From Albidovulum sediminis (GTDB lineage Bacteria > Pseudomonadota > Alphaproteobacteria > Rhodobacterales > Rhodobacteraceae), in contig NZ_JAOCQF010000001.1 in assembly GCF_025380365.1 (NCBI RefSeq), positions 1,414,245 to 1,478,244 of the forward strand: a stretch of 64,000 nt of DNA, read 5' to 3'. Position 1 is the first letter of the stretch; each line of letters starts with the position of its first letter. Both the position numbers and the translations under genes were made by a program. This document shows positions 1 through 64,000 of the stretch, piece by piece. The notes beneath the pieces were generated by a model. That model did not search any database, was not told where the DNA came from, and saw nothing but the letters and a program-made list of their open reading frames with translations.

Positions 1-68
1 TGCCCGGCCCGCGAATGTGGGCGAAAAGGAAGCCCACGGGCAGGCGGATGACGGGGGCCGGGGCGGGC

Positions 69-1070
69 ATGGTGGAACTCTTCGGGAAGATGCCGGACGG
101 AATGCCGGTCGAGCGGGTTACGATCAGGGGCGGTGGTCTGACCGCCTCGGTCCTGACCTGGGGCGCGGTCCTGCAGGACCTGCGGCTGGACGGCCATGCC
201 CCGCCCCTTGTCCTCGGCTTCGACGGGTTCGAGGATTACCCGGCCCATTCGCGCTATTTCGGCGCGACGGCGGGGCGCTGCGCGAACCGCATCGCCGGGG
301 CGGCCTTCACGCTGGAGGGCGTGGAACACCGGCTGGAGGCGAACTTCCTCGGCAGGCACCAGTTGCACGGCGGCAGCGCGGGTTTCGGCAAGCGGCTGTG
401 GACGGTCGAGGAGGCGGGAGCGGATCACGCGACGCTTCGGATTGACAGCGCGGACGGCGACATGGGCTTTCCCGGCGCGCTGAGCGCGCGGGTGCGCTTC
501 GCGCTTGAGGCGGGCGGCGTGCTCGACATCCGCATGACCGCCTCGGCGGACCGGCCGACGCTTTGCAACCTTGCCCACCACAGCTATTTCAACCTCTCGG
601 GCGAGCCGGACATCCTGAACCACCGGCTGCGCGTGGCGGCCGATCACTACCTGCCCGTCGACGCGGACCTGATCCCGACCGGACAGGTGGCGCCGGTCGA
701 AGGCACCCCCTTCGACCTGCGCGCCGGCGCCCGCCTGGGCGATGTCACTGCCCGCACGCGGCTTGACCACAACTTCTGCCTCGGCCCCGCACGCGTCCCG
801 ATCCGCGAGGTGGCGGAGCTTCGGGGTGGCGATGTCGCGATGCGCGTGCTGACCACCGAACCGGGGGTGCAGGTCTTCGACGGCGCGCCGCTCCAGGTGC
901 CGGTGCCGGGCCTTGACGGGCGGCGCATGGGCGCGCATGCGGGTATCGCGCTTGAACCGCAGGTCTGGCCCGACGCGATCCACCACCCGGACTGGCCGCA
1001 GCCGATCCTCCGGCCCGGCGAGACCTATCGCCAGCACACGCAGTTCGTCTTCAGCAGGCGCGCGCTCTGA
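69..1070 (+). CDS. galM: Aldose 1-epimerase (mutarotase)
   Basis: Predicted to interconvert alpha and beta anomers of aldoses in the cytoplasm. The 333-residue product has the family's HHSYFNL motif (H170/H171, catalytic acid) and the LEPQ motif near the C-terminus (E296, catalytic base). The ATG at 69 gives an N-terminus (MVELFGKMPDG) like that of other mutarotases. An alternative ATG at 48 forms an ATGA overlap with a frame that is open from the left edge and stops at 49-51, so an upstream gene in the same operon may be cut off by the window. It converges on the racemase gene with only 12 bases between them. Confidence 0.9.
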   Translation: MVELFGKMPDGMPVERVTIRGGGLTASVLTWGAVLQDLRLDGHAPPLVLGFDGFEDYPAHSRYFGATAGRCANRIAGAAFTLEGVEHRLEANFLGRHQLHGGSAGFGKRLWTVEEAGADHATLRIDSADGDMGFPGALSARVRFALEAGGVLDIRMTASADRPTLCNLAHHSYFNLSGEPDILNHRLRVAADHYLPVDADLIPTGQVAPVEGTPFDLRAGARLGDVTARTRLDHNFCLGPARVPIREVAELRGGDVAMRVLTTEPGVQVFDGAPLQVPVPGLDGRRMGAHAGIALEPQVWPDAIHHPDWPQPILRPGETYRQHTQFVFSRRAL

Positions 1071-1082
1071 CGCGCCCGCGGA

Positions 1083-1808
1083 TCATCCCGACAGGCGCCC
1101 TGCGTCATGGACAGGGCGCACCCGGATCGGGGGGGCATAGCCGCCCAGCCGCGTCGTCCTGAGGCCCAGCCGCACCGCCGATTCCGCCAGCGCGACCGCG
1201 CAGACGACCCCGTCGATCACCGGAAGCCCGTGTTCGCGCGACAGCGCCGCGGCGAAATCGGCCATGCCGGCGCAGCCCAGCACGATCGCCTCGGCCCGAT
1301 CCTCGGCGATGGCGCGCGCGACCTCGGCGCTGACGCGGCCACGCCCTTCGGACCCGGGCCGCTCCAGCTCCAGCACCGGCACGTCGGAGGCGCGGACACG
1401 GGCGCATCGCGCGGCCAGACCGTAGCGCACCAGGTTGTGTTCGAGCGCCGGCACCGAGCGGGCCAGCGTGGTCACGACCGAGAACTTGTTCGACAGCATC
1501 GAGGCGAAGTGATAGCCGGCCTCGCCGATCCCGATCACCGGCCGGTCGGTCGCGCAGCGCGCGGCGTCAAGCCCGGTATCGTCGAAGCAGGCGATCACCA
1601 CCGCGTCGAAATCGGGCGTGGTGTGGATCAGGTCCAGAACGCCCGGCACGCACATCGCCTCGTCATGGTAGCCCTCGATCGCGGCCGGCCCGGCCGCGGG
1701 ATTGACGGCGATGATCTCCGTCCCCGGGGCGGCGGCGCGGCGGGCGGCCGCGCCGATCTTCTCGGTCATGGAGGCCGTCGTATTGGGGTTGATCACCAGA
1801 AGTCGCAT
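1083..1808 (-). CDS. Asp/Glu/hydantoin racemase family protein
   Basis: A 241-residue cofactor-independent racemase of the Asp/Glu/hydantoin superfamily. The two catalytic cysteines expected for the two-base mechanism are visible: C74 in IACFDDTG and C179 in VLGCAGM. The N-terminus (LLVINPNTTASMT) is typical of the hydantoin racemase/HyuE branch. It is the last gene of the Liv transporter operon, 8 bases after the livF-like ATPase gene. The imported compound may therefore be a hydantoin, an amino acid or another chiral C-H acid. The exact substrate cannot be read from the sequence. Confidence 0.8.
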   Translation of the reverse strand: MRLLVINPNTTASMTEKIGAAARRAAAPGTEIIAVNPAAGPAAIEGYHDEAMCVPGVLDLIHTTPDFDAVVIACFDDTGLDAARCATDRPVIGIGEAGYHFASMLSNKFSVVTTLARSVPALEHNLVRYGLAARCARVRASDVPVLELERPGSEGRGRVSAEVARAIAEDRAEAIVLGCAGMADFAAALSREHGLPVIDGVVCAVALAESAVRLGLRTTRLGGYAPPIRVRPVHDAGRLSG

Positions 1809-1816
1809 CGCGTCAC

Positions 1817-2539
1817 CTAAAGCTCCCCGCCGAGATAGGCGGCCTTGATCCGTTCGTCCCCCATCAGCGCGCGGCTTTCGCCCGACAGCACCACCGCGCC
1901 GGTGGAAAGCGCATAGGCCCGGTCGGAGATCGACAGCGCCATGCGGCTGTTCTGCTCGACCAGGAGAACGCTCACCCCCTCGTCCCGGCTGATCGCGACG
2001 ATGGCGCGGGCGATGTCCTGGACGAGCTTCGGCGCGATGCCGAGCGAGGGTTCGTCAAGCAGGAGGAGCCGGGGCTTGGCCATCAGCGCGCGCCCGATCA
2101 CCATCATCTGCTGCTCGCCCCCCGACAGCGTCCCGGCCTGCTGGCCGAAGCGTTCCTTCAGGCGCGGAAAGCGTTCCAGAACGCTGTCGAGCGTTTGCTG
2201 GATCTCCACCTTGTCGGTGCGGGTGAAGGCCCCCATCAGGAGGTTGTCCTTGACCGACATGAAGGGGAAGACGCGCCGGCCCTCGGGCACCATGGCGATG
2301 CCCTTCCGCACGATCTCGGGCGCGGGCGTGCCGTCCAGGCGTTCGCCCATGTAGTGGATTTCGCCCGAGCGGATCTTCCTCAGCCCGGTGATCGCGCGCA
2401 GGATCGAGGACTTGCCCGCCCCGTTCGCGCCGATCAGCGCGACGGTCTCGCCCTCGTTCATCTCGATCGAGACGCCTTTGAGCGCGTAGACGTGGTCGTA
2501 GTAAAGCTCGACGTTCCGGAAGGATAGCAACTGTGTCAT
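1817..2539 (-). CDS. livF: Branched-chain amino acid-type ABC transporter, ATPase LivF
   Basis: A 240-residue ATPase of the hydrophobic amino acid uptake (HAAT) family. Walker A GANGAGKSS, signature LSGGEQQM, Walker B LLLDEPSLGIAP and a downstream switch histidine region are all present, so it should be active. It lies 3 bases after the LivG-type ATPase gene and 8 bases before the racemase, all on the minus strand. LivF and LivG form the nucleotide-binding heterodimer at the cytoplasmic face of the LivHM pore. The substrate need not be leucine, isoleucine or valine. The attached racemase argues for a specialised substrate. Confidence 0.9.
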   Translation of the reverse strand: MTQLLSFRNVELYYDHVYALKGVSIEMNEGETVALIGANGAGKSSILRAITGLRKIRSGEIHYMGERLDGTPAPEIVRKGIAMVPEGRRVFPFMSVKDNLLMGAFTRTDKVEIQQTLDSVLERFPRLKERFGQQAGTLSGGEQQMMVIGRALMAKPRLLLLDEPSLGIAPKLVQDIARAIVAISRDEGVSVLLVEQNSRMALSISDRAYALSTGAVVLSGESRALMGDERIKAAYLGGEL

Positions 2540-2542
2540 GGC

Positions 2543-3325
2543 CTACATCCCGATCGCGGCGTCTTCGCTGCCCAGATAGGCTTCGATGACCTTTTCGTTG
2601 GACTGGATCTCCGCCGGCGTCCCCTCGGCGATCTTCTGGCCGAAGTTGATGACGACGATGCGGTCGGAGATCTTCATCACCGCCGGCATGTCGTGTTCGA
2701 CCAGAAGGACGGTGATCCCGCGTTCGTCGCGCAGCCGACGCACCAGCGCCACCATGCGCATCGTCTCGTCATGGTTCATGCCGGCGAAAGGTTCGTCGAG
2801 GAGCAGCACCTTGGGGTCGGTGGCGAGCCCGATCGCCATGCCGAGCGCCCTCAGATGCCCCTGCGGCAGGTTCGACGCCATCTCGTCCCGGATCGCGTCG
2901 AGGCCGAGAAAGCCGATGATCTCGTCCGCCGAGGCGCCGAACTCCGCCTCGTCCTTGCGCGCCTGAAGCGTGCCGAGGAAGAACCCCAGGAGCGAGGCGC
3001 GCGAGCGCAGGTGATGGGCGACCACGATGTTTTCCCGCACCGTCATCGACCGGAAGATCGTGGTTTCCTGGAACGTCCTCACCACCCCCATCCGCGCCAC
3101 CCGGTGCGGCGCGAGGTTCGAGATGCGCGTGCCCTTGTAGAGGACCTCGCCCGAGGTGGTCTTGAGGAACGAGGCGATCAGCTTGAAGAGCGTCGATTTC
3201 CCCGCCCCGTTCGGGCCGATCACCGACAGGATCTCCCCCTCCGCCACGTCGAAGGAGATGTCGTTGTTCGCGGTCAGCCCGCCGAAGCGCTTGGTTACGC
3301 CCCGGACCTGAAGGATCGGTGTCAT
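2543..3325 (-). CDS. livG: Branched-chain amino acid-type ABC transporter, ATPase LivG
   Basis: A 260-residue LivG-type ATPase. The ATG at 3325 overlaps the stop of livM (ATGA), which fixes the start; the frame is open further upstream but only as antisense noise inside livM. Walker A GPNGAGKST and Walker B LLLDEPFAGM are normal. The signature segment reads NLPQGHLRALGMA, where LivG proteins usually have LPYGQQRRLEIA, so the C-loop departs from consensus. The family-typical insertion (SNLAPHRVARMGVVRTFQ) is present. It partners with LivF, encoded directly downstream. Confidence 0.88.
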   Translation of the reverse strand: MTPILQVRGVTKRFGGLTANNDISFDVAEGEILSVIGPNGAGKSTLFKLIASFLKTTSGEVLYKGTRISNLAPHRVARMGVVRTFQETTIFRSMTVRENIVVAHHLRSRASLLGFFLGTLQARKDEAEFGASADEIIGFLGLDAIRDEMASNLPQGHLRALGMAIGLATDPKVLLLDEPFAGMNHDETMRMVALVRRLRDERGITVLLVEHDMPAVMKISDRIVVINFGQKIAEGTPAEIQSNEKVIEAYLGSEDAAIGM

Positions 3326-4293
3326 TTGCGGCCTCCCTTGCGGTCGAACAGGCTCAGCAGGCCATTGGGCAGCACCAGCATGAGCGCGATCATGAGCGAG
3401 GAGTAGATGAGGAGCTGGTAACGCCCGGTGGTGAAGAGGAGATCCCAGCCGAAGTAGAGAAGCAGCGTGCCGAGCATCGGGCCGAAGACGTAGCCGAGCC
3501 CGCCGAGGAAGCAGTTCAGCATGAAGTTCACGCTGTCGGCGACCTGGAAGGACGAGGGGTAGATCGACTGCGAGATGGCCACGAACATCGCCCCAGCGAT
3601 CCCCCCGAAGAAGGAGGAGATCGAATAGGCCAGCACGCGCAGGTAGGCGGTGTTGACGCCGATCGAGGCGGCCAGTTCCTCGTTCTGCTGGAGCGACCGG
3701 CAGAGGTGGCCGAGGCGCGAGTTGACGATCCGCCACAGGCAGGCGTAGCAGATCACCATCAGCGTCACCGCCATGAAGTAGAAGGCAAGCTTGGGATTGC
3801 CGAGCGTGGCGAAGTCAGGGATCAGCGTCAGCCCGAGGATCGACACCTCGCCCGGCAGCGGGATCGAGGTGATGCCCTTGGCCCCGTTCGTGACCGGAAG
3901 GGCCAGCGCGGTCAGGCGCGCGACCTCGGTCAGGACCAGCGTGACCATCGCGAAGTAGACGCCGCGCAGGCGCAGGATCGGCAGCCCGATCAGGACCGAG
4001 AGTGCCGCGCAGAAGACCCCCGCCAGCGGCAGCGTGAGCCAGAAGCTGACCCCCGCGGTGGTCACGAGGATGGCCGAGACATAGCCCCCCGCCAGCGCAT
4101 AGGCGCCCTGCCCGATGTTGATGCGGCCGATGTAGAAGGTCAGCCAGACACCGGCCGAGGCCACCGAGAGGAGCGCGACGGAGGTGAGCGTGTAGTAGAA
4201 GTCCCACCGCCCGCTCAGCGCGATGGCCAGGGGCACCGCGACATAGACGGCGATCACGAAGGCGCCGATGCCCAGAAGTTTTTGCGTGTTCAT
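3322..4293 (-). CDS. livM: Branched-chain amino acid-type ABC transporter permease LivM
   Basis: A 323-residue polytopic inner-membrane permease with the LivM hallmarks GRINIGQGAYALAGG in the N-terminal half and GGLGYVFGPMLGTLLL near the C-terminus. It begins 4 bases after livH ends and its stop overlaps the livG start, so the genes are translationally coupled. With LivH it forms the translocation pore of this importer. Confidence 0.9.
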   Translation of the reverse strand: MNTQKLLGIGAFVIAVYVAVPLAIALSGRWDFYYTLTSVALLSVASAGVWLTFYIGRINIGQGAYALAGGYVSAILVTTAGVSFWLTLPLAGVFCAALSVLIGLPILRLRGVYFAMVTLVLTEVARLTALALPVTNGAKGITSIPLPGEVSILGLTLIPDFATLGNPKLAFYFMAVTLMVICYACLWRIVNSRLGHLCRSLQQNEELAASIGVNTAYLRVLAYSISSFFGGIAGAMFVAISQSIYPSSFQVADSVNFMLNCFLGGLGYVFGPMLGTLLLYFGWDLLFTTGRYQLLIYSSLMIALMLVLPNGLLSLFDRKGGRK

Positions 4294-4297
4294 GGCC

Positions 4298-5167
4298 TTA
4301 TCCCCACGGTTTGCCCATCAGCCCCTGCGGGCGGAAGGCGAGGAAGACCATCAGCGATGCGAAGATCACCAGATAGGTGATGTCGCCATAGGCCGCGAGA
4401 AGCGTCAGGCCGATCGATTCCATCATGCCAAGGATGAAGCCCCCCGCGATGGCCCCCGAAATGACGCCCGCGCCGCCGATCATGATCATCAGGAACGCCT
4501 TGATCGAGGTCGGCCCGCCCATGCCGAGGTTGACCCCGGTGATGGTGACAAGAAGCCCGCCGACAAGCCCCGCGAGCATCGCGCCCAGCGCGAAGCCCAG
4601 CATCGAATAGCGCTCGACATCGACGCCCATCAGTTGCGCGGCCATCCGGTCCTGCGCCAGCGCCCGCATCGCGCGCCCGGCCCTGGTGTATTGCATGAGC
4701 GCGATGAAACCCGCGATCATCGCGATCGCCAGCACCCCGATCAGGATGCGGTCGTAGGGCATCACCAGGCGGAAATCCCAGTTGAAGACGCCGTTCACGA
4801 TCTTCGGCACGCCGCGCTGCTTTTCCCCGAACAGGAGCAGGATGACCGCGTCGAGGAAGAAGGCGATGCCCGCCGCCAGCAGCATGGTCGATTCCTCGCG
4901 CTTGGACCGCGCGACGACCGGGCGGAACAGGAACCGCTCCACCCCCGCGCCGACCACGGCCAGCACGACCGCCGAGGCCACCAGCCCGACGATGAAGGGC
5001 AGCCCGAACTGGGCCACGACCGTATAGGTGACGAACCCGCCCAGCACGTACATCTGCCCGTGGGCGAAGTTCAGCACGTTCATGAGCGAGAAGATGAGCG
5101 TGAGCCCGAGCGCAATGAGCGCGTATTGGGCACCGAGATAGAGCCCATTGGCAAGAATCTGTTCCAT
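4298..5167 (-). CDS. livH: Branched-chain amino acid-type ABC transporter permease LivH
   Basis: A 289-residue permease. The start at 5167 (MEQILANGLYLGAQYALI) matches normal LivH N-termini. Extending the frame to 5236 would run through the stem-loop between livK and livH and is rejected. LivH motifs MNVLNFAHGQMYVLGGF and GGAGVISGAIAGGFILG are present. It is first in the permease/ATPase block and lies 86 bases after the binding-protein gene, separated from it by a strong hairpin. Confidence 0.9.
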   Translation of the reverse strand: MEQILANGLYLGAQYALIALGLTLIFSLMNVLNFAHGQMYVLGGFVTYTVVAQFGLPFIVGLVASAVVLAVVGAGVERFLFRPVVARSKREESTMLLAAGIAFFLDAVILLLFGEKQRGVPKIVNGVFNWDFRLVMPYDRILIGVLAIAMIAGFIALMQYTRAGRAMRALAQDRMAAQLMGVDVERYSMLGFALGAMLAGLVGGLLVTITGVNLGMGGPTSIKAFLMIMIGGAGVISGAIAGGFILGMMESIGLTLLAAYGDITYLVIFASLMVFLAFRPQGLMGKPWG

Positions 5168-5186
5168 GTCGCGTCCTGAGGTTGGG

Positions 5187-5220
5187 CGGGGTCCGGCAAG
5201 GATAGGTGCGCCGGACCCCG
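5187..5220 (-). terminator. Intercistronic stem-loop between livK-like and livH genes
   Basis: A perfect 11-bp stem (5187-5197 with 5210-5220) around a 12-base loop, with no T-tract. It sits between the binding-protein gene and the permease genes. Hairpins here commonly protect the 3' end of the binding-protein mRNA or partly terminate transcription, giving more binding protein than membrane components. That role is inferred from position and structure only. Confidence 0.6.
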
Positions 5221-5253
5221 GAAAGACACTCGTCAAGACACTCCGCGCGCGGC

Positions 5254-6441
5254 TCAGTCCACCTGAGCGACGAAGAGCGTCTGGAACGCGCCGTCCTTGA
5301 ACTCGTTCACGACGAGCGGGACGGACACCTGGCGCTTCTGACCGAACGAGGTGGTGCCGACATAGGTGAGCTTCGCGTCGCCGACCATGAAGGGGTTCGG
5401 CGCCTCGAACGTGTCCATCGTCTTCTTGAATTCCTCGACGTCGTTCATCGCGGCGGGGTTCGCCTTGATGGTCTCGAGGATGTATTCGAGCGCGTAGACC
5501 TTGGTGTTGGACTCGTCGTTGTATTCGCCGAACATCTTGGTGTAGCGGTCGACGAATTCGCGCATCGCGTCCGAGGCCAGTTCGGGCGTGGAGGCGCCGC
5601 CGACCGAGATGAAGCCGTTGGCAAGCTCGCCCGCGCCTTCCTGGAGCACGGTCGCGTCCTGCGCGGTCTCGGTCGAGATCAGGCCGGTGTAGCCCAGTTC
5701 GCGGGCCGAGCGGATCAGTTGCGGCGCGTTGGCGGGCGACACGCCCGACAGCACCAGAAGGTCGGGCTGCGACTGCAGCACCGGCAGCAGGACCGGCGTG
5801 AAGTCGGTGGTGTCGACCTGGTAGGTCACGCTGTCCGATACCACCTCAAGCCCGAGCGCCTTGGCCGCCTCGACCCCGCCGTCACGCTGCGACAACGGGT
5901 CGGATTCGTTGGCGGCGACAAAGGCCACCTTCTTCACCCCGTTGTTTTCCATCAGGTATTTGTAGATCGCCGGGCCAGACTGGTAGTTGGCGACCATGCC
6001 GAGGATCGCGTTCGACGCGGGCGCGGTGTAAAGCTCCTTCGGGAAGGCGTAGGGGAAGTACATGATGCCGTTCTGCTCGGCGACCGGGCGCACGGCGGCG
6101 GCGCCGTCGTCCACGTTCGGGCCGACGACATAGTGGATGCCTTCCTGCGCCATCTTCTCCATGCCCGCGATCGCGCGCTTGGGGTCCTTCTGGTCGTCGA
6201 AGGCGACGATCTGGACATCGTATTTCTGGCCGTCGATCTCGACCCCGCCGAGTTCGTTCAGCCAGGCTGCGCGGGTTTCCATCGAGCGCTGGTTGGAAAT
6301 GCCCCAGGCCGCGGCCGGACCCGAGGTCACGCCGACGAACCCGATCTTGAGGACCGGGTTCTGCGCGCTGGCGGCACCGAAGAAAACCAGACTGGCGGCT
6401 GCGGCGAGCGCCGTGGATTTCAAGAGGGTGCGTCTGTTCAT
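5254..6441 (-). CDS. ABC transporter substrate-binding protein, LivK family
   Basis: A 395-residue periplasmic binding protein of the Peripla_BP_6 (LivJ/LivK) type, first gene of the operon. It has a signal peptide with charged n-region (MNRRTLLKSTALAAAA) and an ASA-Q cleavage site near residue 27, followed by the family start VLKIGFVGVTSGPAAAWG. Its promoter region holds a perfect TTGACA hexamer and a 14-bp palindrome shared with the divergent GntR gene. The ligand is unknown. The GntR neighbour and the terminal racemase gene suggest a specialised amide or amino-acid-like compound rather than bulk branched-chain amino acids. Confidence 0.88.
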   Translation of the reverse strand: MNRRTLLKSTALAAAASLVFFGAASAQNPVLKIGFVGVTSGPAAAWGISNQRSMETRAAWLNELGGVEIDGQKYDVQIVAFDDQKDPKRAIAGMEKMAQEGIHYVVGPNVDDGAAAVRPVAEQNGIMYFPYAFPKELYTAPASNAILGMVANYQSGPAIYKYLMENNGVKKVAFVAANESDPLSQRDGGVEAAKALGLEVVSDSVTYQVDTTDFTPVLLPVLQSQPDLLVLSGVSPANAPQLIRSARELGYTGLISTETAQDATVLQEGAGELANGFISVGGASTPELASDAMREFVDRYTKMFGEYNDESNTKVYALEYILETIKANPAAMNDVEEFKKTMDTFEAPNPFMVGDAKLTYVGTTSFGQKRQVSVPLVVNEFKDGAFQTLFVAQVD

Positions 6442-6520
6442 CTCAATCCTCCCTGATTGCCATGTACGTCATTGCCTCGCGTTCCGGGATTCGGCGCGAG
6501 CTGGCAAGGTGATTGAGCCA

Positions 6521-6534
6521 GATTGTTAACAATC
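6521..6534. promoter_or_regulatory. Perfect 14-bp palindrome, likely GntR operator
   Basis: GATTGTTAACAATC is a perfect palindrome in the divergent region between the livK-like gene and the GntR gene. On the minus strand it directly follows a consensus -35 hexamer TTGACA (6536-6541), so a bound regulator would block the livK promoter; a weak -10 candidate CTCAAT lies at 6512-6517. FCD-type GntR regulators bind such short palindromes, and the divergent neighbour is the obvious partner. Confidence 0.65.
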
Positions 6535-6640
6535 GTGTCAACAAAATAATTGCCGTATTGTCGATGATCTTGGAATCTTTCAAACTGGCCCTGCGCGCGC
6601 TAATCATCGGCGGGCGCATCTTGACGGGACGCATTGGACC

Positions 6641-7378
6641 ATGACGCTTGCAGGACCCACGATCGACCGGTTTCCCGACGCCGAGGAGGTCGCCGAGGAG
6701 GATATCGTCGAGCAGATCTACGAGGCCGTGGTGGAACAGCGGCTTCCGCCCGGCACCAAGCTGTCGGAGGCGGCCCTTTGCAAGGCGTTCGGCGTGGGCC
6801 GGATGCGGGTGCGCCGCAGCCTGCTTCTGCTGGCCAGCCGCGAGGTGGTGGAGCTGCATTCGAACCGCGGCGCCTTTGTCGCCCGCCCTACCCCCGAACA
6901 GGCGCGCGAGGTTTTCGAGGCGCGGCTGGCGATCGAGCCCAACGTGACGCGCCTGGCCGTCGAACGCGCGACGGCGGCGGATATCGACGCGCTCGACCGC
7001 CATCTGCTCAGCGAGGCGCAGGCCCACACGGAGGGCAACCGCCGGGACGCGATCCGGCTTTCGGGCCAGTTCCACACCCTGCTCGCGCAGATCGCGGGCA
7101 ACGGCGTGATGCTGCGGATGGTCAAGGAACTGATCACGCGGACATCGCTGATCATCGGCATCTTCGGCGCGCCGGGTGTGTCGAACTGCCGCGACGACGA
7201 CCACGCCGACCTGGTGGCTGCCTTCCGCGAACGCGACGGCGAACGCGCCGCCCGCATCATGGACGCGCACCTGCGCCATATCCAGGCGCATGTGGACCTG
7301 AAGTCCGCGCATCGCTCCAAGGTCGACCTTCTCAGCGTCTTCGCGCCGCAGGCCCGCGCCGGCACGAACCAGGGCTGA
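6641..7378 (+). CDS. GntR-family transcriptional regulator, FCD domain
   Basis: A 245-residue regulator with an N-terminal winged helix (about residues 22-85, including LPPGTKLSEAALCKAFGVG) and a C-terminal FCD ligand-binding domain. Histidines in SGQFHTLLAQI, DDDHADLV and MDAHLRHI fit the FCD metal site. It is divergent from the Liv/racemase operon and faces the palindrome at 6521-6534, so it probably represses that operon until the transported compound or a product binds. Confidence 0.87.
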   Translation: MTLAGPTIDRFPDAEEVAEEDIVEQIYEAVVEQRLPPGTKLSEAALCKAFGVGRMRVRRSLLLLASREVVELHSNRGAFVARPTPEQAREVFEARLAIEPNVTRLAVERATAADIDALDRHLLSEAQAHTEGNRRDAIRLSGQFHTLLAQIAGNGVMLRMVKELITRTSLIIGIFGAPGVSNCRDDDHADLVAAFRERDGERAARIMDAHLRHIQAHVDLKSAHRSKVDLLSVFAPQARAGTNQG

Positions 7379-7464
7379 GGCGCCGCCGCACCGTGCCCGC
7401 CTGCCCCGCCCTTGCGGACGATCGGGCGAAGCGGACATAACGGTGGCGCGGGAGGGGAAAAGCC

Positions 7465-7830
7465 ATGACCACGCTGAAGCTGCGCATCCTGTTCGACGAC
7501 GCGATGCTGGGCCCTGGCAAGGCGGACCTGCTGGAGCGGATCCGCGCCACCGGGTCGATCGCTGCGGCGGGCCGTCAGATGGGGATGAGCTACAAGCGCG
7601 CCTGGATGCTGGTCGAGGAAATGAACGCCGCCTTCCGCGCGCCGCTTGTCGTCAGCGCGCGCGGCGGTCCGGGGGGCGGCGGCGCGCAGCTTACCGAGGC
7701 GGGCGAAGAGGTGCTGGGGCTTTACCGTGACATCCTTGAGCGCGCCCGCGCCGCCACCACCGACCCGATCGCGGCGCTGGAGGCGATGCTGGTGACCGGG
7801 GGCAGGTCGGATATTTCCGGTGGAAAATAA
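7465..7830 (+). CDS. Short ModE-like winged-helix regulator
   Basis: A 121-residue protein containing only the ModE N-terminal DNA-binding domain: LLERIRATGSIAAAGRQMGM followed by SYKRAWMLVEEMN, and LTEAGEEVLGLYRDI. Classic ModE is about 260 residues and carries two C-terminal molybdate-binding Mop domains, which are absent here. Such one-domain forms are common in alphaproteobacteria. It lies 62 bases upstream of modA on the same strand and faces the inverted repeat at 7859-7878. Whether it senses molybdate itself is unclear, because the usual sensor domain is missing. Confidence 0.82.
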   Translation: MTTLKLRILFDDAMLGPGKADLLERIRATGSIAAAGRQMGMSYKRAWMLVEEMNAAFRAPLVVSARGGPGGGGAQLTEAGEEVLGLYRDILERARAATTDPIAALEAMLVTGGRSDISGGK

Positions 7831-7858
7831 CGCTTGCGCGCCAGGGCAGCGCGGATAG

Positions 7859-7878
7859 ATATGTTCCTGAGAACATAT
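7859..7878. promoter_or_regulatory. Inverted repeat upstream of modA, candidate ModE-type operator
   Basis: ATATGTTC - CTGA - GAACATAT is a perfect 8-bp inverted repeat with a 4-base spacer, 14 bases before the modA start codon and just upstream of its ribosome binding site (ACGGAGG). It resembles the TATAT-containing ModE operators of other bacteria only loosely. The position between the ModE-like gene and modA makes it the best candidate site. It could also act as a 5' hairpin in the modA mRNA. Confidence 0.55.
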
Positions 7879-7892
7879 CGAACGGAGGACTC

Positions 7893-8657
7893 ATGCGCCG
7901 ACCTCTCACAGCCATCCTGACCGTTGCGGCGCTGCTCGTGCCTCCCCTGCCCGCGCTGGCGGAGGAGGTCGTGGTCTTTGCCGCCGCCTCGATGAAAACC
8001 GCCCTCGATGCGGTAGCTGCCGATTTCCAGTCGGCCACCGGCCATACGGTGACGATCAGCTATGCCGGATCGAACGCGCTGGCCAAGCAGATCATCGAAG
8101 GCGCGCCGACCGATATCTTCCTTTCGGCGGCGGTGAACTGGATGGACGAGGTGGAGAAGGCGGGGCTGGTGACTGAGGGCACCCGCGCCGACCTTTTCGG
8201 CAACACGCTGGTGCTGGTCGCCCATGGAACGGACGCGGCCCCGGTCGAGATCGGGCCGGGCCTCGATCTGGCGGGCCTCTTGGGCGACGGCAAGCTTGCC
8301 ATGGCAATGGTCGATGCCGTGCCCGCCGGGCAATACGGCAAGGCGGCGCTTGAAAGCCTCGGCCTCTGGCCCTCGGTCGAGGCCTCGGTCGCGCAGTCGG
8401 AAAACGTGCGCGCGGCGCTGATGCTGGTCTCGACGGGCGAGGCACCCTATGGGATCGTCTATGCGACCGACGCGGTGGCCGATGATGCCGTCACCGTCGT
8501 CGGCACCTTCCCCGACGACAGCCACAAGCCCATCGTCTATCCGGGCGCCCTTCTGACCGGGGCTGCGGACGCGGCCGACCGCGCATTTTTCGAGGCATTG
8601 TCCTCCGATGCCGGGGATGCGAAGTTCGCCGCGCAGGGCTTCGCGATCCTGAACTGA
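7893..8657 (+). CDS. modA: Molybdate ABC transporter substrate-binding protein
   Basis: A 254-residue periplasmic molybdate-binding protein. An N-terminal signal peptide (cleavage around ALA-EE, residue 24) precedes the ModA start VVVFAAASMKTALDAVA. Other family features are SYAGSNALAKQIIEGAPTD, in which the SGS-like loop binds the oxyanion, and GEAPYGIVYATDA. The start has an ACGGAGG ribosome binding site 4 bases upstream. It heads modABC. Tungstate specificity cannot be excluded. Confidence 0.92.
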   Translation: MRRPLTAILTVAALLVPPLPALAEEVVVFAAASMKTALDAVAADFQSATGHTVTISYAGSNALAKQIIEGAPTDIFLSAAVNWMDEVEKAGLVTEGTRADLFGNTLVLVAHGTDAAPVEIGPGLDLAGLLGDGKLAMAMVDAVPAGQYGKAALESLGLWPSVEASVAQSENVRAALMLVSTGEAPYGIVYATDAVADDAVTVVGTFPDDSHKPIVYPGALLTGAADAADRAFFEALSSDAGDAKFAAQGFAILN

Positions 8658-8686
8658 CCGGACCGAACCACCTTGAGCGAGGCGGA

Positions 8687-9385
8687 ATGACCGATTGGCT
8701 GACACCCGATGAATGGCGCGCAGTGGCCCTGTCGCTGCGCGTTTCGTTCTGGGCCACGCTGGTCAGCCTGCCCTTCGGGCTCCTGGTCGCCTATGCGCTG
8801 GCGCGATGGAACTTCTGGGGCAAGCCGCTGCTCAACGGGGTGGTCCACCTGCCGCTGATCCTGCCGCCGGTGGTGACGGGCTATCTGCTGCTGATCATCT
8901 TCGGGCGACGGGGCGCGGTCGGGCAGGTCCTGGACGAGTGGTTCGGCGTCGTCCTTGCATTCCGCTGGACCGGGGCGGCGCTGGCGGCGGGGATCATGGC
9001 CTTTCCGCTGATGGTCCGCGCGATGCGGCTTGCGATCGAGGCGGTGGACCCGCGGCTCGAACAGGCAGCCGGCACGCTCGGGGCGTCGCGGCCTTGGGTC
9101 TTTGCCACCGTGACCCTGCCGCTGATCCTGCCCGGCGTCATCGCGGGCGCGATCCTTGCCTTCGCCAAGGCGATGGGAGAGTTCGGCGCGACCATCACCT
9201 TCGTCTCGAATATCCCCGGCCAGACCCAGACCCTGCCCTCGGCGATCTACGCCTTCCTGCAGGTGCCGGGCGGGGAGCCGCAGGCGGCGCGCCTTGTCGC
9301 CATCGCCATCGCGATTGCCATGGCGGCGCTTCTGCTGTCCGAATGGGTGGCACGCGCGGTGGCCCGGAGGATCTCGGGCCAATGA
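8687..9385 (+). CDS. modB: Molybdate ABC transporter permease
   Basis: A 232-residue inner-membrane permease of the ModB/CysTW family. The EAA loop (EQAAGTLGASRPWVFATVTLPLI, split here for brevity) spans about residues 125-147. The last turn GEFGATITFVSN is diagnostic for ModB. It follows modA by 29 bases and its stop overlaps the modC start (ATGA). It forms the homodimeric pore for molybdate. Confidence 0.93.
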   Translation: MTDWLTPDEWRAVALSLRVSFWATLVSLPFGLLVAYALARWNFWGKPLLNGVVHLPLILPPVVTGYLLLIIFGRRGAVGQVLDEWFGVVLAFRWTGAALAAGIMAFPLMVRAMRLAIEAVDPRLEQAAGTLGASRPWVFATVTLPLILPGVIAGAILAFAKAMGEFGATITFVSNIPGQTQTLPSAIYAFLQVPGGEPQAARLVAIAIAIAMAALLLSEWVARAVARRISGQ

Positions 9386-10485
9386 CCCTTCGGATCGCCC
9401 TGAAGCACCGGTTCGAGGGGTTTTCGCTGGACCTGGCATTCGAGGCGCCGGCCGGGGTGACGGCCCTGTTCGGGCGGTCGGGATCGGGCAAGACGACGGT
9501 GATCAACGCCGTCGCCGGCCTGTTCCGCCCCGACGAGGGCAGGATCGCGGCCGACGGCGTGGTGCTTCTCGACACCGGCGCGGGCCGGTGCCTGCCGCCC
9601 CACCGCCGCCGCATCGGCTATGTCTTTCAGGATGCCCGCCTGTTCCCGCACCTGACGGTACGGCAGAACCTGCTCTTCGGCCGCTGGTTCGCGCCCGCCG
9701 GGCCCGATGTGGGGCCGGGTGTGGGGCTTGAGCGGATCGTCGCGCTTCTGGGGATCGCCCCGCTGCTTGACCGTCGCCCCGCCACGCTTTCGGGGGGCGA
9801 AAGGCAGCGCGTTGCCATCGGCCGCGCGATCCTGTCGAACCCGCGCCTTCTGCTGATGGACGAACCGCTCGCCGCGCTCGACGAGGCGCGCAAGGGAGAA
9901 ATCCTGCCCTATCTCGAACGGCTGCGCGACGAACTGGGCCTGCCCATCCTCTACGTCAGCCATTCGGTCGCCGAGGTGGCACGCCTGGCCACGACCGTCG
10001 TGCTGATGGAGGCCGGCCGCGTCACCGCCATCGGCCCGGCGAGCACGATCCTGTCAGACCCCGCGATCGCCCCCGTCATGGGCCTGCGCGAGGCGGGCGC
10101 CATGATCTCCGCCCGCGTCGTGGCGCAGGAGGCGGACGGCCTGACCCGGCTCGACACCGGGGCCGGGCCGGTCTGGCTGCCGCGAATAGAGGCGGCCGAG
10201 GGTGCCACGGTACGCCTCAGGATCCTGGCTCAGGACGTGATGCTCGCGACGCGGCGCCCCGAGGGGATTTCGGCCCTGAACATCCTGTCGGTCACGGTCC
10301 GGGACATCCACCTCGGCGAAGGTCCGGGCGCGCTGGTGCGGCTGTCGGCGGGCGAGGCCACGATCCTGGCGCGGGTGACCCGCCGCTCGGTCGATGCGCT
10401 GGACCTGCGGGCGGGCCGGCCTGTCTTCGCGGTGCTCAAGGCCGTCTCTGTCGCGCGCGAGAACGTGGGCCGCGCAGGGCCGTGA
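9382..10485 (+). CDS. modC: Molybdate ABC transporter ATPase
   Basis: A 367-residue ATPase with Walker A FGRSGSGKTTV, signature LSGGERQRVAIG and Walker B LLLMDEPLAALD, followed by a C-terminal Mop/TOBE domain (about residues 300-360) that binds molybdate and allows feedback inhibition. The ATG at 9382 overlaps the modB stop by ATGA; the longer open frame upstream is out-of-frame noise inside modB. The molybdenum hydroxylase genes about 6 kb downstream would use the imported metal. Confidence 0.92.
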   Translation: MTLRIALKHRFEGFSLDLAFEAPAGVTALFGRSGSGKTTVINAVAGLFRPDEGRIAADGVVLLDTGAGRCLPPHRRRIGYVFQDARLFPHLTVRQNLLFGRWFAPAGPDVGPGVGLERIVALLGIAPLLDRRPATLSGGERQRVAIGRAILSNPRLLLMDEPLAALDEARKGEILPYLERLRDELGLPILYVSHSVAEVARLATTVVLMEAGRVTAIGPASTILSDPAIAPVMGLREAGAMISARVVAQEADGLTRLDTGAGPVWLPRIEAAEGATVRLRILAQDVMLATRRPEGISALNILSVTVRDIHLGEGPGALVRLSAGEATILARVTRRSVDALDLRAGRPVFAVLKAVSVARENVGRAGP

Positions 10486-10525
10486 CGGCGTGCGCGCGCC
10501 GGGGCGGCCGGTCGCGGCGGCCCCG

Positions 10526-10774
10526 CTAGTGCAGAGTGGCGGGCAAGGGATTGGCGCCGGCCGCGAGGCGCCGCAGCGTCAGCCCGACCGCCCTGCCCGC
10601 CTCGGCCAGGATCGGCGCGGCGTCGGCCCGCACCATCAGGGTCGCCAGCAGCATCGCATCCTCGCGCTCCTCCTCGGCCGCGGGCATGAGGAAGTTGGCA
10701 AAGCAGGCCGCGCCCCCGCCAAGGCAGCGGCAGCCCGCCTTGTGGTGGAGGAGCGGGCGGGAAACCCCGCGCAC
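10526..10774 (-). CDS. Small hypothetical protein
   Basis: An 82-residue frame with a GTG start. It has a Cys-rich start (KAGCRCLGGGAACFANFL) and an even, protein-like composition after that (EEEREDAMLLATLMVRADAAP). I do not recognise a named family. It is the only plausible gene in the 349 bases between modC and the second livK-like gene. No good ribosome binding site is visible and a strong terminator lies just upstream on the same strand, so expression is doubtful. A chance open frame in GC-rich DNA is a real alternative. Confidence 0.35.
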   Translation of the reverse strand: MRGVSRPLLHHKAGCRCLGGGAACFANFLMPAAEEEREDAMLLATLMVRADAAPILAEAGRAVGLTLRRLAAGANPLPATLH

Positions 10775-10777
10775 GCA

Positions 10778-10805
10778 AAGGCCCCGGTCCTGCGACCGGG
10801 GCCTT
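10778..10805. terminator. Strong bidirectional terminator-like hairpin
   Basis: A perfect 12-bp stem, AAGGCCCCGGTC (10778-10789) with its complement at 10794-10805, and a CTGC loop. It lies 30 bases past the stop of the second livK-like gene (minus strand). Only short T runs flank it, as is usual in GC-rich genomes. It would end the minus-strand Liv operon and could also stop read-through from modC. Confidence 0.75.
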
Positions 10806-10834
10806 CGTCTCTGGTGCGCGGCTGGCTTTCGGGT

Positions 10835-12052
10835 TTATTCGAAGGCGCTGGCGGGGTAGAACTTCACGTTCTCCCACTTGCCGTCCTTGGCCTGCTGGAT
10901 CGAATAGGACCCGGCGGGCGTGCCGCTTGCGTCGAAGGCAAGCGGGCCCGAGGCGCCCTCGTAGTTCACGTCCTTGCCGGCGGCGATCGCCTCCTTGCCG
11001 GCGGCAAAGCTGCTGACGGCCTCGCCCCCGTCGGCGATGTCACGGATGACCGCGTTGATCCCCTCGCCGGTGCAGGCATCGGCCTTTTCCAGCGACAGCG
11101 CGATCAGGTTCGCCATGTCGAAGGAGTTCGCCGCGAACGGCCCCGGCTCCGCCCCGTTCTTTTCCTGATAGAGCGCGTCGAAGGCCTTGTATTCGGGCAA
11201 CGAGCTGTCGGCGTCGGCAAATTCCACGAAGGCGCGGTCGTTCAGGTACTGCGCGCCCACGGCATCGAATATCTCGGGCACGGCGAGGTCGGCGGTGAAG
11301 AGCCACTCACCCTCGAACCCGCCCGCGGTCGCCTCCTTGATCACGGTCACGCCGGATTCCTGGCCACCGGCCAGGTAGATCGCATCCGGCGCATTGGCGA
11401 GGACGGAGACAAGCTCGGCCTGGTAGGACGGCTGGCCGGGGTTGTAGATGACGTAGTCGGTCAGTTCGATCCCCGAGGCGGCAAGCTTGTCCTTGGCGAC
11501 CTGCGCGGGCGAGATCGTCGATTCCTCGTTCTGAACCAGCATCGCCACGCGCTTGTAGCCCTTTTCGCTGAGCCACAGACCCGAGGCCGCGCCGTCGCCG
11601 AGGTCGGAGGAAACCGTGCGATAGACATAGTCGCCGCCCAGTTCGTTCAGCGTGATCGTCCCCGCGTAGGGCGACATGATCACGGTCTTGGTGCGCTTGG
11701 CCAGATCGACAAGCGCCACCATCACGCCCGAGGTCGGGCCGACGACGGCGACGGCGCCTTCGCTCTCGATCATCTTGGTGGCCTCGCGGATGCCCACCTC
11801 GGGGTTGCCGCCGGTGTCGGCGACGACGGTGCGGATCATGCCGCACTTGGTGCCGCCCGCCGCGTTCACTTCGGCCACGCCCAGTTCGACGGCCCCGGCG
11901 ACGATCTTGCCGAACTCCCCAAGCTCACCCGTCAGCGGCACGAGCACGCCGATGGTGACCTCCTGCGCGGACGCGGCAAGGGTCGAGGCGGCGAAGGTTC
12001 CGGCGAGCAGCGTGGATTTGAGCAGCATGCTCCTTATGGTCTGCGTCTTCAT
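10835..12052 (-). CDS. ABC transporter substrate-binding protein, LivK family (second system)
   Basis: A 405-residue periplasmic binding protein with a signal peptide (MKTQTIRSMLLKSTLL, cleavage at ASA-QE near residue 30) and the Peripla_BP_6 opening VTIGVLVPLTGELGEFG. It is the last gene of the second Liv operon (livHMGF-livK order), unlike the first system where the binding protein comes first. The operon is read from the promoter at about 15451-15478, which carries the AGTATACT-like element shared with the molybdenum hydroxylase and PreA units. It probably captures the substrate of that pathway. The ligand is unknown. Confidence 0.87.
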   Translation of the reverse strand: MKTQTIRSMLLKSTLLAGTFAASTLAASAQEVTIGVLVPLTGELGEFGKIVAGAVELGVAEVNAAGGTKCGMIRTVVADTGGNPEVGIREATKMIESEGAVAVVGPTSGVMVALVDLAKRTKTVIMSPYAGTITLNELGGDYVYRTVSSDLGDGAASGLWLSEKGYKRVAMLVQNEESTISPAQVAKDKLAASGIELTDYVIYNPGQPSYQAELVSVLANAPDAIYLAGGQESGVTVIKEATAGGFEGEWLFTADLAVPEIFDAVGAQYLNDRAFVEFADADSSLPEYKAFDALYQEKNGAEPGPFAANSFDMANLIALSLEKADACTGEGINAVIRDIADGGEAVSSFAAGKEAIAAGKDVNYEGASGPLAFDASGTPAGSYSIQQAKDGKWENVKFYPASAFE

Positions 12053-12075
12053 TGTCTTGTTCCTCCCTTATGTCG

Positions 12076-12783
12076 TTACACGTGAACCTGAAGCAGGACT
12101 TCTTCCAGGCGGCCAGGTGCCAGCAGCGACCTGGCTTCGAGGATTTCGGAGGTGCGGCCGGCGTCGATCACATAGGCCGTCTCGGAAATGGCGAGGATCT
12201 TTTCGGGGTTCTGTTCCACCACCCAGACCACCCCCATGCCCTCCTCGGCCAGTTCGCGAACCCAGGAGACGATGCGGTCGACGAAGATCGGGGCAAGACC
12301 CGCGGTCGGTTCGTCGAGGATCAGGATGTCGGGGCCGGCCACCAGCGCCATGGCGATGGCCAGCGTCTGGCGTTCGCCGCCAGACAGGGTCGAGGCCGCC
12401 TGATCCGCGCGTTCGGCCAGGATCGGGAACCGGCGCAGCACCTCGGCCACCCGCTCCCCCGCCCCCTCGAAGGCGAGCGAGGAGGCGCGCAGGTTGTCCC
12501 TGACCGAGAGGGCGGAAAAGACGTTGTGATCCTGCGGCACGAAGCCGATGCCTTCCTTGCAGATCGAAAGCGCGCTGTGGCCGACGAGAGAGTTGCCGCG
12601 ATAGCGCATCTCCCCCTCCATCACCGGAAGGTGCCCGGCGATGGTCTTCATCAGCGTGGATTTTCCGGCGCCGTTCGGCCCCAGGACGGCGGTGATCTCG
12701 CGCGGCGGCGCGGTCAGGTCGATGCCGTGCAGGATCTGGACCTTGCCGTAGCCCGATTTCAGCCCCTTGACCTCAAGCTGCAT
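12076..12783 (-). CDS. livF: ABC transporter ATPase LivF (second system)
   Basis: A 235-residue LivF-type ATPase with Walker A GPNGAGKST, signature LSGGERQTLAIA and Walker B ILILDEPTAGLAP. It overlaps the livG gene by 11 bases at its start and is followed 23 bases later by the binding-protein gene. It pairs with LivG to power the second Liv transporter. Confidence 0.9.
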   Translation of the reverse strand: MQLEVKGLKSGYGKVQILHGIDLTAPPREITAVLGPNGAGKSTLMKTIAGHLPVMEGEMRYRGNSLVGHSALSICKEGIGFVPQDHNVFSALSVRDNLRASSLAFEGAGERVAEVLRRFPILAERADQAASTLSGGERQTLAIAMALVAGPDILILDEPTAGLAPIFVDRIVSWVRELAEEGMGVVWVVEQNPEKILAISETAYVIDAGRTSEILEARSLLAPGRLEEVLLQVHV

Positions 12784-13546
12784 GGTCCGCCCCCAGATAG
12801 GCAGTGATCACCTTTTCGTCGGCCTTGATCTCTGCCGGGGTGCCTTGCGACAGAAGCTGGCCGTTCTGCAGGACAACCACCCGGTCGGCGATGCGCAAGA
12901 GGAAGTGGAGGTTGTGCTCCACCACGATCAGCGTCCGCCCCTCGGCATGCAGATCGACGAGGATGTTCGACAGTTTTGACTGGAGGCTGGGGTCGACCCC
13001 GGCGGTGGGTTCGTCCAGAAGCAGGATCTTGGGGTCGCGCACCAGTTGCCGCGCCACCTCCAGCATCCGCAACTCGCCGCCCGAAAGGCTGCCCACATGG
13101 TCATTGATCCGTTCGGACAGGCCCACGCGCGCCAGCACCGCCGCGGCCTTGTCCCGCAGCGCGCCTTCGCTGTCCCGCCAGCGGCCGGAGAACGCCATGC
13201 CGACGCGTTCGCCTGCGCTGTCGGCGCCGACGATCACGTTGTCGAGCACGCTGAGCGAGGGGAAGGCGCGCGGGGTCTGGAAGGTGCGGCCCAGCCCCAG
13301 CGCGGCGATTTCGGACGCGCGCGCTTTCGCAAGGTCCACCCCGTCCAGAAGCACCTTGCCTTCGTCGGGCTTGAGGACGCCCGAGATCAGGTTGAAGGTC
13401 GTGGACTTGCCCGCCCCGTTCGGCCCGATCAGGCCGAGGAAAGTGCCTTCGGGGACCGTGAAGCTCAGCCCGTCGTCGCCGCCGACGGCCTTGAGCCCGC
13501 CGAAGCGCTTGATGACCCGGTCCACGACCAGCAGATCGCGTGTCAT
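12773..13546 (-). CDS. livG: ABC transporter ATPase LivG (second system)
   Basis: A 257-residue LivG-type ATPase. The start at 13546 (MTRDLLVVDRVIKRFGG) overlaps the livM stop by ATGA; the longer open frame is antisense to livM. Walker A GPNGAGKST, signature LSGGELRMLEVARQL and Walker B ILLLDEPTAGVDP are intact, in contrast to the irregular signature of the first system's LivG. Confidence 0.9.
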   Translation of the reverse strand: MTRDLLVVDRVIKRFGGLKAVGGDDGLSFTVPEGTFLGLIGPNGAGKSTTFNLISGVLKPDEGKVLLDGVDLAKARASEIAALGLGRTFQTPRAFPSLSVLDNVIVGADSAGERVGMAFSGRWRDSEGALRDKAAAVLARVGLSERINDHVGSLSGGELRMLEVARQLVRDPKILLLDEPTAGVDPSLQSKLSNILVDLHAEGRTLIVVEHNLHFLLRIADRVVVLQNGQLLSQGTPAEIKADEKVITAYLGADHAA

Positions 13547-14469
13547 GCCGCGGCCCTCCGTTTCACCATCGCCTCGAACGGTTGCCAGCGCAGGATCAGG
13601 ATGAAGAGGATGCCAGTGACGATGTCCTCGCCGGCCGCCGCGATCTCGGCGGCGCGCACGGATTCGAAGGGGAAGGCGCGCACGAGTTCCTGAAACCCGA
13701 CCAGCGCCATGGTGCCGAGGACCGCGCCGAGGATCGTGCGCTCGCCGCCGAGGACCAGCGCGATCCAGACGAAGAAGGTGACTTCGGCGGTGAAGAGGTC
13801 GGGGCTGACGAGCGTCGTGATCATGGCGTAGAGCGCGCCCGCAAAGCCGATCGGAACGGCCGAGATCACGAAGACCTCGAACCTGAGTCGCGCGATGTCC
13901 TTGCCGATCGCCTCTGCCGCGGTCTCGTCGTCGCGCACGGCGTCGATGGCGCGGCCATAGGGCGAGGCGAGCAGGCGGCGGAAGACGAGCGCGGTCGCCA
14001 GCATCAAGAGGAAGGCCGCGCCCGCATAGGCCCAGGCGTCGGGCAGGCCGAGGCTGCCGGGGTCGGGCCGTTCCACGTTGGCAAGCCCGACGGTGCCGTT
14101 GCCGATCCGGCGTTCGTTGACCAGAAGCGAATGCAGCATCTCGGCAAAGGCGAAGGTGGTCAGCGCCAGATACTCGCCCCTCAGCCGCAGGGTCGGCCAA
14201 CCGGTGAGGACGGCGAAGGCCATCGAGGCGACACCCGCCGCCAGGAAGCCTGCCCACCAGGGCCCGTGCAGGCCGACCAGGTACTGGTCCAGGCCGCTCG
14301 GCGGTTCCTGCGTGACGATCGCATAGGCATAGGCGCCCGCCGCGAAATAGGCGACGGTGCCGAAGTTGATCATCCCGCCACGCGCGTATTGCAGGTTCAA
14401 GGACAGCGTCAGGACCGAGAACAGGCTGCCGAACATGACGACGGCCAGGAAAAGCTGCACGAGGTTCAT
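13543..14469 (-). CDS. livM: ABC transporter permease LivM (second system)
   Basis: A 308-residue polytopic permease of the LivM type. Motifs: LNLQYARGGMINFGTVAYFAAGAY near the start (quoted in part: GGMINFGTVAYFA) and GGERTILGAVLGTMALVGF near the C-terminus. It overlaps livH and livG by 4 bases on each side. It forms the pore of the second Liv transporter with LivH. Confidence 0.89.
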   Translation of the reverse strand: MNLVQLFLAVVMFGSLFSVLTLSLNLQYARGGMINFGTVAYFAAGAYAYAIVTQEPPSGLDQYLVGLHGPWWAGFLAAGVASMAFAVLTGWPTLRLRGEYLALTTFAFAEMLHSLLVNERRIGNGTVGLANVERPDPGSLGLPDAWAYAGAAFLLMLATALVFRRLLASPYGRAIDAVRDDETAAEAIGKDIARLRFEVFVISAVPIGFAGALYAMITTLVSPDLFTAEVTFFVWIALVLGGERTILGAVLGTMALVGFQELVRAFPFESVRAAEIAAAGEDIVTGILFILILRWQPFEAMVKRRAAA

Positions 14470-15329
14470 GACCGCGCCTTCCCCGACAGCCCCTGCGGGC
14501 GGACAAGCAGGGCCAGGATCACCACGAGGAAGGCGATCAGCGGCCGGTAGCCCGCCGGTATCCAGTAGACCGACATGTCCATCGCGATGCCGACGATCAG
14601 CCCCGCGGCGATCACGCTGTAGAGCGAGCCGAGCCCGGCCAGGATCGCCACGGCAAGGATCTGCAGGATCTGGTTGAAGGCGATGTCGGTCGAGAGCGTC
14701 GCGATCAGCGCCAGCATCACCCCCGCCAGCCCCGCCAGCCCCGAGGCGATCAGCCAGGTCGCGCGCGAGGTCTGGCGCACGTCGATCCCGCGTGAGGCTG
14801 CAAGCTCGGGGTTCGACGACATCGCCCGGATCGCAAGCCCGGTCTTCGTCCGGTTCAGGAACAGCGCAAGCGAGATGCCGGTTGCCGCCGCAAGTGCCAC
14901 GACGACCATCTGGTAGTCGGTGATGCGCAGGCCGAAGGCCTTGTAGGAGGTCGCCAGCGGCATGTCGAGCGAGCGGATGCCGGTGCCGATGATGGCGTGC
15001 ATGACGCCGGCCATGACATAGGCCACCCCGACAGAGGTGATCAGCAGGACCGCCGGCCCGAGCCGGCGCATCGGGTCATAGACCACCCGCCCGATCGCCA
15101 GTCCCAGGAATGCCGTCGCCACCACCGCGACCGCGGCCGAGGGCAGGAAGGGCCAGCCCGCCACCGCGTTCAGCCCCCAGGTGATGAAGGCAGAGACGCC
15201 CAGCATTTCGGCATGCGCGATGTTGAGGAACCCCTCGACCTGGCGCGTCAGAGAGAATCCGATGGTGGCGAGGATCAGGAAACAGCCTGTCACCACTCCT
15301 GTCAGGGCGTACTGCGCCAGCAAGGTCAC
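14466..15329 (-). CDS. livH: ABC transporter permease LivH (second system)
   Basis: A 287-residue LivH-type permease and the first gene of the second Liv operon. Motifs VEGFLNIAHAEMLGVSAF and AGLGSLYSVIAAGLIVG are visible. It lies about 120 bases downstream of the promoter with the AGCATACT element (15451-15458). The leader also has a 7-bp hairpin at about 15352-15369. Confidence 0.89.
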   Translation of the reverse strand: MTLLAQYALTGVVTGCFLILATIGFSLTRQVEGFLNIAHAEMLGVSAFITWGLNAVAGWPFLPSAAVAVVATAFLGLAIGRVVYDPMRRLGPAVLLITSVGVAYVMAGVMHAIIGTGIRSLDMPLATSYKAFGLRITDYQMVVVALAAATGISLALFLNRTKTGLAIRAMSSNPELAASRGIDVRQTSRATWLIASGLAGLAGVMLALIATLSTDIAFNQILQILAVAILAGLGSLYSVIAAGLIVGIAMDMSVYWIPAGYRPLIAFLVVILALLVRPQGLSGKARS

Positions 15330-15450
15330 GTCTCACCTCCCACCTCGCCCGCCCGCGGCTTCCCGCGGGGCGGCCGGTTCGTGTCTGTCCCGGTACTTCG
15401 AAGCGCCGGAGTTCAGGCCGGGGTGTACCGTGATCGGTTTCTATTTACGA

Positions 15451-15478
15451 AGTATGCTCCTCTTTACTGCAAACGCAA
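15451..15478 (-). promoter_or_regulatory. Promoter of second Liv operon with AGTATACT-type element
   Basis: Read on the minus strand: -35 TTGCGT (15473-15478), 16-base spacer, -10 CATACT (15451-15456), continuing as AGCATACTTCGTAAA. This is the most divergent of four matching promoters in the window (one T to C change in the core palindrome and C to G in TCCT). It lies about 120 bases before livH. Confidence 0.6.
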
Positions 15479-15529
15479 CGATTTTCTTTGCCCGCCGACA
15501 CGTCCCGCGAAGGCTGCGGGGACACCACG

Positions 15530-16057
15530 CTAGAGCGTGCCCATGGGCGCCCGGCTCGCCTCGTTGTTGGCATCGACCATCTTGTTGATCAGGCGGAAGA
15601 ATTCGTCGCGCTCCTCGTCGGTCAGGGGGGCGATCAGGCGTTCTTGCGCGCGCGCCATCCGGGGACGCACGCCCTTGATGAAGGCGCGCCCCGCCTCGGT
15701 GATCTTGACCAGTTTCGCGCGCCGGTCGAACTTCGAGGACTGGCGGGTGAGAAAGCCGCGCCGCTCCAGCCGCCGGATCACGTCGGCCCCGCTGGTGCGG
15801 TCGATTCCGACCGAGGTGGAGAGGGTGAGCTGATCCATCTCCTCGCCGCTTTGCAACACGGTCAGGATGGCGGACTGCACCGGCGTCACATCCTCGCTGC
15901 CGCATTCCTCGGCGAAAAGGCCCACATGGATCTGGTGCAGGCGCCGGATCAGGTAACCGGGACGGGTCCACAACTCGTCATAGGTGCGACTGCGGACCTT
16001 GCCGGGCCGCGGTTCCTTGCCTGGCGTCTGTGACGTTTTGTCCATGTCCACCGCCAT
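15530..16057 (-). CDS. MarR-family transcriptional regulator
   Basis: A 175-residue MarR-type winged-helix regulator: dimerisation helices at both ends and a central wHTH with LTLSTSVGIDRTSGADVIRR, then FDRRAKLVKITEAGR (the beta-wing with conserved D-R). Start chosen at ATG 16057 (AAGGA just upstream); ATG 16045 (MDKTSQ) is also possible. It is divergent from the molybdenum hydroxylase operon, and the AGTATACT element at 16178 lies between them. It is the only regulator gene in the 10.8-26 kb block and so is the likely controller of the four matching promoters. MarR proteins of this type usually release DNA on binding an aromatic ligand. Confidence 0.85.
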   Translation of the reverse strand: MAVDMDKTSQTPGKEPRPGKVRSRTYDELWTRPGYLIRRLHQIHVGLFAEECGSEDVTPVQSAILTVLQSGEEMDQLTLSTSVGIDRTSGADVIRRLERRGFLTRQSSKFDRRAKLVKITEAGRAFIKGVRPRMARAQERLIAPLTDEERDEFFRLINKMVDANNEASRAPMGTL

Positions 16058-16157
16058 TTCCTTGCGATCCGGGACCGGCCTGCGAGTCCCGCATTTCCGG
16101 TCCTGTCTTATCACCGCTCGGCCCCCGTCAAACAAGCCTTCACGCGCGCCAAGGGTG

Positions 16158-16185
16158 TTGCATGGGTGTTATTGTGCAGTATACT
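16158..16185 (+). promoter_or_regulatory. Promoter of Mo-hydroxylase operon with palindromic AGTATACT -10 element
   Basis: -35 TTGCAT (16158-16163), 16-base spacer, -10 TATACT (16180-16185). The -10 is inside AGTATACTTCCTTTG; AGTATACT (16178-16185) is a perfect 8-bp palindrome. It lies 88 bases before the large-subunit start and about 120 bases before the divergent MarR start, so it could serve both directions. Three other operons in the window carry the same oriented element. Confidence 0.7.
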
Positions 16186-16272
16186 TCCTTTGTGGTCCAC
16201 CCTTTTCGGACCCTCCGGTTTCTGCATGAATGCGCCGGTCGGGCCGGCAGGTTGCGGCGAAGGAAGGTGAAC

Positions 16273-18618
16273 GTGTCTACGGGTATCGGCGAACGCGTCC
16301 AGCGCAAGGAAGACCGCAGGCTTCTGAACGGGCAGGCCCGCTTCGTCGGCGACATCCGCCTGCCCCGCCAGTGGGAGGCGGCCTTTGTCCGCAGCCCCGT
16401 CGCGCACGGGCGCATCCGCGCGGTCCGCAAGCCCGCAGGGGCCGAGGCGCGCGTCTTCACTGCCGCCGATCTGGCTGATGTCCGGCCGATCCGCGCGCAA
16501 TCCTCGCTGCCGAGCTACAACGCTTCCGACCAGTATCCGCTGGCCAAGGACAAGGTCCGCTTCGTCGGCGAATGCGTGGCGATCTGCATCGCCCCCACCC
16601 GCGCCGAGGCCGAGGACCTGGCGGAACGGGTCGAACTGGAAATCGACGCCCTGCCCGCGGTCGTTGACGCGCTGAAGGCACGCCAGCCCGATTCGGCGCT
16701 CCTGCACGAGGAGTGGGGCAGCAACCTGTTCCTGACCACCTTCTTCGACGGCGACATCGACAGCCTGCGCAAGACCGCCCCCGTCGTCATCGAGCGCGAA
16801 TATTCGACCGCGCGCCAGTGCATGAACCCGATGGAGGGCAAGGGAACGCTCGCCCACTGGGACGAGAAGGCAGGCCAGCTTGTCGTCTACACCTCGACCC
16901 AGGTGCCGCACCTGATCCGCACCGGCATTTCGGAATTCCTCGGCCTCGACCAGGGCCAGGTCCGGGTGATCGCGCCGGATGTGGGCGGCGGCTTCGGCTA
17001 CAAATGCGTGCTCCAGCCCGAGGAGTTGTCGGTGTCCTGGGTCGCGCGCCGGGCCGGCCGCCCGATCCGCTGGACCGAGGACCGGCGCGAACATCTGGTC
17101 GCCGGCGCCAACACCCGCCAGCACCACTACCGGCTCACCGCCTTCGCCGACACCCGCGGGCGGCTTCTGGGGATCGACGCGGAGATCACCGTCGATGTCG
17201 GCGCCTATTCGGTCTGGCCCTTCACCGCCTGCCTGGAGGCCGCGCAGGCGGGCGGCAACCTGCCCGGCCCCTACGACTTCGGCATCTACCGCTGTCGCAC
17301 ATATTCGGTCGCGACCAACAAGCCCGCCTTCACCCCCTATCGCGGCGTGGCCCGGCCCGGTGTCTGCTTTGCGATGGAATTGACGATCGACGCCATCGCC
17401 CGCGCGGTGGGGCGCGAGCCGTCCGAGGTGCGCAAGGAAAACCTCGTCCCGGCAGCGAAGATGCCCTACACCAACGTGACGAAGAAGTTCTACGACAGCG
17501 GCGACTACCCCGAAAGCGTGGCGCAGGCCGAAAAGGCCATCGACCTCAAGGGGTTCCGCGCGCGACAGGCGGCCGCCCGCGCGGAAGGCCGGTATCTTGG
17601 CATCGGCTTTTCGACCTTCACCGAACAATCCGCCCACGGAACCAAGGTCTTTGCCGCCTGGGGCCTGCCTTTGGTGCCCGGCTACGATCAGGCGATGGTG
17701 AAGATCACGCCGTCCGGCTCGGTCGAGGTGCGGTCGGGCAACCACAGCTTCGGCCAGGGGCTGGAGACGACGCTGGCCCAGGTGGCGAGCGAATGGCTGA
17801 GCGTCGACGTCAGCCGCATCGGCGTGGTGATGGGCGACACCGGCGTAACGCCCTATTCGACCGGCGCCTATGCCTCGCGCGGGATGGTCATGTCGGGGGG
17901 CGCGGTGTCGAAGGCGGCCGAGGTGCTGGCGGGCCGGGTCAGGCGCCACGCCGCGCACCTGCTGCAATGCCGGGCCGAGGACGTGCGCCTTGCCGAGGGC
18001 AAGGCCTGGCACGGCGCCGCGCATGTGACGTTCGAGGATATCGCGCGGGCCTGGTACCTGCGCCCCGACCAGTTGCCCGACGACGTGGAGACGGCGGGGC
18101 TTGAGGTGACGGAGGGCTACAAGCCCGACATCGACACTGGCGTCTTCACCTATGCGACCCATGCCGCCGTGGTCGAGGTCGACCCCGACACCGGCCGTGT
18201 CGCGATCGAGGATTATTTCATCTTCGAGGATTGCGGGCGGCGGGTGAACCCGCTGATCCTCGAAGGGCAGGCCTATGGCGGCGCGGCGCAGGGCATCGGC
18301 ACCGCGCTTTTCGAGGAGGTGCTTTACGATGCGAACGGCCAGCCGCTGACCTCCACCCTTGCCGACTACATCCTGCCGGGGCCGGCGGAACTGCCGGCGT
18401 TCCGCCTTGGCCATGCCGAAACGCTGTCACCCTACACGCGGCACGGGATCAAGGGCGTCGGCGAAGGCGCGGCCATCGCGCCGGGCGGGGCCATCGTCAA
18501 CGCGGTTAACGATGCGCTTTCCCCCTTCGGCGTCGAGTTGAACAGCCTGCCCGCCACTCCCGAGCGGGTGCTGGGCGCGATCCTGAAGGCGCAGGCCGCG
18601 CGGGAGGCTGCGGAATGA
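16273..18618 (+). CDS. Molybdenum hydroxylase large subunit (xanthine dehydrogenase/CoxL family)
   Basis: A 781-residue molybdopterin-binding subunit. It would hydroxylate an aromatic or heterocyclic carbon using water as oxygen source. Visible motifs: GERVQRKEDRRLLNGQARF at the N-terminus, VGGGFGYK, YRGVARPGVCFAMEL at the active-site loop, SFGQGLETTLAQVASEW, and KGVGEGAAIAPGG with the catalytic glutamate E731. The loop is not the AYRCSFR type of CO dehydrogenases. The GTG at 16273 has AAGGA 8 bases upstream and is preferred; the frame is open further upstream across the promoter. Its stop overlaps the FAD-subunit start. The substrate is unknown, but the operon context (PreA-like reductase, amidase) favours an N-heterocycle. 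Confidence 0.88.
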   Translation: MSTGIGERVQRKEDRRLLNGQARFVGDIRLPRQWEAAFVRSPVAHGRIRAVRKPAGAEARVFTAADLADVRPIRAQSSLPSYNASDQYPLAKDKVRFVGECVAICIAPTRAEAEDLAERVELEIDALPAVVDALKARQPDSALLHEEWGSNLFLTTFFDGDIDSLRKTAPVVIEREYSTARQCMNPMEGKGTLAHWDEKAGQLVVYTSTQVPHLIRTGISEFLGLDQGQVRVIAPDVGGGFGYKCVLQPEELSVSWVARRAGRPIRWTEDRREHLVAGANTRQHHYRLTAFADTRGRLLGIDAEITVDVGAYSVWPFTACLEAAQAGGNLPGPYDFGIYRCRTYSVATNKPAFTPYRGVARPGVCFAMELTIDAIARAVGREPSEVRKENLVPAAKMPYTNVTKKFYDSGDYPESVAQAEKAIDLKGFRARQAAARAEGRYLGIGFSTFTEQSAHGTKVFAAWGLPLVPGYDQAMVKITPSGSVEVRSGNHSFGQGLETTLAQVASEWLSVDVSRIGVVMGDTGVTPYSTGAYASRGMVMSGGAVSKAAEVLAGRVRRHAAHLLQCRAEDVRLAEGKAWHGAAHVTFEDIARAWYLRPDQLPDDVETAGLEVTEGYKPDIDTGVFTYATHAAVVEVDPDTGRVAIEDYFIFEDCGRRVNPLILEGQAYGGAAQGIGTALFEEVLYDANGQPLTSTLADYILPGPAELPAFRLGHAETLSPYTRHGIKGVGEGAAIAPGGAIVNAVNDALSPFGVELNSLPATPERVLGAILKAQAAREAAE

Positions 18619-19448
18619 AGCCTGCCGCCTTCGAGATGGTCCGCCCCGCCGATGCGCCCGAGGCCGGTCGCGCGCTGGCGGCGGGCGACGGCGCCGTGAA
18701 GGTCATGGCGGGGGGTCAGTCGCTGGGCCCGATGCTGAACCTGCGCCTTGCCCGGCCCGAACGCCTTCTGGACATCACCGCGCTGCCGGGCCTTTCCGAC
18801 TGCCGCGAGACGGCGAGCCATGTGGAGATCGGCGCCGCCGTCACCCACGCAAGGATCGAGGACGGCGACTGCCCGGAACCCATCGCCGGCATGCTGCGCC
18901 ATGTCGCGGGCGGCATCGCCTACCGCGCGGTGCGCAACCGCGGCACCATCGGCGGCAGCCTCTGCCACGCCGACCCGGCGGCAGACTGGGTGACGGCGCT
19001 GACCGCGCTCGGCGCCGGCGTCGTGGCGACGGACGGCACGGGGGCCACGCGCGAGATTCCGATGCCCGCCTTCATGCTCGGCGCCTATCGCACCGCGCTT
19101 CGGCCCGACGAGATCGTGACCGCGATCCGCATCCCGCGCCATTCGCCGGCCGCGCGCTGGGGCTACCACAAGATCTGCCGCAAGGTGGGCGAGTTCGCCG
19201 ACGCCATCGGTGCCTTCGTCGCCGACCCCGAGACGCGCATCTGCCGCGCGGTCTTCGGATCGACCGGGGGGGCGCCGCTCCTCCTGCCCGACCTCGCTGC
19301 CCATGCGGCACGGACTGGCTCTCCGGCCGGCCTAACCACAGTGAAGACGGCGCTGGAACACAGCGGGCTATCGCTCTCAGCGGTGAAGATCCACCAGCTT
19401 GCCGTCGCCCATCGCCGCGCGGTCGAGGAGGCCCTGGCCGATGTCTGA
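18615..19448 (+). CDS. Molybdenum hydroxylase FAD-binding subunit (CoxM type)
   Basis: A 277-residue medium subunit carrying FAD, which passes electrons out of the enzyme. Motifs AGGQSLGPMLNLRLA (about residues 34-48) and RNRGTIGGSLCHADPAADW (about 104-122) are the two FAD-contact loops of the family. It overlaps the large-subunit stop by ATGA and the iron-sulfur subunit start by 8 bases, so the three subunits are translationally coupled. Confidence 0.9.
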   Translation: MKPAAFEMVRPADAPEAGRALAAGDGAVKVMAGGQSLGPMLNLRLARPERLLDITALPGLSDCRETASHVEIGAAVTHARIEDGDCPEPIAGMLRHVAGGIAYRAVRNRGTIGGSLCHADPAADWVTALTALGAGVVATDGTGATREIPMPAFMLGAYRTALRPDEIVTAIRIPRHSPAARWGYHKICRKVGEFADAIGAFVADPETRICRAVFGSTGGAPLLLPDLAAHAARTGSPAGLTTVKTALEHSGLSLSAVKIHQLAVAHRRAVEEALADV

Positions 19449-20574
19449 TACGATCCGCCTGACCGTCAACGGCGAAGACTGCACCGCGACCGTTCCGCCC
19501 CGCGCGCAACTGGCCGAGGTGCTGCGCGACCACCTCGACCTGACCGGCACGCATCTGGCCTGCGAACAGGGCGTCTGCGGCGCCTGCACGGTGATGATGA
19601 ACGGCAAGCCTGTCAGGTCCTGCATCACCTATGCCCATGCCTGCGACGGCGCGGTGATCGAGACGATCGAGGGCCATCGCGGCGATCCGGTCATGGACCG
19701 CCTGCGCGACGCCTTTTCGCGCCACCACGCGCTGCAATGCGGCTTCTGCACGCCCGGCATGCTGGCGACCGCGCGCGACATCGTCGCCCGGTTCGACGAC
19801 CCCGACGAGGCGACGATCCGCCATGAACTCAGCGGCAACCTCTGCCGCTGCACGGGCTATGTCGGCATCGTCGCCGCGATCCGCGACGTGGCGGGCCAGC
19901 GCCGGACCGAGGGCGGCCGGGCCGAACGGCCCGCCCCGGCCATCCCGGCGCGGTCGCGCAGCTTCACCCGCTTTGACCCGCTGCCGCCCGAAGCCACCCC
20001 AGCGCCCGCCGCCGCAGCGGCGCGCGTGTCGGACGAGGGCGGCGCGACGGTGGTGCGCCGCGACTTCACCCTGAACCACCCGCCCGAAACCGTCTGGGCG
20101 CTGTTCCGCGACCCGCGCAGCGTCGCCCCCTGCATCCCCGGCGCCACGCTCGAGAGCGTGGATGGCGACCGCTTCCAGGGCTCGGTCGAAATCCGCTTCG
20201 GCCCGATCCGGGCGCGGTTCGGCGGGCACGGTACGTTCCGCAACGACGACACCACGCGCGAAGGCGCGATCAGCGGCCAGGGCGATGACAAGCTGGGCAA
20301 GTCGCGGGTGCGCGGCGATCTCGGCTATGCGATCGCGCCCGGCACCGATGCCGCCACCAGCCAGGTCCGGGTGGAGTTGCGCTTCGGGATCGAGGGGATG
20401 CTGGCGCAGTTCAACCGGCCCGAGCTTGTCGCGGGCTTCGTCGACTACATCCTGGCCCAGTTCGCCGCCAACTGCGACGCGGTTCTGGCCGGCGGCGCGG
20501 CCGCGCCCGCCCGCCGGCTCAGCGTCTTCGCGATGCTCTGGGCGGTGCTGAAGGCGCGGCTGAAGGGCCGCTAA
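19441..20574 (+). CDS. Mo-hydroxylase [2Fe-2S] subunit fused to a CoxG-like (SRPBCC) domain
   Basis: A 377-residue two-domain protein. Residues 1-155 are a standard small subunit with plant-type [2Fe-2S] ligands C41, C46, C49 and C61 and the second cluster's C100, C103, C135 and C137 (QCGFCTPG, LCRCTGY). After a Pro/Ala-rich linker (about 160-205), the rest is a CoxG/SRPBCC fold (FTLNHPPETVWALFRDP, CIPGA, GDDKLGKSRVRG). CoxG is normally a separate membrane-associated protein that recruits CO dehydrogenase to the membrane. The small subunit alone would be about 160 residues. The basic tail LSVFAMLWAVLKARLKGR could contact membrane. Confidence 0.88.
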   Translation: MSDTIRLTVNGEDCTATVPPRAQLAEVLRDHLDLTGTHLACEQGVCGACTVMMNGKPVRSCITYAHACDGAVIETIEGHRGDPVMDRLRDAFSRHHALQCGFCTPGMLATARDIVARFDDPDEATIRHELSGNLCRCTGYVGIVAAIRDVAGQRRTEGGRAERPAPAIPARSRSFTRFDPLPPEATPAPAAAAARVSDEGGATVVRRDFTLNHPPETVWALFRDPRSVAPCIPGATLESVDGDRFQGSVEIRFGPIRARFGGHGTFRNDDTTREGAISGQGDDKLGKSRVRGDLGYAIAPGTDAATSQVRVELRFGIEGMLAQFNRPELVAGFVDYILAQFAANCDAVLAGGAAAPARRLSVFAMLWAVLKARLKGR

Positions 20575-20582
20575 GCCCGCCC

Positions 20583-21392
20583 CTAGTCCACGAAGGCGCG
20601 TTCGACGACATATTCGCCGGGGCGGCTGTTCGCGCCCTCGGTGAAGCCACGCGCCTCCAGGAGGCGCTTCATGTCGAGGTTGAGGCCCATCGAGCCGCAG
20701 ATCATCACGCGGTCCTGGCCGGGGTCGAGCGGCGGCAGGCCGAGATCTTCAAAGAGTTTCCCGCTTTCGATCAGGTCGGTGATCCGGCCCATGCGTTCGG
20801 ACGGCTCGCGCGTCGTGGTCGCATAGCGGCGGAACTTCGCGGCCGCCTCCTCGCCCACCAGCGGGTCCTCCAAAAGCCGCCGGTGCAGGTCGGCGCCATA
20901 GGCAAGCTCGCTGACATTGCGGCAGGTCTGGGTCAGGATCACGGTCTGGAACTTCTCATAGGTCTCGGGCTCGCGCATCAGGCTGGCGAAGGGGGCGACG
21001 CCGGTGCCGGTCGAGATCATCCAGAGCGTCCGGCCCGGCAGCAGCGCGTCGAGGACCAGCGTGCCGGTGGCCTTCGTCCTGACGATCACCTGATCGCCCG
21101 GACGGATCTTCTGCAACCGCGAGGTCAGGGGGCCGTCCGGCACCTTGATCGAATAGAACTCCAGCTCCTCGTCCCAGAAGGGCGAGGCGATGGAATAGGC
21201 CCTAAGGACCGGCTTGCCACCCTCGCCCGGCAGGCCGATCATCACGAACTCGCCTGACCGGAAGCGGAAGCTTTGCGGCCGCGTCACGCGGAAGGAAAAC
21301 AGCCGGTCGTCCCAGTGGCGGACGCTGAGGACGGTCTGGCCGTCGGGCAAGACGGCGGGGGTCGCGGCGTAGGGGTCTTGCACGGCGTTCAT
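20583..21392 (-). CDS. fpr: Ferredoxin-NADP+ reductase
   Basis: A 269-residue FAD protein of the bacterial Fpr type. The FAD motif RAYSIASPFW, the NADP motif GTGVAPFASLMR and a C-terminal segment ending YVVERAFVD are present. It moves electrons from NADPH to ferredoxin. It follows the 7Fe ferredoxin gene by 46 bases on the minus strand, so the pair forms a ready electron-supply unit under the promoter at 21982-22010. The nearest consumer is the ferredoxin-like-domain-bearing PreA homologue encoded upstream. Confidence 0.88.
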   Translation of the reverse strand: MNAVQDPYAATPAVLPDGQTVLSVRHWDDRLFSFRVTRPQSFRFRSGEFVMIGLPGEGGKPVLRAYSIASPFWDEELEFYSIKVPDGPLTSRLQKIRPGDQVIVRTKATGTLVLDALLPGRTLWMISTGTGVAPFASLMREPETYEKFQTVILTQTCRNVSELAYGADLHRRLLEDPLVGEEAAAKFRRYATTTREPSERMGRITDLIESGKLFEDLGLPPLDPGQDRVMICGSMGLNLDMKRLLEARGFTEGANSRPGEYVVERAFVD

Positions 21393-21438
21393 GGGTCACT
21401 CCGGTTATCTGGGGGGCGGTCGGGGGGGCTGCCCGGCG

Positions 21439-21960
21439 TCAGGGGGTCACGCGCAGGCCGTCCACCTCGAAGCCGTCGTCGTCGGGCGCGCGGGGGGGCA
21501 GTTCCACGACCGCGCTGCCGGCATCGGCCTCGGGGAAGGCCACCCGCGTGCCGTCAAGCTCGTAGCCCTCAAGCACGTCCCCGGGCGCCTCCGCGCCGGC
21601 CGGATAGACCGGCTTTTGCGCATGCGGGGCTTCCGGCGCTTCGCCCGTAATCAGCAGCGCCGCCTTGCCGGGGCGTCCGTTCCAGTCCTCGGCATCGGCG
21701 GGCACGGTGCCGATCTCGGTGATGACGGGCCAGCGCGCCGCGTATTTCGCGTTGATCGCCAGCCAAGTCTCAAGTCCCGGCTCGGTATCTGCCCGGATCG
21801 CATCGGCCGGGCATTCCGGTTCGCACACGCCGCAGTCGATGCATTCGTCGGGGTGGATGACCAGAAAGTTCTCCCCCTCGTAGAAGCAGTCCACCGGGCA
21901 GACGGTGACGCAGTCCTGAAACTTGCAGTTGATGCAGTTCTCGGTGACGACATAGGTCAT
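21439..21960 (-). CDS. fdxA: 7Fe ferredoxin with long C-terminal extension
   Basis: A 173-residue ferredoxin. Residues 1-107 match the FdxA/Azotobacter FdI type: C9-x2-C12-x4-C17-x3-C21 and C40-x2-C43-x2-C46-x3-C50, giving one [3Fe-4S] and one [4Fe-4S] cluster. Usual length is about 106-112 residues; here about 60 acidic, Pro/Ala-rich residues are added (from [12 protein letters not shown] to the end). The start codon is 21 bases from the -10 element of its promoter. It probably carries electrons from the reductase encoded downstream to the PreA-like enzyme. Confidence 0.87.
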
Positions 21961-21981
21961 GATTCACCTCCCGTTTTAGGA

Positions 21982-22010
21982 AGTATACTTCTTATTTGTC
22001 GCCCGCGCAA
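21982..22010 (-). promoter_or_regulatory. Promoter of ferredoxin/reductase unit with AGTATACT element
   Basis: Minus strand: -35 TTGCGC (22005-22010), 17-base spacer, -10 TATACT (21982-21987). The core extends to a perfect 12-bp palindrome GAAGTATACTTC (21980-21991) followed by CTAAA. A consensus-like GGGAGGTG ribosome binding site follows just before the ferredoxin ATG. Confidence 0.7.
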
Positions 22011-22031
22011 ACCCTTTGCCGCGCCGTCCCG

Positions 22032-22730
22032 TCAGCCGACGACGGGAACCGGGACCACGTCATAGGCATGCGCGATGGTGCGGTTCAGGACCGGGTCCAA
22101 CAGCTCGAAGCGAAAGCGCGGGCTCGGGCGCACGCCGCCGATGGCGCCGCAGGTGCCGCCGAACATCAGCACGCCCTCCTCCAGGGCGCCGCCCTCTTCG
22201 GCCAGCTTCGCCAGCAACTCACGCGGCGAGATCAGGCCAGCGACGCCGCCATCCTGATAGACGACCTCTGCCCCGTTCTCCTTGATGTGGGAGCGGATGC
22301 GCAGCTTGTCCCAATGCCCCTCGACCTCGTCGAGCGGCCAGAACTCGGTCGCCACGGGCTTGTCGCACAGCTGCTTGGCGACCGAGATTCCCATGTGTTC
22401 AACCACCCGGTCGGTGTGGTCCGATCCGGCGCCGACCCAGATCCGGCCCTTGTGGTTCAGAAGCACATATTCGACCTCGCCGCTCGACCCCTCGCCCAGC
22501 GCCTCGATGGTGTCGGCGGTCGACAGGCGCGACACGCCGACGCGGTAGAAAAGCGGCGTCTTCGAAGGCGGCTGCACGCCGATCTTGGCAAGTTCGTCGA
22601 TGTGGTGCTGAAGCGCGGCCCGGTCGCGCCCGGTCCAGCCGCCGACGATCACCTTGCGGACGGTGACGCGGTCCCGCTCGGCCCCCTCGCGGGTGGTGAA
22701 CAGCGCATCGAAAACGACTTGGGCGGGCAT
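22032..22730 (-). CDS. DUF2848 family protein
   Basis: A 232-residue protein that I place in DUF2848 by overall pattern: HTDRVVEHMGISVAKQLCDKP in the middle (quoted in part: HTDRVVEHMGISVAKQ) and VLMFGGTCGAIGGVRP near the C-terminus. The fold may relate to fumarylacetoacetate hydrolase. No experimental function is known to me. It is the last gene of the preA-cupin-amidase operon, 15 bases after the amidase. A hydrolytic step on the amidase product or substrate is a reasonable guess only. Confidence 0.75.
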   Translation of the reverse strand: MPAQVVFDALFTTREGAERDRVTVRKVIVGGWTGRDRAALQHHIDELAKIGVQPPSKTPLFYRVGVSRLSTADTIEALGEGSSGEVEYVLLNHKGRIWVGAGSDHTDRVVEHMGISVAKQLCDKPVATEFWPLDEVEGHWDKLRIRSHIKENGAEVVYQDGGVAGLISPRELLAKLAEEGGALEEGVLMFGGTCGAIGGVRPSPRFRFELLDPVLNRTIAHAYDVVPVPVVG

Positions 22731-22745
22731 GGATGGTCCTTTCGG

Positions 22746-24092
22746 TCAGTGGCCGCGGATGGTGCCTTCAATCCCGCGCGCGATGGACAGGAGCCGCCGG
22801 TCCTCGCCCGTCCGGCCCATCAGCATCGCGCCAACGGGAAGGGTGCCATCGTCGTGGCAGGGGATGGAGATGGCGGGAAGGTCGAGGAAGTTGCCGACCG
22901 CCGTGTTGCGCAGGCAAAGCAGGTTGGTGGCGTTGGACACGGCGGTGTCCTTCAGGCTGTCCAGCGTCGGCGGCACGATCTGCACGGCGGGCAGGATCAG
23001 CGCGTCGAAGGGCAGCGTCCGCTCGGCCACCAGCGCCCGCATCCGCGCGCGCTCCTCGATCACGCGGATGTAGTCCTCGGCCGTCTGCGAGCGTCCGGCG
23101 CCGAAGCGGTCGCGCACCCAGGGGTCGTAGAATTCGGCCCGCGTGGCCAGGTGCGGGGCGTGCCAGGCGTGGGCCTCCGCCCCGACCAGCCCGCCCTTGG
23201 CGTTGATCCGCGGCAGGTCGGCGAGTTCGGCAATGGTCAGCGGCGTCAGCCGCACGCCGCGTCGCGAAAGCCGCGTCAGCATCGCCTCGAACGCGGCGCC
23301 CACCATGGCGTCCATGTGCTCTGTCACATAGCCGCCAAGGACGCCCAGCCGGAGCCCGCCTTCGGGGAACGACGGCTCATCCTCCCCCTCCCCGCCCGCA
23401 AGGACGGAATCGAGCACCGCGCAGCACGAAACGCTGGTCGCCAGCGGCCCGATGCAGTCAAGCGTCTTCGACAGGGGCACGGCGCCTTCGCGCGGGACGC
23501 GGGTCGAGGTCGGCTTGAAGCCGACGATGCCGCAGAAGGCGGCCGGGATCCGGCAGGAGCCGCCGGTGTCGGTGCCGATGGCGGCGGGCACCATCCCCGC
23601 CGCGACCGACACGCCGGCACCCGAGGACGATCCGCCCGGTATCCGCGCCTCGGCCGGGTCGCAGGGATTGAGCGGCGTGCCGAAATGGGCGTTCAGGCCA
23701 AGGCCGGAATAGGCGAACTCGGTCATGTTGTTCTTGCCGACGATGACGAAGCCGGCCCGGCGCAGGTTCCACACGATCGCGGCATCGGCCGCGGCAGGCG
23801 CCTGCGTGTCGAGCACCCGCGACCCCGCCCGCGTCACCTCGCCCTTCACGTCGAAGAGGTCCTTGATCGCGATCGGCACGCCGGCGTGGCGCGGCAGCGG
23901 CAGGCCCTTCGCCCGCGCGCCGTCGATCCACTCGGCCTGCGCCATCGCCGCACCGGCACAGGTGGACAGGAACGCAAGCCCGCCCTGCCCCGCGGGATCG
24001 GCGATGCGTTCCAGCGCCTCGGCCACGAGGGCGGCGCTTGTCACGGCGCCCTTGTCGAGCTTGCGGGCAAGGTCGGTGATGTTCTGGATCAT
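22746..24092 (-). CDS. Amidase signature family hydrolase
   Basis: A 448-residue amidase-signature enzyme. The Ser-cisSer-Lys triad is visible: Lys in PIAIKDLFDVKG, and the two serines in IPGGSSSGAGVSVAAG and GTDTGGSCRIPAAFCG. Start set at ATG 24092 (MIQNITDLARKL); the frame is open further to 24134. It is third in the operon with preA, cupin and DUF2848. It would cleave a carboxamide, possibly the ring or side-chain amide created after ring reduction. Substrate not identified. Confidence 0.86.
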   Translation of the reverse strand: MIQNITDLARKLDKGAVTSAALVAEALERIADPAGQGGLAFLSTCAGAAMAQAEWIDGARAKGLPLPRHAGVPIAIKDLFDVKGEVTRAGSRVLDTQAPAAADAAIVWNLRRAGFVIVGKNNMTEFAYSGLGLNAHFGTPLNPCDPAEARIPGGSSSGAGVSVAAGMVPAAIGTDTGGSCRIPAAFCGIVGFKPTSTRVPREGAVPLSKTLDCIGPLATSVSCCAVLDSVLAGGEGEDEPSFPEGGLRLGVLGGYVTEHMDAMVGAAFEAMLTRLSRRGVRLTPLTIAELADLPRINAKGGLVGAEAHAWHAPHLATRAEFYDPWVRDRFGAGRSQTAEDYIRVIEERARMRALVAERTLPFDALILPAVQIVPPTLDSLKDTAVSNATNLLCLRNTAVGNFLDLPAISIPCHDDGTLPVGAMLMGRTGEDRRLLSIARGIEGTIRGH

Positions 24093-24154
24093 CGGACGGG
24101 CACCGGGACAAGGGCAGGCCACCCCCGGGGGCAACCCGCCGCGATGGGGGGAGC

Positions 24155-24532
24155 TTACTGCGGGTCGTAGTAGTGCTGTTCCATCAGCAGGCAGCCTTCT
24201 TCGCTGCGGAAGGGGCCGTGGGGCACATGCGGCGGACGCACGCAGTAGGTGTATTGCCCGAACCGCTCGCCCCCCGTCGGGCCGTCGTTGCCGACCCAGA
24301 GATCGCCCTCGATCACGAAGACCTCTTCCCAGTAGTCATGCTCGAACGGGACGGTGGTATAGGTGCCCGGCTCGAACTTCAGAAGCCGCGTGTGCCCGCC
24401 CTGGCGGTTGGCCATGTCGAGCGTGCCCGACAGGATCTTCTGCTTGATCCCGGCAGGGTATCCCTTCGGTGTCTCCCAGCCGCTGTCGATGTCGACCTGG
24501 TAGAATTCGCGATGGATCTTGTTGACGGCCAT
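24155..24532 (-). CDS. Cupin-domain protein
   Basis: A 125-residue single-domain cupin. The barrel motifs TVPFEHDYWEEVFVIEGDLWVG and PPHVPHGPF give possible metal ligands (H, E, H). The start at 24532 (MAVNKIHREFYQ) follows the preA stop by 10 bases. Small cupins in catabolic operons are often isomerases, lyases or dioxygenases, or regulators of enzyme state. Its role here is unknown. Confidence 0.8.
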   Translation of the reverse strand: MAVNKIHREFYQVDIDSGWETPKGYPAGIKQKILSGTLDMANRQGGHTRLLKFEPGTYTTVPFEHDYWEEVFVIEGDLWVGNDGPTGGERFGQYTYCVRPPHVPHGPFRSEEGCLLMEQHYYDPQ

Positions 24533-24542
24533 GGATGCCTCC

Positions 24543-25883
24543 CTATTCGGCTGGTTCCTTGTTGAATTTCGGACTGTTGGCGCGGATCGTGTCCATGTTG
24601 TTGCGCTGCGTTCCGAACTTGTCGTGCTCGAACACGCCCTCGGGGATGTTGAAGAACCCCGAGGCAAGCTGGGCGGGCGTGGACTCCCGCATCTCGATGG
24701 AATCGAAGGGGCAGACGTCGAGGCAAAGCTCGCAGCCGATGCAGCTGTCTGTGTGCACGTCGATCTTGCCCGCCGGGTTCTGTGACAGTGCCTCGTAGAA
24801 GCAGACCTGGATGCAGATGTTGCAGGTCGGGTTCTTGCAGGTGTCCTCGTTGACGACCGCGTGCATCCGGTTCTTGGAGAACTGTTCGGAATAGTCCTTG
24901 ACCGAGCGCTGCGAGGCGAGGCCGATCATCTCCTCCACCGTCTCGTAGCCCTTTTCGTCCATGAACTGCTCGACCCCCTCGATGATCTTGGGCAGCCACT
25001 TGATGCCCTTGACCATGAGGATCGAGCCGACCTGCACGATGGTCGCCCCCGCCATCAGGAACTCGATCACGTCCCGGTGGTCGAAGATGCCGTTCGAGCC
25101 CGAGATCGGCATGCCGAGGTCTTCGTGGATGCGGTGCACCCAGCGCAGCGACAGGGGCTTGACCCAGGTGCCGCCGATCCCGGCCGGGCCGCCGATGCGC
25201 GGCTGGCCCGTCTCTATGTCGACGACAAAGCCGGTGTGGCGGTTGATCGCGGTCACGCCCGCCGCCCCTGCCTCGCGCACCGCCTTGGCCACGGCGAGCG
25301 GCTTCGACTGGTCCGGCGTCAGCTTGACGATGACCGGGATGCCGACGGATTCGCAGACCTGGCGCGTGACCTCGTAGGCCACCTCCGGCTCCTGCCCGAT
25401 CATCGAGCCACCGTGGACGCCGGGCATCATCGCCGGGTGCGGGCAGCCGAAGTTCAGTTCGACCATCGGCAGGCCGCAATCCTCGATCGTGCGGCAGATG
25501 TCCTTCCAGCCGTTGATGTCCTTGGCGCCGGCGCTGCCGATCAGATGGGCGCCACGGTCGGCTGCGTATTTCTGGGTTTCCTTCAGATCGGGGATCCAGT
25601 CCTTGTAGTAGGTGCTGGAATAGCCCGACCGGCTGTAGAAGACGAAATCGCGCGCGGGCTTGCCGCGGATGATCTCGCCCTTGGCGTTCATCACGCAGTA
25701 CTTCGAGTTTTGCGTCAGCCGCGCCATGTCCTCGATATCGGTCAGCGTCTTGATGATCGCCCCCGACGCGCCCGCGTCGAAGCATTGGCGCATCAGGTCG
25801 GGGCTGTTCGTCGTTTCGAGCGACGCGATGATGACGGGGTTTTTGAACTTCACTCCGCAGAAGTCGACGCTCATGTCGGCCAT
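24543..25883 (-). CDS. PreA-like dihydropyrimidine dehydrogenase subunit (FMN, 2x[4Fe-4S])
   Basis: A 446-residue protein: FMN-binding DHOD-type barrel (about residues 1-310) and a C-terminal ferredoxin-like domain with CKNPTCNICIQVC and CIGCELCLDVCP, ligands for two [4Fe-4S] clusters. The catalytic loop reads NFGCPHP (N144-C147). The acid cysteine is kept, but the serine that precedes it in dihydropyrimidine dehydrogenases (NLSCPH) is Gly146. No PreT-like FAD/NADPH subunit gene is in the window, so the nearby ferredoxin and its reductase are the likely donors. It is first in the operon preA-cupin-amidase-DUF2848. The reaction is probably reduction of a ring double bond in an N-heterocycle; whether that is a pyrimidine is open. 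Confidence 0.85.
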   Translation of the reverse strand: MADMSVDFCGVKFKNPVIIASLETTNSPDLMRQCFDAGASGAIIKTLTDIEDMARLTQNSKYCVMNAKGEIIRGKPARDFVFYSRSGYSSTYYKDWIPDLKETQKYAADRGAHLIGSAGAKDINGWKDICRTIEDCGLPMVELNFGCPHPAMMPGVHGGSMIGQEPEVAYEVTRQVCESVGIPVIVKLTPDQSKPLAVAKAVREAGAAGVTAINRHTGFVVDIETGQPRIGGPAGIGGTWVKPLSLRWVHRIHEDLGMPISGSNGIFDHRDVIEFLMAGATIVQVGSILMVKGIKWLPKIIEGVEQFMDEKGYETVEEMIGLASQRSVKDYSEQFSKNRMHAVVNEDTCKNPTCNICIQVCFYEALSQNPAGKIDVHTDSCIGCELCLDVCPFDSIEMRESTPAQLASGFFNIPEGVFEHDKFGTQRNNMDTIRANSPKFNKEPAE

Positions 25884-25941
25884 TTGGTTCCTCGCGCGCT
25901 GATTCGTCCCTGCATCGCTCGTTCATGGGCGATTATTAGGT

Positions 25942-25969
25942 AGTATACTCCTTTTATTTGACCCGACAA
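25942..25969 (-). promoter_or_regulatory. Promoter of preA operon with AGTATACT element
   Basis: Minus strand: -35 TTGTCG (25964-25969), 16-base spacer, -10 TATACT (25942-25947), inside AGTATACTACCTAAT. It lies 58 bases upstream of the preA start. It has the same core, orientation and CCTAA flank as the ferredoxin promoter. Confidence 0.7.
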
Positions 25970-26082
25970 GACTGTTGAACCGCCGCCGGAACCCAATGAC
26001 AAGTCATTGCCATATAGAGGAAATTTCCGGGAATACCGGCGGACGCCCAGGTTCGGCGCGGCGGGATGGCGGGGAATGCGGC

Positions 26083-26619
26083 TCAGCCCTCCGGCAGGTC
26101 CGGGGGGATGTCCACGCCGGGCAGCCAGGGCTTGATGTCGAGAAGCGGCGTGCCGTCGAAGGCGTCGAGCGCATCGACCTCGACCACGCCGGCGGCGGCA
26201 TCGACCGACAGCACGGTGACCGCGGCAAGCGCGATCGGGTTCGGCCGCGCGGGCGAGCGCAGGGCGAAGGTTCCGCGCGGGTCCGGGCGGTGGCTGGGCG
26301 CCTGCACCAGAAGGTCGCGCCGCGCCCCGGCCATCCAGTAAAGCAGAATCACCTTCGCGCCCGCCTCCAGCCCCGACAGTGCCGGCCGATACTCCGGCCG
26401 CACCCAAGCCGAGAAGCGCCCCGCCTGGGCGCGCGCCCTTACCCGCGCCTCGGTCAGGTTCTTCGGGCAGTCGCCCTTGCGCCAGGGGGTGGAAAGGTGG
26501 CCGATGAAGGCCACGCCGGCATCGCTGCGCAGGGCCGGGTCGAAGGGGGCGCGGATCTCGCCCGGCCGCGGCGGGTCGAAGCCCGCGTCACCCGCCGGTC
26601 CGTCGTCTGCCCCGGCCAT
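26083..26619 (-). CDS. trmO: TrmO/TsaA-family tRNA m6t6A methyltransferase
   Basis: A 178-residue beta-barrel SAM-dependent methyltransferase of the TsaA/TrmO family. Recognised by FIGHLSTPW near residue 38, KVILLYWMAGARRD, and the RPNPIALA motif (RPNPIGLS in most members). TrmO methylates N6 of threonylcarbamoyladenosine at position 37 of tRNAs. It stands on its own between the catabolic block and the copper genes, 81 bases after the copper chaperone gene. Confidence 0.82.
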   Translation of the reverse strand: MAGADDGPAGDAGFDPPRPGEIRAPFDPALRSDAGVAFIGHLSTPWRKGDCPKNLTEARVRARAQAGRFSAWVRPEYRPALSGLEAGAKVILLYWMAGARRDLLVQAPSHRPDPRGTFALRSPARPNPIALAAVTVLSVDAAAGVVEVDALDAFDGTPLLDIKPWLPGVDIPPDLPEG

Positions 26620-26700
26620 GATCCCCCCCCGATGTCCCTGCCGATTGCCCCGTCCGAAGCAGTCTCGGCCAGAAGGGGCGCCTGCGCAAGACGGGCCGCG

Positions 26701-27195
26701 TCAGGGCTGCGCGGGGGCCGCCGTGCCGTGGTCCGCATGGCCGTGGCCCTCGGCGCCGGGCGGGTCGATCATGAACTCGACCTCGACCCGGCCCGCCGTC
26801 TCGAAGATCAGCGTGGCCGGCACCATCTCGCCCTCGCTCAGCCGCACCTTCAACCCCATCAGCATGATATGCAGGCCGCCGGGCTCCAGCACCACCGTGC
26901 CGCCCGCGGGGATTTCGACGCCGTCCTCGACATGGGCCATGGTGGCGACACCCTCGGTGCCGATGCGGGTTTCGTGCAACTGCGCCTTCGCGGCAACTTC
27001 GGTCTCGATACCGATCAGTCGGTCAGGGTGGCTGCCGCCGTTCGCGATGGCCATGTAGCCCGCCGCTGTGGCCGCGTTCGGCGCAGGCTGCGGGATGTTC
27101 GGATGGATGATCTCGATGTCGCCGGCGCTGACACCGTGGGCCACGGCGGTGCCGGCAAGGCCAAGAAGGAGGATCGCGGCAAGAACGGATTTCAT
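26701..27195 (-). CDS. Periplasmic copper chaperone, PCu(A)C family
   Basis: A 164-residue secreted protein with a signal peptide (MKSVLAAILLLGLAGTAVAHG). The PCuAC Cu(I) site is visible: LHETRIGTEGVATMAHV and GGLHIMLMGL (His/Met ligands). It ends in a His-rich tail (EGHGHADHG). These proteins deliver copper to the CuA site of cytochrome oxidase. It is downstream of the small Cys/His protein gene, probably in the same transcript. Confidence 0.88.
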   Translation of the reverse strand: MKSVLAAILLLGLAGTAVAHGVSAGDIEIIHPNIPQPAPNAATAAGYMAIANGGSHPDRLIGIETEVAAKAQLHETRIGTEGVATMAHVEDGVEIPAGGTVVLEPGGLHIMLMGLKVRLSEGEMVPATLIFETAGRVEVEFMIDPPGAEGHGHADHGTAAPAQP

Positions 27196-27303
27196 GGTGT
27201 TTTCCTATGAAGAAGCGCCGGGCGGCCCGTCGGTGCGGTGGCGGCCATCGGCGCGAAGACGGGGAAGCGGCGGCCGGGACCGGCGCCGGGCAACGCGAAA
27301 GGG

Positions 27304-27669
27304 TCAGGCCGCCGGAGGGGCGCGCAACCGGTGCGCCGGGTCGATCGGGCCGGCGGAGGCGACGATCACGCACGGGGCGGTCGCCGGGCCGCCGATCCTC
27401 AGGTCCGCGTCCGCGGGGGAGCGAGCCGCATCCGGCAGCAGCGCCGCGCCCGCGACATGGCAGGCCGGGCAGCCGTCGTGATCGGCGCGGCCATCACCGT
27501 CGGCATCGCCGCAGATCGCCGCGATGTCGCCCCCCGCAAGCGCGAAGGACTGAAGCGCCGAAAGGGCCGCATCCGGAACCGGGCGCGCCAGCCCCGCCAT
27601 CGCCAGGGCGAGGACAAGGACGGGCCGGAGGACGACCCCGGAAATGACGCTGCGCAGGAGGTGAGCCAT
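27304..27669 (-). CDS. Small membrane-anchored Cys protein, DUF2946-like
   Basis: A 121-residue protein with one N-terminal hydrophobic segment (SVISGVVLRPVLVLALAMAGL), an acidic stretch (CGDADGDGRADHDG) and a CPACH motif near residue 83. Start at ATG 27669. The layout resembles DUF2946-type proteins that often neighbour copper genes. It lies 108 bases upstream of the PCuAC gene on the same strand. A role in copper handling is inferred from context only. Confidence 0.6.
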   Translation of the reverse strand: MAHLLRSVISGVVLRPVLVLALAMAGLARPVPDAALSALQSFALAGGDIAAICGDADGDGRADHDGCPACHVAGAALLPDAARSPADADLRIGGPATAPCVIVASAGPIDPAHRLRAPPAA

Positions 27670-27815
27670 GGGCCACGATTGCCCGCAGACGCCGGCAAAT
27701 GCAACCGCCACGGGTGCCCGCCGCCCTGCCCGGCGCGCGGCCGCCCTTGCCCCTGCCCGCGAATCCGCCGATCCTTGGGGCACACCGCTTCAGACCCCGA
27801 ACAGGGAGAACCGCC

Positions 27816-28370
27816 ATGGCCGCCACCCCGCCCGTCTGCGATTTCGGCTGGAAGGCCCCGGCCTTCTCGCTTCCCGCCACCGACGGCAAGACCTATGCGC
27901 TGTCCAACGTGGCGGGGCCGAAGGGCACGCTTGTCATGTTCATCTGCAATCACTGCCCCTACGTGCTGGCCGTGCTTGACCGCATTCTGCGCGATGCGCG
28001 CGATCTTCAGGGGCTGGGAATCGGCGTCGCCGCGATCTGCGCGAACGATGCGGTGGCCTATCCCGACGACAGCTTCCCCGAGATGCGCCGGATGGCCGAG
28101 GCGAAGGGTTTCCCCTTCCCCTATCTGCATGACGAATCGCAGGCAGTGGCGCGGGCCTGGGGTGCGGCCTGCACGCCGGATTTTTTCGGTCTGAACGCGG
28201 CGGGGGAGTTGCAGTATCGCGGCCGGCTTGACGCCTCGGGCCGCATGCCGGGCCCGGCGGACGCCCGGCGCGACCTTTACGAGGCGATGAAGGCGATCGC
28301 CGAAACCGGGCGCGGACCGGCCGAACAGGTGCCCTCGATGGGCTGCTCGATCAAGTGGAAGGTAGCGTGA
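27816..28370 (+). CDS. Thioredoxin-fold (AhpC/TSA-like) protein
   Basis: A 184-residue cytoplasmic thioredoxin-fold protein with no signal peptide. The active-site region is FICNHCPYVLAVLDRI, typical of a widespread peroxiredoxin-like/ResA-like group. GGAGAACCGCC precedes the ATG. It overlaps the downstream HAD phosphatase gene (GTGA). Substrate unknown; a general thiol-disulfide or peroxide role is likely. Confidence 0.85.
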   Translation: MAATPPVCDFGWKAPAFSLPATDGKTYALSNVAGPKGTLVMFICNHCPYVLAVLDRILRDARDLQGLGIGVAAICANDAVAYPDDSFPEMRRMAEAKGFPFPYLHDESQAVARAWGAACTPDFFGLNAAGELQYRGRLDASGRMPGPADARRDLYEAMKAIAETGRGPAEQVPSMGCSIKWKVA

Positions 28371-29035
28371 GCGGCGCCATCGTCTTCGACCTCGACGGCA
28401 CGTTGGTCGACAGCGCCCCCGACATCAGGGCTGCGCTGAACCGGGTGCTTGCCGGAGAGAACGCGGAACCCGTCACCCTGGCCGAGACGGTGTCGTTCGT
28501 CGGCCACGGCATTCCGCAGCTTGTCCGCCAGGCGCGCGAGGCGCGCGGCCTTGGCCCGGACCGGCAGGATCCGATGACGGCGGCCATGCTGGCCGGCTAT
28601 CTGGCAGAACCTGCGGCGCTGACACGCCCCTACCCCGGTGTGACGGCGTGTCTGGAACGGCTTTGCGCGCTGGGGCATCCGCTGGGGCTTTGCACCAACA
28701 AGGCGCTGGCGCCGACGCTTGCCATTCTCGACGCGCTCGACCTTGGCCGCTTCTTCGGAGTGGTCATCGGCGGCGACAGCCTGCCGCAGAAGAAACCCGA
28801 CCCCGCCCCCCTGCACGCCGCCTTCGCCGCGCTCGGAACGCCGCTCCTCTATGTCGGCGACAGCGAGGTCGACGCCGCCACCGCCGAGGCGACGGGCGTC
28901 GCCTTCGCGCTGTTCACGAAAGGCTACCGCAAGGCACCCGTAACGGCGCTGCGCCACAGCTTCGCGTTCGACCGCTTCGACGATCTGGCACGCCATCTCG
29001 ACGGGCGCGCGGCCCTGTCGCCGACCGCCGGCTGA
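28367..29035 (+). CDS. gph: HAD-family phosphatase, phosphoglycolate phosphatase-like
   Basis: A 222-residue HAD hydrolase: motif I FDLDGTLVDSAPD, motif II LCTNK, motif III lysine in QKKPDP and motif IV YVGDSEVDAATA. The GTG at 28367 overlaps the previous stop and has AAGG 5 bases upstream; a GTG at 28355 is an alternative. The length and the VDSAPDI start fit phosphoglycolate phosphatase (clears 2-phosphoglycolate), although HAD specificity is hard to assign by sequence. Confidence 0.82.
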   Translation: MSGAIVFDLDGTLVDSAPDIRAALNRVLAGENAEPVTLAETVSFVGHGIPQLVRQAREARGLGPDRQDPMTAAMLAGYLAEPAALTRPYPGVTACLERLCALGHPLGLCTNKALAPTLAILDALDLGRFFGVVIGGDSLPQKKPDPAPLHAAFAALGTPLLYVGDSEVDAATAEATGVAFALFTKGYRKAPVTALRHSFAFDRFDDLARHLDGRAALSPTAG

Positions 29036-29129
29036 GCGCCGCGGGGGCGGCGGGGGCTCCCCCCGAAGCCCGTATCGGGGTGACCTGGTTGCCGCTGCGT
29101 AAAGCAGTTGGGCCACCCACGCTTTCTCC

Positions 29130-29159
29130 TTGGCAAGCGACGGTTTGGGACGCTAACAT
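29130..29159 (+). promoter_or_regulatory. Candidate promoter for solute-binding-protein operon
   Basis: TTGGCA (29130-29135), 18-base spacer, TAACAT (29154-29159), 83 bases before the binding-protein ATG. It is the best sigma70-like match in the 207-base gap. No operator-like palindrome was seen next to it. Confidence 0.35.
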
Positions 29160-29242
29160 TTCGCCGCGTGGGCGCTCATCACGCCGCACGAGACAAACCC
29201 GGCAGTCCGATGGCGGCCGGCACAACGTCCAAGGGAGATAAG

Positions 29243-30346
29243 ATGAAAACCATAGGTGCCACCGCAGCGGCATCACTTGCTGCGCTGATGATGACGACCG
29301 GCCTCGTCTCGGCCCAAAGTTTGGCCGAACTGGAAGCGGCCGCGAAGGCGGAAGGCATGCTCACCACCATCGCCCTGCCCCATAGCTGGTGCGGCTACGG
29401 CGACGTGATCGCGGGCTTCAAGGCGAAGTACCCCGAAATCGAGGTCAACGAACTGAACCCCGACGCGGGTTCGGCCGATGAAGTCGAGGCGGTGAAGGCC
29501 AACAAGGACAACAAGGGGCCGCAGGCACCGGACGTCGTGGATGTGGGTCTTGCCTTCGGTCCCTCGATGAAGGACGAGGGGCTCCTGCAGCCCTACAAGG
29601 TCTCGACCTGGGACGAGATCCCGGATTCGATCAAGGACGCCGAAGGCTACTGGTACGGCGACTACTATGGCGTGATGTCCTTCATCGTGAACAAGGACCT
29701 TGTCGCCAACACGCCGGCCGACTGGGCCGATCTGCTCAAGCCGGAATATGCGGGCCAGGTTGCCCTCGCCGGTGATCCGCGCGCCTCGAACCAGGCCATT
29801 CTCGGCGTTCTGGCCGCGGGCCTGTCGACCGGCGCCGCCTCGGGCGAGGCCGCGGGCAAGGCCGGACTCGACTACTTCGCCGAACTCAACAAGGCCGGCA
29901 ACTTCGTGCCGGTGATCGCCAAGGCCGGCACCATCGCCCAGGGCGCGACGCCGATCGCGATCGCCTGGGACTACAACGCGCTGGCCTGGGCGGACGAGCT
30001 TGCCGGCAACCCGCCGGTCGAGATCGTCGTGCCGTCGACCGGCGTTCTGGCCGGCGTCTACGTCCAGGGCATCTCGGCCTATGCGCCGCATCCGAACGCG
30101 GCCAAGCTGTGGATGGAATACCTCTATTCGGACGAAGGCCAGAACCTGTGGCTGAAGGGCTACTGCCACCCGGCGCGCTTCAACGCGATGGTGGCGGCCG
30201 GCAAGGTGCCGCAGGAGCTGATCGACGCGCTGCCGCCGGCAGCGTCGTACGAGGCCGCCTACTTCCCGACGCTTGACGAGGTCAACGCCAACAAGGCGGC
30301 CGTGACCGGGGGCTGGGACGCCGTCGTCGGCGCCAACGTGCAGTAA
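29243..30346 (+). CDS. ABC transporter substrate-binding protein, spermidine/iron-type
   Basis: A 367-residue periplasmic binding protein of solute-binding family 1 (PotD/FutA-like). Signal peptide with cleavage at VSA-QS near residue 23. The mature part starts ELEAAAKAEGMLTTIALPHSW and includes GYWYGDYYGVMSFIVNKDL. The ATG has AAGGGAG upstream. It heads a complete ABC operon. Its ligand is unknown; polyamines, phosphonates and Fe(III) complexes are all possible for this family. Confidence 0.85.
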   Translation: MKTIGATAAASLAALMMTTGLVSAQSLAELEAAAKAEGMLTTIALPHSWCGYGDVIAGFKAKYPEIEVNELNPDAGSADEVEAVKANKDNKGPQAPDVVDVGLAFGPSMKDEGLLQPYKVSTWDEIPDSIKDAEGYWYGDYYGVMSFIVNKDLVANTPADWADLLKPEYAGQVALAGDPRASNQAILGVLAAGLSTGAASGEAAGKAGLDYFAELNKAGNFVPVIAKAGTIAQGATPIAIAWDYNALAWADELAGNPPVEIVVPSTGVLAGVYVQGISAYAPHPNAAKLWMEYLYSDEGQNLWLKGYCHPARFNAMVAAGKVPQELIDALPPAASYEAAYFPTLDEVNANKAAVTGGWDAVVGANVQ

Positions 30347-30364
30347 CGGGCGACCGTTCATCGG

Positions 30365-30390
30365 CCCCGGCCCGGTTTTCCGGGCCGGGG
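30365..30390 (+). terminator. Intercistronic hairpin after binding-protein gene
   Basis: A perfect 11-bp stem, CCCCGGCCCGG (30365-30375) and CCGGGCCGGGG (30380-30390), with a TTTT loop, 18 bases after the binding-protein stop and before the permease start. As at 5187-5220, no T-tract follows, so it probably sets the binding protein to permease ratio. Confidence 0.65.
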
Positions 30391-30428
30391 TCCGCAACAA
30401 GAATAATTCGACAGGGGACACCATTCGC

Positions 30429-31298
30429 ATGAGCTTCGTGCCGTCCACACGGCGCCTGCCGCTGACATGGGTGGGGCTGGCGCCCTTCCTGATCTTCATC
30501 ACGCTGTTCCTGATCCTGCCGACGGCGCATATCGTGATCGGGGCCTTTCAGGACCGCGACGGCGGCTTCACGCTGCAGAACCTGCGCGACCTGAACACCG
30601 GCACCATCCCATCAAGCTACTGGATTTCGGTGAAAATCTCCGTCGCCTCGGCCTCGCTCGGCTGCCTGATCGGCTTCGCCATGGCCGCCGCCGTGACCTT
30701 CGGCGCCGTCCCCCGCTGGATCAAGGCGCCGCTGATGACGTTTTCGGGCGTGGCCTCGAACTTCGCCGGCGTGCCGCTGGCCTTCGCCTTCCTCGCCACC
30801 TTCGGCCCGGTGGGGCTGGTGACGCTGTTCCTGCGCAACAACTTCGGCATCGTCCTGAGCCGCGACCTCGGCTTCAACATCCTCAGCTTCTGGGGCCTGA
30901 CGGTCACTTACCTTTTCTTCCAGATCCCGCTGATGATCCTGATCATCACCCCCGCGCTCGAAGGGCTCCGGCGAGAGTGGCGCGAGGCGGCGGAGGTGCT
31001 GGGCGCGACCGGCCTGCAATACTGGCGCATGATCGCGCTGCCGATCCTGTTCCCCTCGCTTCTGGGCACCTTCGCGCTTCTCTTCGCCAACGCCTTCGGC
31101 GCGGTGGCGACGGCCATCGCGCTGACGGGTTCCGCCCTCAACATCGTGCCGATCCAATTGTTCGCGCAGATCCGCGGCGACGTGCTTGGCAACCCCAACC
31201 TCGGCTACGCCATGGCCTTCGGCATGATCGTCGTCACCGCGGTGGCAAACGTCCTTTACATCTGGCTGCGCATCCGCGCCGAACGGTGGCTGAAATGA
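30429..31298 (+). CDS. ABC transporter permease, PotB-like
   Basis: A 289-residue permease with about six membrane segments and the EAA loop REWREAAEVLGATGLQYWRM (about residues 178-197). The N-terminal part is membrane-spanning from residue 17 (FLIFITLFLILPTAH). Its stop overlaps the next permease start (ATGA). It forms the heterodimeric pore with the downstream protein. Confidence 0.88.
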   Translation: MSFVPSTRRLPLTWVGLAPFLIFITLFLILPTAHIVIGAFQDRDGGFTLQNLRDLNTGTIPSSYWISVKISVASASLGCLIGFAMAAAVTFGAVPRWIKAPLMTFSGVASNFAGVPLAFAFLATFGPVGLVTLFLRNNFGIVLSRDLGFNILSFWGLTVTYLFFQIPLMILIITPALEGLRREWREAAEVLGATGLQYWRMIALPILFPSLLGTFALLFANAFGAVATAIALTGSALNIVPIQLFAQIRGDVLGNPNLGYAMAFGMIVVTAVANVLYIWLRIRAERWLK

Positions 31299-32086
31299 GC
31301 GTCTGGGCACGCATCGCCGGCTGGGCGGCCCTTCTTTTCGGCCTGCTCTACTTCATCGTCCCGCTCGGGGGGCTGTTCGAGTTTTCGCTGAAGGCGCGGC
31401 GGGGGGTCTATTCGCTGGACGCCTACGCCAAGGTGATCGGCGATGCCGAGTTCCAGGCGACCTTTACCTATTCGGTGGTCATGGCGCTGGTCACCATCGC
31501 AGTCGGCGTGCTGATCGTCGTGCCGACCGCGTTCTGGGTCCGCCTCAAGATGCCCTGGGCGCGGCCCTACGTGGAGTTCATCACCCTCCTGCCGCTGGTG
31601 ATCCCGGCCATCGTCATCGTCTTCGGCTACATCCGGCTCTACAACACCTCAAGCTGGCTGCCGATGACCGGGTCGGTGACGGGCACCAACCTGCTCCTGG
31701 CCATGGGCTACACCGTCCTTGCCCTGCCCTACATGTACCGCGCGGTCGACACCGGCCTGCGCACCATCGACGTCGCCACCCTGACCGAGGCGGCGCAAAG
31801 CCTGGGCGCCGGCTGGATCGGCATCCTCGGCCGGGTGATCCTGCCGAACGTCATTCCGGCGGTGCTGTCGGGGGCGTTCCTCACCTTTGCCATCGTCATC
31901 GGAGAGTTCACGCTCGCAGCGCTGCTCGACCGTCCGGCCTTCGGGCCATATCTGCAACGCATCGGGGCGAACAAGCCCTATGAGCCCTTCGCACTTTCGG
32001 TGATCGCCTTCGCCATCACCTGGGCCTGCATGGGGCTCATCCAGCTTGTCACCCGTTTCTCCAAGCATTCCAAGGCCGCAAGATGA
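31295..32086 (+). CDS. ABC transporter permease, PotC-like
   Basis: A 263-residue permease; EAA loop TEAAQSLGAGWIGILGRVIL at about residues 165-184. The ATG at 31295 overlaps the preceding stop, and its own stop overlaps the ATPase start. Upstream in-frame extension is noise within the first permease gene. Confidence 0.88.
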   Translation: MSVWARIAGWAALLFGLLYFIVPLGGLFEFSLKARRGVYSLDAYAKVIGDAEFQATFTYSVVMALVTIAVGVLIVVPTAFWVRLKMPWARPYVEFITLLPLVIPAIVIVFGYIRLYNTSSWLPMTGSVTGTNLLLAMGYTVLALPYMYRAVDTGLRTIDVATLTEAAQSLGAGWIGILGRVILPNVIPAVLSGAFLTFAIVIGEFTLAALLDRPAFGPYLQRIGANKPYEPFALSVIAFAITWACMGLIQLVTRFSKHSKAAR

Positions 32087-33093
32087 GCTTTCTCGACATC
32101 ACCCATCTGGAAAAGAGCTTCGGCGCCGTCCGCGTCGTCAAGGACTTCAACCTGTCGGTCGAGAAGGGAGAGTTCATCTCGCTCCTCGGGCCGTCGGGCT
32201 GCGGCAAGACCACCGTGCTGCGCATGGTCGCGGGGTTCGAGGAGCCCTCGTCCGGCGCCATCCGCATCGGTGGCACCGACGTGGTCGGCAAGCGCCCGAA
32301 CCAGCGCAACATCGGCATGGTGTTCCAGGCCTACGCGCTGTTTCCCAACCTGACGGTCGCGGGCAACGTGGGCTTCGGGCTGAAGATCAAGGGCACGCCC
32401 CGAGCCGAGATCGACGCGCGCGTGGCCGAGATGCTGGCGCTGATCGGCCTGCCGGACCTTGGCGGGCGCTACCCGTTCCAGCTGTCGGGTGGCCAGCAGC
32501 AGCGCGTGGCGCTGGCCCGCGCGCTGGCCCCCAAGCCGCAGGTCCTGCTTCTGGACGAGCCGCTGTCGGCCCTTGACGCCAAGGTGCGCGTCAGCTTGCG
32601 CAACGAGATCCGCGCGATCCAGCGCGACCTTGGCATCACCACGATCTTCGTGACCCACGACCAGGAAGAGGCGCTGTCGATCTCCGACCGTATCGTGGTG
32701 ATGAACGGCGGTGTGGCCGATCAGGTGGGCACGCCGTTCGAGATCTACAACCGGCCGAACACCCGTTTCGTCGCCAATTTCGTGGGCCAGCTCAACGTCT
32801 TCCGCGCCGACGCAGGCGGCAGGATCGGCGGGGTGGAGGTCGGCCAGGGCGAATATGCCGCCCGGCCGGAATCGCTGCACCTTGGCCATGCGGAGGGTGC
32901 CGACATCCGCCTTGCCGCGACGGTGGCGGAGGTGCATTTCCTCGGCTCGGTGATCCGCCTTGGCGCCACGGTCGCGGGCGTCGACAAGGGCGTGGCGCTT
33001 GACATCTTCAACCGCCCCGACGCGCCGCCGCCGCAGGTCGGCCAGAAGATCGACCTCAGCCTGTCGTCGCGCGACCTGATCCGGCTGCAATAG
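32083..33093 (+). CDS. ABC transporter ATPase, PotA-like
   Basis: A 336-residue ATPase with Walker [13 protein letters not shown], signature [15 protein letters not shown], Walker [12 protein letters not shown] and a C-terminal TOBE domain (about residues 255-330, with YAARPESLHLG). It ends the four-gene operon and converges on the trimethylamine-dehydrogenase-like gene with 7 bases between them. Confidence 0.9.
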   Translation: MSFLDITHLEKSFGAVRVVKDFNLSVEKGEFISLLGPSGCGKTTVLRMVAGFEEPSSGAIRIGGTDVVGKRPNQRNIGMVFQAYALFPNLTVAGNVGFGLKIKGTPRAEIDARVAEMLALIGLPDLGGRYPFQLSGGQQQRVALARALAPKPQVLLLDEPLSALDAKVRVSLRNEIRAIQRDLGITTIFVTHDQEEALSISDRIVVMNGGVADQVGTPFEIYNRPNTRFVANFVGQLNVFRADAGGRIGGVEVGQGEYAARPESLHLGHAEGADIRLAATVAEVHFLGSVIRLGATVAGVDKGVALDIFNRPDAPPPQVGQKIDLSLSSRDLIRLQ

Positions 33094-33100
33094 CGCCCGA

Positions 33101-35125
33101 TCAGCCGCCGATCACCACCCGCTCGCGCCGGATGATGTCCTCGCCGTCCGGCGCAAGGTAGGCGCGCGCGGCGCGATGGCCGTCATGGACCGCATGCGCG
33201 ATCAGCCCCGGCGCCCGCGCGTCGCCAATCCGTTCGAGCGTCGCAAGCCCCGCGTCCTGCAACGCTGTCCAGAGCCCGTCGCGCGGCTCGCGCGAGGTGA
33301 CGGGAACGAAGCCTTCGCAGGCGATCCGAGAGACCCGCCCGGTAAAGGCGCAGACCAGTTCCGCCGCACCCGGCACCAGTCCGCCGACCGTCGTGGAGGT
33401 GACGATCCGCACCCCCCGCTCCATCAGCCCAGCCTGGATCCCGGCCTGTTCGGTGGTCAGGATCGTCCATTCGGCGGCCACCTTGCCGGCGGTGACAAAG
33501 GTCACCTCCAGCCCCTCGGCGGCGAGCATCCCGGCGATGCCGGCGGCGATGTGATAGCCCTCGTCGTCGAACACCACGACCGGTCCCGCGGGGCGCGCGC
33601 CGCGCAGAATCCGGTCGGGCGTCAGCGTGCGCGGATCCTCATAGCCCGCGACCCCGGTCGGGTGGCTGCGCCCCCGCCCGTCGGCGCGCCAGAGGCTTCC
33701 GGTCGCGACAAGCACATGGCGCACGCCGGTTTCGAGGACCGCCGCGCGATCCATCTCGGAGGCGGGGAAAAGCTCCACGTTGTCCAGCTTGCCGATCTGG
33801 TGCACCCGCCAGTCGCGGACCCGCGCCCATTCGCCCAGCCCCGGCAGCGACGCCTCGAGCGTGACGCGCCCGCCGGGTTCGTTGGCCGCCTCGGCCAGAA
33901 GGACCGGTATGCCGCGCCGCCCCAGCGTCAGCGCCGCCTCGAGCCCCGCGGGGCCTGCGCCCACGACCAGCACCGGGTCGGCCCGGCCGGTCACGGCAGG
34001 GGCCTTTTCGGGGTGCCAGCCGCGCCGCCATTCCTCACCCATCGTCGGGTTCTGGGTGCAGCGGATCGGCGCCCCCAACCCGTCATGCGCGTAGCAGATG
34101 TTGCAGCCGATGCATTCGCGGATGTCGTCCATCCGTCCCTCGCGGATCTTCGCGGGCAGGAACGGGTCGGCGATCGAGGGGCGCGCGGCGCCGACAAGGT
34201 CCAGCACGCCGCGCCGGACCTGCGACAGCATCGTCTCGGGGCTGGTGAAGCGCCCGACGCTGACCACCGGCTTGCCGGTCAGGCCGCGGACATGGGCGAC
34301 ATGGTCTTCCAGCGTCGCCTCGCGCACGAAGCGGGAGGCGCCCATCTCGTGCCCGTAGTCGGGCACCGTCACGTCGAACAGATCGACGAACGCCGCCGCG
34401 CGGGCCAGAAGCGCGGACCGCTCCTCCCGTCCGGCGCCGGATTCGTCATAGACCTCGATCCGCGTGGCCAGCGCCGCCCGGTCGCCCAGCACCTCGCGCG
34501 TGTCCTCCAGGAGTTCGAGGTAAAGCCGCGCCCGCGCCGCCGCGTCGCCGCCGTATTCGTCCGTCCGCCGGTTGGTCGAGGCGTCGAGGAACTGGGTCAC
34601 CAGGTAGGTATGCGCGGCATAGACATAGACGATGTCGAACCCCGCCGCGATCGCGCGCCGCGCCGCCGCGCGGTGCCAGTCGCGCAGGTTGGCGATGTCC
34701 TGCCGGTCCATGCGCCGGCTTTGCCAGGGGTTGAGTTCGACCATCATGCTGTCGGGGGCCAGCGGCGCCTCGCGCGTCAGCACGTTGGAGGACCGCTGCC
34801 CGCCGTGCCAAAGCTCCACCCCCGCCAGCGATCCGTGCGCGTGCACAGCCTCGGTCATCGCCGCAAGGTTTCGCACGTCGCCATCGTCCCAGAGCGAGGC
34901 ATAGGGCGCGTGGGTGTCGTCGGAGCTTGGATGAATGGAGCAGTATTCGGTATTCACCACGCCCCAGCCGCCCTCGGCCTTCACGCCCCGCATGGCGGCC
35001 AGCGTGTGCGGGTGGATGTTGCCCATGCCGGTGCAGTGCGGCACCTGGTAGAAACGGTTCGGCGCGGTGACGGGACCGATCCGCACCGGCTCGAAGAGGA
35101 TGTCGAAACGGGGATCGCGGGTCAT
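33101..35125 (-). CDS. Trimethylamine/dimethylamine dehydrogenase-like flavoprotein
   Basis: A 674-residue OYE-type (beta/alpha)8 FMN domain, [4Fe-4S] site and C-terminal ADP/NAD(P)-binding domains (GAGPAG at 389-394). It follows trimethylamine dehydrogenase closely: NRFYQVPHC with C31 (the cysteine that bonds FMN), NTEYC with Y61, YVYAAH with H172, and the cluster ligands C338, C341, C344 and C356. The substrate bowl differs: the stretch around TMADH Trp264 is three residues shorter with no Trp, and the Trp355 position in the cluster loop is not aromatic. It probably oxidatively demethylates some other secondary or tertiary amine. It follows the MttB-like gene by 12 bases. Confidence 0.87.
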   Translation of the reverse strand: MTRDPRFDILFEPVRIGPVTAPNRFYQVPHCTGMGNIHPHTLAAMRGVKAEGGWGVVNTEYCSIHPSSDDTHAPYASLWDDGDVRNLAAMTEAVHAHGSLAGVELWHGGQRSSNVLTREAPLAPDSMMVELNPWQSRRMDRQDIANLRDWHRAAARRAIAAGFDIVYVYAAHTYLVTQFLDASTNRRTDEYGGDAAARARLYLELLEDTREVLGDRAALATRIEVYDESGAGREERSALLARAAAFVDLFDVTVPDYGHEMGASRFVREATLEDHVAHVRGLTGKPVVSVGRFTSPETMLSQVRRGVLDLVGAARPSIADPFLPAKIREGRMDDIRECIGCNICYAHDGLGAPIRCTQNPTMGEEWRRGWHPEKAPAVTGRADPVLVVGAGPAGLEAALTLGRRGIPVLLAEAANEPGGRVTLEASLPGLGEWARVRDWRVHQIGKLDNVELFPASEMDRAAVLETGVRHVLVATGSLWRADGRGRSHPTGVAGYEDPRTLTPDRILRGARPAGPVVVFDDEGYHIAAGIAGMLAAEGLEVTFVTAGKVAAEWTILTTEQAGIQAGLMERGVRIVTSTTVGGLVPGAAELVCAFTGRVSRIACEGFVPVTSREPRDGLWTALQDAGLATLERIGDARAPGLIAHAVHDGHRAARAYLAPDGEDIIRRERVVIGG

Positions 35126-35137
35126 CGGCTGGCCGTC

Positions 35138-36631
35138 CTATCCGGTTGCGTGGTCTTCGTGGATCGCGCGAAGCCGGGCCAGCAGGTCCGCCGGAAGCGG
35201 CGCCGGCCCCGGCATCGCAAGACGTTCCTTCAGGTCACGGTCGATGCGCTGATAGAGCGTCTCATCCGGCTTGTCCGTCGTCGAAAGCGGTTCGTTCCCG
35301 CCGAAGTAGCGGCTTGCCCAGAGGTTCGTGCGGCAGTGCCGGGCCGTGTGTTCATGGCCGAGCACGGTGCCCGTCAACCCGATCTCGGCCAGAAGGTCGA
35401 GCGCCAGCGTGTCGTCGTTCACCTCGGTCCCCGCCCAGAGTGTGCGCAGCATCCCGGCATATTCGTTGCACAGAAGCAGCGCGTGAAGGGAATAGGTGAT
35501 CCCCTGGTCGAGCGAGCCGAGATAGTCGCAGGTCGCCGGGCGGGTGTGATAGATCTGGCCCATCATCGTGGCGATCTCGAACACCGCGTCCTGGCCGAAG
35601 CGGCGGGCGCGGGCATCGCCGCCCAGCCCGGTGAAGGACGGCAGGCCCAGATGCCGGCGCACCTGGCAGATGAGCTGTTCGCCCAGCATCGTCTGCGGCA
35701 GGTTGCCGATGCCGCCCGTGGCCGGCTCCATGAAATAAGGGTTGGTGGAGCCGATGCAGAAGGCGCCCGGCCGCACCGCCTGCGCCAGTACCATCCCGGC
35801 GAAGTCGGTGGCCAGGCACTGGACCACGGCCCCGGCGGTGGTGATCGGCGCCGAGGCGCCGCCGATGGCAAGCGTTCCGACGCTGACCGGCACGCCGGCG
35901 CGGACGGCCAGGAGCAGTTGCTCCACATGCGAGGCCGCGTAGAACAGCGGCAAGGGCGTGATGATGTGAAGGAAATAGGGCTTGTCGCGCAGCGCCCCTG
36001 CCCCGCCCCGAAGGGCCGAGGCCATGGCAATCGCCGCCTCAAGCGAGCGGGTCCATTCGCAAAGAAATTCCAGCGGCTTGGTGGTGTTTTCCATCATGCA
36101 GAGGAATTCGCCGATCTCGCCCTGAAGGGTTGAATTCGGCACATCCTTGCAGGCCACGCAGACCGCGTCGATGTTGTCGAGCCCCTCGGCCAGACGGGTG
36201 ACGGTCGCAAGATCGGCCCGCGTGCTGTCGCGCGGCTCTCCGGTTTCCTCGTCATAGACCTTGATGCAGGTCATCCCCGGCATGAACCAGGTGTGATCCT
36301 TGTCGATGTCGATCGCCCGCGTACCGTCGCGGTTCCACAGTCGCGTCGACCGGGCACAGCCATCGAGCGCGGCGCGGACGACCGGCGCGGGCATCTTCAC
36401 CACCCCGCCCCCGACCTCGCACCCCGCCCGACGAAGCAGATCATCTGCCTCGGTGCCCGTCTCCATCCGCATGCCGATGGTTTCGAGGAGCGTCAGGGCG
36501 GCGTCGAGGATGCGGCGGACATTTTCGGCGGGCATGGTGTCGTAGGGCCGGCTTGCCGTCGAGTGCGGGCCAGGGGGCGCCGGCGCCAGGCCCTCGGCCG
36601 CGGCGCGCTGTCGGTGAACGGAACGGCGCAT
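35138..36631 (-). CDS. MttB-family trimethylamine methyltransferase homologue (non-pyrrolysine)
   Basis: A 497-residue member of the MttB superfamily (COG5598): GMRMETGTEADDLLRRAGC, TWFMPGMTCIKVYD, GGASAPITTAGAVVQCLA in the barrel and a C-terminal region ending EDHATG. The frame is read through without an internal TAG, so it belongs to the non-pyrrolysine branch, whose characterised members demethylate quaternary amines such as glycine betaine onto a corrinoid protein. No corrinoid protein or corrinoid reductase gene is in the window. It is upstream of the TMADH-like gene, with 130 AT-richer bases ahead of it that may hold a promoter. Confidence 0.86.
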   Translation of the reverse strand: MRRSVHRQRAAAEGLAPAPPGPHSTASRPYDTMPAENVRRILDAALTLLETIGMRMETGTEADDLLRRAGCEVGGGVVKMPAPVVRAALDGCARSTRLWNRDGTRAIDIDKDHTWFMPGMTCIKVYDEETGEPRDSTRADLATVTRLAEGLDNIDAVCVACKDVPNSTLQGEIGEFLCMMENTTKPLEFLCEWTRSLEAAIAMASALRGGAGALRDKPYFLHIITPLPLFYAASHVEQLLLAVRAGVPVSVGTLAIGGASAPITTAGAVVQCLATDFAGMVLAQAVRPGAFCIGSTNPYFMEPATGGIGNLPQTMLGEQLICQVRRHLGLPSFTGLGGDARARRFGQDAVFEIATMMGQIYHTRPATCDYLGSLDQGITYSLHALLLCNEYAGMLRTLWAGTEVNDDTLALDLLAEIGLTGTVLGHEHTARHCRTNLWASRYFGGNEPLSTTDKPDETLYQRIDRDLKERLAMPGPAPLPADLLARLRAIHEDHATG

Positions 36632-36761
36632 GCTTTTCCCTGTCGGTCGCGCAATGGTTGCAATCTGATTAACAGGTCAGTCAATATTTTGCAATCGAGT
36701 CGTGAACCCGCCCCCCAGCCCGCACGCAGGCGAAGGCGGCGGCAGGCGGGCGTGCGTGCCG

Positions 36762-38246
36762 TCAGCGCATCTTCGGATAGGTCGGCGGAAAGACCCGCTC
36801 CAGTTGCGGATGGCCCCAGATCCGGTCGGGATAGCGCGCCAGAAGACGCTCGAACTGCGCCTGCGCGCGGACGCGGGCCGCGCCTTCGTCGAACCCCGCC
36901 ACGACGCCCTCGCGCATCGACAGGCGGCCGTCGACGAACACCGCCTTCGTGACCCGGCCCGTCGCCCCGAAGACAAGCGACTGGATCGGATCGACGGTCG
37001 GGGCGAACCACGGGTCCATCAGGTCGAAGACGGCGATATCGGCCTTCGCGCCGGGGGCGAGGCGGCCAAGGTCGGGCCGGCCCAGTGCGTCGGCGCCGCC
37101 CAGCGTCGCGGCGTCGAAGACCTCGGCGGTGGTCAGGCCGGTGCCGCTGCCCTCGGCTGCACGCCCCATCATCAGCGCGACCGCCATGTTCAGCACCATG
37201 TCCGGCGGGGCGGTATCGGTGCCCATGCCGATGCGGATGCCCATCTCGCGGCAGCGCCGGAACGATCGAAGCATCTCGCCGTCGCGGGCGTAGACCAGCG
37301 GGCAATGCGCGACGACCACGCCGTGATCGGCATAAAGCCGCAGGTCCTCGGGCGTCGCCTCGACCGCGTGGGGGGCGATCAGGCGGTCGTGCAGCAGGCC
37401 GTGGTCAGCGAGCCAGCGCGGCGCGGTCATCCCGTGCAGGCGATGGACCGTCTCGCGCTCCATCCGGCCCTGCGCCATGTGCAGCCGCACCGGCAGGCCA
37501 AGGTCGCGCGCGGCGGCCATGGTGCGCTGCAAGAGGGCAAGAGTGCAGGTCTCCACCCGGTCGGGCGCCAGCATCGGCTGCACCAGCCCCTGCCCTGCCC
37601 CGGCGATCCGCCCGGCGAAATCCAGCGCCGCCTGCAGGCCCGCAAGCCCGCGCGCCTCGTCGAAGCGCGGCTCCAGCACGCCCGGCGCGGTGCAGACCAT
37701 ACCACCCGACCGGTAGGCCGGACCAAGGTAGACGCGCAGCCCCAGATCGGTCGCAGCCTCCGCCGCCGCCTCGAACTCCTCCACGGTCTCGCCCCAGGCG
37801 CGGTAGAAGAGCGAGGCGATGGGAAGCGCGGTGGTGATCCCGTTGCGCAGGAGATGGGCAAAGGCGAAGCGTTTCTGGAATGCCAGGTCCTCGGGCGCGT
37901 ACATCTCGCGCGGGCCGCCTTGCAGGTAATCCTCGGGCCAGACGCGGCCGGTGGCCCAGCCCGGCCCGTAGTCAACGGTCAGAAGCGTGGTGTCGATGTC
38001 CGACAAAGCGTCAAGATCGATGAATCCCGGCGAGATCAGCGCGGCACCCAGATCGATGCGCCGCGCGACCTCGCCCTCGAACCGCGGCCCGACATGAAGG
38101 ATGTCGCCCCCCTCGATCACCACCTCGCCATTTTCAACCAGCCGGTGCCCGCGGCCGTCGTGGCCGACGATCCAGCGCGCGGCCAGCGCGGTGCGCCCCG
38201 CAGCCCGCTGGCCGAGCGTCAGGTCGGCCAGCGTCCGCAGCGTCAT
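36762..38246 (-). CDS. Amidohydrolase-family protein lacking the HxH metal motif
   Basis: A 494-residue protein of the chlorohydrolase/8-oxoguanine deaminase-like amidohydrolase group. The strand-1 motif reads PGFIDLDALSDID where family members have PGF(I/V)xxHxH, so residues 79 and 81 are Asp and Leu. Later ligand positions persist: LRLHMAQG, APHAVEA, VVAHCPLVYARDG and GTDTAPPD. I recall similar proteins in related bacteria, so this may be a real subfamily with an altered metal site. It overlaps the flavin reductase stop by ATGA-type coupling. Substrate unknown. Confidence 0.8.
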   Translation of the reverse strand: MTLRTLADLTLGQRAAGRTALAARWIVGHDGRGHRLVENGEVVIEGGDILHVGPRFEGEVARRIDLGAALISPGFIDLDALSDIDTTLLTVDYGPGWATGRVWPEDYLQGGPREMYAPEDLAFQKRFAFAHLLRNGITTALPIASLFYRAWGETVEEFEAAAEAATDLGLRVYLGPAYRSGGMVCTAPGVLEPRFDEARGLAGLQAALDFAGRIAGAGQGLVQPMLAPDRVETCTLALLQRTMAAARDLGLPVRLHMAQGRMERETVHRLHGMTAPRWLADHGLLHDRLIAPHAVEATPEDLRLYADHGVVVAHCPLVYARDGEMLRSFRRCREMGIRIGMGTDTAPPDMVLNMAVALMMGRAAEGSGTGLTTAEVFDAATLGGADALGRPDLGRLAPGAKADIAVFDLMDPWFAPTVDPIQSLVFGATGRVTKAVFVDGRLSMREGVVAGFDEGAARVRAQAQFERLLARYPDRIWGHPQLERVFPPTYPKMR

Positions 38247-38902
38247 CGGACCACCCCCAGCGCGGGGCCAGCCGACGGCGGCGCGGCCTCGTAGGCCAGC
38301 AGGTGGTCGGGCTTCTTCAACTCGAACTGACGGTCCGAGGTGATGTAGGCGTCGGCATGCAGCCGCGCGATGGGCTGGTAGGTTTCGGGGTTCACGTAGC
38401 GGCCCGCCGCGTCAAGGCACCGGTCCTGCACGTGCATGTGCACCACCTCGCCCACCACCAGCACGCGACGGGGATAGTCGATCAGCCGTTCCACCCGGCA
38501 TTCGAAGGCGCAGGGGCTTTCGGCAATGCGCGACACGGCGATCTTGCGGCAGCCAAGCGCCGTGAAGCCCGCGAAGGCCAGCTCGTCCACCTCGGGGGCG
38601 AAGTTCACGCCGCAGACGATCATCCGTTCGGCGATGGACATGTCCACCATGTTCACGACGAATTCCCCGCTGCGCCGGATATTGGCGACGGTGTCCTTGT
38701 CGTCGCCGTTGGCGCGGGGCTGGATGCCCAGCACCAGGATCGGCGGTTCATGCGCGAAGACGTTGAAAAAGCTCATCGGCGCGGCGTTGTCGCGACCATC
38801 TGCCGAGCGTGTGGTGACCAGCGCGATCGGGCGCGGCCCGACGAAGTTGGTCAGCAGCCGGTAGCGGTCGGGGCCGGGCAGCGTGGTGAAATCGAATTCC
38901 AT
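38243..38902 (-). CDS. Flavin reductase-like domain protein
   Basis: A 219-residue FMN-binding split-barrel protein (DIM6/NTAB family): NFVGPRPIALVTTRSADG near the N-terminus, APMSFFNVFAHEPPILVLG and DTVANIRRSGEFVVNM. Such proteins supply reduced FMN to a monooxygenase or act as small flavoenzymes. No flavin monooxygenase is encoded in the window. It sits between two amidohydrolase genes in the same operon, so a direct role in the pathway is likely. Confidence 0.85.
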   Translation of the reverse strand: MEFDFTTLPGPDRYRLLTNFVGPRPIALVTTRSADGRDNAAPMSFFNVFAHEPPILVLGIQPRANGDDKDTVANIRRSGEFVVNMVDMSIAERMIVCGVNFAPEVDELAFAGFTALGCRKIAVSRIAESPCAFECRVERLIDYPRRVLVVGEVVHMHVQDRCLDAAGRYVNPETYQPIARLHADAYITSDRQFELKKPDHLLAYEAAPPSAGPALGVVR

Positions 38903-38917
38903 CCCGTTTCCTCCCGG

Positions 38918-40078
38918 TCAGCCGGCAACGACCGCGCCGCGGCGGACGACGGTGCGGGCGGCCGGGCGCCGCGCCAGCGCATCCCCCGGCGTGACCGCGT
39001 CCAGAAGGACGAAGTCGGCCCGGTTGCCCGGCTGAAGGCCGTAGCCCGCAAGGCCGATGGCGCGCGCGGCCTGATCGGTGGCGCAGGACAGCGCGCGGCG
39101 GAAATCCTCGTCGGTGTTCCAGTCGAAGCGGAACGCCGCGAGGAAGGCGCGTTCCAGCATGTCGCCGTTGCCCAGGGGCGACCAGGCGTCGCGGATGCCG
39201 TCCGACCCGACGCAGACCGTCACGCCCAGTTCGTGCAACCGCTCGATCGGGGGCACGGCGATGTCGGCGGGGACCGAGCTCATCAGCGAAATGCCAAGAT
39301 CGGCCAGCCGTTTCCCGATACGGTCAAGCTCCGCCTCCGCGATCATGCCCAGGCAATAGGCGTGAGAGATCATCACCCGCCCGGAAAGGCCCGCGGCGGC
39401 GGTGTGATCGGCGATGCGCCGGACCTGCCACGCCCCAAGCTCGCCCTTGTCGTGCAGGTGGATGTCCACCCCCGCGCCGGTTTCGGCGGCCAGATCGAAG
39501 ATGAAGCGCAGCTGCCCCTCCGGGTCGCCGTCGATGCCGGCGGGATCGAGCCCGCCCACCGTTTCCACCCCCATGGCGATGGCCTCGCGCATCAGGTCGG
39601 CGGTGCCGGGGCGGCAGAGCAGACCCTGCTGCGGGAAGGCCACGAACTGCAGGTCGATGCGGTCGGCCCAGGCCTCGCGCAGGCGGAACATGGCCTCGAC
39701 ATGGGCAAGGCCGATGTCGGGCGCCACGTCGATGTGGCTGCGCACGGCGGTGGTGCCCTGTGCCAGCATCCGGCCCAGAAGCCGCCCGGCGCGAACCTCG
39801 GGCGGGGTCGTGTTGGCGCCCAGCACCCGGCGTTCGTTGTCGATGTAGTCCCTCAGCCGCGCGGCGCGGCGGCCGGGCACCCAGTCCTCGCCCCAGAGCG
39901 TCTTGTCGAGGTGGACATGCGGCTCGACGAAGGCCGGAAGCACCAGCCGCCCGCCGCTGTCGATCGCATCCGGGGCGGCGACATCGGGGCCGATCGCCTC
40001 GATCAGCCCGTTCCGGCAGCGGATGGCGGTGGGCCTGCCGTCGAGATCGCGCAGGTTCGCGTAGGTGGTTCCGGTCAT
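38918..40078 (-). CDS. Cytosine deaminase-like amidohydrolase
   Basis: A 386-residue metal-dependent hydrolase of the cytosine deaminase/AtzC group. All ligands are present: H54 and H56 (EPHVHLDK), His in GVDIHLHDKG, His in MISHAYCLG and Asp in GSDGIRDAWSP. It would deaminate or hydrolyse a cyclic amidine or amide. It follows the PotD-like binding-protein gene by 51 bases and precedes the flavin reductase by 15, so it probably acts on the transported compound. Confidence 0.86.
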   Translation of the reverse strand: MTGTTYANLRDLDGRPTAIRCRNGLIEAIGPDVAAPDAIDSGGRLVLPAFVEPHVHLDKTLWGEDWVPGRRAARLRDYIDNERRVLGANTTPPEVRAGRLLGRMLAQGTTAVRSHIDVAPDIGLAHVEAMFRLREAWADRIDLQFVAFPQQGLLCRPGTADLMREAIAMGVETVGGLDPAGIDGDPEGQLRFIFDLAAETGAGVDIHLHDKGELGAWQVRRIADHTAAAGLSGRVMISHAYCLGMIAEAELDRIGKRLADLGISLMSSVPADIAVPPIERLHELGVTVCVGSDGIRDAWSPLGNGDMLERAFLAAFRFDWNTDEDFRRALSCATDQAARAIGLAGYGLQPGNRADFVLLDAVTPGDALARRPAARTVVRRGAVVAG

Positions 40079-40129
40079 TGTCTTCCCCTCTGCGGACGGC
40101 GCGGCGGGTGTCGCCGCGCCGATGCTGGC

Positions 40130-41176
40130 TCAGCCTTTCAGGCGCGTCCAGATGCGGTCCTGCAATTCGCGCGCGGCCGGGCCGCAATCCTGCGTGGCGA
40201 CCAGGCGGCCGGAAAAGGCGTCGGGCATGTTGATCGCCTCCATCCCGCGCCACTGATCGCTGAGGAACTCGTCCGACTTGATCGCGTTGGCGTAGGCGAT
40301 GGCATTAGACACCGCGGCCGCGTTTTCCGGCGCCATCATCCAGTTGATGAAGATCTTCGCGTTCTCCGGATGCGGCGCCGTCACCGGCACGGCGAAGTTG
40401 TCGCGGAACATGGGCGTGCCTTCCACCGGGTAGATGTAGCGGATGGTGTCGCGCTGCGCGGTGGCGCGCGCCGTGGCGCCGTTCCACAGGTGGTGCATCG
40501 CCACCTCGCCCGAGGCCATGCGGTCCACCGTGCTGTCGGCGGAATAGAGCTTCAGCTTCGTCTTCTGCGCCTCAAGCAGTTCCAGGATGCGCTTGGCGTC
40601 GTCGTTGCTTTCGGTGCATTGCGGGATGCCGAGGTAAAGGCTGGCCGCCAGGATCAGCTCGCTCGAGATGTCGAGCGCGGCGATCTTGCCTTCCATCTCC
40701 GGCTGCGGCTCGAAGAAGACCTTCCAGCTCTGTTCCAGCTCCGCGCCCGCGACCTGCGCGCTGTCATAGGCGATGCCGGTCGTGCCCCAGAGATAGGGCG
40801 CGGTATACTGGCGGCCGGGGTCGAAATCGGGGTCGGCGAAGGCCTCCTTCACATGCACGAAGTTCGACAGGCCCGGGGCGTCGATCTTCATGAGGTGCCC
40901 GTCGGCGATCATGCCGGGCACGACGTAGTCGGAGGGCACGATCACGTCATAGGCCGCCCCGCCCGCCTGCAACTTGGCCAGCAGCGTCTCGTTGCTGTCA
41001 TAGCCGTCCAGGATCACCTCGATGCCGGTCTCGTCGGTGAATTTCGCAAGCAGTTCAACCGGATAGTAGTCGGTCCAGTTGTAGAAGTAGAGCACCTTCT
41101 CCGCCTCCTGTGCCGGCGCCGGAAGCGCCAGCGAAAGGCTGAGGAGAGAGGCCGCGATCAAGGGTCTGGAAGGCAT
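40130..41176 (-). CDS. Polyamine-type ABC transporter substrate-binding protein (PotD/PotF-like)
   Basis: A 348-residue periplasmic protein; signal peptide MPSRPLIAASLLSLSLALPA with cleavage near residue 22, then VLYFYNWTDYYPVELLAKF and YDVIVPSDYVV, both hallmarks of PotD/PotF proteins. Start at 41176, 17 bases after the PotC-like gene. The ligand could be a polyamine or another cationic N-compound; the downstream catabolic genes suggest a cyclic or N-methylated one. Confidence 0.9.
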   Translation of the reverse strand: MPSRPLIAASLLSLSLALPAPAQEAEKVLYFYNWTDYYPVELLAKFTDETGIEVILDGYDSNETLLAKLQAGGAAYDVIVPSDYVVPGMIADGHLMKIDAPGLSNFVHVKEAFADPDFDPGRQYTAPYLWGTTGIAYDSAQVAGAELEQSWKVFFEPQPEMEGKIAALDISSELILAASLYLGIPQCTESNDDAKRILELLEAQKTKLKLYSADSTVDRMASGEVAMHHLWNGATARATAQRDTIRYIYPVEGTPMFRDNFAVPVTAPHPENAKIFINWMMAPENAAAVSNAIAYANAIKSDEFLSDQWRGMEAINMPDAFSGRLVATQDCGPAARELQDRIWTRLKG

Positions 41177-41193
41177 GGAACACTCCTGTCGGG

Positions 41194-41967
41194 TTAGCGG
41201 CGCAACTGGCCAAGGAAGAACGAGAGGGAAACGAGCAGGATCGAGATGACGAGCATGACGGTCGAGATGGCGTTGATCTCGGGCGTGATCCCGGCGCGGA
41301 TGGCCGAGAAGATGTAGACGGGCAACGTCGTGGTGCCCGGCCCGGACAGGAAGAACGAGGTCAGGAAATCGTCGAGGCTGGTCACGAAGGCCAGCGTGAA
41401 GCCCGCCATGACGCCCGGCCACAAAAGCGGCATCGTCACCCGGCGGAAGGTGCGGAAGCGGTCGGCGTAAAGGTCCTGCGCGGCCTCCTCGTAGCTGCCG
41501 CTCATGCCGTCGAGCCGCGCCCGGATCGGCAGGTAGGCGAAGGGGATGCAGAAGGCGGTATGGGCCGCGATCATGGCGCCAAGCCCGAGCGAGACGCCCA
41601 GCGACACGAAGAGCAGCAGCGTCGCCACCGCCACCACGATCTCGGGCAGGATCAGCGGCAGGCGCAGCAGCGTCTCGGTCGTGTCGCGCCCCGGAAAGGC
41701 GCGCCGCGTCGCCAGCGCCGCCAGAAGCGCGATCAGCGTCGCCGCGGTGGCAGAAGTCCCGGCAAGGACGATCGAATTCCACGTCGCAGCGCGGATCGAG
41801 GGATTGGCGAGGATGCGCAGGTACCAGTCGAACGAGGCATGGGTCCAGACCGTCGCGGTGCGGTTGGCGTTGAAGCTGTAGACGGTAAGGACGATCACCG
41901 GCACGTAGAGGAACACCAGCACGGCGATCGAGATCTCTCGCATGACGGGAAAGCGGCGCAGGTTCAT
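41194..41967 (-). CDS. Polyamine-type ABC transporter permease, PotC-like
   Basis: A 257-residue permease with EAA loop EEAAQDLYADRFRTFRRVTM. The start at 41967 overlaps the PotB-like stop by ATGA. An internal Met nine codons later is a weaker alternative. Confidence 0.89.
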   Translation of the reverse strand: MNLRRFPVMREISIAVLVFLYVPVIVLTVYSFNANRTATVWTHASFDWYLRILANPSIRAATWNSIVLAGTSATAATLIALLAALATRRAFPGRDTTETLLRLPLILPEIVVAVATLLLFVSLGVSLGLGAMIAAHTAFCIPFAYLPIRARLDGMSGSYEEAAQDLYADRFRTFRRVTMPLLWPGVMAGFTLAFVTSLDDFLTSFFLSGPGTTTLPVYIFSAIRAGITPEINAISTVMLVISILLVSLSFFLGQLRR

Positions 41968-42848
41968 CGCGGCGCCCTCCGGCTGCGCCAGAGCGCCATC
42001 GCGGTCATCACCGCCAGCATGATCGCCAGCAGCACGATCGACACCGCCGCCCCAAAGGGCCAGTTCCGGGCGGGCCCGAACTGGGCCTGAATGACGTTGC
42101 CCAGCATCGCCGTCTTGCCGCCGCCCAGAAGCGCGGGGGTGACGAACGCGCCGAGGCAGGGGATGAAGACCAGAAGCGACCCCGCGACGATGCCCGGAAG
42201 CGCCAGCGGCAGCACCACCCGCCTCAGCGCCCGCCTGCGCGTCGCGCCAAGGTCGAGCGCGGCCTCGATCAGGCGCCAGTCGAATTTCTCGAACACCGAG
42301 TAGAGCGGCAGGATCATGAAGGGCAGGAAGGAATAGGTCAGCCCGATCGCCACCGCCGCGTCGTTGTAAAGAAGCTGGACCGGGCCGAAGGGCCAGAGCC
42401 GGTTCAGCACCGCGGTCGTCCAGCCATCCTCGCGCAGGATGATGAGCCAGGCGTAGTTGCGCACCAGCAGGTTGGTCCAGAACGGGATGGTGACCAGAAG
42501 CAGCATCACCATCCGCCCCGTCCGCGTCAGCCCCGCCATCCACAGCGCGACCGGCAGGCCGAGCACCAGGCAGAGGAGCGTCGTCACCGCCGCCTGCAGG
42601 ACCGAGCGCAGGAAGATCACCAGATAGGTGGGGTTGAGGATCATCCGGCCGTCGAAATCCTCCTCCCAGACCAGGCGCAGGTAGTTGCCTGCCCCCGGCG
42701 ATGCCTGCCAGTCGACCCCGGCGCTTGCCGACTTTTCCAGCAGCGAGACCCAGCCCATCAGCCCGAGCGGCACGCCGATCAGGAGCACGATCACCCCAAG
42801 CGCGGGCAGGAGCAGGACAAGCTGCCGGACAGCGGCCGACTGCATCAT
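41964..42848 (-). CDS. Polyamine-type ABC transporter permease, PotB-like
   Basis: A 294-residue permease; EAA loop [20 protein letters not shown] at about residues 200-219 and six hydrophobic segments. The ATG at 42848 overlaps the ATPase stop (ATGATG), giving tight coupling with the ATPase gene upstream. Confidence 0.89.
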
Positions 42849-43903
42849 GCCTGCATCACCTGCAGCGCCTCGGCCGGAAGGCAAAGGCCGACGCGGCCGC
42901 CGCGTTCGGGCATCGGCGCGGAAAGATCCGCCTCGCGGATCAGGAAACTGCCGCCGTCGGGCAGCTCCAGCTTGTGCAGCATGGCGGTGCCGAGAAAGGC
43001 GGAATGGACAAGCGTCGCATCGACCACGCCCGCGCCCGGCGCGACCATGCGCGCGCGCTCCGGGCGGATGGCGAGCGTGACGCGGCCCGGCGTGGCGCCG
43101 GGCACCGGGACCACCCCGCCGCCGGCCAGGCGGACGCCGCCGCCGGCCAGCGCCTCGGCCTCGATCAGGTTGATGTCGCCGATGAAGTCGGCCACGAAGC
43201 GGTGGGTCGGCGCCTCGTAGATGCTGCGCGGCGGCCCCATCTGCAGGATGCGCCCGCCCTGCATCACCGCGACCCGGTCCGACAGCGTCAGCGCCTCTTC
43301 CTGATCGTGGGTGACGAAAACGAAGGTGATCCCCGCTTCGGCCTGCAACTGCTTCAGTTCGATCTGCATTGCCTTGCGCAGCTTGAGGTCCAGCGCCGAC
43401 AGCGGCTCGTCCAGAAGCAGCACCTTCGGCCGAGGGGCCAGCGCGCGGGCCAGCGCCACGCGCTGCTGCTGGCCACCCGACAGTTCCGAGGGCCGGCGCC
43501 GCGCGAAGGCCTGCATCCGCACCATCTCCAGCGCCTCGCCGGCGCGGCGGCGGACCTCTTCGCGCGGCAACCCCTGTTCCTCAAGCGCGAAGCCCACGTT
43601 CTGCTCGACCGTCAGGTGCGGGAACAGGGCGTAGCTCTGGAAGACCGTGTTGACCGGGCGGTGGAAGGGCGGCGCCTTGGTCAGGTCGGCGCCCTCGATG
43701 CGGATTGTCCCGCCGTCAGCGGTTTCGAACCCCGCGATCAGCCGCAGGAGCGTGGTCTTGCCGCAACCCGACGGCCCCAGCAGCGTGAAGAACTCCCGCC
43801 GCCCGATCGCGACCGACACGTTGTCGAGCACCCGCACGGCAGATTGGCCCCGGCCGAAGGACTTGCTGACAGTCTCGATTGTCACGGCGTGTGCGTCGGT
43901 CAT
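42845..43903 (-). CDS. Polyamine-type ABC transporter ATPase, PotA-like
   Basis: A 352-residue ATPase: Walker [13 protein letters not shown], signature [15 protein letters not shown], Walker [16 protein letters not shown] domain at the C-terminus. Start at 43903 ([17 protein letters not shown]). It is the first gene of a 10.8-kb co-directional run that continues through permeases, binding protein, amidohydrolases, flavin reductase, MttB-like and TMADH-like genes. GntR-type repeats lie directly upstream. Confidence 0.9.
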
Positions 43904-43938
43904 GCGGCCTCCGGGAGCGATCCCCCGAAGCCTTGGCC

Positions 43939-43995
43939 ATCGCATGCGATTCTGTCAAGATCGTATGCACTATTGCCGGGCTATTTGCATACGAT
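43939..43995. promoter_or_regulatory. GntR operator cluster upstream of potA-like gene
   Basis: Three related elements: a perfect palindrome ATCGCATGCGAT (43939-43950), and ATCGTATGCA (43960-43969) facing its exact complement TGCATACGAT (43986-43995). On the minus strand a consensus TTGACA (43953-43958) directly precedes the palindrome, the same arrangement as in the first GntR locus. The obvious regulator is the GntR protein encoded immediately upstream. Confidence 0.65.
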
Positions 43996-44030
43996 CCTTG
44001 AATCCAGACCGCCGCCCGCTGCCGTCCCCG

Positions 44031-44753
44031 TCACTCCTTCGGCATCTGCGCCGCGAAATCGGCCAGAACCGCGCGCACGTCGCAGTCGACCCGCGCGCCG
44101 AGTTGCGCCCGCGCCGCCACCTCCTCGACGTGATGTTCCATCAGGTCGCCGGCGCGGGCAAAGTCGCCTGCCAGCATCGCCTCGACGATCTCGCGATGTT
44201 CGCGGGCACCGCAATCGGCTGAATGGGGGCGGCCATACATCGCCATCACCAGCGAGCAGCGCGACACCACCTCGGTCAGGTAGCGTTCCAGAAGCGGGTT
44301 CCCGGTCAGGCCGGCCAGATACAGGTGGAACTCACCGGCAAGCCGGATCGCCTCGGCGTCGCTTTTCGCCGCCAGTCGGCCCTCCTCCTCGATCATCTCG
44401 TGCAGTGTGCGGGCCACTTCCGCGTCGATCCGCCCCGCGAGTTGCCGAACCATCGCGCGTTCCAGCGCCGCGCGGACCGCGAAGATGCCCCGCCCCTCCT
44501 CGAGCGTGGGGTTGGCGACGAAGGCGCCGCGATTGGGCAGAAGCTCGACCAGACCCTCGGCCGCGAGCCGGCCCAGCGCCTCGCGCGCGATGGTCCGGGA
44601 CGATCCGAAAGCCTCTCCGATCATGTCCTCGGGCAGGCGCGCGCCCGGCGTCAGGCGCTGTTCGAGGATGGCGAGGCGCAGCGCCCGGTGGACCTTCTCG
44701 GTGCGTGTCAGCGGGCGCTGTGCGGGTGTTGCCGACGTCGTCTTGGCTGCCAA
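44031..44753 (-). CDS. GntR-family transcriptional regulator, FCD domain
   Basis: A 240-residue regulator with a winged helix (about residues 15-75: ILEQRLTPGARLPEDMIGEA) and an FCD domain with His ligands in AGEFHLYLAGLTGN, AREHREIVEAM and MEHHVEEV. No ATG fits the N-terminus. TTG at 44753 has GAGGAGGAG about 3-5 bases upstream and is the preferred start. It lies upstream of and co-directional with the potABCF-like catabolic run and probably controls it through the repeats at 43939-43995. Confidence 0.84.
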   Translation of the reverse strand: MAAKTTSATPAQRPLTRTEKVHRALRLAILEQRLTPGARLPEDMIGEAFGSSRTIAREALGRLAAEGLVELLPNRGAFVANPTLEEGRGIFAVRAALERAMVRQLAGRIDAEVARTLHEMIEEEGRLAAKSDAEAIRLAGEFHLYLAGLTGNPLLERYLTEVVSRCSLVMAMYGRPHSADCGAREHREIVEAMLAGDFARAGDLMEHHVEEVAARAQLGARVDCDVRAVLADFAAQMPKE

Positions 44754-44918
44754 GGCTCCTCCTCGGGGCGCTGCCCGGTTGGCCGGCGAGCCGGGTGCCC
44801 GCCGTCGCCGCCCGACTATGCCGACGGGGGGGATCGGCCGCAAGCGGCGCCATGCCCCTGCCCTTGCGCCTGCCCCGGCCCCGCGCCTAACCCGCCCTTC
44901 CCTCCGGGCGGCGCGCGG

Positions 44919-45560
44919 TCAAAGCAAATGCTGCCGCCCCTGTGCCGCCTCGGCGTCGGAGATGTCGTGGGTGACCTGCAGCACCGGCAGCCCCTGGTCC
45001 CGCGCGGTGTCGAAGACCAGTTCCCGGATCTGGCCGCGCAAGGTGGCGTCCAGCTTGGAAAAGGCCTCGTCCAGCAGCAGCGCGCAGGGTTCCGACAACA
45101 GCATCCGCATCAGCGCTACCCGCGCCCGCTGCCCGCCTGACAGCGTCGCCGGATCGCGGTCGAAGAACCCGGCAAGCCCGATCGCCTCCAGCGCCTCTTC
45201 GATCCGGGCCCGCCGTTCGGCCCTGCCGCGCACGTGCGGGCGCAGGCCGAAGGCAAGATTGCCCCCGACCGAGAGGTGGGGGAACAGCAGTTCGTCCTGA
45301 AACAGGATGCCGACGCGCCGCGCCTCGGTGGGCATGTGCGTGATGTCGACCCCGTCAAGCCGCACCCGGCCCGACAGCGTGAAGGCCGGCGCCAGCGTTC
45401 CGGTGATCGCGGCCAGAAGCGTGGACTTGCCCGACCCCGACGGCCCCATCACCGTCAGCGTCTCGCCGGGTCGGATCAGCGTGTCGAGCGCGACCAGCCG
45501 CTGGCCGCCCAGCGCGATCGCCACCCCTTCAAGCCGCAGGCCGCGTTCCGCTTCAACCAT
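44919..45560 (-). CDS. ABC transporter ATPase, YnjD-like
   Basis: A 213-residue short ATPase with Walker A GPSGSGKSTLL, signature LSGGQRARVALM and Walker B ALLLDEAFSKLD. It has no TOBE domain, as in ThiQ/YnjD proteins. It overlaps the large permease gene by 8 bases. With the neighbouring genes it matches the E. coli ynjBCD transporter layout, of unknown substrate. Confidence 0.83.
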   Translation of the reverse strand: MVEAERGLRLEGVAIALGGQRLVALDTLIRPGETLTVMGPSGSGKSTLLAAITGTLAPAFTLSGRVRLDGVDITHMPTEARRVGILFQDELLFPHLSVGGNLAFGLRPHVRGRAERRARIEEALEAIGLAGFFDRDPATLSGGQRARVALMRMLLSEPCALLLDEAFSKLDATLRGQIRELVFDTARDQGLPVLQVTHDISDAEAAQGRQHLL

Positions 45561-47307
45561 CGCGCAGCCCCGTCCGGTTGCGCCACAGAAGCCGCGGCAG
45601 AAAGATCGCCAGCAGATAGGGCGCCAGCGCCGCCAGCGCCTGCATCAGCGCGTAGACCCCGATCACCCGCCTGTCCCCGCCGGAGGCAAGCGCCACGGCC
45701 TCGGTCGTCAGGGTCCGGACCCGGCCGGCGCCCACCAGCAGCGTCGGCAGGTACTGCCCGACGGAAACCGCGAAACCGACCGCCGCCGCGGTCAGAAGCG
45801 GCCTCAGCAGCATCGGCAGCCGCACGGTCCAGAGCACCCGGTCCGGCCCGGCACCCAGCGCGCGGGCGACGGTATCCTGCCGCACGTCCCAGGCCCGCCA
45901 CGGCTCCGACAGCGACAGGAAGACATAGGGCAGCACGAAGACCACATGCGCAAGCACCACCGGAACCCGCCCCCCGTCGAGCCCCGACAGGAGCGCGAAG
46001 GTCTGGAACCCGGCCAGAAAGGCGACCTGCGGCACGATGAGCGGCAGGTAGAGAAGCCAGAGCGAGCGGCTTCCCGGGCGCAGCCCGTGCCGGTGCTCCG
46101 CCTCGAGGCAGGAGATGGTCAGGAGGAGTGCGATCGCGGTGGACAGGCCCCCGATCAGCAGCGTTTCGGCGACCGGCGCGGCCAGGCGCGGCCCGTGGCG
46201 GTCCCAGTTGCGCAGGGAAAGGTCCTGCGGCAGCAGGTCGGGAAACTGCCAGAGCCCGGCGAAGGACCACACCAGAAGGCCGGCCAGCCCGGCGAAGACG
46301 GCCAGCGCCGACACCCCCGCCAGCGCGAGCGCGGCCAGCCGCAGCCCGGCCTCGGCCACGCGGTTTCCACGGCCGCCGCGCAGCGTCCAGCGGCAGCCGG
46401 CAAAGGCCGCGGCGACCTCGAGCGTGCGCCAGAGGCCAAGGCCCGCGGCGACAAGGCCAAGCTGCAGGAGCGCCCCGGCCGCGGCGCGGAAGCGCAAGGC
46501 AAGGTCGGGGTCGTTCATCCACTTCACCACCTGCACCGACAACGGCGGCGGCGTGTTCGGGCCAAGGATGATCGCCACGTCCACCACCGACATCGAATAG
46601 GCCAGCACCGCGTAGACCGGCAGGCGGATCTGGCGGTAGACGGCGGGAAAGACCGTCTTGAACCAGCCGTTGACACGGGCGTAGCCCAGGGCGCGGGCGG
46701 TGGTCAGGCTTTGCGCCGGGCGCGCCTGCGTCATCGCCGCCAGCGTCATCAGCATCAGGAACGGCACCTCCTTCGACACCAGCCCGAGGATCAGCGAAAG
46801 GCCGGCGGGATCCTGCACGATCAGGAGATCGGGCGGCTGTTCCCAGCCCGTCGCCCAGGGCGACAGCGCCCGCGCGATCCAGCCCGAGGGCGCGATCAGG
46901 AAAGCCAGGCCGAAGGCCGCGGCCGCGTGCGGGACCGAGAGGAGCGGCGACAGCGCCCGCTCGACCGCGGCGAAGGTCCGCGTGCCGGACCATCCCGCGA
47001 CGATCAGCACCACGATCGCCAGCGACAGCGCGGTCGCGCCCAGGCCGACGACGGCGCTGAGCGTGGCTGCGCGGGCAAGGCCGGGCCAGGCCAGCAGGTC
47101 CGCGAAGACCGCGGTGCCGACCCCTGTCCCGCCCAGCGCCGGCATGTAGCCCAGGGCCGGGGCAAGGGTGCCCAGAAGCCCGGCCAGGACCGGCCCCAGC
47201 ATCGCCGCCATCGTCAGCGCCGGCGCCCAGGGCAGCAGACGGATGCGCCAGGGGGCCAGCGGACCGGTCCGCTGCAGGCTGGCCTCGCGCATCCCGCCCA
47301 AGCCCAT
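45553..47307 (-). CDS. ABC transporter double permease, YnjC/ThiP-like
   Basis: A 584-residue permease with two tandem permease domains (about 12 membrane segments), as in ThiP, FbpB and YnjC. Two EAA-like loops are seen: TTARALGYARVNGWFKTVF in the first half and ARALGAGPDRVLWTVRLPML in the second. Start at 47307 (MGLGGMREASL), with ATG 47292 as an alternative. It lies 7 bases after the binding-protein gene. Confidence 0.84.
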   Translation of the reverse strand: MGLGGMREASLQRTGPLAPWRIRLLPWAPALTMAAMLGPVLAGLLGTLAPALGYMPALGGTGVGTAVFADLLAWPGLARAATLSAVVGLGATALSLAIVVLIVAGWSGTRTFAAVERALSPLLSVPHAAAAFGLAFLIAPSGWIARALSPWATGWEQPPDLLIVQDPAGLSLILGLVSKEVPFLMLMTLAAMTQARPAQSLTTARALGYARVNGWFKTVFPAVYRQIRLPVYAVLAYSMSVVDVAIILGPNTPPPLSVQVVKWMNDPDLALRFRAAAGALLQLGLVAAGLGLWRTLEVAAAFAGCRWTLRGGRGNRVAEAGLRLAALALAGVSALAVFAGLAGLLVWSFAGLWQFPDLLPQDLSLRNWDRHGPRLAAPVAETLLIGGLSTAIALLLTISCLEAEHRHGLRPGSRSLWLLYLPLIVPQVAFLAGFQTFALLSGLDGGRVPVVLAHVVFVLPYVFLSLSEPWRAWDVRQDTVARALGAGPDRVLWTVRLPMLLRPLLTAAAVGFAVSVGQYLPTLLVGAGRVRTLTTEAVALASGGDRRVIGVYALMQALAALAPYLLAIFLPRLLWRNRTGLRDG

Positions 47308-47314
47308 TACCGGT

Positions 47315-48529
47315 TTACTCTGACACGCCGAAACGGGCGATCCAGTCCTGCTCAAGCCGGACCATCCAGCTCGGATGCGGCTCCGGAAGGCTGGCGCCAA
47401 GTTCGGCCGGCGAGAGCGTCGCCACGCCGAGTTCGATCCCGTCGAACAGCGCGCGGTCCTCCGCCGACAGCCGGGCCATCGACAGGATCGTGCCGCTGCC
47501 CCAGACCGCGGGGTCCTGTTTGCGCGCCTGCGCCTCGGGCGACATCAGGAAATCGGCCACCACCATCGCGCCCGCCGCGGCGTTGGCGTTGTAGGGGATG
47601 GCGACGAAGCTCGCGTTGCCGATGGTGCCGCCATCCAGCACATAGGTGCGCACGCTGTCCTGAAGCTCACCGTTGGCGATGGCGTTCGACGCCTCGTTGG
47701 GGTCGAAGCTGAGCGCGATGTCGATCTCGCCGTCCGCCATCAGCTGGAGCAGCCTGGGGCCGTTCTGCGGATAGGCCTGGCCGCCGCGCCACAGGTTCGG
47801 CGTCAGCGCGTCGAGGAAGGTCCAGAGCGGCGCGGTCGCGGCGGCGTAGGCGGCCTCGTCGACCGGCCTGCCAAGGACCGCCGGGTCCGGTGCCAGTTCG
47901 AGAAGCGCCTGCTTGAGGAAGGTCGAGCCGACGAAATCGGGCGGCTGCGGGAAGGCGAAGCGGCCGGGGTTGGCACTGGCCCATTCCAGCAGCGCCGGCA
48001 TCGAGCGCGGCGGCTCGGCCACCCGCGCGGTGTCGTGGTAGAACACGATCTGCGCCATGCCCCAGGGCGCCTCAAGCCCGTCGGTTGGAATGGTGAAATC
48101 CGCCGTCACCGCCGCATTCTCGGCCGGGTCGACGAATTGCCAGTTCGGCACCTGCTCCGCCCAAGGGCCGAAAAGCAGTCCTTGCTCCTTCATCGCGGCG
48201 AAGTTCTCGCCGTTGATCCAGATGAGGTCGACGGCCCCGCCCGCGTCCTTGCCGGCCGCGCGTTCCGCGACGACGCGGCTGACCGCCTCGGCGGTGTCCG
48301 ACAGCTTCACATGCTCGACGGTCACGCCGTAACGGTCCTGCACCTCCTGCCCGACCCAGGCGATGTAGTCGTTGACCGTGTTCGACCCGCCCCAGGCGTT
48401 CCAGTAAACCGTCTGCCCCCGCGCCTCGTCCAGCACGGCCGACCAGTCGGCCGGATCGGCCGCCTGCGCGGCGGCGGATACGGCCAACGTCGCAAGGACG
48501 GCCACGCCGCCCGCCAAAGTCCTGATCAT
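47315..48529 (-). CDS. ABC transporter substrate-binding protein, YnjB-like
   Basis: A 404-residue periplasmic protein of the YnjB group (COG4134): signal peptide MIRTLAGGVAVLATLAVSAA, mature start WSAVLDEARGQTVYWNAWGG, and DLIWINGENFAAMKEQGLL, all typical. AAGGAG lies 9 bases before the ATG. Its ligand is not known; thiamine-like compounds are sometimes proposed because the permease resembles ThiP. Confidence 0.85.
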   Translation of the reverse strand: MIRTLAGGVAVLATLAVSAAAQAADPADWSAVLDEARGQTVYWNAWGGSNTVNDYIAWVGQEVQDRYGVTVEHVKLSDTAEAVSRVVAERAAGKDAGGAVDLIWINGENFAAMKEQGLLFGPWAEQVPNWQFVDPAENAAVTADFTIPTDGLEAPWGMAQIVFYHDTARVAEPPRSMPALLEWASANPGRFAFPQPPDFVGSTFLKQALLELAPDPAVLGRPVDEAAYAAATAPLWTFLDALTPNLWRGGQAYPQNGPRLLQLMADGEIDIALSFDPNEASNAIANGELQDSVRTYVLDGGTIGNASFVAIPYNANAAAGAMVVADFLMSPEAQARKQDPAVWGSGTILSMARLSAEDRALFDGIELGVATLSPAELGASLPEPHPSWMVRLEQDWIARFGVSE

Positions 48530-48545
48530 ATGACGTTTCTCCTTG

Positions 48546-49640
48546 TCATCTCGTAAATCGCGAAGGCCCGTTCGGGGACACCGCAAGCATGGCATCGAGC
48601 GCGCGAAACTCGTCCGCGACCATCCGTGCCGTTTCGGGCGCAAGGTAGTGGTCGACGCGGTCGCGCACATGCGCCACCAGATCCGCACCACTTGCCTCGG
48701 CCGACCAGTCTTCCCCGTCGCCGCCGCCGCGGGCGGCCCGCGCGGACAGGACGCGCCATTTCGCGCACCACGTCATCGACCAGAGCCACATCGCGCGGCG
48801 CATCGGCACCAGCCAGCGCCCGGCGTCCTCTGCCCAGTCCGCATCGCCGATCCGGGCGATCCAGCGATCATGCGCGCGTGCCACCTCCTCGACACTAAGG
48901 ACGGCATGGCTGGCCACGTCCCAGGTGGTGGAGGTGTAGAGCGTGGCATGGGCCAGGTCGAGCTGCGGCGCGCCGTAGCGGCACTTTTCCAGATCGACCA
49001 GAACGGCGCGGCCGCCCTTGTCGATCAGGAAGTTGCCGGGATGGGCGTCGAACGAGATCAGCCGCGTTGCCGGCCGTGCGGAGGCCGCGACCAGCACCGC
49101 AAGATCGGTGATGCCGTCGCGGATCAGTCCTGCGGTCCCGGGCGCGATGCCCGAGGGGCCGAGATATTCCGCCTGCGCCCCGATCTCCTCCAGCAGGTCC
49201 GCCAGGGGGTCGGCCGGCGACAGGAGCGGCACCCGCCCGGCGCGAGGGGGCACGGGCAGCGCGTGGATCGAGGCCAGCGCATCCACGATCGCGTCAAGAT
49301 CGCCCGGCAGCCGTGCCGGCCGGCCTTCGATCTCCTCGACGACTAGCCCGCCGCGCGGCAGGCCGGCCGCTGGCGCCAGCACCTTCGCAAGACTGGGCGC
49401 ATGGCCCCCCTGCGCGGCGCGCGTGAAGCAGGCGGCCTGATAGGCCAGGTTTCCCGCCGCGCCAAGGCGCATCTGGCTTTGCTTCGGCAGCCGCGCAATC
49501 AACCCGGTCCCGGCCAGCCGGTAATGCGCATGGGCTAGGCCGGTGTCGGCCATCGGCTCGGCCACCGCGCTGATCCCAACGGCCTGCAACGATGCCTGAA
49601 GGCCGACCTCCAGCGAACGGATGGGCGCGGATGCCGTCAT
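48546..49640 (-). CDS. APH-family phosphotransferase (small-molecule kinase)
   Basis: A 364-residue aminoglycoside phosphotransferase/choline kinase-fold protein. The catalytic loop is SFDAHPGNFLIDKGG and the metal-binding segment is VLVDLEKCRYGAPQLDLAHA. It is first in the transcript, 16 bases upstream of the YnjB-like gene. It may phosphorylate the imported compound on entry, as thiamine or choline kinases do. There is no sign that it is an antibiotic-resistance enzyme. Confidence 0.78.
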   Translation of the reverse strand: MTASAPIRSLEVGLQASLQAVGISAVAEPMADTGLAHAHYRLAGTGLIARLPKQSQMRLGAAGNLAYQAACFTRAAQGGHAPSLAKVLAPAAGLPRGGLVVEEIEGRPARLPGDLDAIVDALASIHALPVPPRAGRVPLLSPADPLADLLEEIGAQAEYLGPSGIAPGTAGLIRDGITDLAVLVAASARPATRLISFDAHPGNFLIDKGGRAVLVDLEKCRYGAPQLDLAHATLYTSTTWDVASHAVLSVEEVARAHDRWIARIGDADWAEDAGRWLVPMRRAMWLWSMTWCAKWRVLSARAARGGGDGEDWSAEASGADLVAHVRDRVDHYLAPETARMVADEFRALDAMLAVSPNGPSRFTR

Positions 49641-49941
49641 GCCGCGGCCAGCCGTCCGGCATCACGGCGACGCGCCGCCGTGCGCGCGCGAACCAACGTC
49701 AGGCCGCACGAATGCAGGGCCGCGCCTGCCTCGCGGCAGTGCCTGCGCCCGCGACGGCAAGCCCAACTCGGCACGTAGTATTTGCTCTCCATTCACCCGC
49801 CCAGGTCAGCCCCGATGATCCGGGCGAGACCCTAGCTTAACTTCCACGGCCACTTCACCTAACTTTATCGTCAGAATCCGAAACACATGCGATCGCGACA
49901 CCGCCTGCGCGGCCGCGGGCCGGGGCGGAAGGAAGGTATGC
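49641..49941. other. Divergent intergenic region, no gene seen
   Basis: 301 bases between the divergent kinase and glycosyltransferase genes. Short open frames here have arginine/alanine-rich GC-noise composition and no ribosome binding sites. The right-hand part (about 49835-49880) is AT-richer and probably holds the promoter for the rightward gene, which has GGAAGGAAGG just before its start. Confidence 0.5.
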
Positions 49942-50550
49942 ATGCAGGGCGCCATCGTTCACATCTTCGCCAAGGCCCCCCTGCCCGGCACCGTGAAGAC
50001 ACGGCTGGCCCGCACCATCGGCGACGTCGCCGCCTGCGATCTCTACCGCGACATGCTTGCGCAGACGGTGCGCCGGCTGGGGTCGGGGACGGGCTGGCAC
50101 ACGGTCCTGGCGGTGACCCCCGACGATGCGGCGGACCGGCCCGACCTTTGGCCGGTCGCGGCCGAGCGGCACCCGCAGGGCGCCGGCGACCTCGGTGCGC
50201 GGATGCTGCGCGTCCTGGCTACGGCCAGCGAGGGGCGCCCCGTCGTCATCGTCGGCAGCGACATTCCCGATCTGGATGCACCGCATGTCGCCGGAGCCTT
50301 CGCGGCGCTTGGCCGGGCTGACATCGTCATCGGCGCGGCGCTGGACGGGGGCTTCTGGCTGATCGGCGCCTCCGCCCCGCCGCCGGCCGGGCTTTTCGAC
50401 GCCGTCCGCTGGTCCACGGCCTTCGCGCTGGCCGACACGCTTGCCAATGCGGCGGGGCTGCGCGTCGCCCTTCTGGACGACCGGCTCGAAGACCTGGACG
50501 ATGCCGAGGGACTGCGCCGCCTTGCCGGGCGCATCGCCGCTCAGCCGTAA
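49942..50550 (+). CDS. TIGR04282-type glycosyltransferase (DUF2064/CofC-like fold)
   Basis: A 202-residue GT-A-fold protein: VHIFAKAPLPGTVKTRLARTIG at the N-terminus (nucleotide binding), VVIVGSDIPDLDA and GAALDGGFWLIGAS. This family is annotated as arsenosugar-biosynthesis-associated glycosyltransferase and is usually beside a TIGR04283 partner, as it is here. The two genes converge and overlap by 10 bases at their 3' ends. No arsenic genes are in the window, so the arsenosugar label is tentative. Confidence 0.82.
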   Translation: MQGAIVHIFAKAPLPGTVKTRLARTIGDVAACDLYRDMLAQTVRRLGSGTGWHTVLAVTPDDAADRPDLWPVAAERHPQGAGDLGARMLRVLATASEGRPVVIVGSDIPDLDAPHVAGAFAALGRADIVIGAALDGGFWLIGASAPPPAGLFDAVRWSTAFALADTLANAAGLRVALLDDRLEDLDDAEGLRRLAGRIAAQP

Positions 50551-51248
50551 AGCCGGGCCAGCCGGACCGGCGGCACGCCGGCGAAGTACAGGGCCAGGAT
50601 CGACAGGTTGCGCGCGATGCGCCGGCCGTACCCGGCGCCGCGGTAGCGTTCGGCGCTGGTCGTCATGGACTGGTCCAGCAGCAGGATCCTGCGCCGCCCG
50701 ATGCGGCGGACCAGGTCGACATCCTCCATGAGCGGCATGTCGCCGTAGCCGCCGACGGCGTCGTAGAGGCGCCGCGACAGCAACAGCCCCTGATCGCCGT
50801 AGGGCAGGCCCAGCGCGCGGGTCCGCCAGGCCACCCCGCGCTCCATCATGCGGGCGGTGCGTGCGGTGTCGTCCAGCCTCAGCCGGAAGACCGCCGCCCG
50901 GTCGTCATGCCCGGACGCACAGAAATGCCGGACCGTCCCGATCCAGTCGGGGTCGGGGCGCGAATCCGCATGCAGGAAGAACAGCCAGGGCGCCTCGGCC
51001 GCCGCCGCGCCGAGCCGCAGTTGCCGCCCCCGCCCCGGCGCGCTGTCAATGACGCGCGCGCCCCGCGTGCGGGCGACCTCGCGGCTGTCATCGCGCGATC
51101 CGCCGTCGACGACGATGACCTCGCGCACCAGTCCTTCCACCCGCGCAGGCCTCAGCGCGTCGAGCGTGCGGGCAAGCTGCCGCGCGCCGTTGAGGACCGG
51201 AACGATCACCGACAGGGGCGCCTGCGAATCTTCTGCCGAGGGGGGCAT
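50541..51248 (-). CDS. TIGR04283-type glycosyltransferase family 2
   Basis: A 235-residue family 2 glycosyltransferase: SVIVPVLNGARQLARTLDAL, VIVVDGGSRDDS (donor site), LFFLHADSRPDPDW (DxD-like HAD) and LPLMEDVDLVRRIGRR. Start at ATG 51248; the open frame further upstream has GC-noise composition. It is the usual partner of the TIGR04282 protein encoded convergently. Confidence 0.84.
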   Translation of the reverse strand: MPPSAEDSQAPLSVIVPVLNGARQLARTLDALRPARVEGLVREVIVVDGGSRDDSREVARTRGARVIDSAPGRGRQLRLGAAAAEAPWLFFLHADSRPDPDWIGTVRHFCASGHDDRAAVFRLRLDDTARTARMMERGVAWRTRALGLPYGDQGLLLSRRLYDAVGGYGDMPLMEDVDLVRRIGRRRILLLDQSMTTSAERYRGAGYGRRIARNLSILALYFAGVPPVRLARLYG

Positions 51249-51612
51249 GTCTCTTTCCCTGCGATTCGGTCGGTTCCGGCCCGACCGGACCGGACGGGGC
51301 GCAACCATCGCGCCGGTCGCGACCGGGGGCAAGGCCGGTTGTCCGGGGTACGCCAGGTTTCGGGGCGCATTCGACCGCACAAGTTTCATCCGAGCGGGCA
51401 CATGGAACCGATGCCAGGGTTTCCCGGCAAGGACCGGTCGCCGGCCCCGCGTGGAACCGGCCGGGCGTGGCGTCTCGAAGCCGTGTCCGGGGCGCGCGTT
51501 CCATGCATGAGGCATCGCGCGCCGGCCAGGCGCCGGTTCAGGAAAACTTTGATTTCTCCCCCGCGCTGGTTCAAGAATTTGATCAAACTCAAACCCTGCG
51601 TGAGAGCCGATC
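51249..51612. other. Divergent intergenic region, no gene seen
   Basis: 364 bases between the glycosyltransferase gene and the dehydrogenase gene. No convincing coding frame. TTTGATCAAA (51578-51587) is a perfect 10-bp palindrome 25 bases before the dehydrogenase start and could be an operator; it is not a canonical FNR box (TTGAT-N4-ATCAA). Confidence 0.45.
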
Positions 51613-54072
51613 ATGACCCAGCCCACCCCGACCCATGCCCGGACCGTTATCGTCGGAGGCGGCTCGATCGGTTGCAGCACGGCCTATCACCTCACGAAGC
51701 TGGGGATGCGCGATGTCGTCGTGCTCGAACGCGACCGGCTGACCAGCGGCACAACCTGGCACGCCGCCGGGCTGATCGTCGCCGGTGTGCTCAAGTCCGA
51801 ATCCGAATGCGAGATCTACACCCACGGGCGCGATCTCTATGCCAGACTCGAGCAGGAAACCGGCGTGCCCACCGGATTTCGCGATGTCGGCTATCTGCAG
51901 ATCGCCTCGAACGAGGAACGCCTGCACGAAATGCGCCGGGTCGCGCCCTTCATGCGCCGCCACGGCATCAACGTGCTTGAGATTTCCCCGAAGGAGGCCG
52001 CCGACCTGTTCCCGATCGGCGATCTTTCCGACGTGCTCGCCGGGTTCTACATTCCCGAGGACGGGCGCGCGAACCCGGTCGACGTGACGATGTCGCTGGC
52101 CAAGGGGGCCAGAATGGGCGGGGCGCGGATATTCGAGAACACGGCCGTCACCGAGATCCTGGTCAGGAACGGCGCAGCGATCGGGGTACGCACCGCGACC
52201 GGGCAGTCGATCCTCGCCGAGAATGTCGTGATCTGCTGCGGGATGTGGTCGCGGCAATTGGGGGCGAAGGCCGGGATCAACCTGCCGCTGCAGGCCGCCG
52301 AGCACTATTACCTGATCACCGAGAAGATCGAGGGCCTCAGCCGCGACCTCCCCGTGCTCGAGGACCCCAAGACCTACACCTATTACCGGGAAGAGGTCGG
52401 CGGGCTGATGCTCGGCCTGTTCGAGCCCGGCGCGGCGCCCTGGAAGCTGGATGGCATTCCCGAGGACTTTGCCTTTGGCGAGATCGAACCTGACTGGAAC
52501 CGCGTCGGCCCGCATCTGGAAAAGGCCTACGGGCGCGTGCCGTCTGCACTGAACGTCGGCGTTCGCAAGCTGTTCTGCGGGCCGGAGAGCTTCACGCCCG
52601 ACCTTGCGCCGCTGGTGGGACCGACGCCCGAGCTGCGCAACTGCTACGTCGCCTGCGGCATGAACTCGCTCGGCATCCTCAATGGCGCGGGCATCGGCAA
52701 GGTGCTGGCACACTGGATCGTGGATGGCACGCCGCCCGTCGATGTCACGGCGATGAACGTCAACCGCTTCACCAGGAACGAAGCGACCCGCGCCTTCCGC
52801 CGCGATCGCGGGCCAGAACTGCTGGGAAAGATGTTCGGCCAGCATTTCCACAACGAAAGCTTCCAGACGGCCCGGAACGTCAAGCGTTCCGTTCTCTACG
52901 ACCGGCTGAAGGCGGCGGGAGCCTTCTTCAGCGAAAGCCACGGCTGGGAGTTGCCGGACTGGTTCGCACCCACGCCCGAACAGGCGCAGGTCGAACGCTA
53001 CAGCTGGTTCCGGCAGAACTGGTTCGACTGGCATGCCGAGGAGCACCGCGCGGCGCGCAGGGACGCGGTTCTCATGGACATGTCCTCGATGTCGAAATTC
53101 TCGGTCGAGGGGCGCGACGCCTGCGCGCTGCTCAGCCGTCTGAGCTGCAACGATGTCGACGTGGAGCCCGGGCGCGTGGTCTACACCGCCTGGGTCAACG
53201 AAAGGGGCGGCTTCGAGGCCGACCTGACCGTGACCCGGCTGACGAAGGAACGCTACGTCGTGGTCGTGGGCGAGAACAGCCATGGCCATACCGAGATGCG
53301 GATGCGGCGCAACATCGGCGAAGCCGAATGCGTGGTCGTCACTGACATCACCCCCGGCATCACCCAGATCAACATCCATGGTCCCAAGGCGCGACGGCTG
53401 ATGCAGAAGGTCAGTTCGGCCGACCTGGACAACGAAGCCTTTCCCTTCATGACGGCGCGGGAAATCGACGTGGGCTACTTCAACATCCTGGCCCTTCGCG
53501 TGACCTATATCGGCGAACTGGGCTGGGAGCTCTATGTCCCGAGCATCCACGCCGTTCAGGTCTACGATCTGCTGATGGAGGCCGGACGGGAATTCGGATT
53601 GCGCCATGCCGGGATGCAGACCCTCGGCTCACTGCGGCTGGAGAAGGCCTATCGCGATTTCGGCGTAGACCTGGACAACACCGACAACCCGATCGAGGCC
53701 GGTCTCGGTTTCGCTGTCCGGCTGGACAAGCCGGGTGGCTTCATCGGCCGCGAGGCCTTGGCCAGGATCATGGCGCAGGGGGTGCCGCATACCCGGATGC
53801 TGCAATTCCTGCTGAAGGATCCGGAGCCGTTGCTCTATGGCAACGAGCTGATCTATCTCGACGGTCGGGAGGTCGGCCACCTGCAGGTCGGTGCCTATGG
53901 CCACACGCTGGGCGGTGCGGTGGCGATCGGCTTTGCCGAAACGGGGGCGCCGCTGACGGCGGAGATCGTCAAGGCCGGCGACTGGGAGATCGACGTTGCC
54001 GGAAAGCGGGTAAAGGCACGGGCATCGCTGAAACCGCTGTTCGACCCGGAGATGGAGCGGATCAAATGCTGA
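51613..54072 (+). CDS. Dimethylglycine/sarcosine dehydrogenase-like flavoprotein with GcvT domain
   Basis: An 819-residue FAD enzyme. Residues 1-430 are a DAO fold with VIVGGGSIGCSTAYHL and SGTTWHAAGL, whose His corresponds to the covalent FAD-linked histidine of dimethylglycine dehydrogenase. Residues from about 440 form the FAO_M plus GcvT tetrahydrofolate-binding domains (RDAVLMDMSSMSKF, GELGWELYVP, RLEKAYRDFGVDLDNTDNP quoted in part). It would demethylate an N-methylglycine, passing the methyl group to tetrahydrofolate. It stands alone on the plus strand, converging on the ketopantoate-reductase-like gene. Confidence 0.88.
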   Translation: MTQPTPTHARTVIVGGGSIGCSTAYHLTKLGMRDVVVLERDRLTSGTTWHAAGLIVAGVLKSESECEIYTHGRDLYARLEQETGVPTGFRDVGYLQIASNEERLHEMRRVAPFMRRHGINVLEISPKEAADLFPIGDLSDVLAGFYIPEDGRANPVDVTMSLAKGARMGGARIFENTAVTEILVRNGAAIGVRTATGQSILAENVVICCGMWSRQLGAKAGINLPLQAAEHYYLITEKIEGLSRDLPVLEDPKTYTYYREEVGGLMLGLFEPGAAPWKLDGIPEDFAFGEIEPDWNRVGPHLEKAYGRVPSALNVGVRKLFCGPESFTPDLAPLVGPTPELRNCYVACGMNSLGILNGAGIGKVLAHWIVDGTPPVDVTAMNVNRFTRNEATRAFRRDRGPELLGKMFGQHFHNESFQTARNVKRSVLYDRLKAAGAFFSESHGWELPDWFAPTPEQAQVERYSWFRQNWFDWHAEEHRAARRDAVLMDMSSMSKFSVEGRDACALLSRLSCNDVDVEPGRVVYTAWVNERGGFEADLTVTRLTKERYVVVVGENSHGHTEMRMRRNIGEAECVVVTDITPGITQINIHGPKARRLMQKVSSADLDNEAFPFMTAREIDVGYFNILALRVTYIGELGWELYVPSIHAVQVYDLLMEAGREFGLRHAGMQTLGSLRLEKAYRDFGVDLDNTDNPIEAGLGFAVRLDKPGGFIGREALARIMAQGVPHTRMLQFLLKDPEPLLYGNELIYLDGREVGHLQVGAYGHTLGGAVAIGFAETGAPLTAEIVKAGDWEIDVAGKRVKARASLKPLFDPEMERIKC

Positions 54073-54161
54073 TCGCGCCATAGAACCGGCTTGCAGGGGA
54101 CGACATCGGCGCGGCTATCGCGCCCGGCGATCCCGAAACCGACGAAGGGGATCGGGCGACC

Positions 54162-55148
54162 TCATGTGGTTCGGTAAAGCCCCGCCATGCGCCCGCGCAG
54201 CGCGACAAGGGCAAGGACGGTGTCGATCGTCGGCGTGGGCGTTCCCGTGATGCGGCCCAGTTCCTGCACCGACCCGACAAGCGCGTCGATCTCCATCGGG
54301 CGCCCGGCCTCGAGATCCTGCAGCATCGAGGTGCGGTGCGCCCCGACCGCGGCGCCGCCGTCGATCCTGCGGTCCACATCGATCGGGAACGTGACGCCCA
54401 GCTTTTCGGCGATCTCCTGCGCCTCGATCATCATGCGCCGCGCCACGTCACGGGTGCCGGGATCGGTGCAGAGCACGTCCAGCGTGGCATGGGTCAGCGC
54501 GGAGATCGGGTTGAAGGACAGGTTGCCCCAAAGCTTCACCCAGATCTCGTCGCGCAGGCGCGGCCTCACGGGGGCCTTCAGCCCCGCCGCCTGCAGCGCC
54601 TGCGACAGGGCCACCGCCCGGTCCGATCTTGATCCGTCGGGTTCGCCCAGGGAAAACCGGTTGCCCTCGATATGCCGGACGGTTCCGGGCTGGCTGACTT
54701 CGGCCGCCGGATAGACGACGCAGCCAAGGACGCGGTCGGGGCCGAAGCCGTCCCATTGCAGGTTTCCGCGATCGACGCTGTGCAGGCGGGTGCCTTCGAG
54801 CGGCCCGCCGATCTTGTGGAAATACCACCAGGGCACACCATTGACGCCGCTGACAACGGTCGTCCCGGGTCCGATCAGCGGTTGCATCGCCGCGACCACC
54901 GGCGGCACCGAATGGGCCTTCAGCGTCACGATCAGATAATCCTGCGGACCGAGGTCCGCGGCATCGGCAGTGGCACGCACCCGGACGGTGACCGGCCCTG
55001 CGCCCTCTTCCAGAAGTGTGAGGCCCTGCGCCTGGATCGCCGCCAGGTGCGGGCCGCGCGCCACGATGCTCACGTCGCCCCCGGCCTGCGCCAGTTTCGC
55101 GGCCATGTATCCGCCGATGGCGCCCGCCCCGAAGATGCAGATCTTCAT
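54162..55148 (-). CDS. 2-Dehydropantoate 2-reductase family protein (PanE/ApbA)
   Basis: A 328-residue NADP-dependent reductase: GAGAIGGYMAAKLAQAG at the N-terminus and the conserved Lys/Asn region VKLWGNLSFNPISALTHAT. It is the last gene of the transporter/CoA-ligase operon, 23 bases after the ligase gene. PanE paralogues in catabolic operons often reduce other 2-oxo acids, so it may not be the pantothenate enzyme. Confidence 0.85.
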   Translation of the reverse strand: MKICIFGAGAIGGYMAAKLAQAGGDVSIVARGPHLAAIQAQGLTLLEEGAGPVTVRVRATADAADLGPQDYLIVTLKAHSVPPVVAAMQPLIGPGTTVVSGVNGVPWWYFHKIGGPLEGTRLHSVDRGNLQWDGFGPDRVLGCVVYPAAEVSQPGTVRHIEGNRFSLGEPDGSRSDRAVALSQALQAAGLKAPVRPRLRDEIWVKLWGNLSFNPISALTHATLDVLCTDPGTRDVARRMMIEAQEIAEKLGVTFPIDVDRRIDGGAAVGAHRTSMLQDLEAGRPMEIDALVGSVQELGRITGTPTPTIDTVLALVALRGRMAGLYRTT

Positions 55149-55171
55149 AGCAACCCCCTCATGCCGGCGGT

Positions 55172-56716
55172 TCAGGCCGGTTGGCCAAGCCCAAGCTTTT
55201 CGGCCAGGCCGATCCGCTGCAGCTTGCCCGTCGCGCCCTTGGGGATTTCGTCCAGGATGATGACCCGGCGGGGAACCTTGAAATCGGCCATGCGAGAGGC
55301 GCAGAAATCCCGGATCTCCCGTTCGGTCGCACTCTGGCCCTCGCGCAGGACCACCGCCGCCGCCACCTCCTCGCCCAGCTTCGGATGGGGCAAGGCGAAG
55401 GCCACGACCTGCTGGACCGCGGGGTGATCCAGCAGGACGCCGTCCACTTCCAGCGGGCTGATCTTTTCGCCGCCACGGTTGATGATTTCCTTCAGCCGTC
55501 CGGTCAGCCGCAGGTAGCCCTCGTCGTCCAGGGCCCCCTGATCCCCGGTGCGGAACCAGCGCCGGCCCTCGGCCTCGAAGAAGTTCTTCGCGTTGGCCTC
55601 GGGGTTGCCCTCATAGCCCGGGGTGACGTTGGGGCCGGAGATCACGACCTCGCCCGTGCCCTCGATCAGGCGGTTCTCGACCTCGTGCGCGATCCGCACC
55701 AAAGGGCCGGCGGCAAGGCCGACCGAGCCCGGCTTCTGCGCGCGAGGTGGCAGCGGGTTGCAGGTCATCTGGTGCGTGGCTTCCGTCATGCCATAGGCTT
55801 CGATGACCGGCGCGCGGAAGGTCTCTGCCAGCTCCAGCATCACCTGCGCCGGCAGCGATGCCGAGGAAGAGCGCAGGAAGCGCAGGGGATGCGCCGCGAT
55901 CACATCGCGGTTGCGCGACGCGCGCGCCAGGATCGCCTGGTGCATCGTCGGAACCGCCGTGTACCAGGTCGGCTCCGCCTCCTTCATCCAGCCGAAGAAC
56001 TTCAGTGCATCGAACCCCGACGCGCACCAGACCGAGCCGCCTGCGGCGAGCGAGGCGGTGACCGCCGCGATCAGGCCGTGGATGTGGAACAGCGGCATCA
56101 CGTTCAGGCAGCGATCCGCTGGAGAAAGCGACAGCGATGCACCGATGTTGCCCGCCGAGGCGACCAGGTTCGATTGCGTCAGCGGCACGATCTTCGGCCG
56201 CGACGTGGTGCCGGAGGTGTGCAGGATCAGCGCGGTCGCATCGGGGCCCGGCCGGCCCGGCGGGGCGGGCGTGGCGGCGGGCGTGGCGGCGGGCGTCCCG
56301 GTCAGGCGGAACTGGCCGGCGGGCTGATCCGGATCGCCGTGCAGCCGCAGGATCGTCATGCCCAAGGGCGCCGCCGCCGCAAGGGCCGGCCCTTCGTAGC
56401 CCGCGGGGACCACGATGGCCTTTGCCCGCAGGTCCTCCAGATAGAATCGGAACTCCTGTTCCTGATAGGCCGGGTTCAGGGGCGCGGTCACCGCGGCCTG
56501 CGCGATGGTCACGAAGGCCGCCGCCATCTCCGGCCCGTTCGGCAGCACGATCGCCACGCGGTCGGCCGCCCCGATGCCGAACCCGCGCAGATCCGCCTCG
56601 ACCTGGCCCGCCAGCGCCCGCAGCTCCCCGTAGCTGAGCCAGGCACGCCCCGGCGCGCCGATGGCCAGCGCACCGGCATCCTTGTGCGCAAGCAATGCAG
56701 AAACTGTGGCAGTCAT
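55172..56716 (-). CDS. AMP-forming acyl-CoA ligase (oxalate-CoA ligase-like)
   Basis: A 514-residue ANL-superfamily ligase: LILHTSGTTSRPKIVPLT (P-loop), APVIEAYGMTEATHQM, WFRTGDQG, RLKEIINRGGEKISP and the C-terminal catalytic lysine in PKGATGKLQR. The closest feel is to the Pcs60/oxalyl-CoA synthetase group, with modest confidence. A short Pro/Ala repeat (ATPAATPAPPGRPG) interrupts the N-terminal domain before the P-loop. Start at ATG 56716. It lies between the SsuC-like permease and the PanE-like gene in one operon. Confidence 0.84.
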   Translation of the reverse strand: MTATVSALLAHKDAGALAIGAPGRAWLSYGELRALAGQVEADLRGFGIGAADRVAIVLPNGPEMAAAFVTIAQAAVTAPLNPAYQEQEFRFYLEDLRAKAIVVPAGYEGPALAAAAPLGMTILRLHGDPDQPAGQFRLTGTPAATPAATPAPPGRPGPDATALILHTSGTTSRPKIVPLTQSNLVASAGNIGASLSLSPADRCLNVMPLFHIHGLIAAVTASLAAGGSVWCASGFDALKFFGWMKEAEPTWYTAVPTMHQAILARASRNRDVIAAHPLRFLRSSSASLPAQVMLELAETFRAPVIEAYGMTEATHQMTCNPLPPRAQKPGSVGLAAGPLVRIAHEVENRLIEGTGEVVISGPNVTPGYEGNPEANAKNFFEAEGRRWFRTGDQGALDDEGYLRLTGRLKEIINRGGEKISPLEVDGVLLDHPAVQQVVAFALPHPKLGEEVAAAVVLREGQSATEREIRDFCASRMADFKVPRRVIILDEIPKGATGKLQRIGLAEKLGLGQPA

Positions 56717-56760
56717 GTCCGTCTTCTCTTTCGTTGGGGTCGCCCGTCCGCCCTGCGGAC

Positions 56761-57513
56761 TTAGCGCGATGCAGCGTAGTAGGATACCTTGCGCTCCAGG
56801 TAGGCAAGGAATTCCGACAGCGCGAAGGCAAGGCCGAACAGCACGATCAGCACCGCCCAGAACTCCGCCATCAGGAACTGGCTCGAATAAAGCTCGAACA
56901 GCGCGCCGAAGCCGACGATCGAGATCAGGAGCTGGCCGATGATCACGCCCTTCACCGCCCGGATCACGCCGATCCTGACCCCGCCAAGGATCTCCGGCAG
57001 CGCGGCCCAGAAATAGACCTTCACGAAGGCGTCCATCGGCGAGGCGCCGAAGCTGCGTGCCATCTCCACCAGCGAGCGGTTGATCTGGCGAACACCTGCA
57101 CGGGCGTTCAGGATGATGATCCAGATCGCGAACAGCGCGGTCGTGATGATCACGGTCTTGGTACCGAAGCCGAACAGCACCATGAGCACCGGAACCAGGG
57201 CCGTCAGCGGAGCGGACAGGAAGATGTTGACCCATGGAAGCAAAAGCTCGTCCACGATCCGGTTCTTGCCCATCAGGATGCCGATGGGAATGCCCAGGAC
57301 GATGGCGAAGAAAACGCCGGCGAGAAAGGCGTAAGAGGTCACCCAGAGCGCGTTCAGGAACGCGGGCGTGGGGATCAGCCCGACCAGCGTGACCATGACT
57401 TCCGAAAAGGGCGGAATGAAGAAGGTCAGGCCCAGCCGACCGACGAATTCCCACAGCAGCGCCCAGAGGATCAGCGATGACAGCGCCGGCAGCTTGTATC
57501 CATAAAGGCTCAT
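56761..57513 (-). CDS. ABC transporter permease, SsuC/TauC-like
   Basis: A 250-residue permease: start at 57513 (MSLYGYKLPALSSL); EAA loop EMARSFGASPMDAFVKVYFW. It is the second permease of this system, encoded after the ATPase, so the pore is probably a heterodimer instead of the usual SsuC homodimer. Confidence 0.85.
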   Translation of the reverse strand: MSLYGYKLPALSSLILWALLWEFVGRLGLTFFIPPFSEVMVTLVGLIPTPAFLNALWVTSYAFLAGVFFAIVLGIPIGILMGKNRIVDELLLPWVNIFLSAPLTALVPVLMVLFGFGTKTVIITTALFAIWIIILNARAGVRQINRSLVEMARSFGASPMDAFVKVYFWAALPEILGGVRIGVIRAVKGVIIGQLLISIVGFGALFELYSSQFLMAEFWAVLIVLFGLAFALSEFLAYLERKVSYYAASR

Positions 57514-57520
57514 GCCGGCC

Positions 57521-58312
57521 TCACTCGACGTAGCTGCGCAGCGAGGCCCAGATACGGTCGACGATGTCGAGGTATTCGGGATCGCGGCGGATGTTGTCGA
57601 CGCTCTTGTCGCGGAAGCTGGACGGACGGATGATTTCAGACACCCGGCTGGGACGCGGCAGCAGGATGGCGATCTGGTCCGAGACATAGACCGCTTCCTC
57701 GATCGAATGGGTGACGAAGATGAAGGTCTTCTTCTCGTTCTTCACCAGCTCCAGCAGGTCTTCCTGGAACTTGCGGCGGGTCTGTTCGTCCACCGCCGAG
57801 AAGGGTTCGTCCAGCAACAGCACCTGCGCGTTCACCGACAGCGCCCGGGCGAGGCCGACGCGCTGCCGCATACCCCCTGATAGCTGGTGCGGGAACTTCT
57901 TCTCGAACCCGGCCAGGCCAACCTCGCGGATGTACTTCTCGGCGATCGCCTCGCGCTCCGACTTTGCCACGCCGCGAAGCTCAAGCCCGAAGGCCACGTT
58001 GCGCAGCACGCTCGCCCAGGGCAGCAGCGCGAAGTCCTGAAACACGAAGGAACGGTCGGGACCGGGCCCGGTGACCCGTTCGCCGTTCACCTCGATCTCT
58101 CCGGAGGTCGGTTTCAGAAGGCCCGCGATGATCTTCAGAAGGGTGGTCTTGCCGCAGCCGGACGGGCCGAGCAGCGACGTCAGTTCCCCGCGGGGAAATT
58201 CCAGGGACAGATCCTTCAGCGCCTGAACGTCGCCGTAGACCTTCGAAACGTTCCGGACGGAAACGGCGCTATCGGTCACGGCCTGCCGTGTTTCTGGCTC
58301 AATCGGTTGCAT
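57521..58312 (-). CDS. ABC transporter ATPase, SsuB/TauB-like
   Basis: A 263-residue ATPase: Walker [13 protein letters not shown], signature LSGGMRQRVGLARAL, Walker B LLLDEPFSAVD. Start at ATG 58312 (MQPIEPETRQAV), overlapping the upstream permease stop by 14 bases. It serves both flanking permeases. Confidence 0.88.
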   Translation of the reverse strand: MQPIEPETRQAVTDSAVSVRNVSKVYGDVQALKDLSLEFPRGELTSLLGPSGCGKTTLLKIIAGLLKPTSGEIEVNGERVTGPGPDRSFVFQDFALLPWASVLRNVAFGLELRGVAKSEREAIAEKYIREVGLAGFEKKFPHQLSGGMRQRVGLARALSVNAQVLLLDEPFSAVDEQTRRKFQEDLLELVKNEKKTFIFVTHSIEEAVYVSDQIAILLPRPSRVSEIIRPSSFRDKSVDNIRRDPEYLDIVDRIWASLRSYVE

Positions 58313-59063
58313 ATCCACGGTTGTTCCCTTCAAAGAGGACGTTTTCAAGCTTCTCGAGCAGGTTCAGGAAGATCACTGCCAGCAGGATGATCGAGAAGAT
58401 GGCCGCGTACATGCTGGGGTAGTCGGCGATGGAGCGGCTGTAGGTGATGATGTCGCCGACCCCGGTCGGCGTGATCTTGAGTTCGGACAGGATGGCCCCG
58501 ATGAAGCCGGCCGAAACGCCCAGGCGAAGGCCCGAGAATATGACCGGCGAGGCGGCGGGCAGGATGATCTTCAGAAGGACATCCCGATCACGGGCCAGGA
58601 ACGAGGTCGCCATCTCCTTCAGGGAGGCCGGGGTATTGCGTACCGCGGAGGCGGTGTTCAGCACGATCACCGGCATCGCCATGATGCAGACCACGAAGAC
58701 CTTCGACGTCAGGCCGATGCCGTAGACCATGACGAGAATGGGGATCAGCGCGGCCAGGGGCGCGGCCTGCATGACGATGAAGATCGGCGAGAACATCCAC
58801 TCGAAGCCCCTGCTCAATCCGATCCAGAGGCCCAGCCCGATGCCGAACACGGCCGAGAACAGGACGCCCACCACCAGGGGCTGGAGCGTTTCGGCGTAGG
58901 CCACGAAGATCGACCCGTCGAGGGTCATCCGCGCCAGCGCCGCCATCGAGTCGATGAAGGTCGGGAAGGCATAGCTGACGGGGACGCGGCCCGCGATTTC
59001 CCAGGCTCCGAAAACGATCAGGGCCGACAACAGCTTGAGCATCAGGGGACGGTGTCTGGTCAC
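58299..59063 (-). CDS. ABC transporter permease, SsuC/TauC-like
   Basis: A 254-residue permease with EAA loop KEMATSFLARDRDVLLKIIL at about residues 146-165 and PAASPVIFSGLRLGVSAGFI. It follows the binding-protein gene by 72 bases and overlaps the ATPase gene. Confidence 0.87.
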   Translation of the reverse strand: MTRHRPLMLKLLSALIVFGAWEIAGRVPVSYAFPTFIDSMAALARMTLDGSIFVAYAETLQPLVVGVLFSAVFGIGLGLWIGLSRGFEWMFSPIFIVMQAAPLAALIPILVMVYGIGLTSKVFVVCIMAMPVIVLNTASAVRNTPASLKEMATSFLARDRDVLLKIILPAASPVIFSGLRLGVSAGFIGAILSELKITPTGVGDIITYSRSIADYPSMYAAIFSIILLAVIFLNLLEKLENVLFEGNNRGYATD

Positions 59064-59135
59064 GTCGCGGTCCGCCTTGGATCGAGGAGAAGAGACCGCC
59101 GGCAGTCATGCTGCCGACGGCCGGATGGTGCGGCG

Positions 59136-60098
59136 TTACTTCATCGCCGCGTCAAGCGGGGCGAAGTACCAGAAGTCCTCCAGGTTCAGCGTTGCCGGGT
59201 CGCCCTCCAACTGGCCGGCCTCGACATACCATTCCATGTCGGCCTTCGCCGCCTCGCGCCCGCCTCCGTTCGGGTCGTAGAGACCGCCGGCAACCGCTTC
59301 GGTGTAGAAGGCGTCCAGGCCGTCCAGAACCTCGGCCGGAAGCTGGCCGATCGGGCCATCCGGGTTGGTTTCGCGGCGGATGATCGTGGGATCCTTGGCC
59401 ATGTCGGTCCAGACGCTGTGCAGCGCGTCGACAAAGATGTTCACCGCCTCCTCGTTCTCCTTGATCCAGTCGAGGTTGGCAAAGAGGGCCTCGTCGCTGG
59501 CCTTGACTTCGAACATCGGCAGCGAATTGAACCGGTCGCCCGCTTCGGCAATGATCTTGTTGCGGTTCGACAGGTCGAGGATCGTGGCATTGGCCTGACC
59601 GGCCAGCATGGCGGCGACACGGTTGCCCGAACCCGGCACGTAGGACCGTTCGCCGAACTTGATGCCTTCCTTCGTCTCGATCACGTTGGCGATGGAATCG
59701 GTGCCGCCGCCGCGCGAATGCAGCATGATCGGCTGGCCGTCCAGGTCCTTCAGGGTGTTGAACTCCTTGGTCGTCACGGGAAAGAACACGAGCCGCGACA
59801 GCTGGAAGATGATCCGGACGGGCGCCTTGGACCGCTGCATCGCCGCGTAGGGGGTGCCGAAGGCGATATCCATGTCGCCGCTGAGAACCGCCTGGATGGC
59901 AAGCTCTTCCTCGGCGAAGGCCGTCCACTCGTAGTCGAGCCCGTTGGCCTTCGCACGGTCCAGCGCGACGAAGAAGGCCGCCATCTCATCCGAGGGCGGC
60001 TCGGCCAGGGCGATGCGGATCGTATCGGCCTGGGCGGCCGACACGACCATGCTGGTTGCAAGGGCAACCCCTGCAAGTCTTGCGATGAAGGCGTTCAT
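59136..60098 (-). CDS. ABC transporter substrate-binding protein, NMT1/SsuA-like
   Basis: A 320-residue periplasmic protein: signal peptide MNAFIARLAGVALATSMVVS with cleavage at AQA-D near residue 24, then TIRIALAEPPSDEMAAFFVA and MDIAFGTPYAAMQ. It belongs to the family that binds sulfonates, nitrate or pyrimidine-like compounds. The operon's CoA ligase suggests a carboxylate ligand instead. It follows the GntR gene by 85 bases on the same strand. Confidence 0.82.
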   Translation of the reverse strand: MNAFIARLAGVALATSMVVSAAQADTIRIALAEPPSDEMAAFFVALDRAKANGLDYEWTAFAEEELAIQAVLSGDMDIAFGTPYAAMQRSKAPVRIIFQLSRLVFFPVTTKEFNTLKDLDGQPIMLHSRGGGTDSIANVIETKEGIKFGERSYVPGSGNRVAAMLAGQANATILDLSNRNKIIAEAGDRFNSLPMFEVKASDEALFANLDWIKENEEAVNIFVDALHSVWTDMAKDPTIIRRETNPDGPIGQLPAEVLDGLDAFYTEAVAGGLYDPNGGGREAAKADMEWYVEAGQLEGDPATLNLEDFWYFAPLDAAMK

Positions 60099-60183
60099 GA
60101 TTCTCCTCCCTGAGAATTCAGTTCACTACCGGCTTTGCCCGGAACGGCCTGCTCTTGCTTCTGGCCCGGGCGTTCGTCCTGCT

Positions 60184-60876
60184 CTACCCCTCTCCGAACA
60201 GTCGCCGCGCGACCGAGCCCAGATGCCTGCGCATGGCTTCATAGGCGGCCCCGGGGTCCCGATTGGCGATCGCCTCCGCGATGGCATCGTGTTCGCCGAA
60301 ACTGGTATGATCGGGCGAAGGACGTTCGGTTTCCCGCGTCACGCTGCCCCACGCCACGGCCCTGCGGACCTCATTGAGCTGGTCGAACAGCGCCAGAAGC
60401 AGGAGGTTGTCACTGGCTTCGGCGATCGACCGATGGAACCGGTCGTCCTGGCTTTCGTATTCCTTCCACGTCGTCGCGGCCTTGGCACGATCGATCGCGC
60501 GCCGCATCCTCAGCAACGCCTCTCCCGACGCGTTGACCGCGGCCTCGCGGGCGATGGCGGGCTCGATCGCGAGGCGTGCGCGCATCATGCGGAACGGCGT
60601 CAGTTGCCGGACGATGCCCTCCATCTGCCCCGGCTGCTCGGGCTCCGGAGGTGTCCCGTCGGCCACGAACGTGCCCTTGCCGACATGGCGCCAGATCACC
60701 CCGTCACGCTCCAGCGCATCCAGCGCCTTCCGCAAGGTCGCGCGCGAAAGGCCAAGCTGATCGGAAAGGTGGCGCTCGGGCGGCAACCTCCCGCCGCCGG
60801 CGTAACCGCCGTCCTTGATGAACCCTCGGAGCCGGGTCACGGGATCGAGCACTTCGGACGTCTGGTCGCGCATCAT
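60184..60876 (-). CDS. GntR-family transcriptional regulator, FCD domain
   Basis: A 230-residue FadR-like regulator: wHTH with GGGRLPPERHLSDQLGLSRA and DGVIWRHVGKGTFVAD, and an FCD domain (QDDRFHRSIAEAS, FGEHDAIAEAI, MRRHLGSVA). ATG 60876 (or 60873) follows GAGAGCGA; the TTG at 60894 would place the operator inside the gene. It is divergent from the FAH-family gene and upstream of the transporter/CoA-ligase operon, and probably controls both. Confidence 0.86.
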   Translation of the reverse strand: MMRDQTSEVLDPVTRLRGFIKDGGYAGGGRLPPERHLSDQLGLSRATLRKALDALERDGVIWRHVGKGTFVADGTPPEPEQPGQMEGIVRQLTPFRMMRARLAIEPAIAREAAVNASGEALLRMRRAIDRAKAATTWKEYESQDDRFHRSIAEASDNLLLLALFDQLNEVRRAVAWGSVTRETERPSPDHTSFGEHDAIAEAIANRDPGAAYEAMRRHLGSVARRLFGEG

Positions 60877-60885
60877 TCGCTCTCG

Positions 60886-60963
60886 ATTGGTCAACCAATT
60901 ATGCTTCAGATCGAAGGCTACGCCGCGTAAAGTTGAAAATCAATCTTAAATTGGTTAGCCTAA
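60886..60963. promoter_or_regulatory. FadR-like operators in GntR/FAH divergent region
   Basis: ATTGGT-CA-ACCAAT (60886-60899) is a perfect 6-bp inverted repeat matching the TTGGTNNACCAA pattern of FadR-type GntR proteins. A degenerate second copy, ATTGGTTAGCCTAA, lies at 60950-60963. A good -10 hexamer CATAAT (minus strand, 60898-60903) touches the first copy, so binding would repress the GntR-transporter transcript. Confidence 0.65.
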
Positions 60964-61050
60964 ACGCAAGAAATCCAGAACCATCCCAATTGATTTCATG
61001 CCGGTACTGGGCTAGCGTCCCTGCAAGATCCGTCCCGCAAGAGGTAGAAC

Positions 61051-61734
61051 ATGGCCGACTATGTGATCCCTGCCCCGCAGGTCCCTTCGATCCCCGTCAG
61101 CGGCGGCGGGTCCTTTCCCGTCCGACGCGTCTATTGCATCGGCCGAAACTACGCCGCCCACGCGGTCGAAATGGGCCATGATCCCGACCGCGAGCCGCCG
61201 TTCTTCTTCCAGAAGAATCCCAACAACATGGATTCGACAGGCGAGTTCCCGTATCCGCCCCACAGCAACGACGTGCACCACGAGGTGGAGATGGTCATCG
61301 CGCTGAAATCAGGCGGAACGAACATCGCCATTGCCGACGCGCTGAGCCACGTCTGGGGCTATGCCGTGTCGCTCGACATGACGCGCCGGGACCTGCAGGG
61401 CGAGGCCAAGAAGCTCGGCCGCCCCTGGGAAATCGGCAAGGCCTTCGAACGCTCCGGCCCCGTGGGTCCGCTGCATCCGGTGTCCACGGTGGGCCACCCC
61501 GACCGGGGACGGATCGAGTTGAAGGTGAACGGCGAACTGCGCCAGGAGGGCGACCTGAACCAGATGATCTGGAAGGTGCCGGAGATGATCTCCTACCTCT
61601 CGGAGTATTTCGAACTCCAGGCCGGCGACGTGATCATGTCGGGCACGCCCTCGGGCGTGAACTCCGTCGTGCGCGGCGACACGATGGAGGCGCGCATCGA
61701 AGGCCTTGGCACGCTGGTCGTCAAGGTCGTCTGA
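61051..61734 (+). CDS. Fumarylacetoacetate hydrolase-family protein (fumarylpyruvate hydrolase-like)
   Basis: A 227-residue single-domain FAH enzyme: YCIGRNYAAHAVEMG, PPFFFQKNP, DVHHEVEMVIAL (metal-binding glutamates), GYAVSLDMTRRDLQ and VIMSGTPSGVN. Length and motifs fit acylpyruvate or fumarylpyruvate hydrolases, which cleave C-C bonds in dioxo acids and finish gentisate-type pathways. No ring-cleavage dioxygenase is in the window. It is divergent from the GntR gene and shares its operators. Confidence 0.88.
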   Translation: MADYVIPAPQVPSIPVSGGGSFPVRRVYCIGRNYAAHAVEMGHDPDREPPFFFQKNPNNMDSTGEFPYPPHSNDVHHEVEMVIALKSGGTNIAIADALSHVWGYAVSLDMTRRDLQGEAKKLGRPWEIGKAFERSGPVGPLHPVSTVGHPDRGRIELKVNGELRQEGDLNQMIWKVPEMISYLSEYFELQAGDVIMSGTPSGVNSVVRGDTMEARIEGLGTLVVKVV

Positions 61735-61808
61735 TGGGCCTCCGGGCGAAAGCGGCGGCGCTGAACCGCTGACTGCCGCTTTCGTCGCGCGGGCAGGTGA
61801 CCCATTAG

Positions 61809-61946
61809 ACGCTGCGCAGGCTCTACCGCGAGGAAAAGCTGCAGGTGAGGAAACGCGGTGGCCTCACGCCCTCCGAATACATCCGCAAAATCAGGACTTC
61901 AGAGCCGGATCGTTTCATCCTCGACCCGATCCGCCAGATGCCAGGG
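61809..61946 (+). pseudogene. Internally deleted DDE transposase remnant (IS3/IS481 type)
   Basis: One reading frame joins an N-terminal segment (LYREEKLQVRKRGG) directly to the extreme C-terminus of such transposases (TPSEYIRKIRTSEPDRF, then ILDPIRQMPG). Roughly the central catalytic part, including the DDE triad, is missing, and a stop precedes the fragment. It is a dead remnant within the 309 bases between the FAH gene and the first IS6 element; the rest of that gap shows nothing else recognisable. Confidence 0.7.
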
Positions 61947-62043
61947 CCGAAAGCCTGGGCGAGGGGGCGGCCATCTCCCAGAAAACAAAGCAAAAATCCG
62001 GCCGCAGCCGGATCGGGAGAACGCTTTTGCGAGGGCAAGTGGC

Positions 62044-62862
62044 GGAGCTGTCAGACGGATTCGAACCAGTCTCCGAATGGACAGTGAGCTTGCCCCTTAC
62101 GCCGCGCCGAGTTGACGCCACTCGGCGAGAGCGGCGGCGCGGTTCTTCTTGAAATTTGCCCTCGAGTAGAAGCTACGCTCCGCGTTAAAATGGTTGAAGA
62201 CCGAGGCGTGGACGGCAGCGAACATCTGCTGACTTCGCATCCGGCGAAACCGCTGCATAGCCCGTTCTCGTCGTCGGAGGGGCAGGTGCGAATTTTCCGC
62301 CCGGTTGTTGAGCCAGCGGCCCGTTTCCTGCCGGTCCGCCGCGCCGACCTCCCGTAGCGCGGCACCATACGATCGAAGCGTATCCGTTACCAAGATGTGC
62401 GGCCGATCGTAGCGCTTCATTGTTTTCTTGAGGAATTTCAATGCAGCCTTCTTGTCCCGCTTTTTCGTCACGAAGCTTTCCAGCACCTCGCCTTCCTGGT
62501 CAATGGCCCGCCACAAGTAGTGTCGCTCACCGTTGATCTTCACGAACATCTCGTCGAGGTGCCATTGCCACTGCGGCTCGGAACGCAGCCGCTCCGCCCG
62601 TTTCTCGCGTATCTCGGCGGCGAACATCGGGCCAAAACGCTGCCACCAGAACCGCACCGACTCGTGGCTGATCTCGATCCCGCGCTCGTGAAACAGGTCC
62701 TCGACGTTCCGAAGCAACAGCGGGAACCGGACGTAGAGCATCACCGCCAGGCGGATGATCTCCGGCGAGGTCTTGAAATACTTGAAGGGGCCATGCTTGG
62801 TCATGCCGAAAGGCTAGGTCGACGCCGTGCCGCACGGCAAGCCAGGTCCCTCTGACAGTGCC
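62044..62862 (-). mobile_element. IS6-family insertion sequence, copy 1 (819 bp)
   Basis: Ends are defined by terminal inverted repeats: left GGAGCTGTCAGACGGA (62044-62059) and right, read inward, GGCACTGTCAGAGGGA (62862-62847). The length and single transposase gene fit the IS6 family. The 8 bases on each side (CAAGTGGC and TGCTTGAT) do not match, so there is no target duplication. Confidence 0.8.
62097..62804 (-). CDS. IS6-family transposase (copy 1)
   Basis: A 235-residue DDE transposase: zinc-free N-terminal HTH (FKYFKTSPEIIRLAVMLYVR), then DDE residues in WHLDEMFVKING, LVTDTLRSYG and NRAENSHLPLRRRER. It is full length for IS6 (about 230-240 residues) with no frameshift and so could be active. 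It is clearly related to, but not identical with, the transposase at 63183-63887. Confidence 0.92.
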   Translation of the reverse strand: MTKHGPFKYFKTSPEIIRLAVMLYVRFPLLLRNVEDLFHERGIEISHESVRFWWQRFGPMFAAEIREKRAERLRSEPQWQWHLDEMFVKINGERHYLWRAIDQEGEVLESFVTKKRDKKAALKFLKKTMKRYDRPHILVTDTLRSYGAALREVGAADRQETGRWLNNRAENSHLPLRRRERAMQRFRRMRSQQMFAAVHASVFNHFNAERSFYSRANFKKNRAAALAEWRQLGAA

Positions 62863-62971
62863 TGCTTGATCTATGTCATTATCCGCAGTGGAGCACCGCT
62901 GTACCAGTAGCACATCTCGAAGTGCCGATTCCTTGAGAGTCTTGGTACCGAGCTAATGGAGGGTATTTTAC

Positions 62972-63129
62972 ATGAGCGAAGAAGACAAGATCGTGCGGAC
63001 GCATCTTCCCCCGCGTAAGACGCGTCGACAAGGGCTTATCACTTATGATGCCAAGGATCCCGACACCAATTACCCACCAATCGAAATGCTGCGTCCGCCG
63101 AAAGGCGCACCTAACGTTATACTGATACT
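62972..63129 (+). pseudogene. Truncated 5' end of a sulfatase gene
   Basis: The frame starts at ATG 62972 with GGAGGG 9 bases upstream and encodes about 52 codons typical of the N-terminus of arylsulfatases (YDAKDPDTNYPPIEMLRPPK, then GAPNVILI). The next conserved part would be the metal-binding Asp-Asp and the Cys/Ser-x-Pro-x-Arg formylglycine motif. Instead the second IS6 element begins at 63130 and the frame runs into a stop at 63143. The remainder is not seen after the element. Confidence 0.7.
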
Positions 63130-63945
63130 GGCGCTGGCAGACTAATTCGAACTCGTCTCAGCAAGGGCAGTGTCGCTGTCCTTTATGGCGCGCAGAGACC
63201 GCGCCACTCAGCAAGAGCGGCGGCGCGGTTGGCCTTGAAGAGGGGTCGGCTCGAGAGGCTGCGTTCCTGATTGAAGTGGTTCGAGACAGAGGCGTGGATG
63301 GCGGCGAACTTCTGCAAACTTCGCATCCGTCGGAAGCGGAGCATCGCCCGCTCCCGACGTCGGAATGGCAGGTGTGAGTTTTCCGCCCGGTTGTTCACCC
63401 AGCGGCCCGTCTCCTGCCGGGCGTCTGCACCTAGCTCTTTCAGAGCAGCGCCGTAAGAGCGGAGTTTGTCCGTCACAATGACCTCGGCCGGTCCGTGCTT
63501 CCGCATTGCTTTCTTGAGGCATTTCAAGGCAGCCTTCTTGTCCCGCGCCTTTGTCACGAAGCTCTCGAGTACCTCGCCCTCGTGGTCGACGGCGCGCCAG
63601 AGGTAATGCCGCTCGCCGTTAATCTTCACGAACATCTCGTCCAGGTGCCAACGCCAGTGGCTGGACTTCATGCCCTCGATCCGGCGTTTCCGGATCTCGG
63701 CGGCAAACATCGGGCCGAAGCGATGCCACCAATACCGGACTGTCTCGTGGCTGATGTCGATGCCGCGCTCATGCAGCAGGTCCTCAACGTTGCGCAGCGA
63801 GAGCGGGAACCGGACGTACAGCATCACCGCCAATCGGATGATCTCGGGACTAGTCTTGAAGTACTTGAATGGGTCGCGCTTTCTCATGAGGGAAGGTTAC
63901 GAGACCGGTCGGCAACGGCTCAAGCCGGGTTCTTCTGACAACACC
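63130..63945 (-). mobile_element. IS6-family insertion sequence, copy 2 (816 bp)
   Basis: Left end GGCGCTGGCAGACTAATTCG (from 63130) aligns with the left end of copy 1. The right end, read inward from 63945, GGTGTTGTCAGAAGAACC followed by CGGCTTG, aligns with copy 1's right end. Flanking 8-mers CTGATACT and CGACGTGC do not match, so no target duplication remains. It interrupts the sulfatase gene. Confidence 0.78.
63183..63887 (-). CDS. IS6-family transposase (copy 2)
   Basis: A 234-residue DDE transposase: WHLDEMFVKING, IVTDKLRSYG and NRAENSHLPFRRRER hold the catalytic residues. It is intact and in the same orientation as copy 1, but differs at many positions along its length, so the two are separate family members and not a recent duplication. 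Confidence 0.92.
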   Translation of the reverse strand: MRKRDPFKYFKTSPEIIRLAVMLYVRFPLSLRNVEDLLHERGIDISHETVRYWWHRFGPMFAAEIRKRRIEGMKSSHWRWHLDEMFVKINGERHYLWRAVDHEGEVLESFVTKARDKKAALKCLKKAMRKHGPAEVIVTDKLRSYGAALKELGADARQETGRWVNNRAENSHLPFRRRERAMLRFRRMRSLQKFAAIHASVSNHFNQERSLSSRPLFKANRAAALAEWRGLCAP

Positions 63946-64000
63946 CGACGTGCTCGTGGCCAATGCCGTCGCCGATCACATCGCAGCGGCGACGACAGGC
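63946..64000 (+). other. Possible coding fragment cut by window edge
   Basis: The 55 bases after IS copy 2 stay open in one frame (starting at 63947: DVLVANAVADHIAAATTG) with ordinary coding composition. I cannot assign it. It does not look like the continuation of the sulfatase. Confidence 0.25.

What the first reader, a model, noticed from the sequence alone, without database searches (positions are those of the whole stretch)
10835..25883. Candidate undescribed N-heterocycle pathway: Mo hydroxylase plus ferredoxin-dependent PreA-like reductase, amidase, DUF2848 and cupin
The co-regulated block encodes a complete logic: import (Liv system), hydroxylation of a ring carbon (Mo hydroxylase), NADPH to ferredoxin electron supply (Fpr, 7Fe ferredoxin), ring reduction (PreA-like FMN/Fe-S protein) and hydrolysis (amidase, DUF2848). 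Hydroxylation, then ferredoxin-type reduction, then amide opening resembles the strategy of reductive nicotinate degradation via 6-hydroxynicotinate, but the enzymes differ. Pyrimidine catabolism would need a dihydropyrimidinase, which is absent. I know no characterised pathway with this exact set.
Basis: inference. Interest (0 to 1): 0.85.

Follow-up and report, generated by a model that had tools for sequence, protein, structure and literature searches.

The report
Reductive picolinate breakdown gene cluster
This stretch looks like a bacterial gene set that imports the pyridine compound picolinate, hydroxylates it with a molybdenum enzyme as known degraders do, but then reduces and hydrolyses the ring instead of splitting it with oxygen, a second half that I could not find described.

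Summary
In detail: Liv importer, MarR regulator, Mo hydroxylase, FdxA ferredoxin, Fpr, DUF2848 protein, amidase, cupin and a PreA-like reductase lie at 10835-25883; 12 of 23 related loci keep the order of the PreA operon. Two results sharpen it. (1) A palindrome, GRAGYATACT, sits before each transcription unit and nowhere else in the window (5 matches at 4 places, 0.03 expected); its core is in 28 of 35 promoter regions of the window and 14 relatives. (2) The same Liv-MarR-Mo-hydroxylase module (Mo large subunit 75% identical) lies in Paracoccus seriniphilus beside genes whose content and order fit the oxidative picolinate (pic) pathway. In a Mo-subunit tree the two cluster types interleave. 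Best reading: picolinate -> 6-hydroxypicolinate -> ferredoxin-dependent ring reduction -> lactam opening, probably to 2-oxoadipate. Betaproteobacterial loci have caprolactamase-like HyuAB instead of amidase/DUF2848/cupin. The genome gave no PicD match and only weak partial matches to two other oxidative pic enzymes. Substrate: supported by comparison. Chemistry after 6-hydroxypicolinate: inferred. New variant of a known kind; no experiment was run.

The parts
10835..12052 (-). LivK-type substrate-binding protein, probable picolinate binding
   Evidence: Peripla_BP_6; 71% to the one in the P. seriniphilus locus L110
12076..12783 (-). LivF ATPase
   Evidence: ABC_tran; 66% in L110
12773..13537 (-). 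LivG ATPase
   Evidence: ABC_tran, BCA_ABC_TP_C; 68% in L110
13543..14469 (-). LivM permease
   Evidence: BPD_transp_2; 74% in L110
14466..15329 (-). LivH permease
   Evidence: BPD_transp_2; 76% in L110
15449..15460 (.). operator before liv (GAAGTATGCTCC)
15530..16135 (-). MarR-family regulator, PicR-like (true start probably further inside)
   Evidence: MarR, HTH_27; 65% in L110
16178..16187 (.). operator in the divergent marR/Mo-hydroxylase promoter
16270..18618 (+). Mo hydroxylase large subunit, picolinate dehydrogenase-like
   Evidence: MoCoBD_1/2, Ald_Xan_dh_C; 75% to L110, 60% to L113
18615..19448 (+). Mo hydroxylase FAD subunit
   Evidence: FAD_binding_5
19441..20574 (+). Mo hydroxylase 2Fe-2S subunit fused to CoxG
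   Evidence: Fer2, Fer2_2, COXG
20583..21392 (-). Fpr-type NADPH:ferredoxin reductase
   Evidence: FAD_binding_6, NAD_binding_1; best NCBIfam PRK10926 ferredoxin--NADP(+) reductase, below cut-off
21439..21960 (-). FdxA ferredoxin
   Evidence: NF045490 over cut-off
21980..21991 (.). operator before fdxA
   Evidence: core kept in 9 of 12 relatives
22032..22730 (-). DUF2848 protein, possibly FAH-like fold
   Evidence: PF11010; AF2 and Foldseek, weak
22746..24092 (-). amidase-signature amidase
   Evidence: PF01425, PRK07056; Lys and Ser-Ser motifs read (motif recalled)
24155..24532 (-). cupin
   Evidence: Cupin_7; AF2 pLDDT 85.8, nearest TM1459 and KdgF
24543..25883 (-). PreA-like FMN/4Fe-4S reductase, proposed ferredoxin-dependent 6-hydroxypicolinate reductase
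25942..25951 (.). operator before the preA operon
7893..10485 (+). modABC molybdate importer, neighbour only
   Evidence: ModA and ModC over a cut-off, ModB read by eye; not found beside the block in L098 or L089

Best explanation
The block is a picolinate (pyridine-2-carboxylate) catabolic regulon with a reductive lower half. The Liv ABC system imports picolinate. The Mo hydroxylase puts oxygen from water on C6, giving 6-hydroxypicolinate, which is the lactam 6-oxo-1,6-dihydropyridine-2-carboxylate. Fpr and FdxA carry electrons from NADPH to the PreA-like FMN/4Fe-4S protein, which reduces the C4=C5 double bond next to the lactam carbonyl, as dihydropyrimidine dehydrogenase does with uracil. 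The resulting cyclic enamide is hydrated and opened, with cupin and DUF2848 as tautomerase/ring-opening enzymes, to 2-oxoadipamate; the amidase releases ammonia and 2-oxoadipate, which enters the glutaryl-CoA route. Beta-type versions use a caprolactamase-like HyuAB pair for the opening. The MarR protein, a PicR relative, controls the units through GRAGTATACTYC sites. Shown by sequence comparison: gene content, conserved order, shared operators, kinship of the upper module with clusters that look like oxidative pic clusters. Inferred: substrate, order of steps, each reaction after 6-hydroxypicolinate, and that MarR is the protein that binds the operator.
For: P. seriniphilus plasmid locus L110: Liv 66-76%, MarR 65%, Mo large subunit 75%, together with Rieske oxygenase subunits, an amidohydrolase like PicC, maleate isomerase, alpha/beta hydrolase, M29 'leucyl aminopeptidase' and isochorismatase. 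Burkholderia arboris L113 holds homologues in the order C-G-E-D-F, as published for B. bronchiseptica, where picG lies between picC and picE, the set is called picGEDF, and PicC is annotated amidohydrolase (PMC10142695, passages). 7 of 7 plasmid records with the PicC-like protein at 59% or more (H190-H196, the query's own record included) carry the Mo large subunit within 6 kb (positions); the other 80 of the 87 records matched, of lower identity, were not checked. Trees interleave the two cluster types: L110 with the alpha reductive rows (100/100), L113 with L021/L088 (99/98). Operator: 5 matches at 4 places in the window, all in the block, 0.03 expected; 28 of 35 promoter regions against means of 0.38 for shuffles and 1.31 for random pieces; in L110 4 matches, all in gaps before liv, picC-like and picG-like genes. 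PreA-like: NFGCPH kept, canonical NNIELI region replaced by FYSRSGYSS. FdxA and Fpr in the operon and no FAD/NAD domain in the reductase; ferredoxin-dependent PydAc is a precedent (PMC7332683, abstract and passages). HyuA best matches caprolactamase CapA. G000: no PicD match, weak partial matches to the Rieske and PicC-like proteins.
Against: No growth, expression or enzyme data. The pic label of L110 and L113 rests on annotation, gene content and published order, not on comparison with the A. faecalis or B. bronchiseptica sequences; NCBIfam named none of these enzymes as Pic proteins. Mo large subunits at 58% identity also sit in clusters with other partners (Azospirillum L111, Methylobacterium L112), so that enzyme alone does not fix the substrate. 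Foldseek hits for DUF2848 are not significant (best E 9.4e-3) and its model is modest (pLDDT 67.7). No 2-oxoadipate gene is conserved next to the block. The operator core is missing from 7 of 35 promoter regions, from the beta-type promoters searched and from the marR/Mo promoter of L110; in L110 the count alone is weak (4 of 100 shuffles reach it). The clade tests were named after the first tree had been seen. The empty PicD answer has no positive control in G000.
Confidence: 0.62

Rival explanations
1. Same enzyme logic, but the substrate is another pyridine-2-carboxylate such as dipicolinate or N-methylpicolinate (homarine), with the Mo hydroxylase, importer and regulator retuned.
For: Carriers include Ruegeria and Sulfitobacter records, groups with many marine members (recalled); 75% identity leaves room for a shift.
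Against: Importer, regulator and hydroxylase all match one locus together with a picolinate-type lower pathway. N-methylpicolinate would need a demethylation step, and none of the block's family matches is a demethylase.
Confidence: 0.14
2. The substrate is a five-membered ring, pyrrole-2-carboxylate: C5 hydroxylation, reduction to 5-oxoproline, opening to glutamate.
For: Cupin, amidase and DUF2848 recur with an HpaB-type monooxygenase and flavin reductase; pyrrole-2-carboxylate monooxygenase is listed in that group of two-component enzymes (PMC6165268, passages). HyuAB-type enzymes include 5-oxoprolinases (recalled).
Against: The Mo module sits in loci whose other genes fit dihydroxypyridine breakdown. 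Identity of the HpaB clusters with the pyrrole pathway was not tested.
Confidence: 0.06
3. A reductive nicotinate-type or isonicotinate pathway, as the first reader leaned to.
For: Same order of chemistry as 6-hydroxynicotinate reduction (PMC3511419, passages).
Against: The aerobic reductive nicotinate clusters are described as carrying a homologue of E. barkeri 6-hydroxynicotinate reductase (same passages); here the reductase is of the PreA family and the upper module matches pic-like loci. The Hnr sequence itself was not compared.
Confidence: 0.04
4. The PreA operon and the Mo hydroxylase serve two separate pathways that merely share a regulator.
For: In L024 PreA-HyuAB lies apart from the best Mo match, which is on another contig; L022's genome gave no Mo large subunit match at 1e-60.
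Against: 17 of 23 loci hold both; in L018 the genes lie in one direction MarR-PreA-HyuA-HyuB-MoL-MoM-MoS; the operators are shared.
Confidence: 0.08

Closest known systems
Oxidative picolinate pathway (pic cluster, Alcaligenes faecalis JQ135, Bordetella bronchiseptica RB50; PMC10142695, passages)
   Same: A picolinate dehydrogenase (PicA1A2A3) to 6-hydroxypicolinate and a MarR-family PicR; the window's Mo hydroxylase, MarR and importer have their counterparts in the pic-like locus L110 (in L113 the Mo hydroxylase and MarR)
   Different: No PicB, PicC, PicD, PicE, PicF or PicG match in the window; PreA-like reductase, ferredoxin, Fpr, cupin, amidase and DUF2848 instead
Reductive nicotinate pathway (Eubacterium barkeri, Azorhizobium caulinodans; PMC3511419, passages)
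   Same: Hydroxylation next to ring N, reduction of one double bond, hydrolysis
   Different: Other carboxylate position in the proposed substrate, reductase of the PreA family; sequence comparison with Hnr not made
Dihydropyrimidine dehydrogenase PreA/PydA and ferredoxin-dependent PydAc (PMC7332683, abstract and passages)
   Same: FMN barrel with a C-terminal 4Fe-4S pair, catalytic-loop Cys kept, no FAD/NAD domain as in PydAc
   Different: About 34% to canonical PreA; substrate-contacting region replaced; PydAc has two Fdx domains, this protein one; G000 has a separate canonical PreA
Caprolactamase CapAB / hydantoinase-oxoprolinase family
   Same: Best NCBIfam match of one HyuA (L017) and one HyuB (L023) of the beta-type clusters
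   Different: Below the family cut-offs (496 and 196 against 1000 bits); absent from the window block
HpaB-type monooxygenase clusters with cupin, amidase and DUF2848 (Thioclava, Roseateles, Caballeronia, Arthrobacter)
   Same: Shared cupin family and DUF2848; Thioclava, Roseateles and Caballeronia also have amidase, Liv and MarR
   Different: HpaB and flavin reductase instead of Mo hydroxylase, PreA, FdxA, Fpr; Arthrobacter has a nitrilase-family amidase and MFS

Membership tests
pic picolinate cluster, upper module (PicA, PicR, importer) | three-subunit Mo hydroxylase close to those of pic loci | tested here: met
   against pic-like loci L110 (75%) and L113 (60%); interleaved in tree. Not compared with A. 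faecalis PicA itself
pic picolinate cluster, upper module (PicA, PicR, importer) | MarR-family regulator with sites before the units | tested here: inconclusive
   MarR present and a palindrome before each unit; binding by MarR not testable, and the published PicR site was not available
pic picolinate cluster, upper module (PicA, PicR, importer) | enzyme oxidises picolinate at C6 | not testable with these tools
   needs an assay
pic picolinate cluster, oxidative lower pathway | PicB, PicC, PicD, PicE, PicF, PicG | tested here: not met
   no match of the L110 proteins in the window at 1e-6; PicD absent from G000, Rieske and PicC-like only weak partial matches; PicE, PicF, PicG not searched genome-wide
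Dihydropyrimidine dehydrogenase (PreA) | score over the NCBIfam PreA cut-off | tested here: not met
   247 against 335 bits
Dihydropyrimidine dehydrogenase (PreA) | uracil-contacting residues Asn and Glu of the NIE region (role recalled) | tested here: not met
   region replaced by FYSRSGYSS; NFGCPH and KLTP kept
Ferredoxin-dependent reductase of the PydAc kind | no FAD/NAD domain, ferredoxin as donor | tested here: inconclusive
   no FAD/NAD domain found in the protein; FdxA and Fpr in the operon; donor needs an assay
Fumarylacetoacetate hydrolase (FAH) fold, DUF2848 | FAH fold | tested here: inconclusive
   top 9 Foldseek hits are FAH-type proteins (partly by recall), best E 9.4e-3, none at 0.001; pLDDT 67.7
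Reductive nicotinate cluster | E. barkeri-type 6-hydroxynicotinate reductase | not tested
   sequence not on hand; no hit of that name among the 25 of 73 rows shown for the PreA-like protein

The most novel reading that the evidence does not exclude
A previously undescribed reductive branch of aerobic picolinate degradation, swapped against the oxidative PicB-G half behind the same PicA/PicR front end, with a new dihydropyrimidine-dehydrogenase-family enzyme that reduces 6-hydroxypicolinate from ferredoxin, and a cupin/DUF2848/amidase lactam-opening module (or an ATP-dependent lactamase) giving 2-oxoadipate. It would give a first function to DUF2848 (no paper of the searched library names it).
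Probability: 0.5. Interest if true: 0.8.

Novelty: new variant of a known kind. Interest (0 to 1): 0.7.

Why it matters
Picolinate is produced by animals and microbes and feeds bacteria (PMC10142695, abstract); the gene set described there opens its ring by oxygenation. A reductive lower half would save oxygen steps, would explain where these Rhodobacterales and beta-type bacteria send the ring carbon, and would give testable functions to DUF2848, a cupin family and a PreA subfamily that annotation would call pyrimidine reductase. It is also a clean case of one upper pathway joined to exchangeable lower pathways.

Tried and rejected
Literature searches on isonicotinate, DUF2848, homarine, nicotinate and Mo hydroxylases, pyrrole-2-carboxylate and picolinate listed no paper that I recognised as describing this gene set; the iad auxin paper (PMC12633357, passages) did not match. 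Neighbours of preA in L008, L009, L011 and L013 (E1-like protein, acyl-CoA dehydrogenase, MdcH/FabD-like protein; not each in all four) and of fpr in L011-L013 (ETF, 3-hydroxybutyryl-CoA dehydrogenase) suggested a 2-oxoadipate/glutaryl-CoA route, but they vary between loci, the two acyl-CoA dehydrogenases scanned score 219-237 against 470 for glutaryl-CoA dehydrogenase, and one protein is FabD-like: not used. modABC adjacency is not conserved in the two relatives checked. The four genome-wide operator matches outside the block fall inside called ORFs, one of them among ribosomal protein genes by eye, and gave no lead; the reversed pattern as control had 3 matches in the genome. The PDB sequence search with DUF2848 found nothing usable (one match, E 0.43). 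A phylum sample of 398 genomes found the close PreA-like protein only in G000.

Rows left out: of 22 Mo subunits prepared, L081 was dropped for in-frame stops (21); the second tree (18 rows) also omits L067, L087 and L089. L087, L088 and L089 were labelled reductive because their genomes carry the PreA-like gene on another contig. The palindrome was found on 9 loci and then counted on 15; of 8 promoter regions in loci not used to find it (L005, L011-L014, L089) 6 carry it.


Full report
What is there. The block 10835-25883 holds three transcription units (units inferred from strand and spacing): liv genes and marR on the minus strand (10835-16135), the Mo hydroxylase on the plus strand (about 16270-20574), and preA-cupin-amidase-DUF2848-fdxA-fpr on the minus strand (25883-20583). 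Family searches confirm every part. The Mo large subunit reads AFTPYRGVARPG at the active-site loop, so it is not a form I CO dehydrogenase (motif recalled), and all 13 NCBIfam models that match it stay below their cut-offs. The genome is about 4.29 Mb in 20 contigs; the other carrier among 292 Rhodobacterales genomes is G099, same genus, whose contig length equals that of the D. denitrificans record L003, so the window is probably from Defluviimonas or close kin.

Conservation. The PreA-like protein brought 23 loci from a collection with one genome for each of 84,980 species; that scan needs exact conserved peptides and misses distant kin. In 12 (L002-L013, mostly Rhodobacteraceae by title; L013's record is titled Blastopirellula MAG) the order PreA-cupin-amidase-DUF2848-FdxA-Fpr is kept. 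L015 (Rhodospirillales MAG) has PreA-cupin-amidase-DUF2848-TPP enzyme-FdxA with MarR and the Mo hydroxylase. In 8 of 8 beta-type or uncultured loci (L016-L023) PreA is followed by HyuA (in L019 and L022 only a part fits on the contig), and HyuB was found in 5 of these 8. L024 has HyuA and HyuB before PreA. L014 is a 3.3-kb contig with PreA alone. The Mo large subunit lies in the fetched stretch in 17 of 23. Of the 6 others (L011, L014, L019, L022, L023, L024) a search of their genomes at 1e-60 found it, at 56-79%, in 5, not in L022's. Among the 292 Rhodobacterales genomes only G000 and G099 carry the close protein; the other listed matches are at 30-39%, of the canonical PreA kind, and G000 has one of these on contig C13 at 34%. 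The block is rare.

Operator. Comparing the promoters of the three units in the window and 8 relatives gave a shared palindrome. GRAGYATACT occurs 5 times in the window, at 15451, 16178, 21980/21982 and 25942, against 0.03 expected. The core AGYATRCT is in 28 of 35 promoter regions of 15 loci (window included); in 300 rounds shuffled regions give 0.38 on average (largest 2), random pieces of the same loci 1.31 (largest 5). A further site before fdxA is kept in 9 of 12 relatives. In the whole genome GRAGYATRCT has 11 matches at 9 places, 5 of them in the block; the reversed pattern has 3 matches. It was not found in the beta-type promoters searched.

The substrate. The best plasmid match to the Mo large subunit is Paracoccus seriniphilus at 75%, and the same record gives the best MarR match at 65%. 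Its locus L110 carries Liv (66-76%), MarR and the Mo hydroxylase in the window's order, then Rieske oxygenase subunits, an amidohydrolase, a TRAP importer, maleate isomerase, alpha/beta hydrolase, an M29 'leucyl aminopeptidase' (M29 recalled; the annotation says leucyl aminopeptidase) and an isochorismatase-family protein. Burkholderia arboris L113 has homologues, the last five enzymes in the order amidohydrolase, maleate isomerase, alpha/beta hydrolase, M29, isochorismatase. PMC10142695 (abstract and passages) describes the pic pathway: PicA makes 6-hydroxypicolinate, PicB 3,6-dihydroxypicolinate, PicC (annotated amidohydrolase) decarboxylates it, then 2,5-dihydroxypyridine goes through PicD, PicE, PicF, PicG; in B. 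bronchiseptica picG lies between picC and picE, and the set is written picGEDF. L113 and L110 fit this. Its reference list names PicR as a MarR-family repressor of pic (title only; paper not held). NCBIfam named none of these proteins as Pic enzymes, so the pic label rests on annotation, order and the paper. In L110 the palindrome core occurs 4 times, all in gaps before liv (twice), before the PicC-like gene and before the picG-like gene, but not in the marR/Mo promoter; the count alone could be chance (4 of 100 shuffles reach it), the places are what counts. L113 has two cores, one 44 bases before the PicC-like gene. 7 of 7 plasmid records with a PicC-like protein at 59% or more, the query's own included, hold the Mo large subunit within 6 kb; the 80 other records matched were not checked.

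Tree. With 21 and then 18 Mo large subunits, the oxidative L110 groups with the alpha reductive rows (100/100) and the oxidative L113 with the beta-type reductive L021 and L088 (100/99, then 99/98). Holding all reductive rows, or both oxidative rows, together is rejected (p-AU 2.5e-105 and 1.6e-48), with the caution that these groups were named after the first tree. The tree needs at least two changes of lower half, with only two oxidative rows in it. Two clusters with other partners (L111, L112) also fall inside this family, which limits what the hydroxylase alone tells.

The lower half. G000 shows no PicD match, and only partial 25-30% matches to the Rieske and PicC-like proteins (the empty answer has no positive control in G000). 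L110's plasmid record holds no PreA-like match at 1e-20 and L113's only one at 33%; their chromosomes were not searched. The PreA-like protein keeps NFGCPH and KLTP, but the region that reads NNIELI in G000's canonical PreA is replaced, with an insertion, by FYSRSGYSS, in which Tyr83, Ser84, Arg85, Ser86, Tyr88, Ser89 and Ser90 are invariant in 24 of 24 sequences, as is Arg215. Invariant arginines would suit a carboxylate; this is inference. Only a C-terminal 4Fe-4S pair is present and no FAD/NAD domain was found; FdxA and Fpr are in the operon, and PydAc shows that ferredoxin can serve such an enzyme (PMC7332683, abstract and passages), though PydAc has two Fdx domains. By analogy the C4=C5 bond is reduced.

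Ring opening. One HyuA (L017) and one HyuB (L023) of the beta-type loci best match caprolactamase subunits, which points to a lactam. In 30 DUF2848 loci without this block (12 plasmid records and 18 of the better genome hits, chosen for contig length and score) a homologue of the window's amidase is found in 16, a DUF1445-type 'hydro-lyase' in 13, an HpaB-type monooxygenase in 8 (two of them at 35%), and in 8 of those 8 the same cupin family. In Arthrobacter, Rhodococcus and Priestia a nitrilase-family amidase stands next to DUF2848, and in Rhodococcus an Old Yellow Enzyme-type reductase (Oxidored_FMN) too. Sulfitobacter and Paracoccus loci with the same kind of importer exchange a HyuAB fusion for an amidase. 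DUF2848 therefore often goes with amide or lactam hydrolysis, several times next to a redox enzyme. Its model resembles FAH enzymes only weakly. The cupin model is good (pLDDT 85.8; three of the five models were poor) and closest to TM1459 and KdgF; KdgF opens cyclic unsaturated uronates (recalled), a fair analogue for hydrating a cyclic enamide. The division of labour between cupin, DUF2848 and amidase is a guess.

Verdict. Picolinate as substrate: about 0.75. Reduction of 6-hydroxypicolinate by the PreA-like enzyme: about 0.6. 2-Oxoadipate as product: about 0.45. I saw no paper in the searched open-licence library that describes this gene set (ten searches, listings only beyond the papers named), which does not exclude subscription papers.

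Noticed in passing
window 7893-10485 (+): A modABC molybdate importer lies next to the Mo-hydroxylase block; it was not found beside the block in L098 or L089.
   Followed up: partly
window 1817-7378: A second Liv-type ABC system with its own binding protein (5254-6441) and a GntR/FCD regulator (6641-7378), next to a gene (1083-1808) with only a weak NCBIfam match (PRK07475).
   Followed up: no
L058, L061, L062 and others: 'Putative hydro-lyase' - TRAP importer - DUF2848 clusters in which the hydrolase is either a HyuAB fusion or an amidase: a second, unexplained pathway.
   Followed up: partly
L091:5935-11388: Arthrobacter plasmid run MFS - nitrilase-family amidase - DUF2848 - HpaB-type monooxygenase - cupin - flavin reductase, a candidate for pyrrole-2-carboxylate breakdown.
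   Followed up: partly
L111:13977-20565: Azospirillum Mo hydroxylase of the same family (58%) beside an amidase, HpxZ-like protein and MarR: probably another N-heterocycle.
   Followed up: no
L021, L013: Record titles (Bordetella parapertussis MAG, Blastopirellula MAG) fit the content poorly: the L021 preA gene is about 51% GC (Bordetella is GC-rich, recalled), and the L013 block matches the window at 55-87%.
   Followed up: no
window 12024-12031: A palindrome core (AGCATGCT) near the start of livK, of unknown meaning.
   Followed up: no
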